Below, piece after piece: positions 1 to 64,000 of a stretch of 64,000 nucleotides of DNA. The notes below the pieces were generated by a model. That model was given only the letters and a program-made list of their open reading frames with translations, made no database searches and was not told the origin of the DNA. How positions within the stretch are numbered: the first letter of the stretch is position 1; the number at the start of each line of letters is the position of its first letter. The translations under genes and the position numbers were made by a program. Origin of the DNA: Mesostigma viride (taxonomy: Eukaryota; Streptophyta; Mesostigmatophyceae; Mesostigmatales; Mesostigmataceae); the NCBI GenBank assembly GCA_009746045.1, contig RPFO01000448.1, forward strand, positions 3,268,049 to 3,332,048. Direction: 5' to 3'.

Positions 1-51
1 GTAGTTTCTTTGGGGCTGCCTGCACACGTGCTTATTTTTTTCCGCGCAATC

Positions 52-3000
52 ATGTCCACCGAAGGGTTGTTTGCGAAGGAGAGGGATCGCATTGTGGTAA
101 GTGGCTTGAAAATATGCTTGTGGTTTTTAACTAGTGAGCACTCCGCGTGCGCATATTCCTGAGATTTAGGAAGAAAACATCGTGCTTACTAAGTCTGTTC
201 CGACCGTACTCCGTGGCTTACAGAGTGCTTTAGAGGCGGGACTCAGGAGTCACCAGAGTGCGGAAAATGCGGGAATGGCAATTTTGAACGAGGCTATGCC
301 AGACTTGTTGGTTCAAAAGGTGAGTTGCTTGCCATACATTCATTCTGTGTTTCACTTTCTCGTCGTGCGCCTTCTCATTCTGCCCGTTGTGCCTGTGGTT
401 CTGCCTCCCTGGCTGTTCAAGGAAAAATCAGATTCCTGTACTTATCTTTACGTGTGAACATTGAATGCATCTATACCTAGTTGCCCTTTCGGTAACGCTG
501 GCGTCCTGCGTTTCCCTGCCGGCACGTGACCGTACGCCAGGAGCCGGATGGAGACGATGCCAAGGAGAACAAGGCCAACCTGGACCATGCAATGAAGTGG
601 GTCCTGCACGAGATGATGGTGCGTGCCTCCCTAGTGCCGTGTCCTCGCGCAATCCAGCCTCATTGTGCCGGGCTCTTATCCCCCCTCGCCATATCTCAGA
701 GGGGATGCTTGCAGGTTCTTTACCATGCACTAGCTAGTAATAATAGTTAGACATGATCATCGCGACAACATCCTGCCGCCATCAAAGGGACAACGCGCTG
801 GTACAACTCTAGACCACGTCTTGAGTAGAATCTCGTTGCAACAAAACATGGCATGATGTCTGCATGCTGGAAACTAGTTTACCGACCCCCTGCGCGTGAA
901 ATCCTCCTTGATTTGCCTTGTTGCGCCGTTATTTCTCCTAATTGCGTATAGCTTCTTAGCAACCGACTGACATGCTCTGACAACTAGTTGTACGAGACCC
1001 CGGGCGTAGTTTCTCCTAGTTATATATAGTAGTAGCTTGTTAGACGAGTCGCTTACCATGCTCTTGAAACTAGTTGAACAACCCCCTGAGGGTCACTCAC
1101 GCACTATCCAGCATGCGCCAGCGCTGACGGCCTTTCAAGTTTCAGGCCAACCCCAGCTTTTGGTGGCGCACATGGCCGGGTTCCGGTGAGGCAATCCTAA
1201 CATGCGCACACCCTACGCACAATTCGGAGAGCCCACCAGTTCCATTCCATGCACCCGGCCTTGCCAGCTGGATAACACGCGGCATGTCTACAGGGTTCTC
1301 TCTTGTCTGACAACAGCTGGCCGGGGTGAGACAGAATTGGCATTACCTTTAGGCCGTATGGACTATTCTGGGGGAACGCAAGTGTTTGTGTTAGGAAACA
1401 TGCAACCTCCCTGTGCCAGTGAGGCATGTTGCCCGTTGCTTTCGAAGTGTACTCTTCTTCTTTCAAACCTTGTTTCTTTCAACCCAAGTATATAGCAATC
1501 AAGTCCATGTTTGCCCTGCTAGGGAGTTTTACGGGGCCCCGTTCAGTACTCATGCATCCAAGTCCAGGACCCAAGGTGTGAGAGGCGCGCAGTTGACGAT
1601 CGCTCAGTAGTTCACTGTTGGCCACCATCCAGAGCAGTCTTCACCATTCACAGTGCGGGGGCCAGCCTTCCCATGGGCCCCTTTCCTGTCAGTAGCCTTT
1701 CTTTTCCGCTGTCTCTTGGAGTTCTCTTGTAACCCCCGTCAACGTATCAATGTTGCTCGCTCCTATAGCAGCACACAGATAAGAACGACCATAATTTCGA
1801 TGTACAGTGCTGCACCTTTCCAACTCCCATGATCTCCATAATCCCAAAAAACTCGACAAACCCACACAAGAACGGCAGGCTCAGGATTCCATGGTCCCGG
1901 ATCTTCCCGGTTTCAGGCCTGCGCTGCTTGTCTCATGAACGCCATGTTCACTATAGTATATAGTAATGCCATGCCTGCGCGTAGGGGATATTTTGGCCCT
2001 CTCTGGAGCTTCCATGAACTGCTGTTGACTTCCCTTCCATATACGCCCCCCTAACTCATCTTTCTTTTCCTATCTTCGTCCCCCAAACTGCTCTTTCTTT
2101 GCCTATCCTCTTCCCCCAAACTGCTCTTTCTTTGCCTATCCTCTTCGCCCAAACTTGTCTTTCTTTTCCTATCCTCTTCCCCCAAGCTTGTCTTTCTTTT
2201 CCTATCCTCTTCCCCCAAACTTGTCTTTCTTTTCCTATCCTCTTCGCCCAAACTTGTCTTTCTTTTCCTATCCTCTTCCCCCAAACTTGTCTTTCTTTTC
2301 CTATCCTCTTCCCCCAAACTTGTCTTTCTTTTCCTATCCTCTTCCCCCAAACTTGTCTTTCTTTTGCCATGGTGCTTTCCCTATCCTTGGTGTCATTTCC
2401 ATCCATCCCGTTTCATCCACACTGCCAACCACGCGGCTGCTTACCTGCTGGCATTCACAACTCCCTGGGCCCTGCGGCTGCGCCCTCTCCTGCACGCAAG
2501 ATGCCACCGCCTTCCATATTTCTTCCAGATGTTTTTGACTGGTCATTTCACATATTTGTTTACCATTTGTTTACCATTTGTTTACCATTTGTTTACCATT
2601 TGTCTTCCACAAGTCTTCCACGTGAATTTAATTTGTCTTGAATTTGTTTTCCGTTTGTTTTTTGTTTGTTTTCCCGGTTACCTATCGATGGTGATGGTGC
2701 CAGACCAAGGCAGCCACGGCCGACGTGCCCGTGATGAAGTACGGGAGCGGAGAGGGGGGGGATGCTCGTGGCCTGGTCTCGCGGCTGCTGGGTACGTGTG
2801 TGTGTGGTCACTTAAGTATAATACTGTGTGTGTGTGTGTGTGTGCGCCCCCCCCCCCCCCCCCCCCCCCCTCTCTCTCTCTCTCTTGTGTGGGTGGGTGT
2901 GAATGGGTGCGCGCATGTGCGTGTGCGTGTGCGTGTGCGTGTGCGTGTGCGTGTGCGTGTGCGTGTGCGTGTGCGTGTGCGTGTGCGTGTGCGTGTGCGT

Positions 3001-3226
3001 GTGCGTGTGCGTGTGCGTGTGCGTGTGCGTGTGCGTGCGCGTGTGCGTGCGCGTGCGCGTGCGCGTGCGCGTGCGCGTGCGCGTGCGCGTGTGCGTGTGC
3101 GTGTGCGTGTGCGTGTGCGTGTGCGTGTGCGTGTGCGTGTGCGTGTGCGTGTGCGTGTGCGTGTGCGTGTGCGTGTGCGTGTGCGTGTGCGTGTGCGTGT
3201 GCGTGTGCGCGTGCGTGTGCGTGTGC

Positions 3227-3302
<76 letters not shown>

Positions 3303-3304
3303 CT

Positions 3305-3338
<34 letters not shown>

Positions 3339-6300
3339 TGGGGGTGGAGGGGAAGTGGGGTGGGGCGCAGGGATGGGTCGGCCATGGTAGTGTGCTGTGG
3401 GGTGTCATTGGGGCCCCGCTCCACTAGCACACTGTGCCTAGGATGCTGAAGAAGGAGAAGGTTTGGATCAGTTTCTAAAGGCAATATGGTATATGTTGTT
3501 GGCTGCTCATTGATAAAGAGCCAGAGCTGAAATTAATTTCAGGGTTCTTCCCTCCCCCCCCCCCCTCACTTAGTTGCAGGATCTCCCCCCCCCTTATCGC
3601 TCCCCCCCTTCTGCTATTAATTCTAATACGTTGTTCCTACCTCACCATTCACCCCCCTGCCTACCATTGCATGCAGCATCGAAAGCAAACATGCCACCTG
3701 CGACTCCATAGCATTCGCTACATGGCTGTGTGCGCCTTCTTCGCTCCTCTCGTTCTTTTCGATGGATACCTCGCAGATCTTCGTTCCTCTCAGGTTTCCT
3801 GACAAAGTTCCTGAAAATATCTCCTGACAAGGTTTCCTGAAAACGTTTCTTGACAAGGTTTCCTGAAAACGTTTCTTGACAAGGTTTCCTGAAAATGTTT
3901 CCTGAAATTGTTTCCTGACAAGGCTTTCTGACAAGGTGTCCTGACAAAATTTCCCGAGGAACACCCCGTGCGGACAGCGCTGGGCTGTGGTTGTGAACGC
4001 TTTCCTTCTTGTTACAAACCACATGTGGCTGTTAGCATCTGTGTATCGTACGTAATGTATTTCTGTGATCTCTCGTACGTCACCACTGCACCCTGCAGAC
4101 ATCAGCCTGTGGATGTGCGATGCCGGCTACACCGATGGCGGCGCTATTTTTGGCATGTTCGAGGACTTGGTGGAGAGCTCCACCCTCGCCGACTGCCACG
4201 AGGTATGCGGGTATGCATGCCAGGTGTCACACCGTGACGATGCCACATTGTTGCCCTCCATTTCAGTGCCATGTGTATCCTCATGAAATCGATTCAGCCC
4301 GGGTAGTTTTCACCGTCACCTGTCCCCACTTCCCCTCCCCCCCCCCACGCCTACCCTGTGCGTCCCTTCCCTCCCGTCCCCCCCTCCATCTTCCTCCCCC
4401 GGGTCTCCCCTTCCTTTCCCATGTCCTTTCGTCCTTCTCTTTCTCTTCCCCCTTCCCCTCCCCTGCCCTGCCCCCCTCTCCCCAAGCCCCCCCTGCCTCC
4501 CCCTGCCACCCCGCCCCTGCCGTAATTCAGCATCATGCCTGGTTCCACCTTCCGGCTTCGTTTTCTGTGAACCACCTTGATGCTTCCTTTTCCACAAACC
4601 ATGGTATTTCGTCAACCGCACAGACGCACGCACACGCACAGCTGGTATGGGGATTCGCCCCTCCAAATTCACAGTCTGTTATCTTCAGACTGTTCTTGAG
4701 AGGTGGCTTTGGTCACGCCGGTCTGCTATCCCCAAACATCCTGGTTGTTATCCTCAAAGGCCCTATGGTCCTTTGCCCCCCGCTTGTCCCGCTGTCCCTC
4801 CCCCCCTCTTGTCCTGGTGTCCCTCGCCCCCGCTTGTCCTGCTGTCGCTCGCCCCCGCTTGTCCTCCCCGTCACTCGCCCCCGCTTGTCATGGCCATCCC
4901 TGTGCCCAGGTGTTCCGCTACATGGAGGCCCAGGTGGGCGTGCTGGGCAAGCCGTCGCTGCTCAGCCGAGGGAAGCTGATCATGCTGCGCACGTGCAACG
5001 AGCTGCTGCGGAGGCTGTCCAAGGTAGGTGCGCACTTGTGTGTGTTGTCGCTATAGTTAAGTGCTGTATGTGTCTGTGTGTGCGCGTGCGTGTGTGAGTA
5101 AGGGGTAGGGTGGTGGTGTAGGGGGGTAGGGTGGGGCGGAGTGTACGTGGGATGGGGTTGGGGTTGGGGATTGGCAGGTGATGGTCTTGGTTGTATTGGG
5201 CATTTACCTCATGTCGCATTCCCTGCCCTGATTAGCGCTACCCCGCCTCTTGCTGTCACCATGCTGGATTCCCGCCAGACCAACGACATCATGGATCTGT
5301 ACCATGGATCTATCGTGTTTCACATTCTCTGCCACTTACTATCCCACCCGGACGCCTTGTGTCGCCATGCCCCCTGTGCCCCCTGTGCCCCCTATGCCCC
5401 GCCAGACCCACGACACGGCCTTTTGTGGGCGCATCCAGCTGCTGATGACCAACCTGTTCGCACTTTCCGAACGCTCGGGTGAGCCTTTCTGCTCGGCCTG
5501 CCATGTCCCTTGGCTGTCCTATCTTGCTGTTGTTGTTATGATGGCATTCCTGTGTTTCATGATTGTACACTCGTTCACGGTTTCCGAACACTTGGATGAG
5601 GCAATCTGTTCCGCCCGCAATGGCCCTCGTTTGGCTCCCTTTTGGGGTCCCTCGTCCGGTCTTGTGACGGCATCCCTATGTTTCGTGATCGTAAACTAAA
5701 CACCTTAGCACGTTCTGAATGCTCGGGTAAGTGTGGGCGTGCCGGCGGTGGAATAATGATCTCTCCTTTCTTCCGCCCGCCATGCCCGTGATTCGGTCTT
5801 ATGATCGCATTTTTTGCTGCACATAAAGATGTTGAGCCCTGCTAGATTTACCTTTAGCTTTTGGTACGCGCGCACACTACATACCATTATGTCATTCACG
5901 TGTTATCTGAAAGCCTTGCATGTGATGTCAGGGTGGGCTCGGAGAATGCGGACCCGATCAGAGCCATGCTCCTCTCCCATGCAGAGGTGTTTACTTGTAT
6001 TTGGTGTTTATTTGTGTTTATTTGTAAGTGCCAACAGTTCACCGTGGATAGAGGGGAGCCACCAGTAGCCTTGCGTGTTTGAAGAGAGCGAGACAGAAAG
6101 GCTAAATGGGATGGCTCCAATTTGCACACTCTGGCCCCTGCTCCTGGCACCCTGTTGGGATGATAACCCAGGCAATTTTCCCTTTTGTTTTCTATTGTCA
6201 TGCACTACACGCTTATGTACTCCCTCCCCCCTTGCCCCCCCTTACCCCCCCTTACGCCCCCTTGCCCCCCCTTACGCCCCCTTACGCCCCCTTGCCCCCC

Positions 6301-9300
6301 CTTGCCCCCCCTTGATCCCCCTTGCCCCCCCTTGCCCCCCCTTGCCCCCCCTTGACCCCCCTTGCCCCTTGCCCCTTGACCCCCCTTGCCCCTTGACCCC
6401 CTTGACCCCCCTTGACCCCCCTTGACCCCCCTTGACCCCCCTTGACCCCCCTTGACCCCCCTCGACCCCCCTTGACCCCCTTGACCCCCTTGACCCCCCT
6501 TGGCCCCCCTTGACCCCCCTCGACCCCCCTTACCCCCCCTTAGCCCCCCTTGCCCCCCTTTATCCCCCCTACCCCGCCTATCTGCTCCTTCCCGCCCCTA
6601 TCCCCTTCTTCCACCATGCTTATCATACAGCTGGCTGCCGCTGGGCGATCCATCTATCTTCTGTCTGCCTCCGAACGCTGACACCTGTCTCTTTGCCTTC
6701 CCTCGTCGCTCCGGCTTGCCCCCGTCAGCCCTGAACCTGACCAGGTCGCAGAACTTGGCCAACCTGACGGTCTGCGACGACGAACAAACCGCCGATTTTC
6801 GTGCGACAGATCAGCCTGCAGCCGCCGCCGCGGCAGATGCGGGTGGGCTGTTTTCATGTGCTTTCGTTGTTTTGTTCGTTGAGATGGTCCTACCGGTAGA
6901 TGGTGGGGTCCGATTGCCTTGGATGGTCACATGAATGCCTGCCCCAAATTGAGGCGGTGAGGAGCGCATCCGTGCGCTTTTGAGGCACCCCCGGTTGGCA
7001 CTGTGGGATGGCGGCGGGCAGACGCACGCATCTTGTGTACATTAAAAAGAATAACCCAAATGCTGTTGCTGACAATAGCATATGTTTGTTGTTGATACAT
7101 ATGTAGCTTCTACGAATAGCCATGGTGACCCTAGTGTGTTTATTTAATATGTTGTACTACTACACAATTATGTTATGCATCGGTCGTAGGTGTGGCAGGG
7201 AGCAGCAGCCCCTGTCTGGCTGGCGGGAACTCATTCGGTCCCGTGGTGGATCGTTTATATGATGATTTTGTGGTACGATAAGTTCAATGAAGATTAGAAT
7301 AGTATAAGATTATAATAGTATAAAATGATTTTGTGGTACGATAAGTTCAACGAAGCGTTTATGTACCATCGCTGCAGCACCCTATAATCGCATCGCCAAC
7401 AATCCCTTCCAGCGTCTAACCAGCCTCCCGCTCTCTCTGCTTCCGTGGTGGTGTTGTCGGTCCTGGGTGGTGTCATCGGTCCCTGCAGGCACCGTCATCG
7501 ACTACAAGTTCTACAACACATTCTGGGGGCTTCAGGTGAGCGGGATCACTGACGGCGCCCCTCGCATGCCCTTGCGTGTGGTTTTGACTCGGCATGCGCT
7601 GCCATGGAGATTGCGATTTGCGAACATCATTTGTGGCACGTGTCCCCCGATGTGAAAGCTGTGCCTGGCATAGATCATTATGCTTTGTCCCCATGTATAA
7701 AAGTATGATTGTCCCTGGGCACCGTCGTGTCTTGTTGTCTTCTAGTTATCGTTTCATACAAGTATGAAGTTGTTGTCTTGTAACTATCGTTTTATACAAG
7801 TATGAAACGGTTGTCTTCTAATCGTTTCATACATGTATGAAATTAGTGTCTTCTAACTATCGTTTCATACATGTATGAAATTGTTGTCTTTGTAATTGTG
7901 TGGCGTGGCGCGCCTATGTGTCCAATCCACCAGGGCTTTTTCCAAAACCCGGTCCTGGTGCTGCAAGAGGACAACTGGGCCACGTTCACGCGCGGGCTGG
8001 AGGTAAGGGAAAGTTTTTTGCCTTTTATGGACAGTTAACTCTATCTGTTTTTCGCCGCCTCTTATAATTATTGTCTTTTATTAATTTTTTTTTCCGTGGC
8101 TGGCAGTACCGTTGGGCGGTGCCACAACCGTTGTTCGTGTGTCACGTCTTTGCTTTTTTTGTTGCTGGCTCGGCTAGGTTGTGTGCAAGACACACGAACA
8201 ACGAGTGGGGCACCATCTAACGGTACCACCCGCCAAAGGAAAGCACACAAGGCATGAGTGATGGGGACGTGCGTTTGGGGTGCGTTGCCCCCAGGAAGGG
8301 GTGGCCATGGGCCTTTTGCTATTTTTCAACACCCCCTTCTCCCCCGCTGTTGGGATGCACTGGGCCGAAGCGCGCTGTATTGTTTGGGCTTCGGACGGAG
8401 CCCAGCACAACACGGACTAAATGTAGAACCGTTGAGGGCCATTGAATGCCTATGGGTACCTCAGAAGGCTTGGATTCGAATGCCTCAGTCAGCGGTGGGA
8501 ATCGCGAACCCAGAGATGGGCGGTGTCTTATGCCGGCATGCGGCACCATCTCCCGGTACAGAACCCCCCAGCGGCCATGGAGAATCAGAGATATACTGCG
8601 GGGGGGTGGACAACTTGAGCTTCTCATGGCAGTGGATGGACGCGCGAGCGTCTCTTCAGGCCTGCCAGTACCCCATCCATCTCGTGTGGCATTGTGCTGC
8701 CGTCGTCACCCCCCCCGTCCAGCCTATGTCGCCATCTACCTCGTTAGGCCCTTCGCTGCTGGCATCGTGGATTCCCCCCTCTGTCATGTCCTTGTGAGAT
8801 CCCCCCCCTCCCACTCCCTCCCCCCAACTCCCATGAATTGCCTCGTGTTTATCTGCCCTGTTGTTGGCGCCCCCCTCCGATCCCTCCCCCCCCTCTCTCC
8901 TCCCCTTACCTCCTCTCTCCTCTCTCTCTCCCCCCCTCCCCCCCCGCTTCCCCCCCATCGACATCTCAGAGCGTGCTCACTGTGTTCAAGGCGCAGTCGT
9001 TTGCCTCCTCGAGCGCCAGCGCGGGCCCCCTCACGAGTGCGCATGATGCGGTGGACGACGTGTTTGGCGGCGTCAAGTACCTCACAAGCTCCACGCTCAT
9101 CGGCCTGCAGGTGCGCGCCCTTAACACTAGGTCACTAAAGCATATAGAGCACTAGCATTTGTAAGCACCCCACCAGCTCCACGCTCGTCGGCCTACAGGT
9201 GTGCGCACTAAACACCAGGTCACTATAGCCCACATCTTGCATGTGGCGCATAGCAAGCAGATGACAAGCTCCACGCTCATCGGCCTGCAGGTGTGTGCAC

Positions 9301-12300
9301 GTGGCATCGTCCTCCTGGTGGTCCCTCCTGGTGGTCTGTCCTGGTGGTTTCCGCCGGTGCTATCATTAAATCTGCCCGTCATCCTGCTGTTAGTGATTTC
9401 TTTAGCCCGGTTGCTTCCATGGCCAATTTATAAACATTATAGTAGCATAACACATGGCAAATTCTTTTTGGTGTTTTTCTCCGGTGTTCCTCTTTTTTTT
9501 TCCGGGTGTTCTCTCTACTGCTCTCCCCTGCTGTTTTCTAGAAACGAGGAGTCCCGCCACGGGCTGCCCTTGCCGAGCCTAGGTTGTTACTTTGTGTGCA
9601 TCCACCGACTACGCCGGAGCAGAGTTATGCACACAGCCGTTGTAATACCGCAACCCATGCCACACGCTCTTCGTTACGATTTTCCCCTGTGCCGCTAGCT
9701 CGTCCTATCTCATGACTGCCTGTCTGTTATGCTAGTCCTATTCTTACACGATGAGACCTGCATAGACGTGCCATCTAGCTATGCGAGCACTTATCCAAGT
9801 ATTGTGTGTGCCCCCCCCCCGTGCAACCCTCAGCTGCGCGACCCGGTGTTCCAGCGCCACTTTTTGGTGCAGTGCCGCATCCTCTTCCACGCGCTGCAGG
9901 TATGATTGATTTAAGTCAAGATTAATCATTAACGTGTCGGTGCTCTCCAGGTACGATGGCACCACATGGGGCTCACATTGCCCTTACGTTATTATTCAAA
10001 TAAGTCAAAATAAAGCACGTGATGGCGCTCTCCAGGTACGATAGTGGTGCACCCATGGCCTTCCACGCATGATGGCATCGCATGGGGCCCTCCAGTCAGA
10101 TTTTGTGCTTTGCATGTTGTCGGTAACCCTCCTAGTTACATGTTTCTTTCTGGTATATTGCACGCGATGAGACAGAGAAATAAGGACAGGTGGGCGCATG
10201 ACACCAATGTCACTAGCCCTTAGCCAGCGGTTCATCATGTGCTGTTCCAGGGCACGCGGTCGGCGGCTCTACTCACCCCTGTCCCACCTGCAGTTCACTG
10301 TGATACGTGGCTCGGTAATCAGGCCTTCCATAGGACAGCCATGATAGGAATGCTGGTTTCACATTATCATGCTTTGGGTTACTCTCGCTATACTTTTCGT
10401 TGGCTCCTGATGTAGTAATAAATGTTAGTGATAAGATTTTACAGTGGTCATTGGAAGGCTGCCCTGTTGTCGGTCTTCTGCCGACACAGGGACATTTTAT
10501 TATTATTAATATTACTATTATTATTATTATACACAGGGACATTTTATTATTATAATGATGATTATTGTTGTTGTTGTCATTATTATTAATTTTGTAACTA
10601 ACTGCATGGGGCGGCTTTCCTGAATGGAGTGAATATAGACCGGCGACCGCTGCGGACAGTCCCTTACCTTGCTTGGTCTGTAGAGACAGCGTTTTCTGAC
10701 TTCTGCCGTGCGTAGTCCAGCCTGCTTGCCTCGTCGTTTATACTAGTTCCTCTCTAATAACATGTCTGAACCATCGATTATGCACGGACTTGGTCCCTGC
10801 CCCACCCTGCTACTGCCCGTCCTTCCCGCGCCATGATGGGATTTCCCCCCCACCTGCACTGGATGGCCCCGGGTGTGACAGACGCTAGAGACGGCGACGC
10901 TCTCCGACACACAGGTACCTGCCCTTGTCCTATTGGCCAAAGTTGATGAGGTGCCCCCCGGTGCTGTGTGTGTGCCTCTTCTACTGCCAGCTGGCACTTC
11001 CATCTGTGCTATAGTGGGCTGCGCATGGAGCTCTAATGGTGCCGTAGTGGCGAAAGGTTCTGGCGCTATTTAGAGCTAACTAAAACCTGGCCTCGTGGAG
11101 GAACACAGGGTCGAAGAGCCCGAGACATCCGCATGTGGCCTGCTAAGCACGCACTTGGGCGCCGGCATGTCTCAGTGAGGATTCGAACCCTTGACCTATG
11201 GCTTAGTTAGCTCTAAATAACGCCGGGCCTACGCACATTAACTTGAGAGTGTACCAGCGAGTGGTTAATGCCGGCTAAATAGTGCCGGACCTAATTGTCA
11301 TCAAAAAGGTTCTGGCGCTATCGAGAGCTGACTCATGGGAAATTGGGCCGTTCTGGGTTGGCTGGCTACGATGTTGGGTGTGCTGCTGATGAGCGATGGT
11401 GGGTGTCTTGCTTCGTTTTGTTTTGTTTTGTTGGAGCCACTGGGCTGCTGGCAAGCATACCCTATGTCGCTGCGTTTTGTTTTGTTGGAGCAAGTGGGCT
11501 GCTGGCAAGCATGCCCTATGTCGCGCTGGGCTTTGCTTGTGACCCAGACGCCCTCGGTGGTGTGTCTGAGGGCGCCAAGCGTTTGCGTTTTCAGTTTGTA
11601 ACGTGCGGACTCACGCACTTGCACTTGGTGGCCTAGCGGCGTCATGCAGGTGAGGCTTGCATGTTTTCTCGTAGGCTACTATGCAATAGCCACGTGGGTG
11701 CATGGTGCTCTCCCCTTCTCCTATGCCGCGTTATCCGCATTATATGTCTGCGCAGCGCGCGCTGGTGTTGATGTTCTCCGCGTTGGTCGTCTGTGCAGTG
11801 CATGCTGGTGTTGATGCTCGTAAAACTGTGGCTCTCTTGTCCTCATCCCATGGACACCCTGCTCTTTTTCTTCCCTTCTGTTTCTTCCCCTCCCCCGTCG
11901 ATCCCGATTCCTTTCTGTCCCTTCCCCCTTGCGCTCCCGTGTCTCTCCTTTCCCTGCGCCTGCACCGCCTCAGAAGGAGCAGGTCGCGGAGCTCACGCGC
12001 TCGGTAAATGGCGCGATCGAGCGCACACCCGTGCAAGGGGCCGAGTTCCTCGCCTGCGTCGAGCACATCCTGCGGATGGAGGACAACTGGGTGCGTAGGG
12101 ACTTATCTCAACTCGAGTGTGATTATAACGAAATGACTAAGTTCAAATGGGCGTGAAGTGGAACATATCCTGCAGATGGAGGACAGCTGGGTGCGCGGGG
12201 GTTAATGGCACTAGGTTAAATGGGGATAGAATGATTTACTTCAAAGGGGCATTTAGCGAAATATCTTATTAATTTAATTAGGATGTAAGGGCTGAAACAC

Positions 12301-15300
12301 AAGATACCCTACAAGGTTGGTTCAGGGGGGTCTTCATCATGGAACGTGGCTGAGTTAATACCAACTTTTAACAAAGTTATATGGAAAACTCCAGATTTAA
12401 ACGTCCTGAGGATGGAGGACCGAACTGGATGCATCGAGACTGAAGTGGAACTTGTCTGCCTTGCAGGCACCGGCCAGCCTCGATTTTCTGCTCCCGCATC
12501 TATTTAGTTCAGCTGATCGGCCTGCTTGTATAGGATGTGTCATTCTTGTTCTAATACACACTATTCGTGTGTCCTTGTTGTCAGGGCACAGACCACCCTA
12601 GCGATTCCTTTCAACTCTTTTATCGTAGATGCTGAATGGTGGTGGGCCTGGTCCACCATCCGTCCCCGCTAAATCTAGCGCGCGCCATTGTCAAGCTCAA
12701 AGCCATCATTGCTGACTCTATACGTCCGGCCGGGGCGAAACAGTGGGAGGTTCTCATGAACATGTGCCACATGCCACAACCACTTTTTGCATGAGCGTCG
12801 TCCTCGTGTGCCATTTATTTTTTTCTTTCAGCTTGCCACCTCCAGGAATAGGCAAAGCAGGAGCACTAAAGCGCTGTGCACCTTATCGCCTGCAGTTTAT
12901 TATTCATAATCGTGCTGTGTTGTTCTGTTGGGTACTTGCAGGTGCGGTGGAAGCAGGAGCACTGCTACGCGTTTGAAAAGGACCCGATCCGGGCGCCAAA
13001 AGTGGCAGCATCGACTACGGAAGAAGGGGCGAAGGGCGGCGTTGCGGGGTTACGCCCCAAAAGGAGAAAAGTTGCAAAGTAAGTCTGCATGCTTGTCGGG
13101 ATGTCAGGTTTGCTTTTGACGGGAATAACCCCTGCTGATAATGAGCGATGTTATGGTAAGATTATCAATGGGAAGATAATCTTATGGTAAGATAATTTCC
13201 AGGCATACCTTTTGTTTGTCACGGAACATAAGATTACTCATTACTCCCATTTGGAGGGGCCATAAACGTCCCCCTTCATCGTAAAAGTATTCCATCTTGG
13301 GAGGTCAGAAATCGTATGTCCTGGCACCGATGCGGGCGTGCAGAGGAGGGTGCAGGTTTCCAGATCACTGCATGCGCCTGGGCACCCAGAGAAGGAAGCT
13401 CTGATGCGTAAAGCAACTAGATAGTGAGCGCACGGTTGTTGTGATGCCTACGCACAGCTCCCCTGGTTGAGAAAAGCGTTGCTAGGGGGGCGCGTTGCCC
13501 AGTGGTGGTGTTGCGGTGGACAGCATTCGGGAGTATTGGCATTTGGCAGCGGTATGCTGGCATCTAAGTGCGCGGGTTGCCATCCCATCGCGGGTTTGCT
13601 ACACCATGTCTGTCCATGAATGTGGGCTGTCCTGGAACGTCGGCGTCTCTGTGCATCTCCGAATTTTCGCTGTCCCACCTGCACACTAAGCGTTGCGCAT
13701 GTGGGTCATCGTGCCATGCCACATCTTCCCACAGGCCGCAAGAGGTGGACCCACGCACCCTCTGGTCATCGGCGGTCACCCTGGTATGTGTGCAGTGTCT
13801 GTTCCTGCGCATTGCCCCCACATGCGCGTTGCTTGTCCTTTTGCGTTGCCTGTCCTGCATTTTGCCTGTATGTGCCTGCTGCTTCAGTGTAGGAGCCATA
13901 CCATGCTGCAGTTTTAATCAGAGACTGTTTAGTCGGTTTCCTCTTGCCTGGGGGCGCTGGCATGAGGGGACAGATGCAGGGGAGAACCGTGTGCGTGGCG
14001 TATGAAGGGGCGGATATGCCCTGTTACTGCCTGCTGCCGCCCGTTGTGGTGCCCATCTCAAGCCTGTTGTTTTCTTTTTCTGCATAGTCCCTCAGCTTGG
14101 CCACGTAACCAATATCTAGGTCAGGGAACCATTCTATTTATCAATAACCAGTGTTTTATCGATAACCAGTGATTCATCAATAACCAGTGATTCATCAATA
14201 ACCAGTGATTTATCAATAACCAGTGATTTATCAATAACCAGTGATTCATCAATAACCAGTGATTTATCGATAACCAGTGATTCAGCAATAACCAGTGATT
14301 CAGCAATAACCAGTGATTCAGCAATAACCAGTGATTCATCAATAACCAGTGATTTATCAATAACCGGTATCGTGGCCCTGGGTCTCTCGACCCTCGAATA
14401 GAATGGTTTCCATTCTCGGCTCTCGACCCTTGAATATAACTGGCTGTCCGCGACACTCCCGGAGCTAGTGTATACAGGGAGGGGGGGGGGGTAGACCCAC
14501 CCCACCCCCCACCCCCAAAACTGGGGGGGCGGGGGGTAACCAGTGATTTATCAATAACCAGTTATTCATCAATAACCAGTGATTTATCAATAACCAGTGA
14601 TTCATCAATAACCAGTGATTCATCAATAACCAGTGATTTATCAATAACCAGTGATTCATCAATAACCAGTGATTTATCGATAACCAGTGATTCAGCAATA
14701 ACCAGTGATTCATCAATAACCAGTGATTCATCAATAACCAGTGATTCATCAATAACCGGTATCGTGGCCCTGGGTCTCTCGACCCTCGAATATAATGGTT
14801 TCCATTCTCGGCTCTCGACCCTTGAATATAACTGGCTGTCCGCGACACTCCCGGAGCTAGTGTATACAGGGGGGGGGGGGGGGTAGACCCACCCCACCCA
14901 CCCACCCCCAAAACTGGGGGGCGGGGGGTAAAGGGTCGGACCACCCCCCCCCCCAGAAAATTGGGGGGGGGGTTAGGGGTTTTTGAATGCAGACACCCCC
15001 CCCCCCCCGTGAAAAAAGGGGGGGGGAGGGGGTCGCCAGCCAAATGTATAAAATATGTATAAAATATGAATAAAATATGAATAAAATATGTATATTATAT
15101 ATATAATTTTTTGGGAGCTGCCCCCCCCCCACCACCACCACCCCCAAAACTGGGGGGGTGGGGGTGTCGGGGGTCAAGACTCCCCCCCCCCCCCCCGGAA
15201 ACGGGGGGCGGGGGGTGGTATACACTAGCTCCGGGAGTGTCGCGGACAGCCAGATAATGGTTAGTAGCACCTTGAATATGTTGTCACATAGTTCCACATT

Positions 15301-18300
15301 TTAATGCTCAACTCCCGAATTCTTTGAGACTCTATTCAATCTTGATTCTCGACTCTCGAGTCTGGAAACTTTGATTTGTTTATTCTTGGTTCGTTTGTTC
15401 CCAGGCGGACCTACGCACGCGCGAGATCAAGGTGCCCTCGGTGAAGAGCTACTTGGAGCCACTGATCGAGCAGGTGCGCGCTTGACGGCCTGGCATCCAT
15501 CAATACCTGGCAATCATTGATAATACCTACATGTATCATTAATACCTGGCAATCATTAGCAAAACCTATGTGTATCATTAACACCTGGCAATAATTAATA
15601 ATACCTAAATGTATCATTAATACCTGTCAATGCCTGGAAACTTAAATAGGATGGCATCATATGGCTATTGATAGTCATGTGAAGGGCACGTAGCACATGC
15701 CTCTTAAATTTTGTGTGGTTGTTGAATCAAGGTGTGGGCCAGGCAAGAGCACCACATGAACGAAATGGCTTCTCTTTCTAGCTTCTCCGGCTTTTGAAAC
15801 TGCAGTATACTTTCTGCATTATTCCGTTACGCCCTTGGTGGTTGATCAGCTTGTGTCTTACCAACTGTGTTGGTGGCACATTACCGCAGTCACACGGAAA
15901 AGCTTACCAGAAGGCCGGGAAAACAGTTCAGGCTCTCATGGAGTGGCGAGCTGCTTTGTGGGCAGATACCAAGTTGCAGGCAGTTTGTTGGTGTCGGTTA
16001 TCTTGGGCTGGGGGGGGGGCTGTAATTTAAATGGCTGTGATTACTATGTCTTTTTCCCCATAGAGCGTGAGCACACGCACCCATACTGTCCGCCCGATTT
16101 CAGTAGCTCGGTTTTGGAGGGCTGGGGCACACACACACATAGCTCAAGTATAATGATACTTGATACTGGTACACCTGCGGTATGGGGACAGACACACACA
16201 CACGCACACAAATTAATACACGCACACACAGCGTACTAAAGCACAGTGACCACCCACACATGTTTGGCGCCGTCATCCGCAGATGGACCCAGCCGCAGGT
16301 ATCGAGGAGGCGTACAAGCTCAAGAACGACAAGGTGCGGCACGGGGGGGGTAGAAATGGGGGTAGAAGGGGGGTGGATTGGGGGGCAGATAGGAGCCCTG
16401 CAAGCTTTAGAACAACAGCATGCAAGCTTTAGAACAACAGGGTGCGGAACACTCGGGGAAAGGGGTGGGGTGGGGGGGAAGGGGAGAGAAGGGGGGCAGA
16501 AGGGGGGAGAAGGGGGGGGCGAATGGGGGCCATGAAACGCAAGACCAGGGCGCGTGCGGAGGCTAATCTCTGTAGCACTGAGTGTGGGGTGGGGAGATGA
16601 AGGGAGCATTTGGTTTGGGGGTGGTGGAAGGGGAAGTGGGGGATTAGAGGATGGGTTGAAGGTGGGTTTGGTGGTCTGGCGGGCAGAGGTATGTGGGCGG
16701 TTGGGGTAGGGTGGGTTGGAGCAAGGCGGGGGAGAGAGAAGTGAGGCCCGAATTCTGTGATCTGGAACTCTAGGGATGCATGCATACGTTACATAGTAAA
16801 CATGCATGCATACATCATAGAAGAATAGAAGACTGGATCGAGAGTGTGTGTATGTGTGTGTGGGGGGGGGGGGTGCGATGGGGGGAAGGCGGAGGTAGGA
16901 TGATTTCTTGCATACCGTGCATCGCATACTGGAGTTGTGTTTCGAGGTTGTTGGTGGTTTGCCCACCGCCCTTTTGTTTCGGTGCGCCCTTAGGATGTTG
17001 GGTGTTGGGTTTAAATTGGACTTCCAGCCACATGTGCCAGCACAGGGACTCGTTGTCCTGCTGTTGCACGTTGGGGTAGTGCCACGGTTGACGTCTGATG
17101 GCGTCGTGTGATGTGGTGTCCCCATGGGGTATGCATCCCCCATTTGAAGTGGTAGGGCTGCTAGGGCACCAGGGTCGGTAAAAGTGGTAGGGCTACTAGG
17201 GCACTAGGGTAGCTAAAAGTGGTAGGGCTGCTAGGGCACCAGGGTAGGTAAAAGTGGTAGGGCTACTAGGGTGATAGGGTAGCTAAAAGTGGTAGGGCTG
17301 CTAGGGCACCAGGGTCGGTAAAAGTGGTAGGGCTACTAGGGCACTAGGGTAGCTAAAAGTGGTAGGGCTGCTAGGGCACCAGGGTAGGTAAAAGTGGTAG
17401 GGCTACTAGGGTGATAGGGTAGCTAAAAGTGGTAGGGCTGCTAGGGCACCAGGGTCGGTAAAAGTGGTAGGGCTACTAGGGCACTAGGGTAGCTAAAAGT
17501 GGTAGGGCTGCTAGGGCACCAGGGTAGGTAAAAGTGGTAGGGCTACTAGGGTGATAGGGTAGCTAAAAGTGGTAGGGCTGCTAGGGCACCAGGGTCGGTA
17601 AAAGTGGTAGGGCTACTAGGGCACTAGGGTAGCTAAAAGTGGTAGGGCTGCTAGGGCACCAGGGTAGGTAAAAGTGGTAGGGCTACTAGGGTGATAGGGT
17701 AGCTAAAAGTGGTAGGGCTGCTAGGGCACCAGGGTAGGTAAAAGTGGTAGGGCTACTAGGGCACTAGGGTAGCTAAAAGTGGTAGGGCTGCTAGGGCACT
17801 AGGGAAGCTAAAAGCGGTAGGGCTACTAGGGCACTAGGGTAGCTAAAAGTGGTAGGGCTACTTTGGTTTGAACGCAGGGCCTCTGGTGGAATGTCCCCTT
17901 GTGTTGCCGCCATGGGCATGCGGCCTCCCACGCACGCATGGCAATGAGACATCAGCATGTATGATGAAAACAGCATTCATGGTGACAACAGCATGTGCCG
18001 GTGAGGGCAGATAAGATAACGGTTGGCTGGAGCTACCATGGGCCGGACTCTGCATATCTCTGGCCTGCGCTGGTTGTCTCGTTGATGTATGGTGACCAAT
18101 GCAAGCATGACGGCGTTTCCACAGTCCCACTTTGGACGTCGCAGGTCTATTTGCATCATGCAGCCCCCCCCCCCCCCCCCCCTCTCCACCTAGGGTGATA
18201 TATGCGATACTCACCGCTGGTCATCCCGACAATCATTCAACTGCAGGTCTTCTGCTTCAAGGCGCAGCGACTGGTGACCCGCAGCAGCTTCCACCTCTTC

Positions 18301-20106
18301 CTCCGAAATGTACGCATGGGGCGCTCTTGTGGATGCATGGCATAGCAGGTGTAGAAGGCATACTAGGCGTGGTAGGCGTAGACAGCAGCGTCTGCATAGC
18401 AGGCTTAGTAGGAATAGGAGGCAGTAGGTTTTCAAACCTGATGGTGTGATGCTGTGGATTTCCCGTTTGTGGCATGCATTTGGTGACATCTGGCCGACGC
18501 GATGAATGGTGACTTACTTAATCCCACCCACACAGTGTCCAACGGGTTGTCGCGGCTATTATTTGCCCCGTGGCATTCTTGGTTCTTTATGCCCAATCAA
18601 GTAGTTACTGGTAGATTGCGTCGCCGTGCTTCATATATGTGTGAAGAGGATTCTGCTGCAGCAGAAATTGCGTGCTCTGAAGACAGGTTTGTTATACTTC
18701 GAGAAAGGAAGGTCGGTGGCCTATAAGGGCAGCTGTTTGTTTTCGCGTTTTCGGTGCATGTAGTTGGGGTGGAAAGTGTACCGTCCTGTCTGTACCGTTA
18801 GCAAAGGATATCTGCTTGCAGAGAATATCCTCCTGTGTTGGTGCTCTGTAGCCACCTTGTTGTAACAACGCTTTGTATTTCCTGCAAATTATGGTGTACC
18901 AGCACAAAGAGTCATCTCCACTCACTTTTTCCCAGCGTTCACCCCACCCCACCCCACCCCACCCCACCCCACCCCACCCCACCCCACCCCACCCCACCCC
19001 ACCCCACCCCACCCACCCCACCCCACCCCACCCACCCGACCCGACCCCACCCCCCCCCCCCACCCCACCCCACCCCACCCCACCCCACCCCACCCCACCC
19101 CACCCCACCCCACCCCACCCCACCCCACCCCACCACCCCACCCCACCCCACCCACCCCACCCCACCCCACCCCACCCCACCCCACCCCACCCCACCCCAC
19201 CCCACCCCACCCCACCACTCACCGGAAAGCGCCCACCTAGCTTCCATTTTACTCACCCAGCCAACCCAAGGCCCCCTCTCCACACCCCACCATCTCACCC
19301 ACTGTTTCCCCTACTCCCCCCCCCCCCCCGCCAGTCCCCCTCTCTTCTGCCCGCCAGTCCACTTATCCTTTCATTCATCCTCCTGTCCATGTGCTGAGGT
19401 ACCCAACTGACCAACCTAGCACCCAGCCACTTATTGGGTCCAGCCACCTACTGGCTATGCCACCTAACTGCTCTTTCGCCTATAGGTGTGTTTGTTGTCA
19501 ATGGGATCTGTGCAGAAAACCGACAACACCCTGTCTACCATTATCGGCAACATTGACGAGGCCATCCCAAAGATATTCGCCGACAATGAGCAGGCGATGA
19601 GGATTGTAGAAGCCGCACAGGCGGCCCAAAAGGTGGGCATGTGATTTTCCACATATTGGGATCGTCAAGGACGTCAACAATGTCGAATGTTTGAACGCCT
19701 TGGTTTGAGGATATGTAATTTTCCCGTGCTATGTAAGCAGGCTCCGTATGCATGCATGCAACTGATGCAAGTGTAAGTTTCCATCCTGTTTCTACAGCCA
19801 AAAATGACACAAGTTCAGCCATGCTTCAGCCAGCTGCCTGACAGCCTTTGGGTAGCAATTGTGTTTGCGCATTCAGCCATCCAATCGCCCCAAATTTGAC
19901 GAAAATCTTGTTGTTTCTCCTTGAGGCAACTTGTCCTCTTGTCAAGGAGACAACAGCGCAGGCCAGAAATTCTTATTGTCATATGCACTTTCCATGACGT
20001 GTTTTCCATGGCCTCCTGTCTGCAGAGGAAAGCAGAGACTGGTGGAGAGGGGGCTGAAGAGCAAAGGTCGCCAGGTCCTGGACAGCAGCAGGATAACGTC
20101 GAATGA
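52..20106 (+). CDS. THOC1: THO complex subunit 1 (THOC1/HPR1-like), 20 exons
   Basis: Exons are 52-96, 170-319, 541-618, 2704-2791, 4099-4202, 4910-5023, 5406-5478, 6729-6842, 7489-7535, 7934-8002, 8970-9110, 9834-9899, 11974-12090, 12942-13078, 13735-13783, 15405-15473, 16283-16333, 18247-18309, 19486-19632 and 20026-20106. All introns are GT-AG, phases agree at every junction, and the total is 1803 nt (600 codons plus stop). Matches recalled from animal THOC1 include LLRRLSK, FCGRIQL, the IDYKFYNTFWGLQ block, FFQNPV, VEHILRMEDNW followed by WK, and FKAQRLVTR. THOC1 is a nuclear subunit of THO/TREX, which couples transcription to mRNA export. The start is the ATG just before a strong GTAAGT donor. 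The protein stops soon after the block equivalent to human ALRLLAR, so the animal C-terminal death domain is absent. Exons 19-20 have no clear family match and are the least certain; a short exon between exons 12 and 13 may be missed. Confidence 0.9.
2044..2371. repeat. 33-bp pyrimidine-rich minisatellite in THOC1 intron 3
   Basis: About ten tandem copies of a 33-bp unit containing TTTCTTTTCCTATCCTCTTC. Because 33 is a multiple of three, all frames stay open and give false repetitive proteins on both strands. Copies differ mainly at AAACTTG versus AAACTGC and at CCCC versus GCCC. Confidence 0.95.
2824..3341. repeat. Compound microsatellite (GT)n-(C)n-(CT)n-(GTGTGC)n-(CT)n-(GT)n
   Basis: About 500 bp of purely simple sequence starts 33 bp after the exon 4 donor at 2792. 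The central block is (GTGTGC)n with a (GCGTGC)n core, followed by about 70 bp of (CT)n. Long alternating purine-pyrimidine tracts like this can adopt Z-DNA. No protein should be called here. Confidence 0.97.
3797..3953. repeat. Tandem repeat of about 24 bp in THOC1 intron 4
   Basis: Roughly seven imperfect copies of a unit containing TGACAAGGTTTCCTGAAAA. It lies within intron 4, upstream of exon 5. Confidence 0.85.
6229..6570. repeat. C-rich satellite (CCCCCCTTG/CCCCCCTTA)n in THOC1 intron 7
   Basis: About 340 bp of CCCCCCTTG, CCCCCCTTAC and CCCCCCTTGA units. The strand asymmetry is extreme, with almost no G on the + strand. The tract ends about 160 bp before the exon 8 acceptor. Confidence 0.95.
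7738..7885. repeat. Four copies of a palindrome-bearing unit, THOC1 intron 9
   Basis: Four tandem copies of a unit of about 35-43 bp, each centred on the palindrome TTTCATACATGTATGAAA or a one- to two-base variant, separated by TTGTTGTCTTCTAACTATCG-like spacers. The unit lies shortly before exon 10. Confidence 0.85.
11063..11223. mobile_element. MITE-like element with 22-bp inverted ends and a tRNA-like B box
   Basis: The ends GGCGCTATTTAGAGCTAACT (left) and its inverse TTAGTTAGCTCTAAATAACG (right) enclose about 115 bp. On the minus strand the inside holds GGGTTCGAATCCT, a match to the pol III B box. A diverged direct copy of the left end (GGTTCTGGCGCTATCGAGAG) lies at about 11308. No cloverleaf folds, so this is a tRNA-related repeat and not a tRNA gene. 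Confidence 0.6.
14138..14758. repeat. Two arrays of an 18-bp unit (AATAACCAGTGATTCATC)
   Basis: Arrays at about 14138-14365 and 14538-14758 consist of AATAACCAGTGATTCATC with TTTATC, TTATCG and TTCAGC variants. Each array is followed by the same single-copy-like block (GTATCGTGGCCCTGGGTCTC onward), so the array plus flank was itself duplicated within THOC1 intron 15. Confidence 0.93.
14440..15252. mobile_element. Foldback-like unit with inverted ends and G/C runs
   Basis: The sequence CTGGCTGTCCGCGACACTCC (extending through GGAGCTAGTGTATAC) occurs directly at about 14440 and 14832 and in inverted orientation at 15216-15252. Between them are alternating C-runs and G-runs that can fold on each other, and a TATAAAATATGAATAAAATA segment. 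No coding sequence is seen. It may be a foldback or MITE-type element. Confidence 0.5.
15495..15632. repeat. Tandem repeat of about 50 bp in THOC1 intron 16
   Basis: Three copies of a unit containing ATACCTGGCAATCATT and CTACATGTATCATT follow the exon 16 donor. Confidence 0.8.
17143..17868. repeat. 35-bp minisatellite with a 140-bp higher-order period
   Basis: About twenty copies of a 35-bp unit beginning GTGGTAGGGCTACTAGGGCA. Variant units recur in the same order every four copies: AGGGTCGGTA occurs at 17171, 17311 and 17451. This shows later amplification of a four-unit block. It lies in THOC1 intron 17. Confidence 0.95.
18938..19216. repeat. (CCCCA)n microsatellite in THOC1 intron 18
   Basis: About 280 bp of nearly pure CCCCA repeats with a few CCCA and CCCGA interruptions. 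The minus strand (TGGGG)n is potentially G-quadruplex forming. Confidence 0.97.
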
Positions 20107-20606
20107 TCAGGAGTGTCGTGTACTGCTTTTCTATCAGTCTACCTGCGCGCCCCGCTGAGAAATCCGGGAAGCCATGGATGCATGCATGCACATGTAGACA
20201 CCGTACCTGATTGGGTGTACGTCATGCATACAGCATGACTATACCATGTGGCCAGATCGATAAATCTACATGCATTCGTGGAGTAGGAGCATAGGTAACA
20301 TTCCGCGGCCCGGCACTGAACGCAAAGGTTTTCACCTTTGCGGAGTGCCTGATCAGAATAGGTAACATGAATTTGAACGCATACAGTAGGTGGTCACAAT
20401 CACTTTGCGACCTCAAAACAAGGTGAAAGTTTAGGTTTGCGAGGAAAAACTATCTCAACATGGTATTTAATCATGCAACGCTAAGCCTTTTGAGTAAATT
20501 CAACGAAATTAGTACTGAATCTAGTTCACAAGTGCAATGGCATGTGAACTACAGTATAATTGCCCATGTGAGCCAAAATAAAGCACATCAATAGAAGTTT
20601 GCGAGG
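20107..20606 (+). other. THOC1 3' flank, possible 3' UTR
   Basis: No coding signal is seen in these 500 bp. An AATAAA at 20577-20582, 471 bp after the THOC1 stop, is the only candidate polyadenylation signal noticed. The end of the transcript cannot be fixed from sequence alone. Confidence 0.4.
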
Positions 20607-20896
20607 TAGGTGTTCAGGACGGGCGAGGACCTGATAGATCAACAACTGCAGCTGTGGAAGCCCCCCACGGGCAAGACGTTAGCCATGATGCAGTCACGCC
20701 GATGTGTGCATTGGTGATGCAACCTGGACACTCCTAGCCATACCATGTGCCATGCACTGCCAATGTAGGGTAGAACGTAGCCATGCTGGCCTATAGCCTA
20801 TAATTACTTAGCCAACAGATATATGGATGTTGCATTAAGAATTTAGCCATGCTATGCCATGCAGAGAGATTAATTAATTAATTAATTAATTAATTA
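20607..20896 (+). mobile_element. LINE fragment: ORF1 3' end, 3' UTR and (TTAA)n tail
   Basis: The segment GGACGGGCGAGGACCTGATA and what follows match the end of the ORF1 region of the copies at 24840 and 58760 (a WRGGDL-like peptide followed by a W-x-PP motif). The 3' UTR runs into TTAATTAATT repeats at 20869-20896. It is 5' truncated. The tail is shared with the minus-strand LINE to its right. Confidence 0.6.
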
Positions 20897-22818
20897 GACT
20901 CGTGCTCCCGTTGGGGAGTCACGGAGCATTAACCCCGATGGATGGATGGATGGGTGCACACATTCCTACCGGTCTAATCTATCTACATTGGCTACATACT
21001 ACATCTATCTAACAACATTCTAACTACAACATCTATCTAGGCAGCCGCACGCTGCCCTGGGGGAGCTATCTAGCGTGCCTCCCGTGGGATTGCACACGCG
21101 GGCGCTTCCCCACTGGGGGGGGCTCGTTGTCCTCTATGACCTGGGCCCACTTGGCCTTGTCCATCATCTTCTTCCAAATCACGGAGAGGCCTAGGCCCCC
21201 CATGTCCTCTACTAGCTGTTCTTTGAAGGTGCGGCCGGGCCTTGCGGCGTCTAACATCACTGGGCCCAGCCCACGTCAGGAGGTGCCGGCCAGGCTGGGC
21301 TGGTCGCAGTCCTGCGGGGGGGCCACGTGAGCTGTCTACCTGGTTGGTGCGAGCTAGGTGCCCTACTAGCTGCAGGCGGCGTTGCTTAATTGTGCTGGTG
21401 ATATAGGGCATGCCCTGGTACAGGTCCTCATTGCGGACATGAGCAGCATATCCTACTCTGAAAATGGAACGCGCAGCATGCTGGTGACCGCGCCGTCCAG
21501 CTTGCGGGCCAGGTCGGCGGTGAGGGTCCACGTCTCGGCGCCATACGTGAGAACAGGAAGGACGAGGACCTTGAACAGGTCCTGTTTCTCGATCTTGCCC
21601 AGGGGCTTGCGCCATAGGGCCCGGTACTGGCGTAAAGCGTGCCAGGCGAGGGAGATGCGGTGGTCCACATCCACCTCGCAGCTAGGGAGCAGGCTGCCCA
21701 GCAGCTTAACGCGGTCCCGATACAGGACTCGAGAGCCATCTAGGAGATAGAGGGGCGGCGCTGAGGTGGTGAGCCCAACCGCCAGGGCCTCTGTCTTCTT
21801 GCTGACCTCAAGCCCCACTGCACGGGCCTCGAGAGCCAGGCAGTCAAGCCATGTCTGCACGTGCTCAGTGTCCTCAAAGAGGGTGGTGTCGTCTGCGTAA
21901 ATGATGTCTGCTAGCCGAATCTCCGTGTCCGCACCGCCATGCCAGAATTTGTTAGCAACCTGCACAGTCTCCTGGTTGATTCCACCGTGCTGACAGAATC
22001 TTGCAGGACCGGCGAGCATCGACAACTGAGGGGCGCTGAGCCCGACGTACGCAGACATAATCAAGGCACACCACCCGATCCGACGGCCCATAAAAGGTGG
22101 CCAGCTGCTCAGCGGGGCGTGCGAAAGAAGCATTGCATGCAACCAGCGCAGATTCTGCCAGCAGATTCGCAAATAAAGGCGTGTTACCGTTGGCTGTCGT
22201 GTTGGTTGGGGAATACTGAGCGCCCCCAGTGCCAACTGGCAGCGTGGCGTTGGCGTCGAGCAGCATAACCAGGAAGTGCCGAGCTGGGATGCTGGCCTCC
22301 TCCTCCTTGAGGGCGTCGAAGAAGGCCTCACGTTCTGCCTGAGCTCGACCCGCATGTGGTGCATATCCCACGATAACGGTTAGCGCGTGGTGTGAATGGC
22401 CCTCAGTGGCCGAAAAAGTGGCCACTAGCACACGCGGGGACCGCAGCACGATGGACTGGAGCTGCTCTGATGCTGCCGGCGAGCACAAGAGGCCCACACC
22501 ACCTTGGCCCGGCGCGTCGCCGCCACCATAGTGGAACCGCCAGCCTGCACGCAGGTCGTCGACCAGCAGACCGTTGACCGCGTGCTGAGGGTCAACGGTG
22601 CGTCGGTGCTCCTGGACTCCAAGAACAGCGATCTTGTTGTCGGCGCACAGGGCGATCAGCTCGTCGACGCGTTGGCGTGCTGGGGTGCCGCCGCTCGTAG
22701 AAGGATCTGCAGGGAGGGTGCGCACGTTAAAACTAGCAATACCAAGAATGGGCCGTTGCCCTATTAGCGGGGGGGTGGGGGTTGCAATGCAGAGAGATGC
22801 TCTCTGTCGAGAAGCCAT
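20897..22818 (-). pseudogene. LINE ORF2 remnant: endonuclease plus RT C-terminus, internal deletion
   Basis: Reading on the minus strand from 22818, an apurinic-endonuclease-like domain is visible (SFNVRTL, VQEHRR, GGVGLL, DANATLP). Near 22000 it passes abruptly into the end of a reverse transcriptase with the catalytic YADD motif (at about 21894-21905), then the LINE C-terminal block (TYGAETW; QLVGHLAR) to a stop near 21066. The rest of the polymerase domain is missing, and the frame shifts at least twice, so it is dead. The 3' UTR ends with a CTCCCCAACGGGAG hairpin and then (TTAA)n. This is the only copy in the window with endonuclease and RT. Confidence 0.85.
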
Positions 22819-22989
22819 GCCCTAGCTCTTGTATAGCCATGATGATCTTCCCCCACATGACATACTCCCCCTTAGCTGGGCATAGTGTGAAGATCATGAG
22901 GGTGCCGGTGCCATTGAGGCACCTATAGAGCAAGTGCTGAGCACTTACATTCCACTCTTGCAGGAAGTAGCCTAGAATGTATTAAAAGC

Positions 22990-23050
22990 CATATGCCCCT
23001 TCTCAGGGATATGTGCTATACATTGATCGACTCCCAACGGAGTGATGTTG

Positions 23051-23114
<64 letters not shown>
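22990..23114 (+). mobile_element. 3' end of another LINE with hairpin and (ATA)n tail
   Basis: GACTCCCAACGGAG (a hairpin with a CAAC loop) is followed after a few bases by about 21 ATA repeats at 23050-23114. This matches the hairpin-plus-microsatellite 3' end of the neighbouring LINEs, but with a different tail. The 5' limit is unclear and could lie near 22830. Confidence 0.55.
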
Positions 23115-23116
<2 letters not shown>

Positions 23117-23204
23117 GATATATCCGCCAGCCTTCATTAATCCAGATATCCGCCAGCATTCATTCCCCCCCCTGCCCCATGATGGTCCATGAGCCACGAG
23201 CCAC

Positions 23205-25362
23205 AAGGTGGCCATGGCTGACGGCGGAGCTCATAACTTTCACGCTTGGGCACCAAATTCGGCGCCGTGAATATCTCAATCGCTTCGTCTTTCTAAGACG
23301 CACACGCTGATATCTTTTCCCAAAGCTATTACGCAATATCATGACTAGAAACTAAAAAACTCCATTCACGAAAATGGCTGACGGCGGTATGGCTGACGGC
23401 GGAGTTCAGATCTTTTGCGTCTGAGCCCCAAATTCGGTCAGACCACTTGCATTCGATGCGCCTTTCTAAGACGCACTTGCCAGTATAAACGGTTACGGCT
23501 GCCACGCAGTATAGACAAAGTTACGCACGTGACCAGCTATGACGACTACCAAAGCAAAACGAGGGCTGGAAAAGGAGCTGGCACAGCTTCCCAGCGCCCA
23601 GCCCAACCCTCTCGCCCTCGCCATTGTTCAGCCGCCAGGCTTACCCGCCAAACCCTCGCCAAGCGCCTCGCCTGAGCCCAAGAAACCATGCCACGATCGC
23701 CACAAATGGAGCAAATTCTTGCCCGGCGACGGAATGTTCTCCCTCCTCGAGTGGCAGCAGCTGTCGCCGCAGGAAGTCGTCGAAGTTCTCCAGTTCCTCA
23801 CACAGGAGCGGAAGCTCTTTGTGACCTGGAGAAGGGGGGCGGCTATCGACTACCGCGACACGTCCTGGCTCTACACCTGTGCCGAATCCCGCCAACGCGA
23901 GTTTATCTTGACCAGCTACTACCAGCGCAGCTTCGGCGACATCCACAGAGAACTTTGGAACGCACTCAACGCCCCAGCCCCCGCACAGCCGGCAGCCCCA
24001 TCGGCTTCCTCCCTCTGCAAGGATGACATCCGCGCAGTGCTGGAGGAGCACGTGACCTGGCCGCTGGCCGAGAAGATGACCTCGCTGAACACCACGCTCA
24101 ACACGGTCGAGGCCCGGGTCTCCAACGTGGAAACCAAGGTCGTCCACAATTAAGCTACAACCACAGTTCACGGCGCTACACACCGCGGCGCAGGCTTGGG
24201 AAACGCATCATGCACTTGTCTCTCGCCTTAACCAGGTGGAAGGCAAGTGCGGCGTGCTCATGAAGAAGCTTGAGGCCATCACCGCCCACACCGAGGCCCT
24301 GGCCACACAGGGGCCCAAAGCTAGCGGAGCAGACGGCCACCATTGCCTCCCAGCCACCCCGGCAGGATGCTGGTGACCTCCCGCTCTCCTACGCGGACCT
24401 GCTGCGGACAGCGACCGCCTCCACCACCGACGCCATCAATCGCCACAAAGCTCCAGGAGCTGGAGGACCACCGCCAGGCCCAGCAACGGGAGGTCACCGA
24501 TCGCGCTCGCCGCGAGTGCCGACTGGTGCTACGTCGCTTCCCCCAGAAGCCAGGTGAGACGTCAACCTCCCTTGCTGACGAGATCAAGAACCAGCATCTT
24601 ACCCTCATGGGCCTGGTAGGTGAGGTAGAACTGCGTGGGTGCCACCGCCTTCCCCACTCACGGGACAAGGCGGCCACCCCACCAGTCCTGCTCACCTTCC
24701 TCTCCCCTGAGGATAAGCAGCGGTTCCTCTCTCGTCGCAAGCGGTTGCACGACCTCACCTGGACGCTGGATGACGACCTAACCCCCGCTCAGCAACAGCA
24801 GCGACGCGACCTGTGGCCGGAATACCTCCGCCATAATAAGCAGGACCCCCAGAAGCCCAAGGTGTTACTACTGTCCAGAGGGGCGGGGACCTGATGATCA
24901 ACCACAAGATGTGGACGCCCCCAGCGGAGTAGAATAGCAATAGCCCTAGCTTGTAACCATTGGAGTCACTGTCGCTAAGGCAGCCATGCCTAGAATGTTT
25001 GCCTACCTGTGCCAACAAACCTAGTCACGTGCCGCCAACGCACGGTACACAACCAGCCATAGCCTTAGCCTACTTCTAGTACAGCCATGCTACGCCCTGG
25101 CTATGTTCAGATTACTTGCCCACGCTCCTTGCTATGACATGCTCACATGGGTCTTATTGCACCCACAGTTTGCCGGATCGTTAGCCTGTCCTTTTAGCTA
25201 GCCGCGCCCGATTGCAGCTGTGGCATGCCTTTGGCATGAAGGAGACTGGGGGTCTCTGCCCTTTCTCCTGCATGTAGTGCACACACAGGGATTAAAAGCA
25301 CTTCGGTGCTTCGTGACTCCCCAACGGGAGCACGAGTTTAATTAATTAATTAATTAATTAAT
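23205..25362 (+). mobile_element. ORF1-only LINE with tandem 5' monomers (HAL1-like)
   Basis: The 5' region has two related monomers, each starting GGCTGACGGCGGAG (about 23215 and 23393) and containing CTTTCTAAGACGCAC. ORF1 starts at 23539 (MTTTKAKRG) and runs to a stop at 24153. It continues out of frame to 24894 with a coiled-coil stretch and then an RNA-binding-like C-terminal domain (PPVLLTFLS, KQRFLSRRKRL). Directly afterwards comes the 3' UTR with the CTCCCCAACGGGAG hairpin and (TTAA)n at 25337-25362. No endonuclease or RT lies between ORF1 and the 3' UTR. Confidence 0.8.
23539..24894 (+). pseudogene. LINE ORF1 protein, frameshifted
   Basis: The first 204 residues (23539-24153) form a globular region containing WSKFLPGDG and TWRRGAAIDY, then a predicted helical stretch with heptads (EKMTSLNTTLNTVEARVSNV). 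A stop at 24151 is bypassed in another frame by more coiled coil (WETHHALVSRLNQVEGK). A third frame encodes the C-terminal domain to 24894. A coiled coil plus C-terminal RNA-binding domain is the usual layout of L1-type ORF1 proteins. At least two frameshifts are needed. The start follows the 5' monomers. Confidence 0.65.
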
Positions 25363-26297
25363 CATGACGAGCAAACGCACCGTCGACGCAGCGCAGCTTA
25401 GCGGCAGCGCTGAGCCCTGAAGCTACGCAGGAAGCTATGCGCCTAGATCGAGTTCCGCCGCCCAGCCTGGAAGGCATGCAGCAGTACTACTTCCCATGCA
25501 AGCTTTAGTGGTCGTACATTCGGCCCCTTCTTCGTCCTCGCCGTCGGCCTCTCCTGAGCCCAAGGCGCAGTCGTCCCGCCGAGCCACCCAGCCAGTTTTA
25601 CGATTTCCCCATCGACAAGCCACACTTTCGGCAGAAAGGTCCGAGTGAACAGCTGCACGTCCTGTTTCATGCATATGGGACGCACGCCACGCTTTTGGAA
25701 TTGTGCTACCAACTCAAAAGTCGGGAGGGCCGCGGCCTTCGCCTGCCGTCACCTGGTGGCAGCTCGTACGGTACGGCTGCCGGCAAAGCTGCACAGCGCG
25801 CGCTACACCCGTCGGATCCCACCTGCAACAAATCGCGCCCTTTGCTCCCTCCTCGGACGCTCCGACGCCGAGATTCGCCACCGCTGTGACCGACACCATC
25901 CGCGACCTGGCCTTAAGGACGCCGTCGAGCAGCACGTGACTCCCCTCGCCGCGCTGCAGATGTAGCAGCCCTGGTTTGCACGCTGCAACTGCTGAGCTCC
26001 ACACCATCTCCACCGCCACCTCCACGTACCCTTCACGCCTCCACCTCCACCGCCAACCCTGCCATGCACCACCGACCGATCGACACCATCACCGCCCAGC
26101 TCCACGTGCGACATCGACCAGCGCCTCGACTGATCAAGGACAACGTACGCTATCGCCATCGAGTGCCTGCAAAACACCGCAGGCCTCACCGCCCATGCAC
26201 CATTGCACTGAGGCGGTGAAGGACATCGCCGCCCGGCCAGCACCTGCTGGCCCTGCCGACTGATGCTCCTCGATCGATCCCACCCAGACCTGGGCGG
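25363..26297 (+). mobile_element. Degenerate LINE ORF1 region, left of the giant element
   Basis: Sequence resembles the 5' and middle parts of LINE ORF1 copies (initial ATGACGAGCAAACGC; later a EAVKDIAARPAPAGPA-like peptide) but has many frame breaks. A very similar peptide (DLAAQPAPAGPA) lies to the right of the giant element, consistent with one old LINE copy split by its insertion. It ends with the left target duplication GGCGG at 26293-26297. Confidence 0.5.
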
Positions 26298-26369
26298 GGT
26301 GGTCCCACGCGGAATGGGGTCATTTTTGGCGCATTTTGCAAGAAAAAAACGCTAGTTTCAATCGTCCGA
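26298..26369 (+). repeat. Left terminal inverted repeat of the giant element
   Basis: It starts GGGTGGTCCCACGCGG and ends TTTCAATCGTCCGA. It contains about 10 bp not present in the right copy, between positions 26321 and 26334. The GGCGG target duplication is immediately outside. Confidence 0.85.
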
Positions 26370-26590
26370 TATCTTTTTTTCGCGCGAATTTGGCGTCCGA
26401 TCGCGTATTTTCGAGCTAATTTGGTGTCATAATGCTTAATTCATGTCAATTTGAGCGTACATTCCACATCGAGAGGCTTGAAAGTTAGTAATTCATGTAA
26501 ATTTTACGTGGAGAGACTCGACATCATCCTAACCTTTGTATTAACCATAGGACGAGCATTGCCAGCGCATGTCCAAGTGCTAACTTTCCC

Positions 26591-27187
26591 TCACACTTTC
26601 GAGGGCCTCTTCCGTAATTTCGCTTCCGCGATCTGCTGTTCCGTTTTCGAGTTCCTCCTCTTCTTATCGATCTCCTTTGCAGGCGCCCAGACTTCCACAT
26701 CCTTCCAGCTCTTGCCATCCGTCAGCTTTACCACCTTCATCGCGTAGTCCAGCGGCATCCACCACAACTTGTTCTTCAACTTCCCTCCCTTCTCCCCCTC
26801 AGCGAAAAACTTAAATGCGACGTCCCTCCACTTGGTGTCGTATCCAGACACCTGCCCATAAAGCATGACGTCTTCTAGCTTGGCATACATTGGCGTAGCC
26901 GTATCCTTGTTCCCTGCTTGCATAATGGCTAAAGTCCACCCATCACACCAAAAGGCCTCTGGTGCTCCGAACCCCATTTCCCCGTCCATAAGTCTCATTT
27001 CCAACGTGGGCTTGTCATCATCCTCATCGCCCGCCTGACTGTCTTCCGCCCCCTTAGGCTCCTCCCGTCCGGAAGTGTCAGCATGTACAGCCGCTGGTCC
27101 GAAGCCCACCGCCACATTAGCCAAGCGAAGTAACTGCTCCACATCCTCATTACCTGCGAGCAAACCGATCATGCCATCAACGCATGA
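26591..27187 (-). CDS. Last exon of the long gene
   Basis: Branch-like CTAAC and a TTTTAG acceptor precede 27187. The 199-residue segment is open to a stop at 26591. It contains WCDGWTLAIMQAGNK and a basic C-terminal tail (KKRRNSKTEQQIAEAKLRKR) resembling a nuclear localisation signal. The stop lies about 290 bp inside the element's left end. No family recognised. Confidence 0.65.
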   Translation of the reverse strand, partial: SCVDGMIGLLAGNEDVEQLLRLANVAVGFGPAAVHADTSGREEPKGAEDSQAGDEDDDKPTLEMRLMDGEMGFGAPEAFWCDGWTLAIMQAGNKDTATPMYAKLEDVMLYGQVSGYDTKWRDVAFKFFAEGEKGGKLKNKLWWMPLDYAMKVVKLTDGKSWKDVEVWAPAKEIDKKRRNSKTEQQIAEAKLRKRPSKV

Positions 27188-27248
27188 CTAAAATCGAGTT
27201 AGTAGAAATCGGACTGCCAACCGTGAAAAATCAAAACACTCTACATAC

Positions 27249-28944
27249 CAGAATTCACTCGCAGATTTTTTCTTACCCTTTTTGGCCTTTTCCTTCGACC
27301 TCTGCTCGCAGGTAGACCCCGTCTGGGGGTGGGGGGCAGGCGCCGGGGCGGGTTTGGCGGGCTCGGCAACCTTGGCAGTCTTCGCGGTCTTGGGTAACTT
27401 CTTGGAAGCAACGCGCTCCTTTCCCCCGTCCTCCTCCTCTCCGCCGCCATCCTCCTCCTCCTTCTCCTCCTCATCGTCCGAATCTGAAAGCACAACTGCT
27501 TTTCGACGCCGTTTCTGAGGCAGGGCAGGCTTGGGAGGCTTCCCCACCTTGGCCGATTTCTTGGAAGCAACGTGCTCCGCAGCCTTCCCACCCTTGGCGG
27601 ATTTCTTGGTAGCAACGTGCTGCTCCTCCTCCTCCTCCTCCTCCTCTCCCCCTCCTCCTCCTCAGCATCGTCGTCCTCCTCCTCCTCCTCCTCCTCAGCA
27701 TCGTCGTCCGAATCAGCCACTGCCACAACTGGCTTACGAAGCTGCTTCTTCGGTACCTGAGAAATGGCCAGAGTCGGCGGGGGAACCCGAAGCTGCTTCT
27801 TCGGTACCTGAGAACTGGGCAGAGGCGCCGGGGTGGGCAGAGTCGCCGGGGGAACCCGAAGCTGCTTCTTCGGAACCTGAAAAACGGGCTGCGACGCGGC
27901 AGGCTTGGAAGGCCCACCTCCATCATCCTCAACAAGTGACACGACTGCCCGTCGAGTCACTTGAGAAGCGGGCTTCTTCGCCGCAGGCGGATCCGAATCA
28001 CCTTCAGGCCCCGTCCTCTGTTCGGCCTGCTGCGTTCTGACCTCGACGGGGGTCTCTCCGCGGTTAGACCCTCCTGCCGGACCTCCATCCCCTCCATCCC
28101 CTCCCTCCAACAACTGTTGGTCATCCCTCTCCACCACGGCGGACGATCCCCCAGCTTCGTGGGAAGCTTTTCGCTTCTTCGCCCTTCCGAGCCTAGGCCC
28201 CCCATCACCTTCCCCCTGTTCAAGCCGCTCCCACAATTCACTCCCTTTCCCGATCCTTTCCACTATCTCTTGAAACCCCTTAATCTCCGTCTTGGTACCA
28301 AACACGATCACCATCGGTTCGAACCTGGAGAAAAAGTCGTGGGCGCAAGCCTTCAGCACATTATCGTACATCCCGCCCGGTTGGGGAATGGACGAAGCTG
28401 TCGGGCAAGGACCGAACGCCCACCACCCTCTCTGAAAGTTACTCCACTTATCACCCCAAATGTTCGCCAAGTTCAGCAGGCTCAGGCACGGAAGGGACCT
28501 GCCCAAGGGAAAGGGGCGGGCTGAAGCTGAGGCAACCTCGCCTGCCACCTGCTTGACGAGCGACTTGTCATCATCATCACCGTCTAGGGCCTGACAGCAA
28601 AACCAGACCCGGCGACGGCCCCAGTCCACACTCTGCCACTCATACTTCACGTCCCACTCCTCCTCCTCCTTCGCCTCCTCCTCCTTCTTCGCCTCCGTCT
28701 CCTTCCCCTTCCCCTTCCCCTTCCCCTTCTCCAGCCCCTTCACCGGCCCCTTCATCGCCGCCTCCTTCACCCCCCTTCGAGTAATCCAACTTTTGGAGCG
28801 TACTTCCTGAACGCTTCCGGAGCCAAAAGTGCCAAACCCACCGTCTTGTCCTCGCTCTCTTTTAGCAGAATCTCCTGAAAGTCGATCTTGCCACTACTGA
28901 GATCCTTTCTCGGAATCCTCAGATGTGCGGCGTGTTTTTTGGCT
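27249..28944 (-). pseudogene. Exon 8 (3' part) of the long gene, with frameshifts
   Basis: The part after the insertion begins KAKKHAAHLRIPRKDLSSG, loses frame at a G6 run (about 28771), and continues for about 370 codons. Features are a WDVKYEWQSVDWGRRRVWFC block, three QVPKKQLR repeats, and hydrophobic-acidic patches (VVSLVEDD, VVAVADSDDD, VVLSDSDDEEE). It shifts again in a GAGGAG tract near 27640. The donor GTATGT is at 27248. Confidence 0.6.
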
Positions 28945-28948
28945 TTAA

Positions 28949-30648
28949 CCCCTAAATGGTCTGGCTGCCGATTTTCCGCCTAAAACTGAGTTACAGCCGA
29001 CACGTCGGCCCCTTCTCGGGGGACCAAATGCCGCGAAAACTATTGAGAATTAGGAAACGTTTAGCTGAGAAGATCGAAAGTTTATAATTTTCCTCACAGC
29101 ATGGTACTAGGGTTTGCATACTTCTGACAAAGTTATAGAGGTGTTCTGGCCGGTCAAAGTACAAGGGGTCAGGGTACTTTTTCACGTAGAACGTGCATTC
29201 CGGAAAACGACGACCTGGCCATGGCGGCTTGCGCACACGCATGGCATTTACGTTTTCGTTCGAATTTTATGACCAAACTCAGGAAATTGATTTTATACGT
29301 CCTAAAGATGATACAGGCCAATTTTTGGTTCGCGGGAATGCCATTTGATAGGTGTCGGCAGCGTTCTTGCTGGAAAAAACTGCGATCAGGCCGGACGATA
29401 GAAACGTTGACAGCAATAACTTTCCGGCGTATTTTAAAGGATATATCGGTTTCTTTGTACTTTTTATGATACATGGTAGTCGTAAACGTGCAAGGGTGGC
29501 CAGAAATCGCCGAATCCAGCGACCATGCTGCACAACTTTGGTGTGCCGAAATGCGCCATTTTGCGGCCACCGCCTGGGCCAAGGTAACGCCATCCATGCC
29601 TGGTAAAGCTGAGTTATCGTTTTCCAATCGATATTTGACGTTTATATATACGTTCTAGCTTGTGTAGCACATTCTTTCTTCATTATTCATGCTCTTTCTT
29701 GACCATGGCCTGGCCCCTTCCTAAAACACCATTCTTAGATGCTTCCCTCAGTCAGTTGACCTGCCACAGGGTGATGGTGATAAGTTTTAGAGGCTGTATG
29801 GGTTTGAATACCTCCATATATGTTTGTTATACATTTCCCACACACATATTGCATGAGTGTAAGGCAGTTGGCTGGTCTCTGTGGCATCATCAAGCATGTA
29901 CCCGGTGAGTAGAAGCTTCCCATTGTCAGCATGTGCCACCAGGTGTGCTGGCCATCACCTGGCAAGCTATAGCAGCTTAGGCCTAGTTTATCCTTGCTAG
30001 GGCAAGCTGAAATAGGCTTAAAATCACTAGTTTGTTGGTGGCTGCCTCCTCGAATGCATGCCTTGCGTAGGGTATCCGTACTACGTTACCTACGTGCATG
30101 GACCAGGTGGCACCTGCACATAGGTGCCATGTAAGGGCAGTGTGATGATGCAGTTGTGTTTCCCCATCATTGTGGAAGGGAAATGTATGGTGTGGCATGG
30201 TTGGGGGACATTTTTAGTAGGTATTAGTAGGTAGTATGCCCACCCCTACCCCCTTGGTTGCTTTTTACCAACGGTACCCCTATGGGCTGTACTGGGTGTA
30301 ACTGCTGGTATACCCACCCTAATGATGACCCCAATGGCTCAAACTGTTCAGCAACTAATTGTTTATCATCCCTGAAGTGGTAGGTGCCTAGCTCTCACAA
30401 CATAATTCAAAATGCACATTCTACCAAAAATGAAAACGCTCGTCTTGACCCCCCTGACTTTGACGGCAGTTATACATGGCCTACCCTGCATATATGTAAG
30501 GTTATGATATACCAACCCGAAGGGCAACTCATGGACATGCTTGGCCCCCAAGGACAGCCATTGGATATGGGTGGGTTGGATGGCATCTGGTTTGCAAAAT
30601 TGTGAAGTTACAGCCGATGCATCGGCAGTATTTCTGCCCATTTAGGGG
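28949..30648. mobile_element. 1,700-bp piggyBac-like non-autonomous element
   Basis: Ends CCCCTAAATGG and CCATTTAGGGG are perfect 11-bp inverted repeats flanked by TTAA on both sides (28945-28948 and 30649-30652), the target and C-rich terminal pattern of the piggyBac superfamily. Subterminal AGTTACAGCCGA...TCGG occurs at both ends in the same orientation (28991 and 30607), and CTGCCGAT lies near each tip. No transposase ORF is present. It sits in a coding exon of the long minus-strand gene. Confidence 0.85.
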
Positions 30649-31477
30649 TTAAGAAGGTAGGCGATGTTCCTCGTTATGATGACGGCTACATCCCAAAATT
30701 CCCGGTATCTGGCCACAATCTCCTTCCTGCCGACCGGCCGAGCGAGAGGATGGAGATTGAAGACGAGTTCGAAAATATGAGACGCCACAAACTCCTTGCC
30801 CTTTGCGTCCTTGCATTGCGCTTCCAGCGTCTCATCCTCCTTGAATCTGGCGCAAATGGTCAGCCGCAGGCACTCCAGCACATCCTTGGCGAACTCCACC
30901 AACTTGGTGAGCTTTTCCGGTCCAACCTGGCAGCTCATGATGCAATCGATCACGGCGTCCATCATAGGAAGGCTGGCCAAGTTCCTGAAAGCGGTCCAAG
31001 AGACCTTCTGGCCTTTCTTCTCCCCCTCTGCATTCGCGAATTTGCACCTTTGCATCATCACCTCCTCAGGCGCGGGTTTCGTTGAGGCAGGATCATCAGT
31101 CTGCTCCTGTGTCAGACGGAGAAACGTGTTGGCCAGCGTGCGACTGTAAGCGGAATGCACTGAAGCAATGCTGTGGGCCGGCTTTTTCTTTCCTTCTGCT
31201 TCCTCCTCGTGTACATCCACCGCTGCCGGCTCCACATTCCCTTCCCTCCCCCCGCTTGCCGCATAGCCGGGAGGATGTACGTGAGCAGATTGGTATAGTG
31301 GCCATCCGCAATATAGTGGCCCTTCCCACGCGTGACTTTGCCGTGTAGATATAGCTTGTTGTAGTTCCACACGTCAAGCAAGGCCTGGCCCAGCGTACGA
31401 TCCGCCACGGCTAAGTCCTCCGAATTCGCCCCCTTGGCGATGTCGAACAGCTTCTCCAGCTTGCCGGTCAGCACCGC
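30649..31477 (-). CDS. Exon 8 (5' part) of the long gene, up to the piggyBac-like insertion
   Basis: The acceptor TGTCGCAG precedes 31477. The reading frame begins AVLTGKLEKLFDIAKGANS and stays open to about 31260, where a G-run (CGGGGGGAGGG) shifts it. It then continues as HEEEAEGKKKPAHS through a Cys-containing helical block to an apparent stop at 30642, which is provided by the inserted transposon (CTTAACCCCTAA). Joining across one TTAA restores the frame into 28944. Confidence 0.7.
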
Positions 31478-31732
31478 CTGCGACATCAATTAACATCGAG
31501 CGAGCAACGACAAAACTCGTTCATAAAAGGCGAGGGGTATAGCTGCGGATAGACCCTAATAAAATTCGAAAAAGAAACGGCCGACAATACGCAACGAAAA
31601 TTCCAACAAAAAAAAGGAGAGGGTCTAGCTGCAGCGAGACCCTCGCAAAAAACTTGAAGCGCACACAAAAAACAACCACGAAAATTCCGAGGGTCTACCC
31701 GCAGCTAGACCCTGCCAAAATAGATAGCTTAC
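31478..31732 (-). other. Intron of the long gene with three palindromic motif copies
   Basis: Donor GTAAGC at 31732 and acceptor TCGCAG at 31478. Copies of the element's palindromic motif lie at about 31533, 31622 and 31690 (for example GGGTCTACCCGCAGCTAGAC). Confidence 0.65.
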
Positions 31733-32319
31733 ATCTTCTTTTGCCTTAGGTAGATTTCGCAGCTCACTCCACGACGGGAGCAGCACTATACTATAAATTT
31801 ACGGCCCGTACACGTATACGGAAATTTTTACGGGCCGTAAATTTTGCGTTCGTACGCATATACTTACCACTCGTATACTGGCCGTAAAATTTACTACCGT
31901 ATACTTTTTCTCGTATACGGCAGTAAAGTTTACGGTAGTAAATTTTACGGCCAGTATACGAGAAAAAATTTACGGTAGTAAATTTTACGGCCAGTATACG
32001 AGAAAAAATTTACGGTAGTAAATTTTACGGCCAGTATACTAGAAAAAGTATACGGTAGTAAATTTTACAGCAAGTATACTAGAAAAAGTATACGGTAGTA
32101 AAAGTTTACGGCCAGTATACTGGACAAGTATACGGGCCGTAACCTTGTGATTTGTCCAACCTAGTGTATTGTGATTTGCGTTGTCATTTGACTTCATGGA
32201 AACATCATGTGGCAATAATTCAAATTAATTAATCAATTATCAATCATTCAAATTAATGAAGAAACACATTATACTACTAAGAAACACACTAGTTGAATTA
32301 ACCCTTATCAATCATTCAA

Positions 32320-32722
32320 ATTTCCCAGAGCATCAGCTCCACGACGTACGCGAAAATATGCCGAGCTATGGCTGCCGAGAATGCTCATAACTTTCGACTC
32401 AGGCCATGAAATTTAGTCGGGTTTGTTGCATTCGACTCGTCTTCTGATGACAAACACGCTGGTATAATTTCCGGCAGCTATCGTCCCCGATTTCGTACGT
32501 TCTCGACCTCGGCATGCCCAGCAGATATCGCTATTTTCGACTCGATATGGCGGCATTCCCTTCGTGAATAGCACGCCTGCGCCCCCCGCCCCAGCATTCG
32601 ACATCTTCCCCGTAGCTATGGAGGCCCCAACAACACCTGCCGCCCCAGAAACCCGGTCGCTGGACGACGTTCTTGCCGCAGCCAGCCCTTTCGTCGGCAT
32701 CGCTCCCGCCGCTCCCAAGTAG
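32320..32722 (+). pseudogene. LINE 5' monomer-like sequence and short ORF
   Basis: The segment ATGGCTGCCGAGAATGCTCA, then TAACTTTCGACTC, GCATTCGACTCGTCTTCTGA and CTGGTATAATTTCCGGCAGC, parallels the 5' monomers of the LINE at 23205. It is followed by a 34-codon ORF at 32618-32722 (MEAPTTPAAPETRSLDDV). It is probably a truncated retrotransposon carried by the CACTA element. Confidence 0.4.
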
Positions 32723-32724
32723 CC

Positions 32725-35700
32725 AAAGGAACTTAGGTAATGCAACGAGGGAGGGAAGCTAAGCAAGGGAGGGGAGGAAAGCTACTAAGGGAGAGGGAGG
32801 AAAGCTACGGGCATTAAGCTATGGGATATGAAAGGGGAGGGGAAGGAAGCTAAAGGAACTTAGGTAATGCAAGGAAGGAGGGAAGCTAAGAAAGTGAGGG
32901 GAGGAAAGCTACTAAGGGAGAGGGAGGAAAGGGAAGGGCATTAAGCTATGGGATATGGGAGGGGAGGGGAAGGAAGCTAAAGGAACTTAGGTAATGCAAG
33001 GAAGGAGGGAAGCTAAGAAAGGGAAGGGGAGGAAAGTTACTAAGGGAGAGGGAGGAAAGGGGAGGGAAGCTAAGATGGGAGGGGAGGGGAAGGAAGCTAA
33101 AGGAACTTCGGTAATGCAAGGAAGCCCCCAAGCTAAGAAAGGGAAGGGGAGGAAAGCTACTTAGAAGGGAGAGGGAGGAAAGGGGAGGGAAGCTAAGGGA
33201 TGGGAGGGGAGAGGAAGGAAGCTAAAGGAACTTAGGTAATGCAAGGAAGGAGGGAAACTAAGAAAGGGAAGGGGAGGAAAGCTACTAAGGGAGAGGGAGG
33301 AAAGGGAAGGGCATTAAGCTATGGGATATGGGAGGGAAGGGGAAGGAAGCTAAAGGAACTTAGGTAATGCAAGGAAGGAGGGAAGCTAAGAAAGGGAAGG
33401 GGAGGAAAGTTACTAAGGGAGAGGGAGGAAAGGGGAGGGAAGCTAAGATGGGAGGGGAGGGGAAGGAAGCTAAAGGAACTTCGGTAATGCAAGGAAGCCC
33501 CCAAGCTAAGAAAGGGAAGGGGAGGAAAGCTACTTAGAAGGGAGAGGGAGGAAAGGGGAGGGAAGCTAAGGGATGGGAGGGGAGAGGAAGGAAGCTAAAG
33601 GAACTTAGGTAATGCAAGGAAGGAGGGAAACTAAGAAAGGGAAGGGGAGGAAAGCTACTAAGGGAGAGGGACGAAAGGGAAGGGCATTAAGCTATGGGAT
33701 ATGGGAGGGGAGGGGAAGGAAGCTAAAGGAACTTAGGTAATGCAAGGAAGGAGGGAAGCTAAGAAAGGGAAGGGGAGGAAAGTTACTAAGGGAGAGGGAG
33801 GAAAGGGGAGGGAAGCTAAGATGGGAGGGGAGGGGAAGGAAGCTAAAGGAACTTCGGTAATGCAAGGAAGCCCCCAAGCTAAGAAAGGGAAGGGGAGGAA
33901 AGCTACTTAGAAGGGAGAGGGAGGAAAGGGGAGGGAAGCTAAGGGATGGGAGGGGAGAGGAAGGAAGCTAAAGGAACTTAGGTAATGCAAGGAAGGAGGG
34001 AAACTAAGAAAGGGAAGGGGAGGAAAGCTACTAAGGGAGAGGGACGAAAGGGGAGGGAAGCTCAGGGATGGGAGGGGAGAGGAAGGAAGCTAAAGGAACT
34101 TAGGTAATGCAAGGAAGGAGGGAAACTAAGAAAGGGAAGGGGAGGAAAGCTACTAAGGGAGAGGGAGGAAAGGGAAGGGCATTAAGCTATGGGATATGGG
34201 AGGGAAGGGGAAGGAAGCTAAAGGAACTTCGGTAATGCAAGGAAGGAGGGAAGCTAAGAAAGGGAAGGGGAGGAAAGTTACTAAGGGAGAGGGAGGAAAG
34301 GGGAGGGAAGCTAAGATGGGAGGGGAGGGGAAGGAAGCTAAAGGAACTTCGGTAATGCAAGGAAGCCCCCAAGCTAAGAAAGGGAAGGGGAGGAAAGCTA
34401 CTTAGAAGGGAGAGGGAGGAAAGGGGAGGGAAGCTAAGGGATGGGAGGGGAGAGGAAGGAAGCTAAAGGAACTTAGGTAATGCAAGGAAGGAGGGAAACT
34501 AAGAAAGGGAAGGGGAGGAAAGCTACTAAGGGAGAGGGACGAAAGGGAAGGGCATTAAGCTATGGGATATGGGAGGGGAGGGGAAGGAAGCTAAAGGAAC
34601 TTAGGTAATGCAAGGAAGGAGGGAAGCTAAGAAAGGGAAGGGGAGGAAAGTTACTAAGGGAGAGGGAGGAAAGGGGAGGGAAGCTAAGATGGGAGGGGAG
34701 GGGAAGGAAGCTAAAGGAACTTCGGTAATGCAAGGAAGCCCCCAAGCTAAGAAAGGGAAGGGGAGGAAAGCTACTTAGAAGGGAGAGGGAGGAAAGGGGA
34801 GGGAAGCTAAGGGATGGGAGGGGAGAGGAAGGAAGCTAAAGGAACTTAGGTAATGCAAGGAAGGAGGGAAACTAAGAAAGGGAAGGGGAGGAAAGCTACT
34901 AAGGGAGAGGGACGAAAGGGGAGGGAAGCTCAGGGATGGGAGGGGAGGGGAAGGAAGCTAAAGGATCTTAGGTGCTGCAAGGAAGGAGGGAAGCTAAGAA
35001 AGGGAAGGGGAGGAAAGCTACTAAGGGAGAGGGACGAAAGGGGAGGGCATTAAGCTATGGGACATGGGAGGGGAGGGGAAGGAAGCTAAAGGAACTTAGG
35101 TAATGCAAGGAAGGAGGTAAGCTAACAAAGGGAAGGGGAGGAAAGCTACTTAGAAGGGAGAGGGACGAAAGGGGAGGGAAGCTCAGGGATGGGAGGGGAG
35201 AGGAAGGAAGCTAAAGGAACTTAGGTAATGCAACGAGGGAGGGAAGCTAAGCAAGGGAGGGGAGGAAAGCTACAAAGGGAGAGGGAGGAAAGGGAAGGGC
35301 ATTAAGCTATGGGATATGGGAGGGGAGGGGAAGGAAGCTAAAGGAACTTAGGTAATGCAAGGAAGGAGGGAAGCTAAGAAAGGGAAGGGGAGGAAAGTTA
35401 CTAAGGGAGAGGGAGGAAAGGGGAGGGAAGCTAAGATGGGAGGGGAGGGGAAGGAAGCTAAAGGAACTTCGGTAATGCAAGGAAGCCCCCAAGCTAAGAA
35501 AGGGAAGGGGAGGAAAGCTACTTAGAAGGGAGAGGGAGGAAAGGGGAGGGAAGCTAAGGGATGGGAGGGGAGAGGAAGGAAGCTAAAGGAACTTAGGTAA
35601 TGCAAGGAAGGAGGGAAACTAAGAAAGGGAAGGGGAGGAAAGCTACTAAGGGAGAGGGACGAAAGGGGAGGGAAGCTCAGGGATGGGAGGGGAGGGGAAG

Positions 35701-36150
35701 GAAGCTAAAGGATCTTAGGTGCTGCAAGGAAGGAGGGAAGCTAAGAAAGGGAAGGGGAGGAAAGCTACTAAGGGAGAGGGACGAAAGGGGAGGGCATTAA
35801 GCTATGGGACATGGGAGGGGAGGGGAAGGAAGCTAAAGGAACTTAGGTAATGCAAGGAAGGAGGTAAGCTAACAAAGGGAAGGGGAGGAAAGCTACTTAG
35901 AAGGGAGAGGGACGAAAGGGGAGGGAAGCTCAGGGATGGGAGGGGAGAGGAAGGAAGCTAAAGGAACTTAGGTAATGCAACGAGGGAGGGAAGCTAAGCA
36001 AGGGAGGGGAGGAAAGCTACAAAGGGAGAGGGAGGAAAGGGAAGGGCATTAAGCTATGGGATATGGGAGGGGAGGGGAAGGAAGCCATAGGAACTTAAGT
36101 AATGCAAGGAAGGAGGGAAGCTAAGAAGGGAGGGGAGGGGAGGGAAGCTA
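32725..36150. repeat. Purine-rich minisatellite with a 373-bp higher-order repeat
   Basis: Tandem GGGAGGAAAGCTA, AGGAACTTAGGTAATGCAAG and GAAGGAGGGAAGCTAAG units show strong purine/pyrimidine strand bias. Landmark segments recur at 32946, 33319, 33692 and 34187, 34560, a 373-bp period. A longer block of about 747 bp repeats near 34853 and 35600. Repeated 61-residue minus-strand ORFs here are artefacts of the array. Confidence 0.95.
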
Positions 36151-36154
36151 GCGG

Positions 36155-37190
36155 CCCACATGCATCTCTCCCTCGACAAGGAACAAGCGCATGCACCCAC
36201 CCACCCCACATGCACCCCTCCCTTTACAAGAAACAAGCATGTGGGCCCACCTACTGCAATGCATCCCTCCCTTGATAAAGAACACACACATGCACCCACC
36301 CACCGCGCATGCATCCCTCCCTTGACAAGGAAGAAGCATGTGCACCCACCCCACCTGCGTCCCTCCCTTGACAAGGAACAATTTCATGCACCCACCCACC
36401 CACATGCATCTCTACCTTGACAAGGAACAAGAGCATGCACCTACCCACCGGGCATGCATCCCTCCCTTGACAAGGAACAAGCATGTGTACCCACCCACCC
36501 CACATGCATCCCTCCCTTTACAAGAAACAAGCACGTGAACCCACCTCATGCACAAGCATCCCTCCCTTGATAAGGAACAAGCACGTGCACCCACCCACCC
36601 CACATGCACCCCTCCCTTTACAAGAAACAAGCATGTGGGCCCACCTACTGCAATGCATCCCTCCCTTGATAAAGAACACACACATGCACCCACCCACCGT
36701 GCATGCATCCCTCCCTTGACAAGGAAGAAGCATGTGCACCCACCCACCCCACCTGCGTCCCTCCCTTGACAAGGAACAAGCGCATGCAGCCACCCACCCC
36801 ACATGCAGTCCTCCCTTTACAAGAAACAAGCACGTGCACCCACCTACTGCACATGCACCCCTCCCTTGACAAGGAACAAGCGCGTGCACCCACCCACCCC
36901 ACATGCATCCCTCGACAAGGAACAAGCGCGTGCACTCACCCACCCCACATGCATCCCTCCTTTGACAAGGAAAAAGCACGTGCAACCACCCACCCCACGT
37001 GCATCCCTCCCTTGACAAGGAACAAGCACGTGCACTCACCCACCCCACATGCATCCCTCCTTTGACAGGAAAAAGCACTTGCACTCACCCACCCCACATG
37101 CATCCCTCCCTTGACAGGGAAAAAGTGCGTTCACCCACCCACCCACACGCATTCCTCTCTTGACAACGAACAAGCACGTGAACCTACCTA
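36155..37190. repeat. Minisatellite of about 55-62 bp inside the CACTA element
   Basis: About seventeen copies of a unit with CATGCATCCCTCCCTTGACA, AGGAACAAGC and GTGCACCCACCCACCCCA. Long ORFs on both strands are shadows of this array. Confidence 0.93.
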
Positions 37191-37974
37191 CCCACTAGCA
37201 TGGCACGAAGGCATACCATACAATAGCATGGCGTTGCCAAAGCGAAAAAAGAGATCTCGGTGGGGAGAAATTGCCCAGCAAAACTGACAACCATGCAAGG
37301 CAAAAAACTTGAATAACTTACGGTGGACATCGGCACATAATGAGTAGCCCAGATGTGCCGGGTGTAGAGTAAACGAGGCCGAAAATGTCGTGTAACTCAA
37401 AGGCATCTTTAGTAGCCTGTCAAGCGACGGGAACGAGTGGAAACCTGAAGAATGGCAAAAGACATTAAGTCGACTGCCATACATAAAAGATAGAGAATCA
37501 GTAGTACACAGCTCCCCTCATGGAGCAGTAAGCAAATGAGCGATGATTAACAAAGTGTGAGACAGATAGCCGATGCGACTCCTTGCGACTAAACGTGGCA
37601 TGCATATGCGGGCGCTGATTAGGAACATTGGCTTACTTTGTTTAGCGTAATGCGATTGCAGTAGCTTCGTGAAATGCCGCATGCGCACGATGTCACGAAA
37701 TTTAAATTTCCTTTAGGAACAAAGACGAACAAATTGATGTAGCTGGCTAAGGACTACGCCATGGTAGGCTAGCTGTATCGGAGAGAGCGCTGTAGATGGC
37801 TGGAAAAATGATAACTCAATCATGCTAAACTGCGGCTCCAAAGGCTTGTCCTAGTGCGCCTTTGGCTTTCTTCTTCTTCAGGCGCAATAAGCCCGCGATT
37901 CTTTTTTAGTCCAAATATTCTTTCACCACTACTGACCGGCTGGCGACTGCAAATCGGCATGGCCGGCTAATTAT
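37191..37974. other. Anonymous sequence inside the CACTA element
   Basis: No gene, long ORF or clear repeat was recognised in these 780 bp. A CA-to-CG mixed composition unlike the flanking arrays suggests residual single-copy sequence. Confidence 0.4.
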
Positions 37975-38524
37975 GAGGCAAGCGTTGCAAGGGCAGACGC
38001 TTGTGATCGTTGATAAATTCGAAAAATCGTTCTCGCCCGGCGCGGCGGTTCACAACTCCCCACCTGCAAACTCGACTAGCACAGGTACGGGGGCGTTCCT
38101 GAAACCAGTCCCGTACACGCAACCGTTCTATCCGGCCCTCGGCAAATATAGAATCTCTGCTGCACTTCCGCGGCGTGGGACACAACAACAACAACAACAA
38201 CTTCCGCGGCGTGGGATTCAACTAACTAACTAACTAACTTCCGCGGCGTGGGAACCAACAACAAGAACAAGAACAAGAACAAGAACAAGAACAACACGCA
38301 ACCGCTCTGTGCCGTACCTAGAACGGGACGAGTACAAGACCGTATCGGCCAGTATAGATTCTCTGCTGCCCATGTGCGGCGTGGGACACAACAACAACAA
38401 CAACAACAACAAGACCCTAACCGGGGACTGTTTCGGTTACGGCCCCGTACTAGGCTCGGTTCGGTGTACGCGGCGTGTACGTAGCGTGACATTAATTCTA
38501 GTGGACGCCAAGTGGACGTAAAAA
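37975..38524 (+). mobile_element. Clustered retroelement 3' ends with variable tails
   Basis: CCGCGGCGTGGGA occurs three times in 90 bp, each followed by a different short tandem repeat: (AAC)n at about 38180, (AACT)n at about 38220 and (AAGAAC)n at about 38260. A fourth, GTGCGGCGTGGGACAC(AAC)n, is at about 38380. A common 3' terminus with changing simple-repeat tails is typical of LINE or SINE insertion. The same GCGGCGTGGGACAC(AAC)n end occurs at 63530. Confidence 0.5.
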
Positions 38525-38976
38525 ATGGCCTGTAAGGCATACGACACAAAGTATACTTGCCGTAAATGTTACGGCCCGTATACTTTGTGTCGTTTACGGT
38601 AGTAAATTTACTGCAGCATACGACACAAAGTATACGGGCCGTAAAGTTTACGGCCCGTATACTTTTTGTCGTATACTAAAGTAAAATTTACTAAAGTATA
38701 CGACAAAAAGTATACGGTAGTAATTTTTACGGCCCGTATACTTTTTTTCGTATACTAAAGTAAACTTTACTAAAGTATACGACAAAAAGTATACGGGCCG
38801 TAAAGTTTACTAAAGTATACGACAAAAAGTATACGGGCCGTAAACTTTACGGCCCGTATACTTTTTGTCGTATATTGAAGTAAAGTTTACGTAACGTATA
38901 CGGAGCCCGTATACGTTTACGGGCCGTATACGGGGCCCGTATACGTGTACGGGCCGTAAGTTTATAGTATAGTGAG

Positions 38977-40092
38977 GTCGCCACCCTTGAGAAGAATGAC
39001 GTTCGTACCCATGTAACCACCACGGAATTTCCGCAACAGGTCCTGGAATGCGTGCTCCGCCTCCTTAGGAGTATTTGCGAAATTGGACTCCGCCCCACCC
39101 TCGCACATCATTGCCCGAACCTCTCCCCACCCGCCATCCGGCCCCCTGAGAAACGACTTTAACCCCTTAAAGTAGTGGTTCCCATCCACCACCGCGTACC
39201 GGAGAACCAGATACGGTACCGGTACCCGTTCCTCAAAAAATTTCGGATCGTAGGACTTCATCGCAGTATTGCACAGCAGGTTGAAAACTTGCCGACTGCC
39301 CTCGATCTCCTGAGGCAAAACTGCTTCCACCTCGTCCACCCTGGCGTAGGTACGCCACTCAAGTCCTCTCGCGAGGAAAGAGGTGGTGGACTCCGTGTTA
39401 ATCCACACGTCGACTTCAGTATCCGAAAGGGGCCGGAAGTACCTGGACCCCACATCCTCCGCGTCAATCTTGGCGCCGTGGTGATGCTTCAGCCACTTGA
39501 CGAAATCCGGCATGCACAAGATTTGCTTGTCGAAAAGGTCAGGTTGAGATTCGGCAAGCGCCTGGAAAGGGAACTGCCAGACCGGGACAACAACCTTGAA
39601 GTGCAAGGCGTTGTCCCGCGCATTGAGGAGAATGTGGCCGTTCTCCTTAATGGTTTCAAGGTTTAAACGCCGCTGCCTCAAAGCCTCTGGCAAAATAAGC
39701 GCGTTGACCGTCTGGATCCGCATACTGAAACATCCGGTCTGCTTAAAATCGGCCGGCCGAATCCAACGCGTTTCCCTGAGAGTATTGGCCTTCCGGATGT
39801 TCTGGTCCCTGACCTCCTTGTTCGAGTCGACCTTTTTCGAAGGCTTCCAGCTTTCAATGATAGGGTCGGTGTCCGGGTTCCCACTGCTCGTGAGCACCCC
39901 CTCCTTAAAAAGCTTGTTGAGTGACCGGAGCAGCTCAAGAAAGGGGGAGAACTCGGGCCAGTTTGGCAGGTCATCGACGTCCGCCATCCGCCTACTCGAG
40001 CAGTACTTGACCATATCCTTCACCAGCGCGAACACGGCGTCATGACCAGGTAACTTCTTCTCCACCGTGGCGTCTTCGTCCCCCCCGTCATC
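38977..40092 (-). CDS. Exon 7 (5' part) of the long gene, up to the CACTA insertion
   Basis: The exon starts after a TTACTTCAG acceptor and is open for about 370 codons of non-repetitive sequence. It includes acidic DDGGDEDATVEKK, then a globular block with WKPSKKVDSNKEVRDQN and FKVVVPVWQFPFQAL. The apparent stop at 38962 lies inside the CACTA element. With the element and one AG target copy removed, the frame continues for 17 codons at 31783-31733 to a GTAAGC donor. Confidence 0.75.
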
Positions 40093-40281
40093 CTGAAGTA
40101 AAAAATCGAAAAGGACCGCAGGATTTGCTCAAGTCAGTAATCTTTAGGCCGACCACGACATCCTGTTCAGGGACGAACAAAGTTCTGTTGGAATAGTACC
40201 TTACTGACACTAAACACAAAGTCCCGCAGCCGGTCAGCGTCTACCCGCAGCGAGAGGTCTAAATTTTCACAACAATCGTAC

Positions 40282-40824
40282 CTGTCCAGTTTTCTGCTGC
40301 TTCTTGGCCTCCTTAGCCTTCTCCTTCTCCGCCTTCTTCGCCTCCTTCTCCGCCGCCTTCGCCTCCGCGTTCTTCTTACTGTTGGCCTTTGCCACCGCAT
40401 TCAGCGCCCTTTTTCCCTCAGCGGCCCGACGACGAAAATCAGCCTTCATGAATTTCTCGATCTTGTCAACCTTTGCCTCTGAGTACTCCTTAGGCTGCCA
40501 CTTGAAATTCTTGGTGGCTTTCGACTTCACCAGATTTGCGAATTCATATGCCAATTCACTCTTAAAGGTAGCGTCACCCAACACCTCCGTATCGAAATCG
40601 GCATCGACTTCCGCCTCAAGTCGTGTCAGGTACTTGCGAAACTCGGACCCCGCAGGTCCCTCCGAATCGACGCCATCGGGCGGAGACTTAAGCATGATCA
40701 GGCCAACAGCAATAATATGATCCTTCGCAACCTTCTTGCGGGAATCCAGCTTTTCCCTTTCATGCTCAGTCAATGGAGGCTTCGCCGCCTTCCCCCCCGC
40801 AGTACCCCCAGCGACAGCCCCCGC
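40282..40824 (-). CDS. Exon 6 of the long gene: Ala/Lys/Glu-rich segment
   Basis: It covers 181 codons between an ATGCAG acceptor and a GTACGA donor, phase 0 on both sides. The first part has an EHEREKLDSRKKVAKDHI-like helical region. The last 50 residues are almost only A, K and E, a likely single helix or coiled coil. No enzyme motif is seen. Confidence 0.7.
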
Positions 40825-41266
40825 CTGCATTACAAAAAAAAACGAACAAGAAGGGACTTGACCTCAGTTCGATTGTTGCACCATCGTCTCTCTGCGGAGA
40901 TACCCCTCAGCACGAAAAAAATCACACGAACTCGCGGCGGATGAACGTACCTGCACAGCCACTTCTCCCTCAGCGTCTCCCCCATCCTCATCTCCTCCAG
41001 CGTTTTCATCCCCCCCATCCTCATCTCCTCCAGCGTTTTCTTCCTCTCCGGCAGCGCCTGCTGAGGCCAAACCCCCCGCCTGTCAACACCGAATACGACA
41101 GCTCATTGGAAATCAAAATTAGTCGATATTTGTATATTTCGCATAATGCGCTCACTAAAACTTCAGGCGAAATGCAGACATCCGGATATCGTTTAATGCT
41201 TACCATTTCCATCTCGAGTCCAGACCAAATACCAGCACTGTCAACAGCCATCGCCGCAGCCGCCCC

Positions 41267-41403
41267 CTGAAAAAAGACAACAGATTGGTTGGGGGCACCG
41301 TTGAAATTAGCCGAACATGTCAGTCTCAATAAAAGGGTGAGGGTCTACCTGCAGCTAGACCCCATGTAAGATGCTCGTGGAAACTCGACGGACAAGCACC
41401 CAC
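41267..41403 (-). other. Intron of the long gene with palindromic motif
   Basis: The intron between exons 3 and 4 contains GGGTCTACCTGCAGCTAGAC at about 41340. Small exons 41466-41404 and 41266-41204 on either side are 63 nt each and phase 0. Confidence 0.6.
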
Positions 41404-41573
41404 CTTATCAACCAAGTCTGACAAATTAGGTAAATCCTCCGATACGTCCCCTGGCATGGAGCCCCCCTGCATGATATGACAGGACAAACCATGAAGGTTG
41501 GTCAGCATATAGAGCCCTATTCAGGGAATGGAAACAACCCAAATCGATAAACGATATCGGCAAGTTAACGTAC

Positions 41574-42623
41574 CGAAACGTAGAACTTCCACCTCCTCAA
41601 AATCTTCCCCAAAGGCCATATCGGCACTTGATGGGCTCTCTCCTTTTCCAGTTGCCGCCTCAATTCCGCCTCGAAGAACAACTCGAGGGACTGCCAATGG
41701 CCTCCCGCCTCTAAATCAGACCACTCCGTGTCTGTCTTGGTTCGGATACTCTGGAGACAATCAACCAACGAGATTTGATCCAACCATTCCTGGACGACTT
41801 CCCGGTATGGCTTATATGTCTGAATAACATGGAAGTCCTCCCGGTGCCGGAAACTTTGGATCACCTGTCCAGCCCAATCCAAAAAGAAAGCGACCGCTTC
41901 CCGCGAAAGGCTGGCGTCCGGGCTGACAAGAAAGTCAGTCCGCCACTTAACAAAAGATTGCAGTAAGTGGTCTCTTGCCATGTCCAAATGCGCGATCACT
42001 TCATGTGCGCGCTCCTCCAATCCTCCTACGTCATTCATTCTTCCCGGCACAATTACGATATAGTCACTGTTGGACGTGTCAACAAATCCTTGCCTGACAA
42101 TATCAAACACTTCATCTTCCGACAGTGAAGCCCTCGAATCCGCTCTCATATCTCCAGTCATGAGTTTAAAGAGCTGATGCAACGCAGTGGTTTTCAAGGT
42201 TTCCATATAGGAAGCCTCGATGCATGTGAAGCCAATGTGGACCTCGAACTTTTCAACCTCATCAAAGAGCGTCGACCATATTAAAGCACGACGGGGAAAG
42301 TAACGTCCGACATCCTCCTTCAGATTAAGGATGCACGACTGCGCGATCTTCAAAACCTCATACATGTCGTCACCAACGACCCTCTTCCCATGAATGGCTC
42401 GCTGTGTGGCTTCGAACAATGCAAGACGGCCCAGGCGGTCGTTCTTCCAAATTATGTCTGCCGACTCCGGACGGTCCACGACGACACCGGACTTCTCTGC
42501 AAACGCTATCTCGGCCGAAAGAAAGCGGATCAAGCCTCTCAAGCCCTTTTCGGCTTTACGACTCACCCCAGACTCAGACTCAGCCTGAGCCAGGTACTGT
42601 TTCAGAATGGCCAGCGTGTCGGG
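41574..42623 (-). CDS. Exon 2 of the long gene: 350-residue globular block
   Basis: CTGCAG acceptor at 42624-42629 and GTACGT donor at 41573. The 350 codons are open throughout and non-repetitive, mixed helical in composition (for example LRGLIRFLSAEIAFAEKSG). No family is recognised. It probably belongs with the exons upstream and downstream, since the 3' junction is phase 0 and the following small exons continue in phase 0. Confidence 0.7.
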
Positions 42624-42810
42624 CTGCAGACAACAAGAGTAAAAAAAAGGCCACACATCGTCGTCGTCAACAACCTTAACTCCTAGGTCAACGTCTCTCC
42701 GCAGCTAGACCCTTACGATCAATGTATGACATAAAATCCCACCCTTTCTACGATACACACACGCCGTTCAAGCCATCTGAAAAATGTACGTCTCACATTA
42801 ATAAACATAC

Positions 42811-44003
42811 CTGATAATCGACTGAAAATCCTTCGTGAAGAAGGGGTGGGCTCCCGTTCTCGTCCTTCTCCCCCTCAACTGCCTTCGCAGCCTCCTCCCC
42901 TTCCTCGCAGCCTCCTCCTCCATCTTCCTCGCGGCCTCTTCCGCCTTCATCCTCTCCTGTCGCATCTGCAAAAAAAGAGCGGCCTCCTCCGCAAGAATTC
43001 CCTTCGCTGCCGCCTCCGTCTTCTTCTTCGCCTCCTCCTTCTGCTTCGCCACCAGGATCCTGTGCTCCTTCTCCTGGGCAGCCTTTTTCTCCTTGTACTC
43101 CCTCTCCTCCTCCTCCCTCTCCGCCTTCTCCAGCCTCTCCTTCTCCTCCCTCTCCACCCTCTCCCTCTCCGCCTTCTCGATGGCCTCCCTCTCCGCCTTC
43201 TCCTTCTCCTTGTCCTTCTTGTCGAGAGCCGCGTATTCGTCAGCAAAGCTTGCGGCCATTGCTAACAAATCGGACAACCGCTTCTGACGCGACTCCCGAA
43301 CCGGCGATTCCGGGTCTTCAGGCCTCCCGTTAGTCTGATCGCGCTCGTCCTCCTCAACAAGCTCACTGATAGACTTCCTCAGCTTCCTGAGCTCTTTGGT
43401 GCGGTCGTCTTCCTCTACCCACTCGGCCGCAGGCTTACGCTTAGAACTGGAATGCTTGGGGGACGGCGAGCGGGACGCAGCAGCGGGGGACTTGGGTGGC
43501 GGCGAGCGGGACTTGGGGGAAGCAGAGCGGGACGGCGAGCGGGTCGCAGTTGCGGGGTTCTTGGTTGACGGCGAGGGGGACTTGCGAGAAGGAGAGCGGG
43601 ACGCGGTAGCGGGGGGAACTTTGGGCGGAGAGGGGGACTTGCGGTTCGGCGAACGGGTCGCAGTTGCGGGGGACTTGGGGGACTTGCGGGGCGGCGAGCG
43701 GGACGCAGTAGCTCCGGCCGACTTGGGGGGCGGCGATGGAGACTTACGGGGCGGAGAGCGGGACGGAGCGCGAGACGCAGCAGCGAGAGAGGTGGGGGGT
43801 ATAATTCTGTCCAACTCGCTGGGGGGCAAGTTGGACTTGGAGGGCGAGGGGGACTCGGTGGGGGGGGACCTCGCAAGATCTTTTACGGGACCGAACTGCA
43901 ACGAAGGAAACTCCTCCGTTGCCGTTCGGTCCGGCGAGGTGTTCGCCGTCATCTTGGGTGAAACGGGAGTGGCCTTGACAGAATCGGAATAGGAGGACGA
44001 CAT
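42811..44003 (-). CDS. Exon 1 of the long gene: RS-like region and coiled coil
   Basis: This exon gives 397 codons after an acceptor-like CTGCAG at 44004-44009. Residues 60-200 are built from repeats of the type SRSPxRKSPSPP, like RS domains of splicing factors, though such low-complexity sequence arises easily. Residues 265-385 are almost entirely K, E, R and A and should form a long coiled coil. The donor GTATGT follows at 42810. It ends in phase 2 while the next recognised exon begins in phase 0, so a small exon or an indel is missing. Confidence 0.7.
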
Positions 44004-44009
44004 CTGCAG

Positions 44010-44544
44010 AACAATATCAAAAAAGCAAGTTTCACAAATGTCATTCAGAATCTGAATCGCCGGCAGAAAAACGATGGGGAGGGTCTCGCTGCAGCTAGAC
44101 CCTTTCGTGGATTCTAAAAGGGACATTTAGTTTAATGCAAAACTTTGGCGTCTCGCTGCAGCGAGACCCTCACTTCAAGCAAAAACAAATCATTTTTAGG
44201 GTGAGCGTAAACAAGCAACCTCCCATCATGCAAACATAAAAAAGTATACATTCCTTGGGGTCTCGCTGCAGCGAGACCCTAACGTCAAACAAAAACAAAT
44301 AATTTTTAGGGTGAGCGAAGAAAGCCCCCTCCCATCTTGCAAACATTAAAAGTCGACATTCGTAGGGGTCTCGCTGCAGCGAGACCCTAACACCGATACA
44401 AAAACAAATCATTTTAAGGGTGAGAAAAGAAAGACCCCCCATCATGAAAACATGAAAAATTGACATTCCTTGGGGTCTCGCTGCAGCGAGACCCTAACGT
44501 CAATACAAAAACAAAATTCCGAGGGTCTACCCGCAGCGAGACCC
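44010..44544. promoter_or_regulatory. Seven palindromic motif copies upstream of the long gene
   Basis: GGTCTCGCTGCAGCGAGACC or close variants start at 44081, 44149, 44258, 44366, 44473 and 44523. From 44149 to 44494 they sit in tandem units of about 107-109 bp that also contain ACAAATCATTTTTAGGGTGA. The cluster lies in the spacer between the two divergent genes and directly precedes the minus-strand gene. It could be a regulatory or transposase-binding region; that role is inferred from position and symmetry only. Confidence 0.5.
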
Positions 44545-44569
44545 TTACGACCACGTATAAATACATGTG

Positions 44570-45221
44570 GGGGGGGAAGCTACGTATAAATACATGTGGG
44601 GGGGGATGCTATGTATAAATGCATGTGGGGGGGTGCTGGCATTAATAATTAAATGTGGGGGGGTGATGGCATGAATAAATAAATGTGGGGGGGTGCTGCC
44701 ATGAATAAAAGAATGTGGGGGTGTGATGGCATGAATAAATGAATGTTGGGGGGTGCTGGCATTAATAATTAAATGTGGGGGGGTGATGGCATGAATAAAT
44801 AAATGTGGGGGGGTGCTGCCATGAATAAAAGAATGTGGGGGTGTGATGGCATGAATAAATAAATGTGGGGGGTGCTGCCATGAATAAAAGAATGTGGGGG
44901 GGTGCTGCCATGAATAAAAGAATGTGGGGGTGTGATGGCATGAATAAATGAATGTTGGGGGGTGCTGGCATTAATAATTAAATGTGGGGGGGTGATGGCA
45001 TGAATAAATAAATGTGGGGGGGTGCTGCCATGAATAAAAGAATGTGGGGGTGTGATGGCATGAATAAATGAATGTTGGGGGGTGCTGGCATTAATAATTA
45101 AATGTGGGGGGTGATGGCATGAATAAATAAATGTGGGGGTGTGCTGCCATGAATAAAAGAATGTGGGGGGGTGATGGCATTAATAATTAAATGTGGGGGG
45201 ATGATGGCATGAATAAATAAA
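44570..45221. repeat. Minisatellite, ATGAATAAATGAATGTGGGG type
   Basis: About twenty tandem copies of a unit of about 30 bp containing GAATAAATAAATGTGGGGGG and GTGCTGCC or GTGATGGC. It is related to the reverse complement of the array that follows, so the two form a head-to-head pair. Confidence 0.93.
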
Positions 45222-47430
45222 TGATACGTAGCATCACCCCCCCACATGTATTGATACGTAGCATCACCCCCCCACGTGTATTAATACGTAGCATCCCCCC
45301 CACATGTATTGATACGTAGCAGCACCCCCCCACATGTATTGATACGTAGCAGCACCCCCCCACATGTATTGATACGTAGCAGCACCCCCCCACATGTATT
45401 GATACGTAGCATCCCCCCACACATGTATTGATACGTAGCAGCACCCCCCCACATGTATTGATACGTAGCAGCACCCCCCCACATGTATTGATACGTAGCA
45501 GCACCCCCCACATGTATTGATACGTAGCAGCACCCCCCCACATGTATTGATACGTAGCAGCACCCCCCACATGTATTGATACGTAGCAGCACCCCCCACA
45601 TGTATTGATACGTAGCAGCACCCCCCCACATGTATTGATACGTAGCAGCACCCCCCCACATGTATTGATACGTAGCACCCCCCCACATGTATTGATACGT
45701 AGCAGCACCCCCCACATGTATTGATACGTAGCAGCACCCCCCCACATGTATTGATACGTAGCAGCACCCCCCCACATGTATTGATACGTAGCAGCACCCC
45801 CCCACATGTATTGATACGTAGCAGCACCCCCCCACGTGTATTGATACGTAGCAGCACCCCCCCACATGTATTGATACGTAGCAGCACCCCCCCACATGTA
45901 TTGATACGTAGCAGCACCCCCCCACATGTATTGATACGTAGCAGCACCCCCCCACATGTATTGATACGTAGCACCCCCCCACATGTATTGATACGTAGCA
46001 GCACCCCCCCACATGTATTGATACGTAGCAGCACCCCCCACATGTATTGATACGTAGCAGCACCCCCCACATGTATTGATACGTAGCAGCACCCCCCCAC
46101 ATGTATTGATACGTAGCAGCCCCCCCACATGTATTGATACGTAGCAGCACCCCCCACATGTATTGATACGTAGCAGCACCCCCCCACATGTATTGATACG
46201 TAGCAGCACCCCCCACGTGTATTGATACGTAGCAGCACCCCCCCACGTGTATTGATACGTAGCAGCACCCCCCCACATGTATTGATACGTAGCAGCACCC
46301 CCCCACATGTATTGATACGTAGCAGCACCCCCCCACATGTATTGATACGTAGCATCCCCCCCACACATGTATTGATACGTAGCAGCACCCCCCCACATGT
46401 ATTGACACGTAGCAGCACCCCCCCACATGTATTGATACGTAGCAGCACCCCCCACATGTATTGATACGTAGCAGCACCCCCCCACGTGTATTGATACGTA
46501 GCAGCACCCCCCCACATGTATTGATACGTAGCATCCCCCCACACATGTATTGATACGTAGCAGCACCCCCCCACATGTATTGATACGTAGCAGCACCCCC
46601 CCACATGTATTGATACGTAGCAGCACCCCCCCACATGTATTGATACGTAGCAGCACCCCCCCACGTGTATTGATACGTAGCAGCACCCCCCCACATGTAT
46701 TGATACGTAGCAGCACCCCCCCACATGTATTGATACGTAGCAGCACCCCCCACATGTATTGATACGTAGCAGCACCCCCCCACATGTATTGATACGTAGC
46801 ATCCCCCCACACATGTATTGATACGTAGCAGCACCCCCCCACATGTATTGATACGTAGCAGCACCCCCCACATGTATTGATACGTAGCAGCACCCCCCAC
46901 ATGTATTGATACGTAGCAGCACCCCCCCACGTGTATTGATACGTAGCAGCACCCCCCCACATGTATTGATACGTAGCAGCACCCCCCCACATGTATTGAT
47001 ACGTAGCAGCACCCCCCCACATGTATTGATACGTAGCAGCACCCCCCCACGTGTATTGATACGTAGCAGCACCCCCCCACATGTATTGATACGTAGCAGC
47101 ACCCCCCCACATGTATTGATACGTAGCAGCACCCCCCCACATGTATTGATACGTAGCAGCACCCCCCCACATGTATTGATACGTAGCAGCACCCCCCCAC
47201 GTGTATTGATACGTAGCAGCACCCCCCCACATGTATTGATACGTAGCAGCACCCCCCCACATGTATTGATACGTAGCAGCACCCCCCCACATGTATTGAT
47301 ACGTAGCAGCACCCCCCCACGTGTATTGATACGTAGCAGCACCCCCCCACATGTATTGATACGTAGCAGCACCCCCCACATGTATTGATACGTAGCAGCA
47401 CCCCCCCACATGTATTGATACGTAGCAGCA
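45222..47430. repeat. Minisatellite, CACATGTATTGATACGTAGC type
   Basis: About seventy copies of a 30-31-bp unit CACATGTATTGATACGTAGC plus AGCACCCCCC. Units vary in C-run length and by CACGTG versus CACATG. The three overlapping minus-strand ORFs of over 700 codons are artefacts of a repeat without stops. Confidence 0.97.
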
Positions 47431-49140
47431 CAATTTTAGTCAGCCTACCATCCACGTTGCGGCAAAAGATCACCTTTTTTTGTGTTTCGGCAAAATGAAG
47501 ATTTCTTGCAAACTATCGTTATGCAGGCAGGTAGCAACGTCCGATGTTATAATCCGGCAGGTAGCATGCAAACGTCGAAACGATATGAAGGGGAAAAAAA
47601 GCATCAAACAGGAGCACCGATTAGAAACGCAGCAAATGCAGTATGTGCACATCTACACCTATAACCTAACCAGACCAAAGGCATAGCAAACATGGAAAGG
47701 GTGACCCAAGTGAAAGCCTAGCACCACCATGATCGACATGTGCGAGACCAAGAAACGCTCCATGGCAACTAGACTAAAGGGATGGATGCCAGATGTGGAT
47801 TAGGATCGGCTTAGCTGACTCTACCGAGATGTCTGCAGGGTTTAGCTAGCAACGAAAAGAAGGAAGCCAGACATTTTTATCACTCTTGCTGCAACATAGA
47901 GTTTCTTGCGATGGCAGCAAGGACATGTCTTCGCCCAGCTGGCTAACTGTGTCGTCGGCGTGCATGCGCTGTTTAGTTGCCGTTTTTGATAGAACAATTT
48001 TAGTCAGCCTACCATCCAGGATGCGGCAAAAGCTCACCTTTTTTTCGTTGTGCGGCGAAAGCAGACCGATTTCCTTGTAAACTTCCGGCACCAGGCAGGT
48101 ATCAACGTAGGATTTTATAATCCAGCAGGTAGCATGCAAACGTCGAAACGATATGGCAGCTCGTATCAGCTATGGGGTCTCTCTGCGGCTGCGCTTCTTT
48201 TTCGATGGGCGATGGGACGGTCGCAATTCGCAAAACGGACGCGGCGTCACAGGGCTGAACGGTATTGAAAAAATTGGAAACGTGGCATCCTCGTTCCTCC
48301 CCACGGAACTGAAAACTGGAAGCGCGGCGCTGGTGCAAAAGCTCGATCCCATCTTTTGGAACCAAGCTAGCGGATTGGACGACATCCAATATGCCGTCAC
48401 CCGTGCTTGTGGCCGCAGGTATAAAAAGAGACGACCTCCAGCCCATTTACCTGGGAACATTCGGATGTTTGGCTGACATCGTTACCATGCGTCAATGTAC
48501 AATGAGGTTCTGGGTTCGATTCCTGGTGTGGTCATGGAAATAAATTTTTTTCTGCACATCTACTGAAATCAGTCATAGCACCAAACAATCACGCTGCAGC
48601 GAGACGCTATAGCCCTGGAGCCCGCTGATAAACCTGACATCCGGTACGTCTTACTATCATAGATTGCCGAACTATATAATAATAATAGTCTATACCACTT
48701 TTTCTTGTAAATGATTTACTAAATAATGATTCTATATACTTTAACATACCATATTATTAAAGTATGTGGAATTTAACCATGCTATTCACAATATATTATA
48801 AAATCTTTTGCAAAATATACTGTAATTAGTATATATATTTTCTGTCATATTGGCGTCAGCGCTTGTCGGTGGCGCTGACTCGGGCCATGGCTGACATCAT
48901 GCTCCGCCGTACGCGGGCTGATTTTGCGGTGCAGCAGGGCTATTAGGTTCCTCCCGTTAGGCGTTTCCATTGGTCTTATCGTAGTATAGAGCTTTGACAT
49001 GGCTCTGTATATAGGTTCATAGCTGGGCGTTTGCTTTGGTTTGAGTGATTTCACTCTGCTGTAAGTAATTATATTTTTAATATATATTTTCTGATAAACA
49101 ATTTTATCAATGCTACTGTGTTATTTTTGTTATTCTCGCC
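47431..49140. other. Spacer in the giant element with a direct repeat
   Basis: About 160 bp is repeated directly: 47430-47592 and 47993-48155 both start AATTTTAGTCAGCCTACCAT and end GCATGCAAACGTCGAAACGA. Degenerate palindromic motif copies lie at about 48177 and 48592. GGGTTCGATTCCTGG at about 48512 is a B-box match, but no tRNA cloverleaf with a paired acceptor stem could be folded. The rest, up to the ATG at 49141, is AT-rich and would contain the + gene's promoter. Confidence 0.5.
48153..48476 (+). CDS. Hypothetical 107-residue ORF
   Basis: An open frame starting MAARISYGVSLRL and ending in a basic stretch (CGRRYKKRRPP). The start lies in the direct repeat and overlaps a degenerate palindromic motif, and nothing similar is recognised. 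It may be a chance ORF or an exon. Confidence 0.2.
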   Translation: MAARISYGVSLRLRFFFDGRWDGRNSQNGRGVTGLNGIEKIGNVASSFLPTELKTGSAALVQKLDPIFWNQASGLDDIQYAVTRACGRRYKKRRPPAHLPGNIRMFG

Positions 49141-52100
49141 ATGCAGGTATCTGAGTGTTCTGGGAGAACTAATAAGAGAATGAGCCGCGAAGGTGAGGAA
49201 AACCTGAAATCTTTTCGTCCTTATTGGGGTCTCTCTGCAGCTAGACCATTTATAACCACAAGCAATAGCTTAAATTCAAGGGTCTCGCTGCAGCTAGACC
49301 CTCTTTATGGTTGCTATAAAATTAATGAATCAGAAGTCTGTGATTTAACAATCGCACGCCGCAATGAAGGGTCTAGCTGCAGCGAGACCCCAATCTTGGT
49401 CGGGGTATGCTAAGTTCACCACATCAGGTAATCTTTTCGTCTAACGGAAAAAGCCCCTCTAAGGGTCTAGCTGCAGCTAGACCCCAATCGTGGTAAAAAA
49501 TGATACACTTTCGAACTTTGTCTGTAATTGTCGCTTTTCCCAACGATACTCGATTTGCATGGATTTCGTTGTGCCGGTCGTCATGGCATGCAGCACGCGA
49601 ACGGGTGGGAGTTTTCGCCCTTGCGTCCGGTCGTCCAGGATTCAGTGCAATTAAGTTGAACACCGGGACGAAGCAGTCAACTGGCGCAAAAAGGGTTTTC
49701 GGAGATGAGAACCAGAATCCAGCGCAGCCTGAAGCCAAGGAAGTCAAGCGGCCGGGAGAATACTCGAAATCAAAGAGGGTTATTGGGGAATATTTCGCTG
49801 ACCAGGCGTTTGAAGCGGCTCAGGCGATGACAAAACCCGAGGGGCGGGGGCCGGCTTTCGACCAGATGATTGCTGGCTTTAACTCTAGGGCCGCTGAACT
49901 AGGTCACGGGAAGTATCATGAGGAGGCGAAAAAGCTTTACAATCAGGAGCGGATGGCAGAACTGAACAGGTTCTGGGTGGCTCGGATTAACGGCTTTTTT
50001 GATGGTCTGACCAAAAGCGACGCAGACAGAGACGTCAGGATGGTGCTGATGTCCACGCTTTACTGTGGTGACGACTTGGAGAAGGAGTTTTCGGCCGCGG
50101 AGTTGGAGAACCTGACGGGGATGGACGCCAAGAAGATTCGCGGAATTCGCGCGATACGAAGGCAGCAGAAGTTGGACTACCTCAGACACGCGCAGGCTCG
50201 CAAGGGGCGCCCTTTGCCGCAATTCGTGATTGACGCGATAGTGGACGCGTGGATGCACGATGATGAGTCGCGCGCCTCCTCCCAGATGAAGGATGTCAAG
50301 CGCACTTACAGCAGGGAGGGTCGTGGCAATCACGGGGTGCTCGTCGCCGTTGAGGGAGCGCGCTATTACATGACCTCCAAGGAGGACATGTACAATCACT
50401 TTCTCGAAAAGCATGCGTACTGGAACAAAAGGAGTAACCAGTATGATAAGGACGTGGGCATTCACGTGGGCTACACGACCTTCTGCAAATACGCGCCCGA
50501 TTGCATCAAGGGCAAGTGGAAGGAGAGGAACCTGTGCGCGTGTGAGAAGCACGTCACCATGCAGTCGGCCATGGGGGCGTGGACCAAGCACTCCAATGCG
50601 AACCACGGCAAGAACTGCAAGTGTGGCGCGGAGTGTGCGGGATGCTCCAAGTACAGAGAGCCGGACGGTACTTGCGGAATGTGGAAAGCCATTCACTCGA
50701 CGGACTGGATCAAGCACTTTCACTGCCCGGTGTCCGCCGAGACTGACGGCAGGGATAACGGGCTGCGTGAAGGGGGCGGAATGGGCGGGGGGATGGAAGA
50801 GGGGGAGGGGGAAGATGAATGGCGGGGACGGGACCTGGAAGACCTCGACATTTCTGAGAGGCTGGTGGAGGACGAAGATGGGGTGCCGAGGACGGAGAGG
50901 GTTCACCGCATACTGAAGATGGCGTGTGTGGAGGGGTTCTGTCCTGAGGAATCATGCGGCATCCATAATAACTGGGTGCAGTGTGATCGGGACAAGAATT
51001 CCACGGAGATTCTGAATTGGTTCAAGTTCGAGATGGTGGAGCAGACTGTGACCCGACGGGTGAATGTGAGTTGGTTTCGATTTTATTTCTCCGTTAATAT
51101 GTTGTTGACTTTTTTTTTTGTGACCTATAGCTGCAGCGAGACCCTTTGTGAGTTGCAGTTATCTTATCGAAATGCGATTTTATTGCAAATCGAAACTGTC
51201 TGCGGACCTTTGCGAAACAGGGCGAGACCGATGGCAGGGCGGCGAAGAAGGTGAAGCGGCCCGAGCAAGTCCAAATGAGGTCCACCCCAGCTGAGCTGCG
51301 GGACGAGATTCTTAAGATGTGGGACAAGTTCACCGTGCACTGCTTTACGGCCTGGTCGCAGGCGGATACAATCAAGGATCGGGAGAAGAATCTGAGAGAG
51401 GGGGACGTGCTCGTGCACGGCGACTGGGCCGAGAACTACGAGAACAGCAGCTACGTCCAACTGCAGTCGCAGTACTTCCACAAGCGCAGCCACATCCTGA
51501 TGCCCATGATCGTGCGTTATCGGCTCAACGGCGAGCTGGAAAAGCGCGTCTTCTTTTTCCTGGGGGATTCCAGTATCAAGCGGGGCGAGCGCGCACTCGT
51601 ATACGCTCTTCGCAAGATTCTGGAAACCCTGCGGGTAGAAGTAGGGGTAGAGGTGCGAAACCTGTACATGTGCTCGGACAACTGCGCGGTGCAGTTTAAG
51701 TCCAGGTACGTGATTAACCAGATTAACGGTCTGCTCATGGGGGATCCCGACCTGCAGGCCTTTGAGTTCCACTACATGGGGGAGCAGCATGGGAAGGGGG
51801 AGGTGGATGGTCAAGGAGCGAAGTGCAAGTGCGTCTTGAGGGAAATGCAGAGGATTCCCGAAAACCAGCACATACTTGAGACCCACCAGCTAGTCGCCTA
51901 CTTGAACCAGAACTGGCAGGGCGGCAAGACATCGAGCAGGGAGTCGGCCCGCGCGCGGGCCGAGAACGTCACTCGCCACTTCTTCCTTTTACCCCCGGTA
52001 CGGAATTGTGTGTTATTTCAGGTTTTAAGACGTCAACTGCCGCTGTTCTATAAAAATTCAAACCCAATAAAGGTATCTCTGCAGAGAGACCCTATATACT

Positions 52101-53228
52101 GTCAATGGGTTGCTTTTCTTTTAGGTATGAAATTTCGCTTGTTCTATCGGTATGAAGGGGTCTCTCTGCAGCTATACCCTGTGTCGAATTTCGATCACTT
52201 GATATCTTGTCGTACGTTGTTATTATGATTCGAATGGGGTCTCTCTGCAGCTATACCCTGTGTCGAATTTCGATCACTTAATATCTTGTCGTACGTTGTT
52301 ATTATGATTCGAATGGGGTCTCTCTGCAGCTATACCCTGTGTCGAATTTTGATCACTTGATGTCTTGTCGTTATTTTTTTTTTGTAAGGGGTCTCTCTGC
52401 AGCTATACCCTGTTTTATTGATTTTTGGTCAATTTTGCTAACTTGAACGGTATTCTTTTTGCCCTAACTATTTGATGACAGGACGTCGAGTCCGGCCGAC
52501 GCGCGGAGGTGGAGGAGGTGCCTGGCATCAAGAAGGCGCATTGGTGGCGACTGGACAAGTCCGACCCTGGCCTTTTGATGATTAGGCGCTATTCCTGCTA
52601 CTGTCCGCCCTGTTTGGCTGGGCGGTTTGAGGGATGTCTAAGCGAGTGGTCGTTTATCATCGAGTTCAATGATGCAGGAAGCTCGATGAAAACTGTCCGT
52701 TTGCTGCCACCGAGCCAGCCCAACCCTCCGGTTCGCATGGTGACGCGGGGGGAGCAGCTGAAGGACAAGCGGGAGGCGATGGGCCGGCAGATGAGACTCC
52801 ACGACTATGTGGCAGTTCCATCGGACAAGGACACGGATCACGATCCCATCCACCCGTTCTGGTTGGCTGAGGTTGTAAGCGAAGCCGGGCCGATCGTGTT
52901 AGACGAGAACTTCGAGAGGTGGGTCGAGGGCCGGAACGGACGGGAGAAGGAGCTGTTCCTCGCCGGGAACGGCATTCTTCCCGTTCGGATTTGGAAGCGG
53001 GATAAGCATGACCCCCTGCATTTCACGCTCAACGTTGAGGATTGGCCACCGTCACGCCAGCCCGAGCTTGTGAATTGCTATCTCTGCGTCGCTCCGGCTC
53101 TCCGGCTAGAAGCACGCGTGCGCAGCGACGGAATGTGTGCCGACATCAGGATGAGCAAGGAGCTCGACAAGTGGCTTACTGCGCTGGTGATCAAGGATGA
53201 AGCCCCGGAGGGGCCGGCACCGACTTAA
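49141..53228 (+). CDS. Candidate transposase of the giant element, DDE-like, 4 exons
   Basis: Exons 49141-49192, 49639-51065, 51221-51997 and 52482-53228 total 3003 nt (1000 codons plus stop). Phases are 1-1, 0-0 and 0-0 and all sites are GT-AG. Residues about 299-380 and 446-466 are rich in Cys and His (CACEKH, CKCGAECAGC, CPEESCG), likely zinc-binding. Exon 3 contains HGDWAENY (Asp at about 561), CSDNCAVQFKSR (Asp at about 646) and HGKGEVDGQGA (Asp at about 689 or Glu at about 687), which fits an RNase-H-fold DDE/D catalytic triad. The same signature occurs, from memory, in uncharacterised metazoan and protist proteins. The C-terminal 248 residues (WW...RLDKSDPG onward) are globular and unassigned. 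The N-terminus is basic. Introns carry palindromic motif copies. The frame is intact, unlike the divergent long gene. Confidence 0.75.
49193..49638 (+). other. Intron 1 of the DDE-like gene with four palindromic motif copies
   Basis: Donor GTGAGG at 49193 and acceptor GTCCAG ending at 49638. Motif copies lie at about 49227, 49280, 49368 and 49461. An alternative start at 49500 within this intron would remove exon 1, but exon 1 and exon 2 match in phase. Confidence 0.55.
51998..52481 (+). other. Intron 3 of the DDE-like gene with repeated motif units
   Basis: Donor GTACGG at 51998 and acceptor GATGACAG ending at 52481. It has five copies of the motif in the form GGGTCTCTCTGCAGCTATAC at about 52075, 52158, 52236, 52317 and 52389. 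Three lie in tandem units of about 80 bp with TGTGTCGAATTTCGATCACT. Confidence 0.6.
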
Positions 53229-53518
53229 ACAAGAAATTGGGGTCTCGCTGCGGGTAGACGACGCCCTAGTTTCGGCTCGTATTATATCTTTAGAGTGGGG
53301 CTTCAGTAGGGTGTAAAAAGGTGGCCGCATATATTGTATATATTTTTCGAGATCTTTCTGAGGTCAAGTTTAAGGGTAGTTGATAATTTTTTGCGGCCTT
53401 CAATTAACAGTTATTTTTTACTGCAACATAATTTTATGCTGTATATTTAAATAATGATAAGGATTTCGATATTTTTTTGCACAATCTATTCGACATTTGT
53501 TTCTGCATGTCGAGAATT

Positions 53519-53733
53519 TATTGCTCCACCCCCACAAAAAAAATCGTTCCGGAACTGTTCGAAGCGAATAGCACTGACAGGATTCGAACCCGGGTCCACC
53601 TTAATGTTCGGAGTGAGGTAGGCCAGCCATCATGTTCCGCACTCAAATCTGGCTCGGGTCCGATCCCTCCATTGCTCTTCGCTTCGAACAGCTCCGGAAC
53701 AAGTTAGGTGTGGGGTTGGAGCAATAAATACTT
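53519..53733. mobile_element. MITE-like element with long inverted ends and a tRNA-like B box
   Basis: TTTATTGCTCCACCCCCACA on the left and its inverse TGTGGGGTTGGAGCAATAAA on the right, together with GTTCCGGAACTGTTCGAAGC and its inverse, form arms of about 55 bp. On the minus strand the centre contains GGGTTCGAATCCTGTC, a pol III B-box match. This is the same architecture as the element at 11063 but with different sequence. Confidence 0.6.
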
Positions 53734-54049
53734 ATTTGCCGGGCGCAGTTGTCATTCCGCCTAGTACAATTGCGTCACTAGTACAATTTTTGTCTGGGTA
53801 CGGTACGAACCAATAACGCAATATTTAGTATCTAATCGCCGCTGCTCTTGCTGAATTTTATCCGGAAGCTGAAAAAGGTGTCCGGTGAAGCGAATACTAG
53901 TGACTGGTGGTCGTGCCCTTCCATTACTCCTTATCGACAAATTTTGGGTTCTACCTGCAGTTATAACCCTTGCGCGTCTGGCTGTCGGGGTCACCAATTT
54001 CCTGTCGATTGCAAGCAGCCAACCTTGCCGAAATTTAACACTGTCACAA

Positions 54050-54487
54050 ATGGAGCAGAGCAATATTTTCGGTTCTCAGCATACCTATGTGATGGTCGAC
54101 AAAAATGAGCACGCTGCAAACATCAGAATTGATGTAGAGTTGCTCGGACCTTCTGCACAGTGGGGTGCAGGTGTCATTGCGTTCGGCAATGGCATGATCG
54201 ATCTGGTGCCACCCGATTCAGATTTGAACCCTGCTTACCAATGCGTGCCTGACAATCAGGCGAGAGTGGTGGTGGAGAGCACGGAAATTCCGGGCTCTCC
54301 CAATGTATCAATGATGCGCCTGAGGGCCGAGGCCCAGCAGGAGTTCCTGGCTGCTGCGGAGAACGGCGGGGCCAAGTGGAACACCAAAATGTATACAGGC
54401 GAGCCTCCCAACTACAGGGGAGACCAGTACCAGGGAGTGTACTCCTTCGGCGATTTTGACATCGACGGATGGGGCACCTTTTTCTAG
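54050..54487 (+). CDS. Small protein gene at the right end of the giant element
   Basis: The 145-codon ORF starts MEQSNIFGSQHTYVMVDKNE and ends YSFGDFDIDGWGTFF. ATG in TCACAAATGG context. The frame is open upstream to 53885, so a longer start or a 5' exon is possible. It is the only ORF between the DDE-like gene and the right TIR and is read in the same direction. No family is recognised. Composition is normal, acidic near the C-terminus. Confidence 0.5.
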   Translation: MEQSNIFGSQHTYVMVDKNEHAANIRIDVELLGPSAQWGAGVIAFGNGMIDLVPPDSDLNPAYQCVPDNQARVVVESTEIPGSPNVSMMRLRAEAQQEFLAAAENGGAKWNTKMYTGEPPNYRGDQYQGVYSFGDFDIDGWGTFF

Positions 54488-54575
54488 GCGCAATGCCTAA
54501 GTTGTCAAATACTCCGACAATGTCAAAATTGCGAATGATAAAATTACGGACATGTGCACATATATGTACTGATTC

Positions 54576-54581
54576 AATAAA
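54576..54581 (+). terminator. AATAAA polyadenylation signal
   Basis: AATAAA lies 88 bp after the stop of the small ORF at 54487, at a normal distance for a polyadenylation signal. Confidence 0.5.
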
Positions 54582-54871
54582 AACTTTCGGCAATTTTGTT
54601 CCCGGCATTGATAATCAATAGCTGCTAGCAAGCCAAGGACTTCAAAAGTGGCAATAGATCGATGTAGGTCGTCGATAAACTTGTCTAGTCGTCATATTTC
54701 GGTCGCAAAATTCGTGCGTGGCCTGCAGGCATCGGACAAAGTGCACGCAACAGCAGGAGTCGGTTGAGTTCGAAGCACGGCAGACACAAAATTTCGGCGC
54801 AAAGTCCGTCGGGCGAAAAATTCGCTCGGCTGCCAAATTTTCGGCAAGAATTTCGGCGCAATGTCCGGTTT

Positions 54872-54935
54872 TCGGACGATTGAAATTAGCGTTTTTTTCT
54901 TGCAAAAATCTACCCCATTCCGCGTGGGACCACCC
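54872..54935 (-). repeat. Right terminal inverted repeat of the giant element
   Basis: Read on the minus strand from 54935 it begins GGGTGGTCCCACGCGG and continues to TTTCAATCGTCCGA at 54872. Just inside are two direct copies of AATTTCGGCGCAA (about 54790 and 54851), possible subterminal protein-binding sites. GGCGG follows at 54936-54940. Confidence 0.85.
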
Positions 54936-55640
54936 GGCGGACATCAGTGCTGAAGCACCACACCACCTCCACCGCCTCCACCATCGCGGCACAGCTTTAA
55001 AAGCAGCAACAAACGCTCAACCTCCGCGAGGAGGCCGACATCACCAACCGGCCGATATCACCAAGCACCACACCACCTCCACCGCCTCCACCATCGCCGG
55101 GCACAGCTTAAGCGGCAACAAATGCTCGACCTCCGCGAGGAGGCCGACATCACCGCCGCCTCCACCTCCACTGCCACTGATTTCCGCCTCCACTGCCGAC
55201 ATCACACTCGAGGAGCTGGGCGGCCCAGCTCCTCGATTTCGACCATGCAGCGCCTTCAAGCCACCGCCACCGCCCTTGAGTGCTTGCATGGCACCGCCGG
55301 CCTCACCGCCCAGGCGGTGCATGAAGGACCTCGCTGCCCAGCCGGCACCTGCTGGGCCGGCCAGTGATGTTCCCTCACCACCCAGTGGGCGGCGGACTCG
55401 CTTTTAAAGCATCATACCACCTCCACCACCTCCACCATCGCGGCACAACTCAAGCAACAAGCCCTCGACCTTCGCGAGGCGGCCGAGCTCGACAAGCGCA
55501 GCCACAATGTCATCGTCAAGCACCTCGACCAGCCGGCAGGTACGTGAGACCCCGACGAGCCTCATCACGGCATTCTTGCCCCCATGCAACTCACTGGTGA
55601 GCTGGACATGTCGGCTATCCGCCTTCCCCGCGCGCGGGGT
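54936..55640 (+). mobile_element. Degenerate LINE ORF1 region, right of the giant element
   Basis: It starts with the GGCGG target copy and continues with repeated Thr/Ala-rich coding-like sequence (ACCACACCACCTCCACCGCC, three copies) and ACCTCCGCGAGGAGGCCGAC. A DLAAQPAPAGPA-like peptide matches the one left of the insertion. Many stops and shifts are present. Confidence 0.5.
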
Positions 55641-57712
55641 AATTAATTAATTAATTAATTAATAAGCACGTGACTGCGTCATGCGTGGGTGCCAATACAG
55701 AGTAAAGGAACCTTCAACCCTATATACACAGTGAGAAGGAGGGAGGGCGCCCTAGCTTCTCTCACTGCCGCAGGTGGGCAGGCCACAGAGCGCTCTCTCC
55801 ACGGCATCATTGGTGCCGGGGCGCAACACTGTGGGTGCAATACAACCAGTGCAATACCATAGGTAGGCTGACGCATAGCTTATGCTACACATGTGAGGTG
55901 GGCTCAAGACGTCGGCTAATTAAGGCGCAAGCTGATGGCCACAAGGTGCCAGATCGAGCTAATTGAAGGTACTATAACGCTGTGCGCTAATATCGTTTCA
56001 AGTGCTGTAATGCCTAAGCTATCCCATCATCGATTGCCCCCATCTAGACAACTAGCTGGAGTGCTCTATCCCGGGGATGAGCCCGGGGGGGCTTCCACAG
56101 TTTCTTGTTGACATAGAGGTCCCCGCCCCGCCAGTACACTTGGGGCTTCTCGGGGTTGGTCTTGTGGCGGATGTAGTCGGGCCACTGATCGCGGCGTTGC
56201 TGCTGCTGGGCTGGCGTCAGGTCGTCGTCAAGCGACCATGCAGGAGGTGTCCACCAGCTTCTTGCGGCGAGAGAGGAACCGAACTCGGGCTGTGATGTCG
56301 CTGAAGGTGAGGACCACTGGAGGGGGCCCAGCCTTGGCCCGTGGATGGGGCAGGCGGTAGGCGCGGCTGCAGTATCGCACCTGGCAGCTGCATGCGCGCC
56401 AAGAGCTGTTTCTTCAGCTCGTCGAGAAGAGAGTCTGGGGTCTCCTCCGGCAGCATGTCGAAGCGCCTGAGGATGACCCGGCAGCGGCGACGGTCGCGGT
56501 CAGCGGCCTCGCGGCGCGTGTCTTCCAGCTCCTGGAGCTTGGTGGTGATGGCGGTCGTGGTAGAGGATGCCTGGCTCTTGAGCAGGTCCGCCCAGGAGGC
56601 GCGAGTCGAGGGGTCATCGCTATAGCCCTACCAGCAGACCTGTTGGGCGGCGATGGTGGCCGTTTGCTCGGCGATCTCGGGGACCTGCGTGGCCAGGGCG
56701 TCTACCTTGGCAGCAACTGCCTCAAGTTTCACGGTGCCTTGGCCGACTCGGCCTTCCACCTGGTTAAGGCAGGTGGTCACAGTGGCTGCAGTGTGGCCTC
56801 GGAAACTTTGGTGGCAACATGTGCGCTTGCGTAGCAGTAAACTGAGGCTGCATGGAGCTTAAGGGCGACTCTGGCTTCAATGTTCTTGACCTTGGCCAAG
56901 AGAGTGTTGAGTGGGCCGTCAGGCGCGTTCAGGGCGGCGAGCTGCTCAGCCATCGGCGCCAGCTGCTCCGCCACTGCAGCTCGGATGGAGTCCGTGCTGG
57001 GGGAGGTGCTGCATCTCTGCGGGGATGCTGCAGCTGCTGTGGCTGCCCGTCTGCGCTCATGCAGGAGGCTCGGACTGAGGCCAGCGTAGCCAATCTGGGT
57101 GATGTCGTGGGCGTCGCAGCGCAGGTAGCTGCACATGATGACTGCCTTCAAGTACGCCTCCGGTTCTTGAAGCAGCCATTCCCAGGCGGGCTTGGTGACC
57201 TTGTCGCCAGGGCCGGTAGGCAGGAAAAGTTCGTCATGGCGGGCCAGGAACTTGATAACATCGTCACATTGTTCTTTCGTGAGCGTAAAGATTTCCAAGA
57301 TGCAAAAATCCCGCTGGCCGGCGCCGAAGCGGCGGACATCCCATTTGGTATGGGAAGTGCGGGTTTTCTTGGGAATGGGCGACGAATTTGGCGTAGAGCA
57401 CTGCGTCGAGGGAGGCAGACCGGGGGGGAGAGCTTCGATCAGGGCGAAAAGGTTGGCGTCCGCAGGAGTTGATGTCGCACGTGCTGCACTGTCGGGGGCC
57501 GGTGGGAATGCCGACGACAGCTTAAACTGGAAATGTTTGTCAAGGCTGCGTTTTGGTGGCATTTGCAAAATACTGCGTTTAATACAGCCGTAACCGATTA
57601 TACTAGCAGATGCGTCTTGAAAAGACGCATCTGATGCAAGTAGCCTAACTGAATTTGGGGCTCAGACGCAAAAGTTCTGAGCTCCGCCGTCAGCCATGTC
57701 CGCTCGTGGCTG
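55641..57712 (-). mobile_element. ORF1-only LINE copy, minus strand
   Basis: Reading from the right: a 5' monomer (GGCTGACGGCGGAGCTCAGA, AAGACGCATCTG), ORF1 from 57568 (MPPKRSLDKHFQFKL), the C-terminal ORF1 domain near 56456-56100 including YWRGGDLYVNKKLWKPP, a 3' UTR, and (TTAA)n at 55641-55663. No endonuclease or RT lies between ORF1 and the tail. Its 3' UTR lacks the CTCCC-CAAC-GGGAG hairpin seen in neighbours. Confidence 0.7.
56777..57568 (-). CDS. LINE ORF1 protein, N-terminal 263 residues
   Basis: The ORF begins MPPKRSLDKHFQFKLSS. It has a conserved block (TKWDVRRFGAGQRDFCILEI, TKPAWEWLLQEPEAYLK) paralleling HKWSKFLPGDG and DYRDTSWLYTC in the copy at 23539. A helical heptad segment follows (EQLAPMAEQLAALNAPDG). 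The frame breaks near 56800 before the C-terminal domain. Confidence 0.6.
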   Translation of the reverse strand: MQMPPKRSLDKHFQFKLSSAFPPAPDSAARATSTPADANLFALIEALPPGLPPSTQCSTPNSSPIPKKTRTSHTKWDVRRFGAGQRDFCILEIFTLTKEQCDDVIKFLARHDELFLPTGPGDKVTKPAWEWLLQEPEAYLKAVIMCSYLRCDAHDITQIGYAGLSPSLLHERRRAATAAAASPQRCSTSPSTDSIRAAVAEQLAPMAEQLAALNAPDGPLNTLLAKVKNIEARVALKLHAASVYCYASAHVATKVSEATLQPL

Positions 57713-58250
57713 GTGGCTTCGTCGTCAAAATTCTCTGGCGCGCGGGGTAAGCCTGGCCCGGCACGGCGGCACCTGTGCTCCTCACCTTTAAAGTACATGG
57801 TGGACAAGCTGGCGTTCCTTAAATGCCGCAAGAAGCTCTAGCTCGGAGACTCGCTTCACGCTGTCCAGACGATCGACGACTTGACCCTGGCCCAGCAACA
57901 GCGGCGACGCGAGCTATGGCCGACCTACCTTCAGCTCCGCGCAGGGGGGAAGCCGGTATATACTGGAAGGGGGCGGTCATCCACGTTGACCACAAGCTGG
58001 CTAGGGGGCTAGCCCTGGCAGGCCCCTCCTGCCACCTCAGACTAGGGAACATATACCAGTAGTGTAGATTAGTCAGGCTTAGCCTTGCATGTGGCTCACG
58101 CGCATGTGCGCCCATGATAATGGCCCCGACATGGATGATGCCTTCAGTATTCAGCCACGCCATGCCTACAATGGGACCTCCCATGGATGTTGCAGTCAGA
58201 ATTCAGCCATGCTATGCCTATGCGGCAGGGAGTTATACTCTCTGCTGAGA
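57713..58250 (+). mobile_element. LINE fragment, ORF1 C-terminal end and 3' UTR
   Basis: A + strand reading gives LAQQQRRRELW and IYWKGAVIHVDHKLARG, matching the end of the ORF1 domain of other copies. The 3' region runs into an AATTAATTAA tail at 58251-58271. It is 5' truncated and frameshifted. Confidence 0.5.
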
Positions 58251-59222
58251 TTCATTCATTAATTAATTAAACATGTGCTCCCGTTGGGGAGTCACGGAGC
58301 ACTGAAGTCCCCTGTGTGGGTCAGGGGAGGGTCCTCTCCTGAAGTCCCCTGTGTGTGCACTACAGGAGAAAGGGCAGAGACCCCCAGTCTCCTTCATGCC
58401 AAAGGCATGCATGCCACAGCTGCAATCGGGCGCGCTAGCTAAAAGGACAGGCTAACGATCCGGCAAACTGTGGGTGCAATAAGACCCATGTAAGCGTGGC
58501 ATAACAAGTATAGCGTGGGCAAGTAATCTGACCATAGCACGGGCGTAGCATGGCTGTACTAGAATTAGTAGGCTAAGGCTATGGCTGGTTGTGTACCGTG
58601 CGTTGGCGGCACTTGACTAGGTATGTTGGCACAGCTAGGCGAACATTCAAGGCATGGCTGCCTTAGCGGCAGTGACTCCAATGGTTACAACTGCTAGGGC
58701 TATTGCTAGCTATTCTAGCCCGCTGCGGGGGGCGTCCACATCTTGTGGTTGATCATCAGGTCCCCGCCCCTCCAGTACACCTTGGGCTTCTGGGGGTCCT
58801 GCATGCTCATGCATGGCGGAGGTATTCCAGCCACAGGTCGCGTCGCTGCTGTTGCTGAGCGGGGGTCAGGTCGTCATCCAGCGTCCAGGTGAGGTCGTGC
58901 AACCTCTTGCGACGAGCTAGCTAGAGAGGAACCGCTGCTTATCCTCAGGGGAGGGGAACTGAGGTGAGCAGGATTGGTGGGGGAGCCGCCTTGTCCCGTG
59001 AGTGGGGAAGGCGGTGGCACCCGCGCAGTTCTACCTCACCTACCCGGCCCATGAGGGTAAGAAGCTGGTTCTTGAGCTCGTCAGCAAGAGAGGTTGACGT
59101 CTCACCTGGCTTCTTGGGGAAGCGACGTAGCACCACTCGGCACTCGCGGCGAGCGCGGTCGGTGACCTCCCGTTGCTGGGCCTGGCGGTGGTCCTCCAGC
59201 TCCTCCCCATGCACACCTGGAA
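58251..59222 (-). mobile_element. 5'-truncated ORF1-only LINE, minus strand
   Basis: From 59214 leftward it encodes ELEDHRQAQQREVTDRARRE and the C-terminal ORF1 domain, nearly identical to 24460-24890. Then come YWRGGDLMINHKMWTPP, a 3' UTR with the CTCCCCAACGGGAG hairpin (about 58280-58293), and (TTAA)n. ORF1 joins the 3' UTR directly. The high identity to the copy at 23205 suggests both are young. Confidence 0.7.
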
Positions 59223-59328
59223 TTGTACTCCACCACTAGTACAAATTGACTTTTTTTCAACTTCGTTATTTTGTACCTCTCTTAGGTCCAAAGGTAGGAG
59301 GTAAGTGTCTCATCATGTTTTGACACCG

Positions 59329-59660
59329 TTGCACCGTTGCACCGTTGCACCGTTGCACCGTTGCACCATAAAACTACCATTTTATGATTTTGTATGGTGT
59401 CACGAGGTAACCTAACGTCCAATATTACTAATGTTATAATGTCCACAAGCACTGCCTAAAGTGGGGTGCCACTGTGCCACCGTTGCACCGTTGCACCGTT
59501 GCACCGTGCCACCATAAAACTACCATTTTATGATTTTGTATGGTGTCACGAGGTAACATAACGTCCAATACTAATGTTATATTGCCCACAAGCACTGCCC
59601 AACGTGGGATGCCACTGTGCCACCGTGCCACCGTGCCACCGTGCCACCGTGCCACCGTGA
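59329..59660. repeat. CACCGTTG tandem repeats in duplicated blocks
   Basis: CACCGTTG and CACCGTGC units flank an inverted CATAAAACTACCATTTTATG. The whole block of about 130 bp, with GATTTTGTATGGTGTCACGA, occurs twice. The same GTTGCACC repeat recurs in the foldback element at 63136. Confidence 0.8.
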
Positions 59661-59879
59661 CATGTCTTGACACACACATTAAAATCCGAAAACCCATTTT
59701 CTTCCCCTGGAAATTATTTGGAGAAGGAATAATGGTCAGTTTGACCTCAAATTTGGCACCAAGGTTCCTTATCAGATATCTTATGATGCCATGTGGTCAA
59801 AAAAAATTTTGGGAGTCGGCAGCATGGTAACATGGTGACATTTGCTAGCAAAGAATACCGTATTTTCAGCACTTTCTGG

Positions 59880-61000
59880 CATGTATGCATATATAAAGAC
59901 TCCAAATGAACTCAGTTGGGCCTGGGACTTTGCACATGTTCTAAACACATCCCATGCAGCATGCCCACAAAGTTGCAGGCTGGTTGGATGACAAATAGGT
60001 GACAAATGCTAGCATAAATACCCCCAAAATGCAGTTTTTCATGGTTTTTCAAGGGTTTTATCACACATATGCATACATAATGACTCCAAATGAACTCAGT
60101 TGGGCCTGGGACTTTGCACATGTTCTAAACACATCCCATGCAGCATGCCCACAAAGTTGCAGGCTGGTTGGATGACAAATAGGTGACTGATGGTAGCATA
60201 AATACCCCCAAAATGCAGTTTTTCATGGTTTTTCAAGGGTTTTATCACACATATGCATACATAATGACTCCAAATGAACTCAGTTGGGCCTGGGACTTTG
60301 CACATGTTCTAAACACATCCCATGCAGCATGCCCACAAAGTTGCAGGCTGGTTGGATGACAAATAGGTGACAAATGCTAGCATAAATACCCCAAGAATGC
60401 AGTTTTTCATGGTTTTTCAAGGGTTTTATCACACATATGCATACATAATGACACCAATAGAGCTCAGTTGGGCCTGGGACTTTGCACATGTTCTAAACAC
60501 ATCCCATGCAGCATGCCCACAAAGTTGCAGGCTGGTTGGATGACACTAGGTGACAAATGCTAGCATAAATACCCCCAAAATGCAGTTTTTCATGGTTTTT
60601 CAAGGGTTTTATCACACATATGCATACATAATGACTCCAAATGAACTCAGTTGGGCCTGGGACTTTGCACATGTTCTAAACACATCCCATGCAGCATGCC
60701 CACAAAGTTGCAGGCTGGTTGGATGACAAATAGGTGACAAATGCTAGCATAAATACCCCAAGAATGCAGTTTTTCATGGTTTTCCAAGGGTTTTATCACA
60801 CATATGCATACATAATGACACCAATAGAGCTCAGTTGGAGCTGGAACTTTGCACATGTTCTAAACACATCCCATGCAGCATGCCCACAAAGTTGCAGGCT
60901 GGTTGGATGACAAAATGGTGACTGATGGTAGCGAACCCCCCCCCCAAATGCAGTTTTTCTTGGTTTTCCAAGGTTTCCAACACATGGGTGCCTATATCAA
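59880..61000. repeat. 184-bp satellite, about six copies
   Basis: Units contain ACTCAGTTGGGCCTGGGACT, TGCACATGTTCTAAACACAT and TTTTTCATGGTTTTTCAAGG. Start points at 59912, 60096, 60280, 60647 and 60831 give a 184-bp period. The last copy is diverged, and further decayed sequence runs to about 61150. Repeated 69-residue minus-strand ORFs are shadows of it. Confidence 0.93.
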
Positions 61001-61350
61001 TGAACTCAGTCAAGCCTAGAAATTTGCACAGCTCATAAAAACATCTATGTTAACTGCCCACAAGAAATTCAGACTGTTTGCATGACAAATAGGTGACAGA
61101 TGCTAGCAAACATAGCACAAAAATGGCAGTTCCTAGTAATTGTTTTTCGTGGGTTTCATCCCATAGTTGAATGTCAACCATTCCAGTTTGGGATATATAG
61201 TCAGGTTCCCAACAACACATCTAGATGATATATTATGTGATATTGCAGGAAGGCAGACTTAGGGGCACACGCCCATGATACAACGTCAACATGTACATCA
61301 ACAACACACACGTAACTTAGCTAATCATCATAATAAAAAGCACACCTTCC

Positions 61351-61581
61351 CCACCCACCCACCCACCCACCCACCCACCCACCCACCCACCCACCCACCC
61401 ACCCACCCACCCACCCACCCACCCACCCACCCACCCACCCACCCACCCACCCACCCACCCACCCACCCACCCACCCACCCACCCACCCACCCACCCACCC
61501 ACCCACCCACCCACCCACCCACCCATATAACCACGCACGCACGCACGCACGCACGCACGCACGGACGGACGGACGGACGGA

Positions 61582-61659
<78 letters not shown>

Positions 61660-61802
61660 CATGCCCTCCCTTCCTCCCTCCTCCTCCCTCCCTCCCTCCC
61701 TCCCTCCCTCCCTCCCTCCCTCCCTCCCTCCCTCCCTCCTCCCTCCCTCCCTCCCTCCCTCCCTCCCTCCCTCCCTCCCTCCCTCCCTCCCTCCCTCCCT
61801 CC
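61351..61802. repeat. Tetranucleotide blocks (ACCC)n (ACGC)n (ACGG)n (CTCC)n
   Basis: (ACCC)n at 61351-61524, (ACGC)n to 61560, (ACGG)5 to 61580, (ACGC)n to 61656 and (CCCT)n at 61665-61802. Long periodic ORFs here are artefacts. Confidence 0.97.
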
Positions 61803-63135
61803 CCACCACACCATCCAAGGCTGCCTGCCTCCTGTGTGTCTTCCAGGTCCAGACCAGCCTGACCTGGTAGTGTCGTCAGCTTGCGAGCGTTCCCACGTGC
61901 CTACCTATGTGGCTGGCAACATGCGTAAACCCATTCATGCATGCGTGCATGCACGCATGCGACCATATTTGAACATATCTGTCCAGGCCTGCCAAAACAT
62001 GACCATGCAAAGATACACGCAAACTAGCGTACCAGCGGCAAGCATGTGTGCAAATATAAACGGCTGTTCGCCTGCCCCTCTGCCTGCACTTCATCCTGCC
62101 TGTCAGTATGTCTGCCGACACAGGATGCAGGAGGGAGGCCGCCTTCCACAGGCTAATCCCACCAAGGAAATGAAATAAAGCGCATAAAAGCAAAGCAACC
62201 AACAGCAAGAGGCAAAAGGTTACATAGATGAATGCCACATGCAAGACGTATGGACAACATGACACTCAAGGCGCCATAATACCCTGAGCATCCATAACAT
62301 TGACGCAGTCAGGTGCGGCAATTTATCAATGCAGGTGTTTGCGGCCGTCGAATCCACGGCAGCGGTGCCAGACGGAAGGACAGCACACATCCTAGGTCCC
62401 GCAAAGAATTTCTTCAGCGGCCACCGACAGCACCGGAAAATAAAATTCCAGCAAGAAACGCAACAAATAATAACAAACCCTGACTAGACCTCCATTTTCA
62501 ACCACCCTATCACCCTAAACCAGAACTGCGGCTCACCAGATGCTCCGGAGGTCAAGCAGTATCCAGTTTTCACTTACGCACGTTTCCGCAGTATTCTCAC
62601 GGCATTCCCACCGGCAGCTACCTCGGTCCGCCCCAAAAATGCTGTACGATGGAGCCCATGGATGTATCCCGCATTCGACGCCTTTTTGAAGTGATCGCGT
62701 CACGTAGGCAGCTGTAGGCACACGATTCACACGATTCCGGATAGCCCAGTTTTTCATACTTTGATCATCGCAATCGGTCGCTATATGCATGACTCCAACC
62801 TCAGCGTGGAGCGATGCAGACTGAGAAATGTAGCAATTATACACATAAGCACGAGATTTTATCACAGATTTCTTTCTGAAACGATTGTTTTCGCAGCAAG
62901 AATGGGAAATGCCGTCTCCATAGCTCCACGAGCTGACGACCTCGCCATCATACTAATGAAGTGAGTTGCATGTACTAATTACTCGCGTCGTTAGTGCTTT
63001 CGGATCGGATTTGGTCGGGTACGAATTGTCACTAATCAGTATCCGACCAGATTTCTCGGGTAAACCGTACTAATGAACCGAAAATTGTCACTAATTGAGG
63101 TGCCGAAATCACTAAGGAAGTGAGCTGACCCTGTA
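61803..63135. other. Anonymous sequence, no gene recognised
   Basis: No long open frame with convincing composition is present. CTTCCAGGTCCAGACCAG at 61841 and TGCAGGTGTTTGCGGCC at 62332 look like acceptors followed by short open stretches and could be exons of a gene extending out of the window, but nothing identifies them. Confidence 0.3.
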
Positions 63136-63617
63136 AAGACCAAATGGTGGTGGCACGGAGTACAAAATTAATGGTGGTGGCACGCCGCCATTGTTGTTGT
63201 TGTTGTTGTGTCCCACGCCGCACACCGGTGGAGTACAATTTGGTGGTGGCACGGTGTGCCGGTGCAACGGTGCAACGGTGCAACGGTGCAACGGTGCAAC
63301 GGTGCAACGGCCAGTGATTGGCCCGTTGCTGATTTTCTGATATGCAGCCTAGTAAAAATTGGCCGCAAATCTTGTGCCCACGTGCGACCGGACGAATTTG
63401 CGGCCAATTTTTATTAGGCTGCATGTCAGCAAATCAGCAACGGGCCAATCACTGGCCGTTGCACCGTTGCACCGTTGCACCGTTGCACCGTTGCACCGGC
63501 ACACCGTGCCACCACCAAATTGCACCGGTGTGCGGCGTGGGACACAACAACAACAACAACAATGGCGGCGTGCCACCACCATTAATTTTATACTCCGTGC
63601 CACCACCATTTGGTCTT
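63136..63617. mobile_element. 482-bp foldback element (near-perfect hairpin)
   Basis: AAGACCAAATGGTGGTGGCA on the left is matched by its inverse at the right end, 63617. The arms continue inward through (GTT)n/(AAC)n, CCCACGCCGCACACCGG, (GGTGCAAC)n and GGCCAATTTTTATTAGGCTG to a centre near 63376. Arms are about 230 bp with few mismatches. No ORF is significant. Confidence 0.8.
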
Positions 63618-64000
63618 CACATGTAGGGGATATCGGAAAGCACCAGCGCTGTGTGTTTTGTTTACTCATGTCGTGTGCTCAACCAGCCATCCTTTATTTC
63701 CCTATGATGCATGTTTGCGGAATTCTGGCAACCTGCCATGTGGCACATGGCCAAACTCCTCAATGTCAGGGGTGCGAGGGGTTGTTTGTCAAGAGGATAG
63801 ACACACGCACATGCTCAACAACTCTTGCTCCAATGCCACTGCCACTCACCCAGAAACTCGGGCACAACCACGCACGATCGCTAAGCTGCTAGCCAGAATC
63901 GCAGTCCTCGCCAAAGTGAGGGATGGGGCACCAGCTAGTTTGGCAGTCTGGTGGCTGAGGACGAGCAGGAGTTGAATGACATTTCTGAAGCAAGTAGTCA
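63618..64000. other. Window end, no feature recognised
   Basis: About 380 bp without a recognised gene or repeat. Open frames on the + strand up to 121 codons have no recognised similarity. Confidence 0.3.

Follow-up and report, generated by a model that had tools for sequence, protein, structure and literature searches.

A giant transposon family in Mesostigma viride with 4-bp target site duplications and a family-specific palindrome

Introduction

In a 64,000-nucleotide stretch of the Mesostigma viride genome (the window, whose positions are used throughout), inverted repeats lie 28.6 kb apart and enclose numerous copies of a short palindrome. The locus raises the question of whether such a stretch is one mobile element, which known kind it most resembles and what the palindrome does. 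An earlier note, made from the window alone, had read it as a transposon with terminal inverted repeats (TIRs), a target site duplication (TSD) and two divergent giant genes. Elements of giant size should move with difficulty and be readily silenced, but the family described here is represented in this genome by many copies that are almost identical.

Results

The element in the window spans positions 26297 to 54935 (28,639 bp) with the termini GGGTGG...CCACCC. The left TIR (26297..26354, plus strand) consists of GGGTGGTCCCACGCGGAATGGGGT, an indel and a 21-bp block, and identical blocks are shared by the right TIR (54887..54935, minus strand): positions 26297-26320 are the reverse complement of 54912-54935 over 24 bp and, past the indel, positions 26334-26354 are the reverse complement of 54887-54907 over 21 bp. 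The inverted repeats first described are thus present, with the left end at 26297 rather than 26298; the shortest listed matches in other copies start exactly at 26297. The duplication proposed as GGCGG on both outer sides also exists, with a length of 4 bp. The left TSD, GGCG, is at 26293..26296, where the left flank ends with ...CTGGGCG, and the right TSD, GGCG, is at 54936..54939, where the right flank begins with GGCGGACAT. The fifth G is coincidental: among 13 end pairs scored in the host genome, 12 have exactly 4 bp in common.

These end pairs were obtained by searching the host assembly (440 Mb, 2,243 contigs) with probes for both ends, scoring the best 40 of 470 candidates for the left end and the best 40 of 481 for the right. 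Sixteen pairs were assembled from the probe matches, and 13 were scored, the right ends of C557, C2056 and C1446 being outside the fetched stretch. Copies with the same termini are therefore found elsewhere, as single end matches and as paired ends with TSDs. Exactly 4 bp were common to both flanks in 12 of the 13 pairs, the window included, while C382 shared none; the TSDs were CAGG, AGGC, GGCG, TTCG, TGGC, GGCG, AGCG, GGCA, AGCG, AGCA, CGCC and GGCG. Two random positions in the window flanks share 4 bp by chance with a frequency of 0.0055. The 12 TSD-bearing pairs have 12 different left flanks, and the 11 paired copies besides the window (C382 included, C887 left out) range from 19,550 to 34,582 bp. 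The element in the window is a genuine transposon, and recent activity of the family is the best reading. LINE-like copies lie inverted around the element, and this repetitive neighbourhood is the one observation in favour of a segmental duplication of large size or a repeat artefact whose inverted ends would be fortuitous; since the same termini recur in 12 distinct flanking contexts, each with a 4-bp TSD, such a non-transposon origin is vanishingly improbable. The same flank was seen on several contigs (L007/L008, L048-L051, L046/L064), which look like uncollapsed haplotypes, and copy numbers are therefore not insertion numbers.

The reading as a transposon is supported in its TIRs, its TSD and its pair of divergent giant genes. 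The interior, in contrast, is not the coherent 28.6-kb unit that had been claimed: a core of ~19.7 kb has taken up two transposons of foreign origin and a short insert that carries a 14-bp repeat. The larger nested element (31784..38974, 7,191 bp) has the termini CACTATACTATAAA...TTTATAGTATAGTG, a 2-bp TSD (AG), subterminal palindromic arrays and large internal satellites. It resembles CACTA/EnSpm elements in its CACTA...TAGTG ends and subterminal repeats, but its TSD is 2 bp instead of the usual 3 bp. The smaller nested element (28949..30648, 1,700 bp) has the termini CCCCTAAATGG and the TSD TTAA, a piggyBac-type target. No transposase was found in either nested element. Of 11 other copies examined, 10 have neither insert: eight of them matched the joined 60-base junction of the CACTA-like insertion perfectly, one with a single mismatch and one with two, and all ten matched the joined TTAA junction perfectly. 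Neither empty junction was matched in the eleventh copy, C887, where the alignment enters the TTAA insert. Once the short flanks are joined, the minus-strand reading frame runs on across both insertion points. Removal of both nested inserts leaves 19,742 bp, close to the length of copy C1424 (19,550 bp). The third insert (48845..49093) is retroposon-like and consists of ~235 bp together with a single 14-bp direct-repeat unit. The segment at ~48845-49079 is cleanly absent from L016 and L022, is replaced by other sequence in L015 and occurs alone in L024; the L016 and L022 alignments overlap by 14 bp at the insert, which therefore carries a 14-bp direct repeat. The element in the window is a ~19.7-kb core carrying later passengers.

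The central inverted satellites noted earlier were likewise found to be of two origins. Arrays of a 30-bp satellite in opposite orientation lie between both genes at 44551..47431. The second complex (31.8-39.0 kb), at first taken for the element's own central satellite, belongs to the nested CACTA-like element; the former assignment was dropped on the CACTA ends and the empty sites in other copies.

Both large divergent genes are present, and they were compared with a sister copy (n = 1) at C1:2461001-2481500, in which a transposase exon is 68% identical. The plus-strand gene begins with an exon of 522 aa (49500..51065) that is an open frame with cysteine/histidine clusters, which would bind zinc. 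A GT-AG intron of phase 0 (51066-51220) separates it from exon 2 (51221..52002, 3' border approximate), with a predicted RNase H-like domain and the blocks HGDWAENYE, CSDNCAVQFKS and EQHGKGEVDGQGAK; a possible resemblance of these blocks to uncharacterised animal proteins carries no weight in the present reading. Exon 3 (52482..53228) is an open frame after its acceptor. The three exons are 52, 67 and 60% identical to the sister in amino acids, and a downstream ORF of 145 aa on the same strand (54050..54487) is 59% identical and in the same order. The transposase exons are still open in the window copy. Structure prediction from a single sequence gave very low confidence (pLDDT 34), and a model from two sequences was better: it has a modest RNase H-like fold with a strand order that puts D68 and D153 at the expected places. 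Residues E188, E194 and D196 are conserved in the sister copy and sit in a low-confidence part of the model. Structure comparison of the predicted domain with VIA-align listed 50 matches, which were Argonaute/PIWI-type proteins, and no transposase chain was among the matches listed. A DDE/D transposase is the probable product of the plus-strand gene.

The giant minus-strand gene runs from 44001 to 26591 in about nine exons delineated by eye, and is interrupted by the nested inserts. Its 5' part (38975..44001) comprises exons at ~42807-44001, 41576-42621, 41400-41466, 41204-41265, 40950-41079, 40282-40823 and 38975-40092, with splice sites also placed by eye. In the middle part (30653..31783), positions 31733-31783 are the remainder of the exon that the CACTA-like insert splits, with the frame continuing across the insertion point, and are followed by an exon at 30653-31470. 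The frame of the 3' part (26591..28944) continues across the TTAA insertion point and is broken in G-rich runs in the window copy. In the window copy, two later insertions together with these frame breaks have put the minus-strand gene out of action. One exon was examined in ten other copies and was open for 171-366 codons in nine of them (366 being the length examined), so that copies with a longer open frame than the window exist; in C1602 it is open for 121 codons, as in the window, and the common break is either inherited or a shared homopolymer error.

Four of the 5' exons were compared with the sister copy and all matched, at 26-61% amino acid identity. The sister values are 31%, 26 and 31%, 61 and 39%, 57%, and 36%, with order and orientation unchanged, for a comparison that ends before the last two exons and the 3' part, which are beyond the sister stretch fetched. 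The layout of giant minus-strand gene, 30-bp satellite at the same place, transposase and downstream ORF is kept in the sister. The giant gene could be captured cargo outside the machinery of transposition or its control, a reading that draws on its lack of a known domain and on the breaks found in the window copy, from which either mobilisation in trans or subsequent decay would follow. We regard it as unlikely, as the sister copy keeps the gene with the same exon order at the identities given and nine of the ten other copies have the exon open longer than the window does.

A search of Pfam at E values up to 0.5 with frames of the coding strand alone, in three stretches outside the satellites (~21.5 of 28.6 kb), returned no families, although spliced domains could escape such a scan. 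The method was controlled on the flank, where it recovered an endonuclease domain of LINE type (E 2.7e-6). Within the frames scanned over these ~21.5 kb there was accordingly no Pfam match for either the plus-strand gene or the giant minus-strand gene, and no MULE transposase domain. Nor was there polymerase B, packaging ATPase or capsid, on which Polinton/Maverick was rejected, or a tyrosine recombinase captain, on which Starship was rejected; the earlier exclusion of both kinds is upheld. Viral contigs were also searched: three protein scans turned up no relative, and neither the exact TIR nor the palindrome nor an HGKG-type pattern was present.

The private palindromic motif of the earlier note was borne out. 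All 24 sites in the window of the 22-bp palindrome GGGTCTCGCTGCAGCGAGACCC with at most 5 mismatches are inside the element, as are all 28 matches to a weight matrix built from those 24 sites (background mean 0.02), and the other 35 kb of the window contain none. The sites are not independent because they lie partly in tandem units. Only one of the 28 is in coding DNA (the exon list covers 10,780 of 28,639 bp), one weak site (30294) is in the TTAA insert and none is in the CACTA-like insert. Six GGGTCTCGCTGCAGCGAGACCC-like sites form an array 5' of the minus-strand gene (44081..44544), partly in 107-bp tandem units (44145-44515); four are clustered just 5' of the transposase ATG (49227..49484); five are in transposase intron 2 (52071..52410), partly in 79-bp tandem units (52157-52413); and three are in an intron of the minus-strand gene (31535..31712). 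Across the genome, 1,363 palindromes of the strict form were counted, against 0 for a reversed control. Among 50 listed from these, 46 are within ~16 kb of a located family end or transposase exon by hand comparison, and the remaining four, at C1:655963-686130, are without an assigned element. No palindrome was found in 7,521 bp of flanks from five copies, the window's own included.

The sister carries another version of the palindrome, GGTCGCGCTGCAGCGCGACC and related forms, some of them arranged in tandem units of 58 bp on the 5' side of its minus-strand gene. The two classes, defined after both families had been seen, are mutually exclusive between them (10/0 and 0/8). Seven of the ten introns delineated by eye contain a palindrome (two of two in the transposase gene and five of eight in the minus-strand gene), which would suit RNA hairpins in introns or UTRs acting in splicing or RNA stability. 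The two halves of the palindrome do not covary, as judged from 26 of the 28 sites (two weak ones dropped; 19 distinct), where observed and expected pairing differed by no more than 0.06 at each of the 11 position pairs, and clusters also occur upstream of the ATG, in what may be untranscribed DNA; RNA hairpins are thus an improbable explanation.

Discussion

The results point with good confidence to a giant cut-and-paste family of autonomous type, Sola-like by its TSD, in which the transposase would act on the TIRs and an element protein would bind the palindrome in a role of self-recognition. Common ends, 4-bp TSDs, many copies, a motif private to the family and an arrangement of two genes preserved in both families were observed; catalysis is our inference, in which the plus-strand DDE/D transposase would cut and join at the GGGTGGTCCCACGCGG ends and insertion would take place at GC-rich 4-bp targets. 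The giant minus-strand gene is a conserved second gene of the element, and the family-specific palindrome, which is scattered over introns, the 5' regions of both genes and further non-coding DNA, would be a binding site for an element protein. Its likeliest role would be self-recognition, by which the element keeps its own genes active or free from silencing, in the way that VANC proteins act for VANDAL transposons.

Alternatively, the palindromes may be the transposase's own internal or accessory sites, for complex assembly or regulation, with no role in anti-silencing. Spm has TnpA sites that offer a comparison for accessory sites bound by a transposase. In favour of this, each of the two families has its own palindrome, just as it has its own version of the transposase, and a group of four precedes the transposase ATG at short distance. 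Against it, the palindromes do not cluster towards the ends, since sites with at most 3 mismatches stay at least 5.3 kb from the left end and at least 2.5 kb from the right, and they occupy introns and 5' regions of both genes; binding by the transposase is accordingly regarded as doubtful. Anti-silencing by the minus-strand protein is possible by analogy, and the two were given similar weight, about one third each. A tentative proposal is that a non-MULE lineage of giant transposons independently evolved self-recognition, in which the minus-strand protein would bind a 22-bp palindrome that the element has spread over its own introns and promoters, both would co-diverge between sister families and host silencing would be averted.

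No described match to the element was among the papers listed by literature searches limited to open-licence work. Its size had been called uncommon for eukaryotic cut-and-paste elements, but algae have comparable ones: KDZ, EnSpm and Sola-1 elements of Ectocarpus are generally >10 kb and can exceed 30 kb (PMC12477816). The KDZ elements (Zisupton, Dileera, Kyakuja) are alike in being giant algal elements with accessory genes and nested inserts (PMC12477816), but were rejected on their TSDs of 7-8 bp (PMC12730594) against 4 bp here. CACTA/EnSpm elements, with CACTA/CACTG termini and a 3-bp TSD (PMC10741241), share large size with the outer element and were rejected on its GGGTGG...CCACCC termini and 4-bp TSD.

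The nearest known kind by TSD length is Sola, and the element is filed as Sola-like, set beside Sola by description with membership unproven. Sola elements have a DDD-TPase, 4-bp TSDs and TIRs of 11-1124 bp, and some are >15 kb (PMC10741241). The 4-bp TSD is common to both (12 of 13 end pairs here), and the 24- and 21-bp identical blocks fall within the TIR range, which is not a specific criterion. Sola2 TSDs are AT-rich (PMC3627910), whereas those found here are GC-rich. Sola1-1_Ec32 of Ectocarpus (21.5 kb) has an opposite-strand gene with ParB-like and DNA methyltransferase domains (PMC12477816); it resembles the present element in giant size, in a second gene on the opposite strand and in a transposase with an acidic triad, which is putative here, and differs in that our opposite-strand gene has no Pfam match. 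Nested foreign insertions are usual in giant Ectocarpus elements (PMC12477816) and are present here too. Family-specific palindromes occur here, and no mention of them for Sola1-1_Ec32 was found in the excerpts of PMC12477816 and PMC10741241.

The closest parallel for the palindrome is the VANDAL/VANC system, in which a motif private to the element lies in non-coding, intronic and upstream DNA, is tandemly arrayed and changes between families (PMC5735166). The present motif is likewise in introns, upstream and in non-coding DNA, is often tandem and differs between the two families compared; the second protein, too, contains peptide repeats and is in some of its parts less conserved than the transposase. 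The VANDAL motif is a directional 9-bp sequence, whereas that described here is a 22-bp palindrome, and VANDAL elements have a MULE transposase with VANC as anti-silencing factor, whereas here Pfam found no MULE domain in the ~21.5 kb of coding-strand frames scanned and an anti-silencing role is suggested by analogy. Two sister families with the same layout and mutually exclusive palindromes offer a ready test of co-evolution between a protein of a selfish element and its DNA address tag, which, within the literature excerpted here, we know only from the VANDAL elements of plants.

The copy of the element on contig C887 (stretch L078) may share the TTAA-type insert (28949-30648) with the window copy, since part of it aligns across positions 28948-28976 of the window; empty junctions were not found in this copy. 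In the window copy, a short MITE-like stretch (53516-53729) with 13-bp inverted ends (ATTTATTGCTCCA) follows the transposase stop codon and precedes the downstream ORF. Inverted matches of 24-27 bp were also found between the nested CACTA-like element (38170-38399) and DNA to the right of the giant element (63198-63224).

Two LINE-like copies, located at 24455-25290 on the left of the element and at 58347-59204 on the right, are 91% identical and in opposite orientation. An Exo_endo_phos domain is encoded on the minus strand at approximately 22.0-22.7 kb, left of the element.

In the sister copy, an open frame of 723 aa, the first part of which occupies L067:8135-10000 (contig C1), is located directly 3' of the conserved part and downstream ORF of the sister element. 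No Pfam match was obtained with the first 622 aa, and the frame may represent cargo, a neighboring gene or a nested element.

Identical or near-identical flanks are present on several contigs (L048-L051, L007/L008, L046/L064 and L002/L005), results suggesting that the assembly keeps haplotypes apart. Separate haplotypes could be a source of empty alleles.
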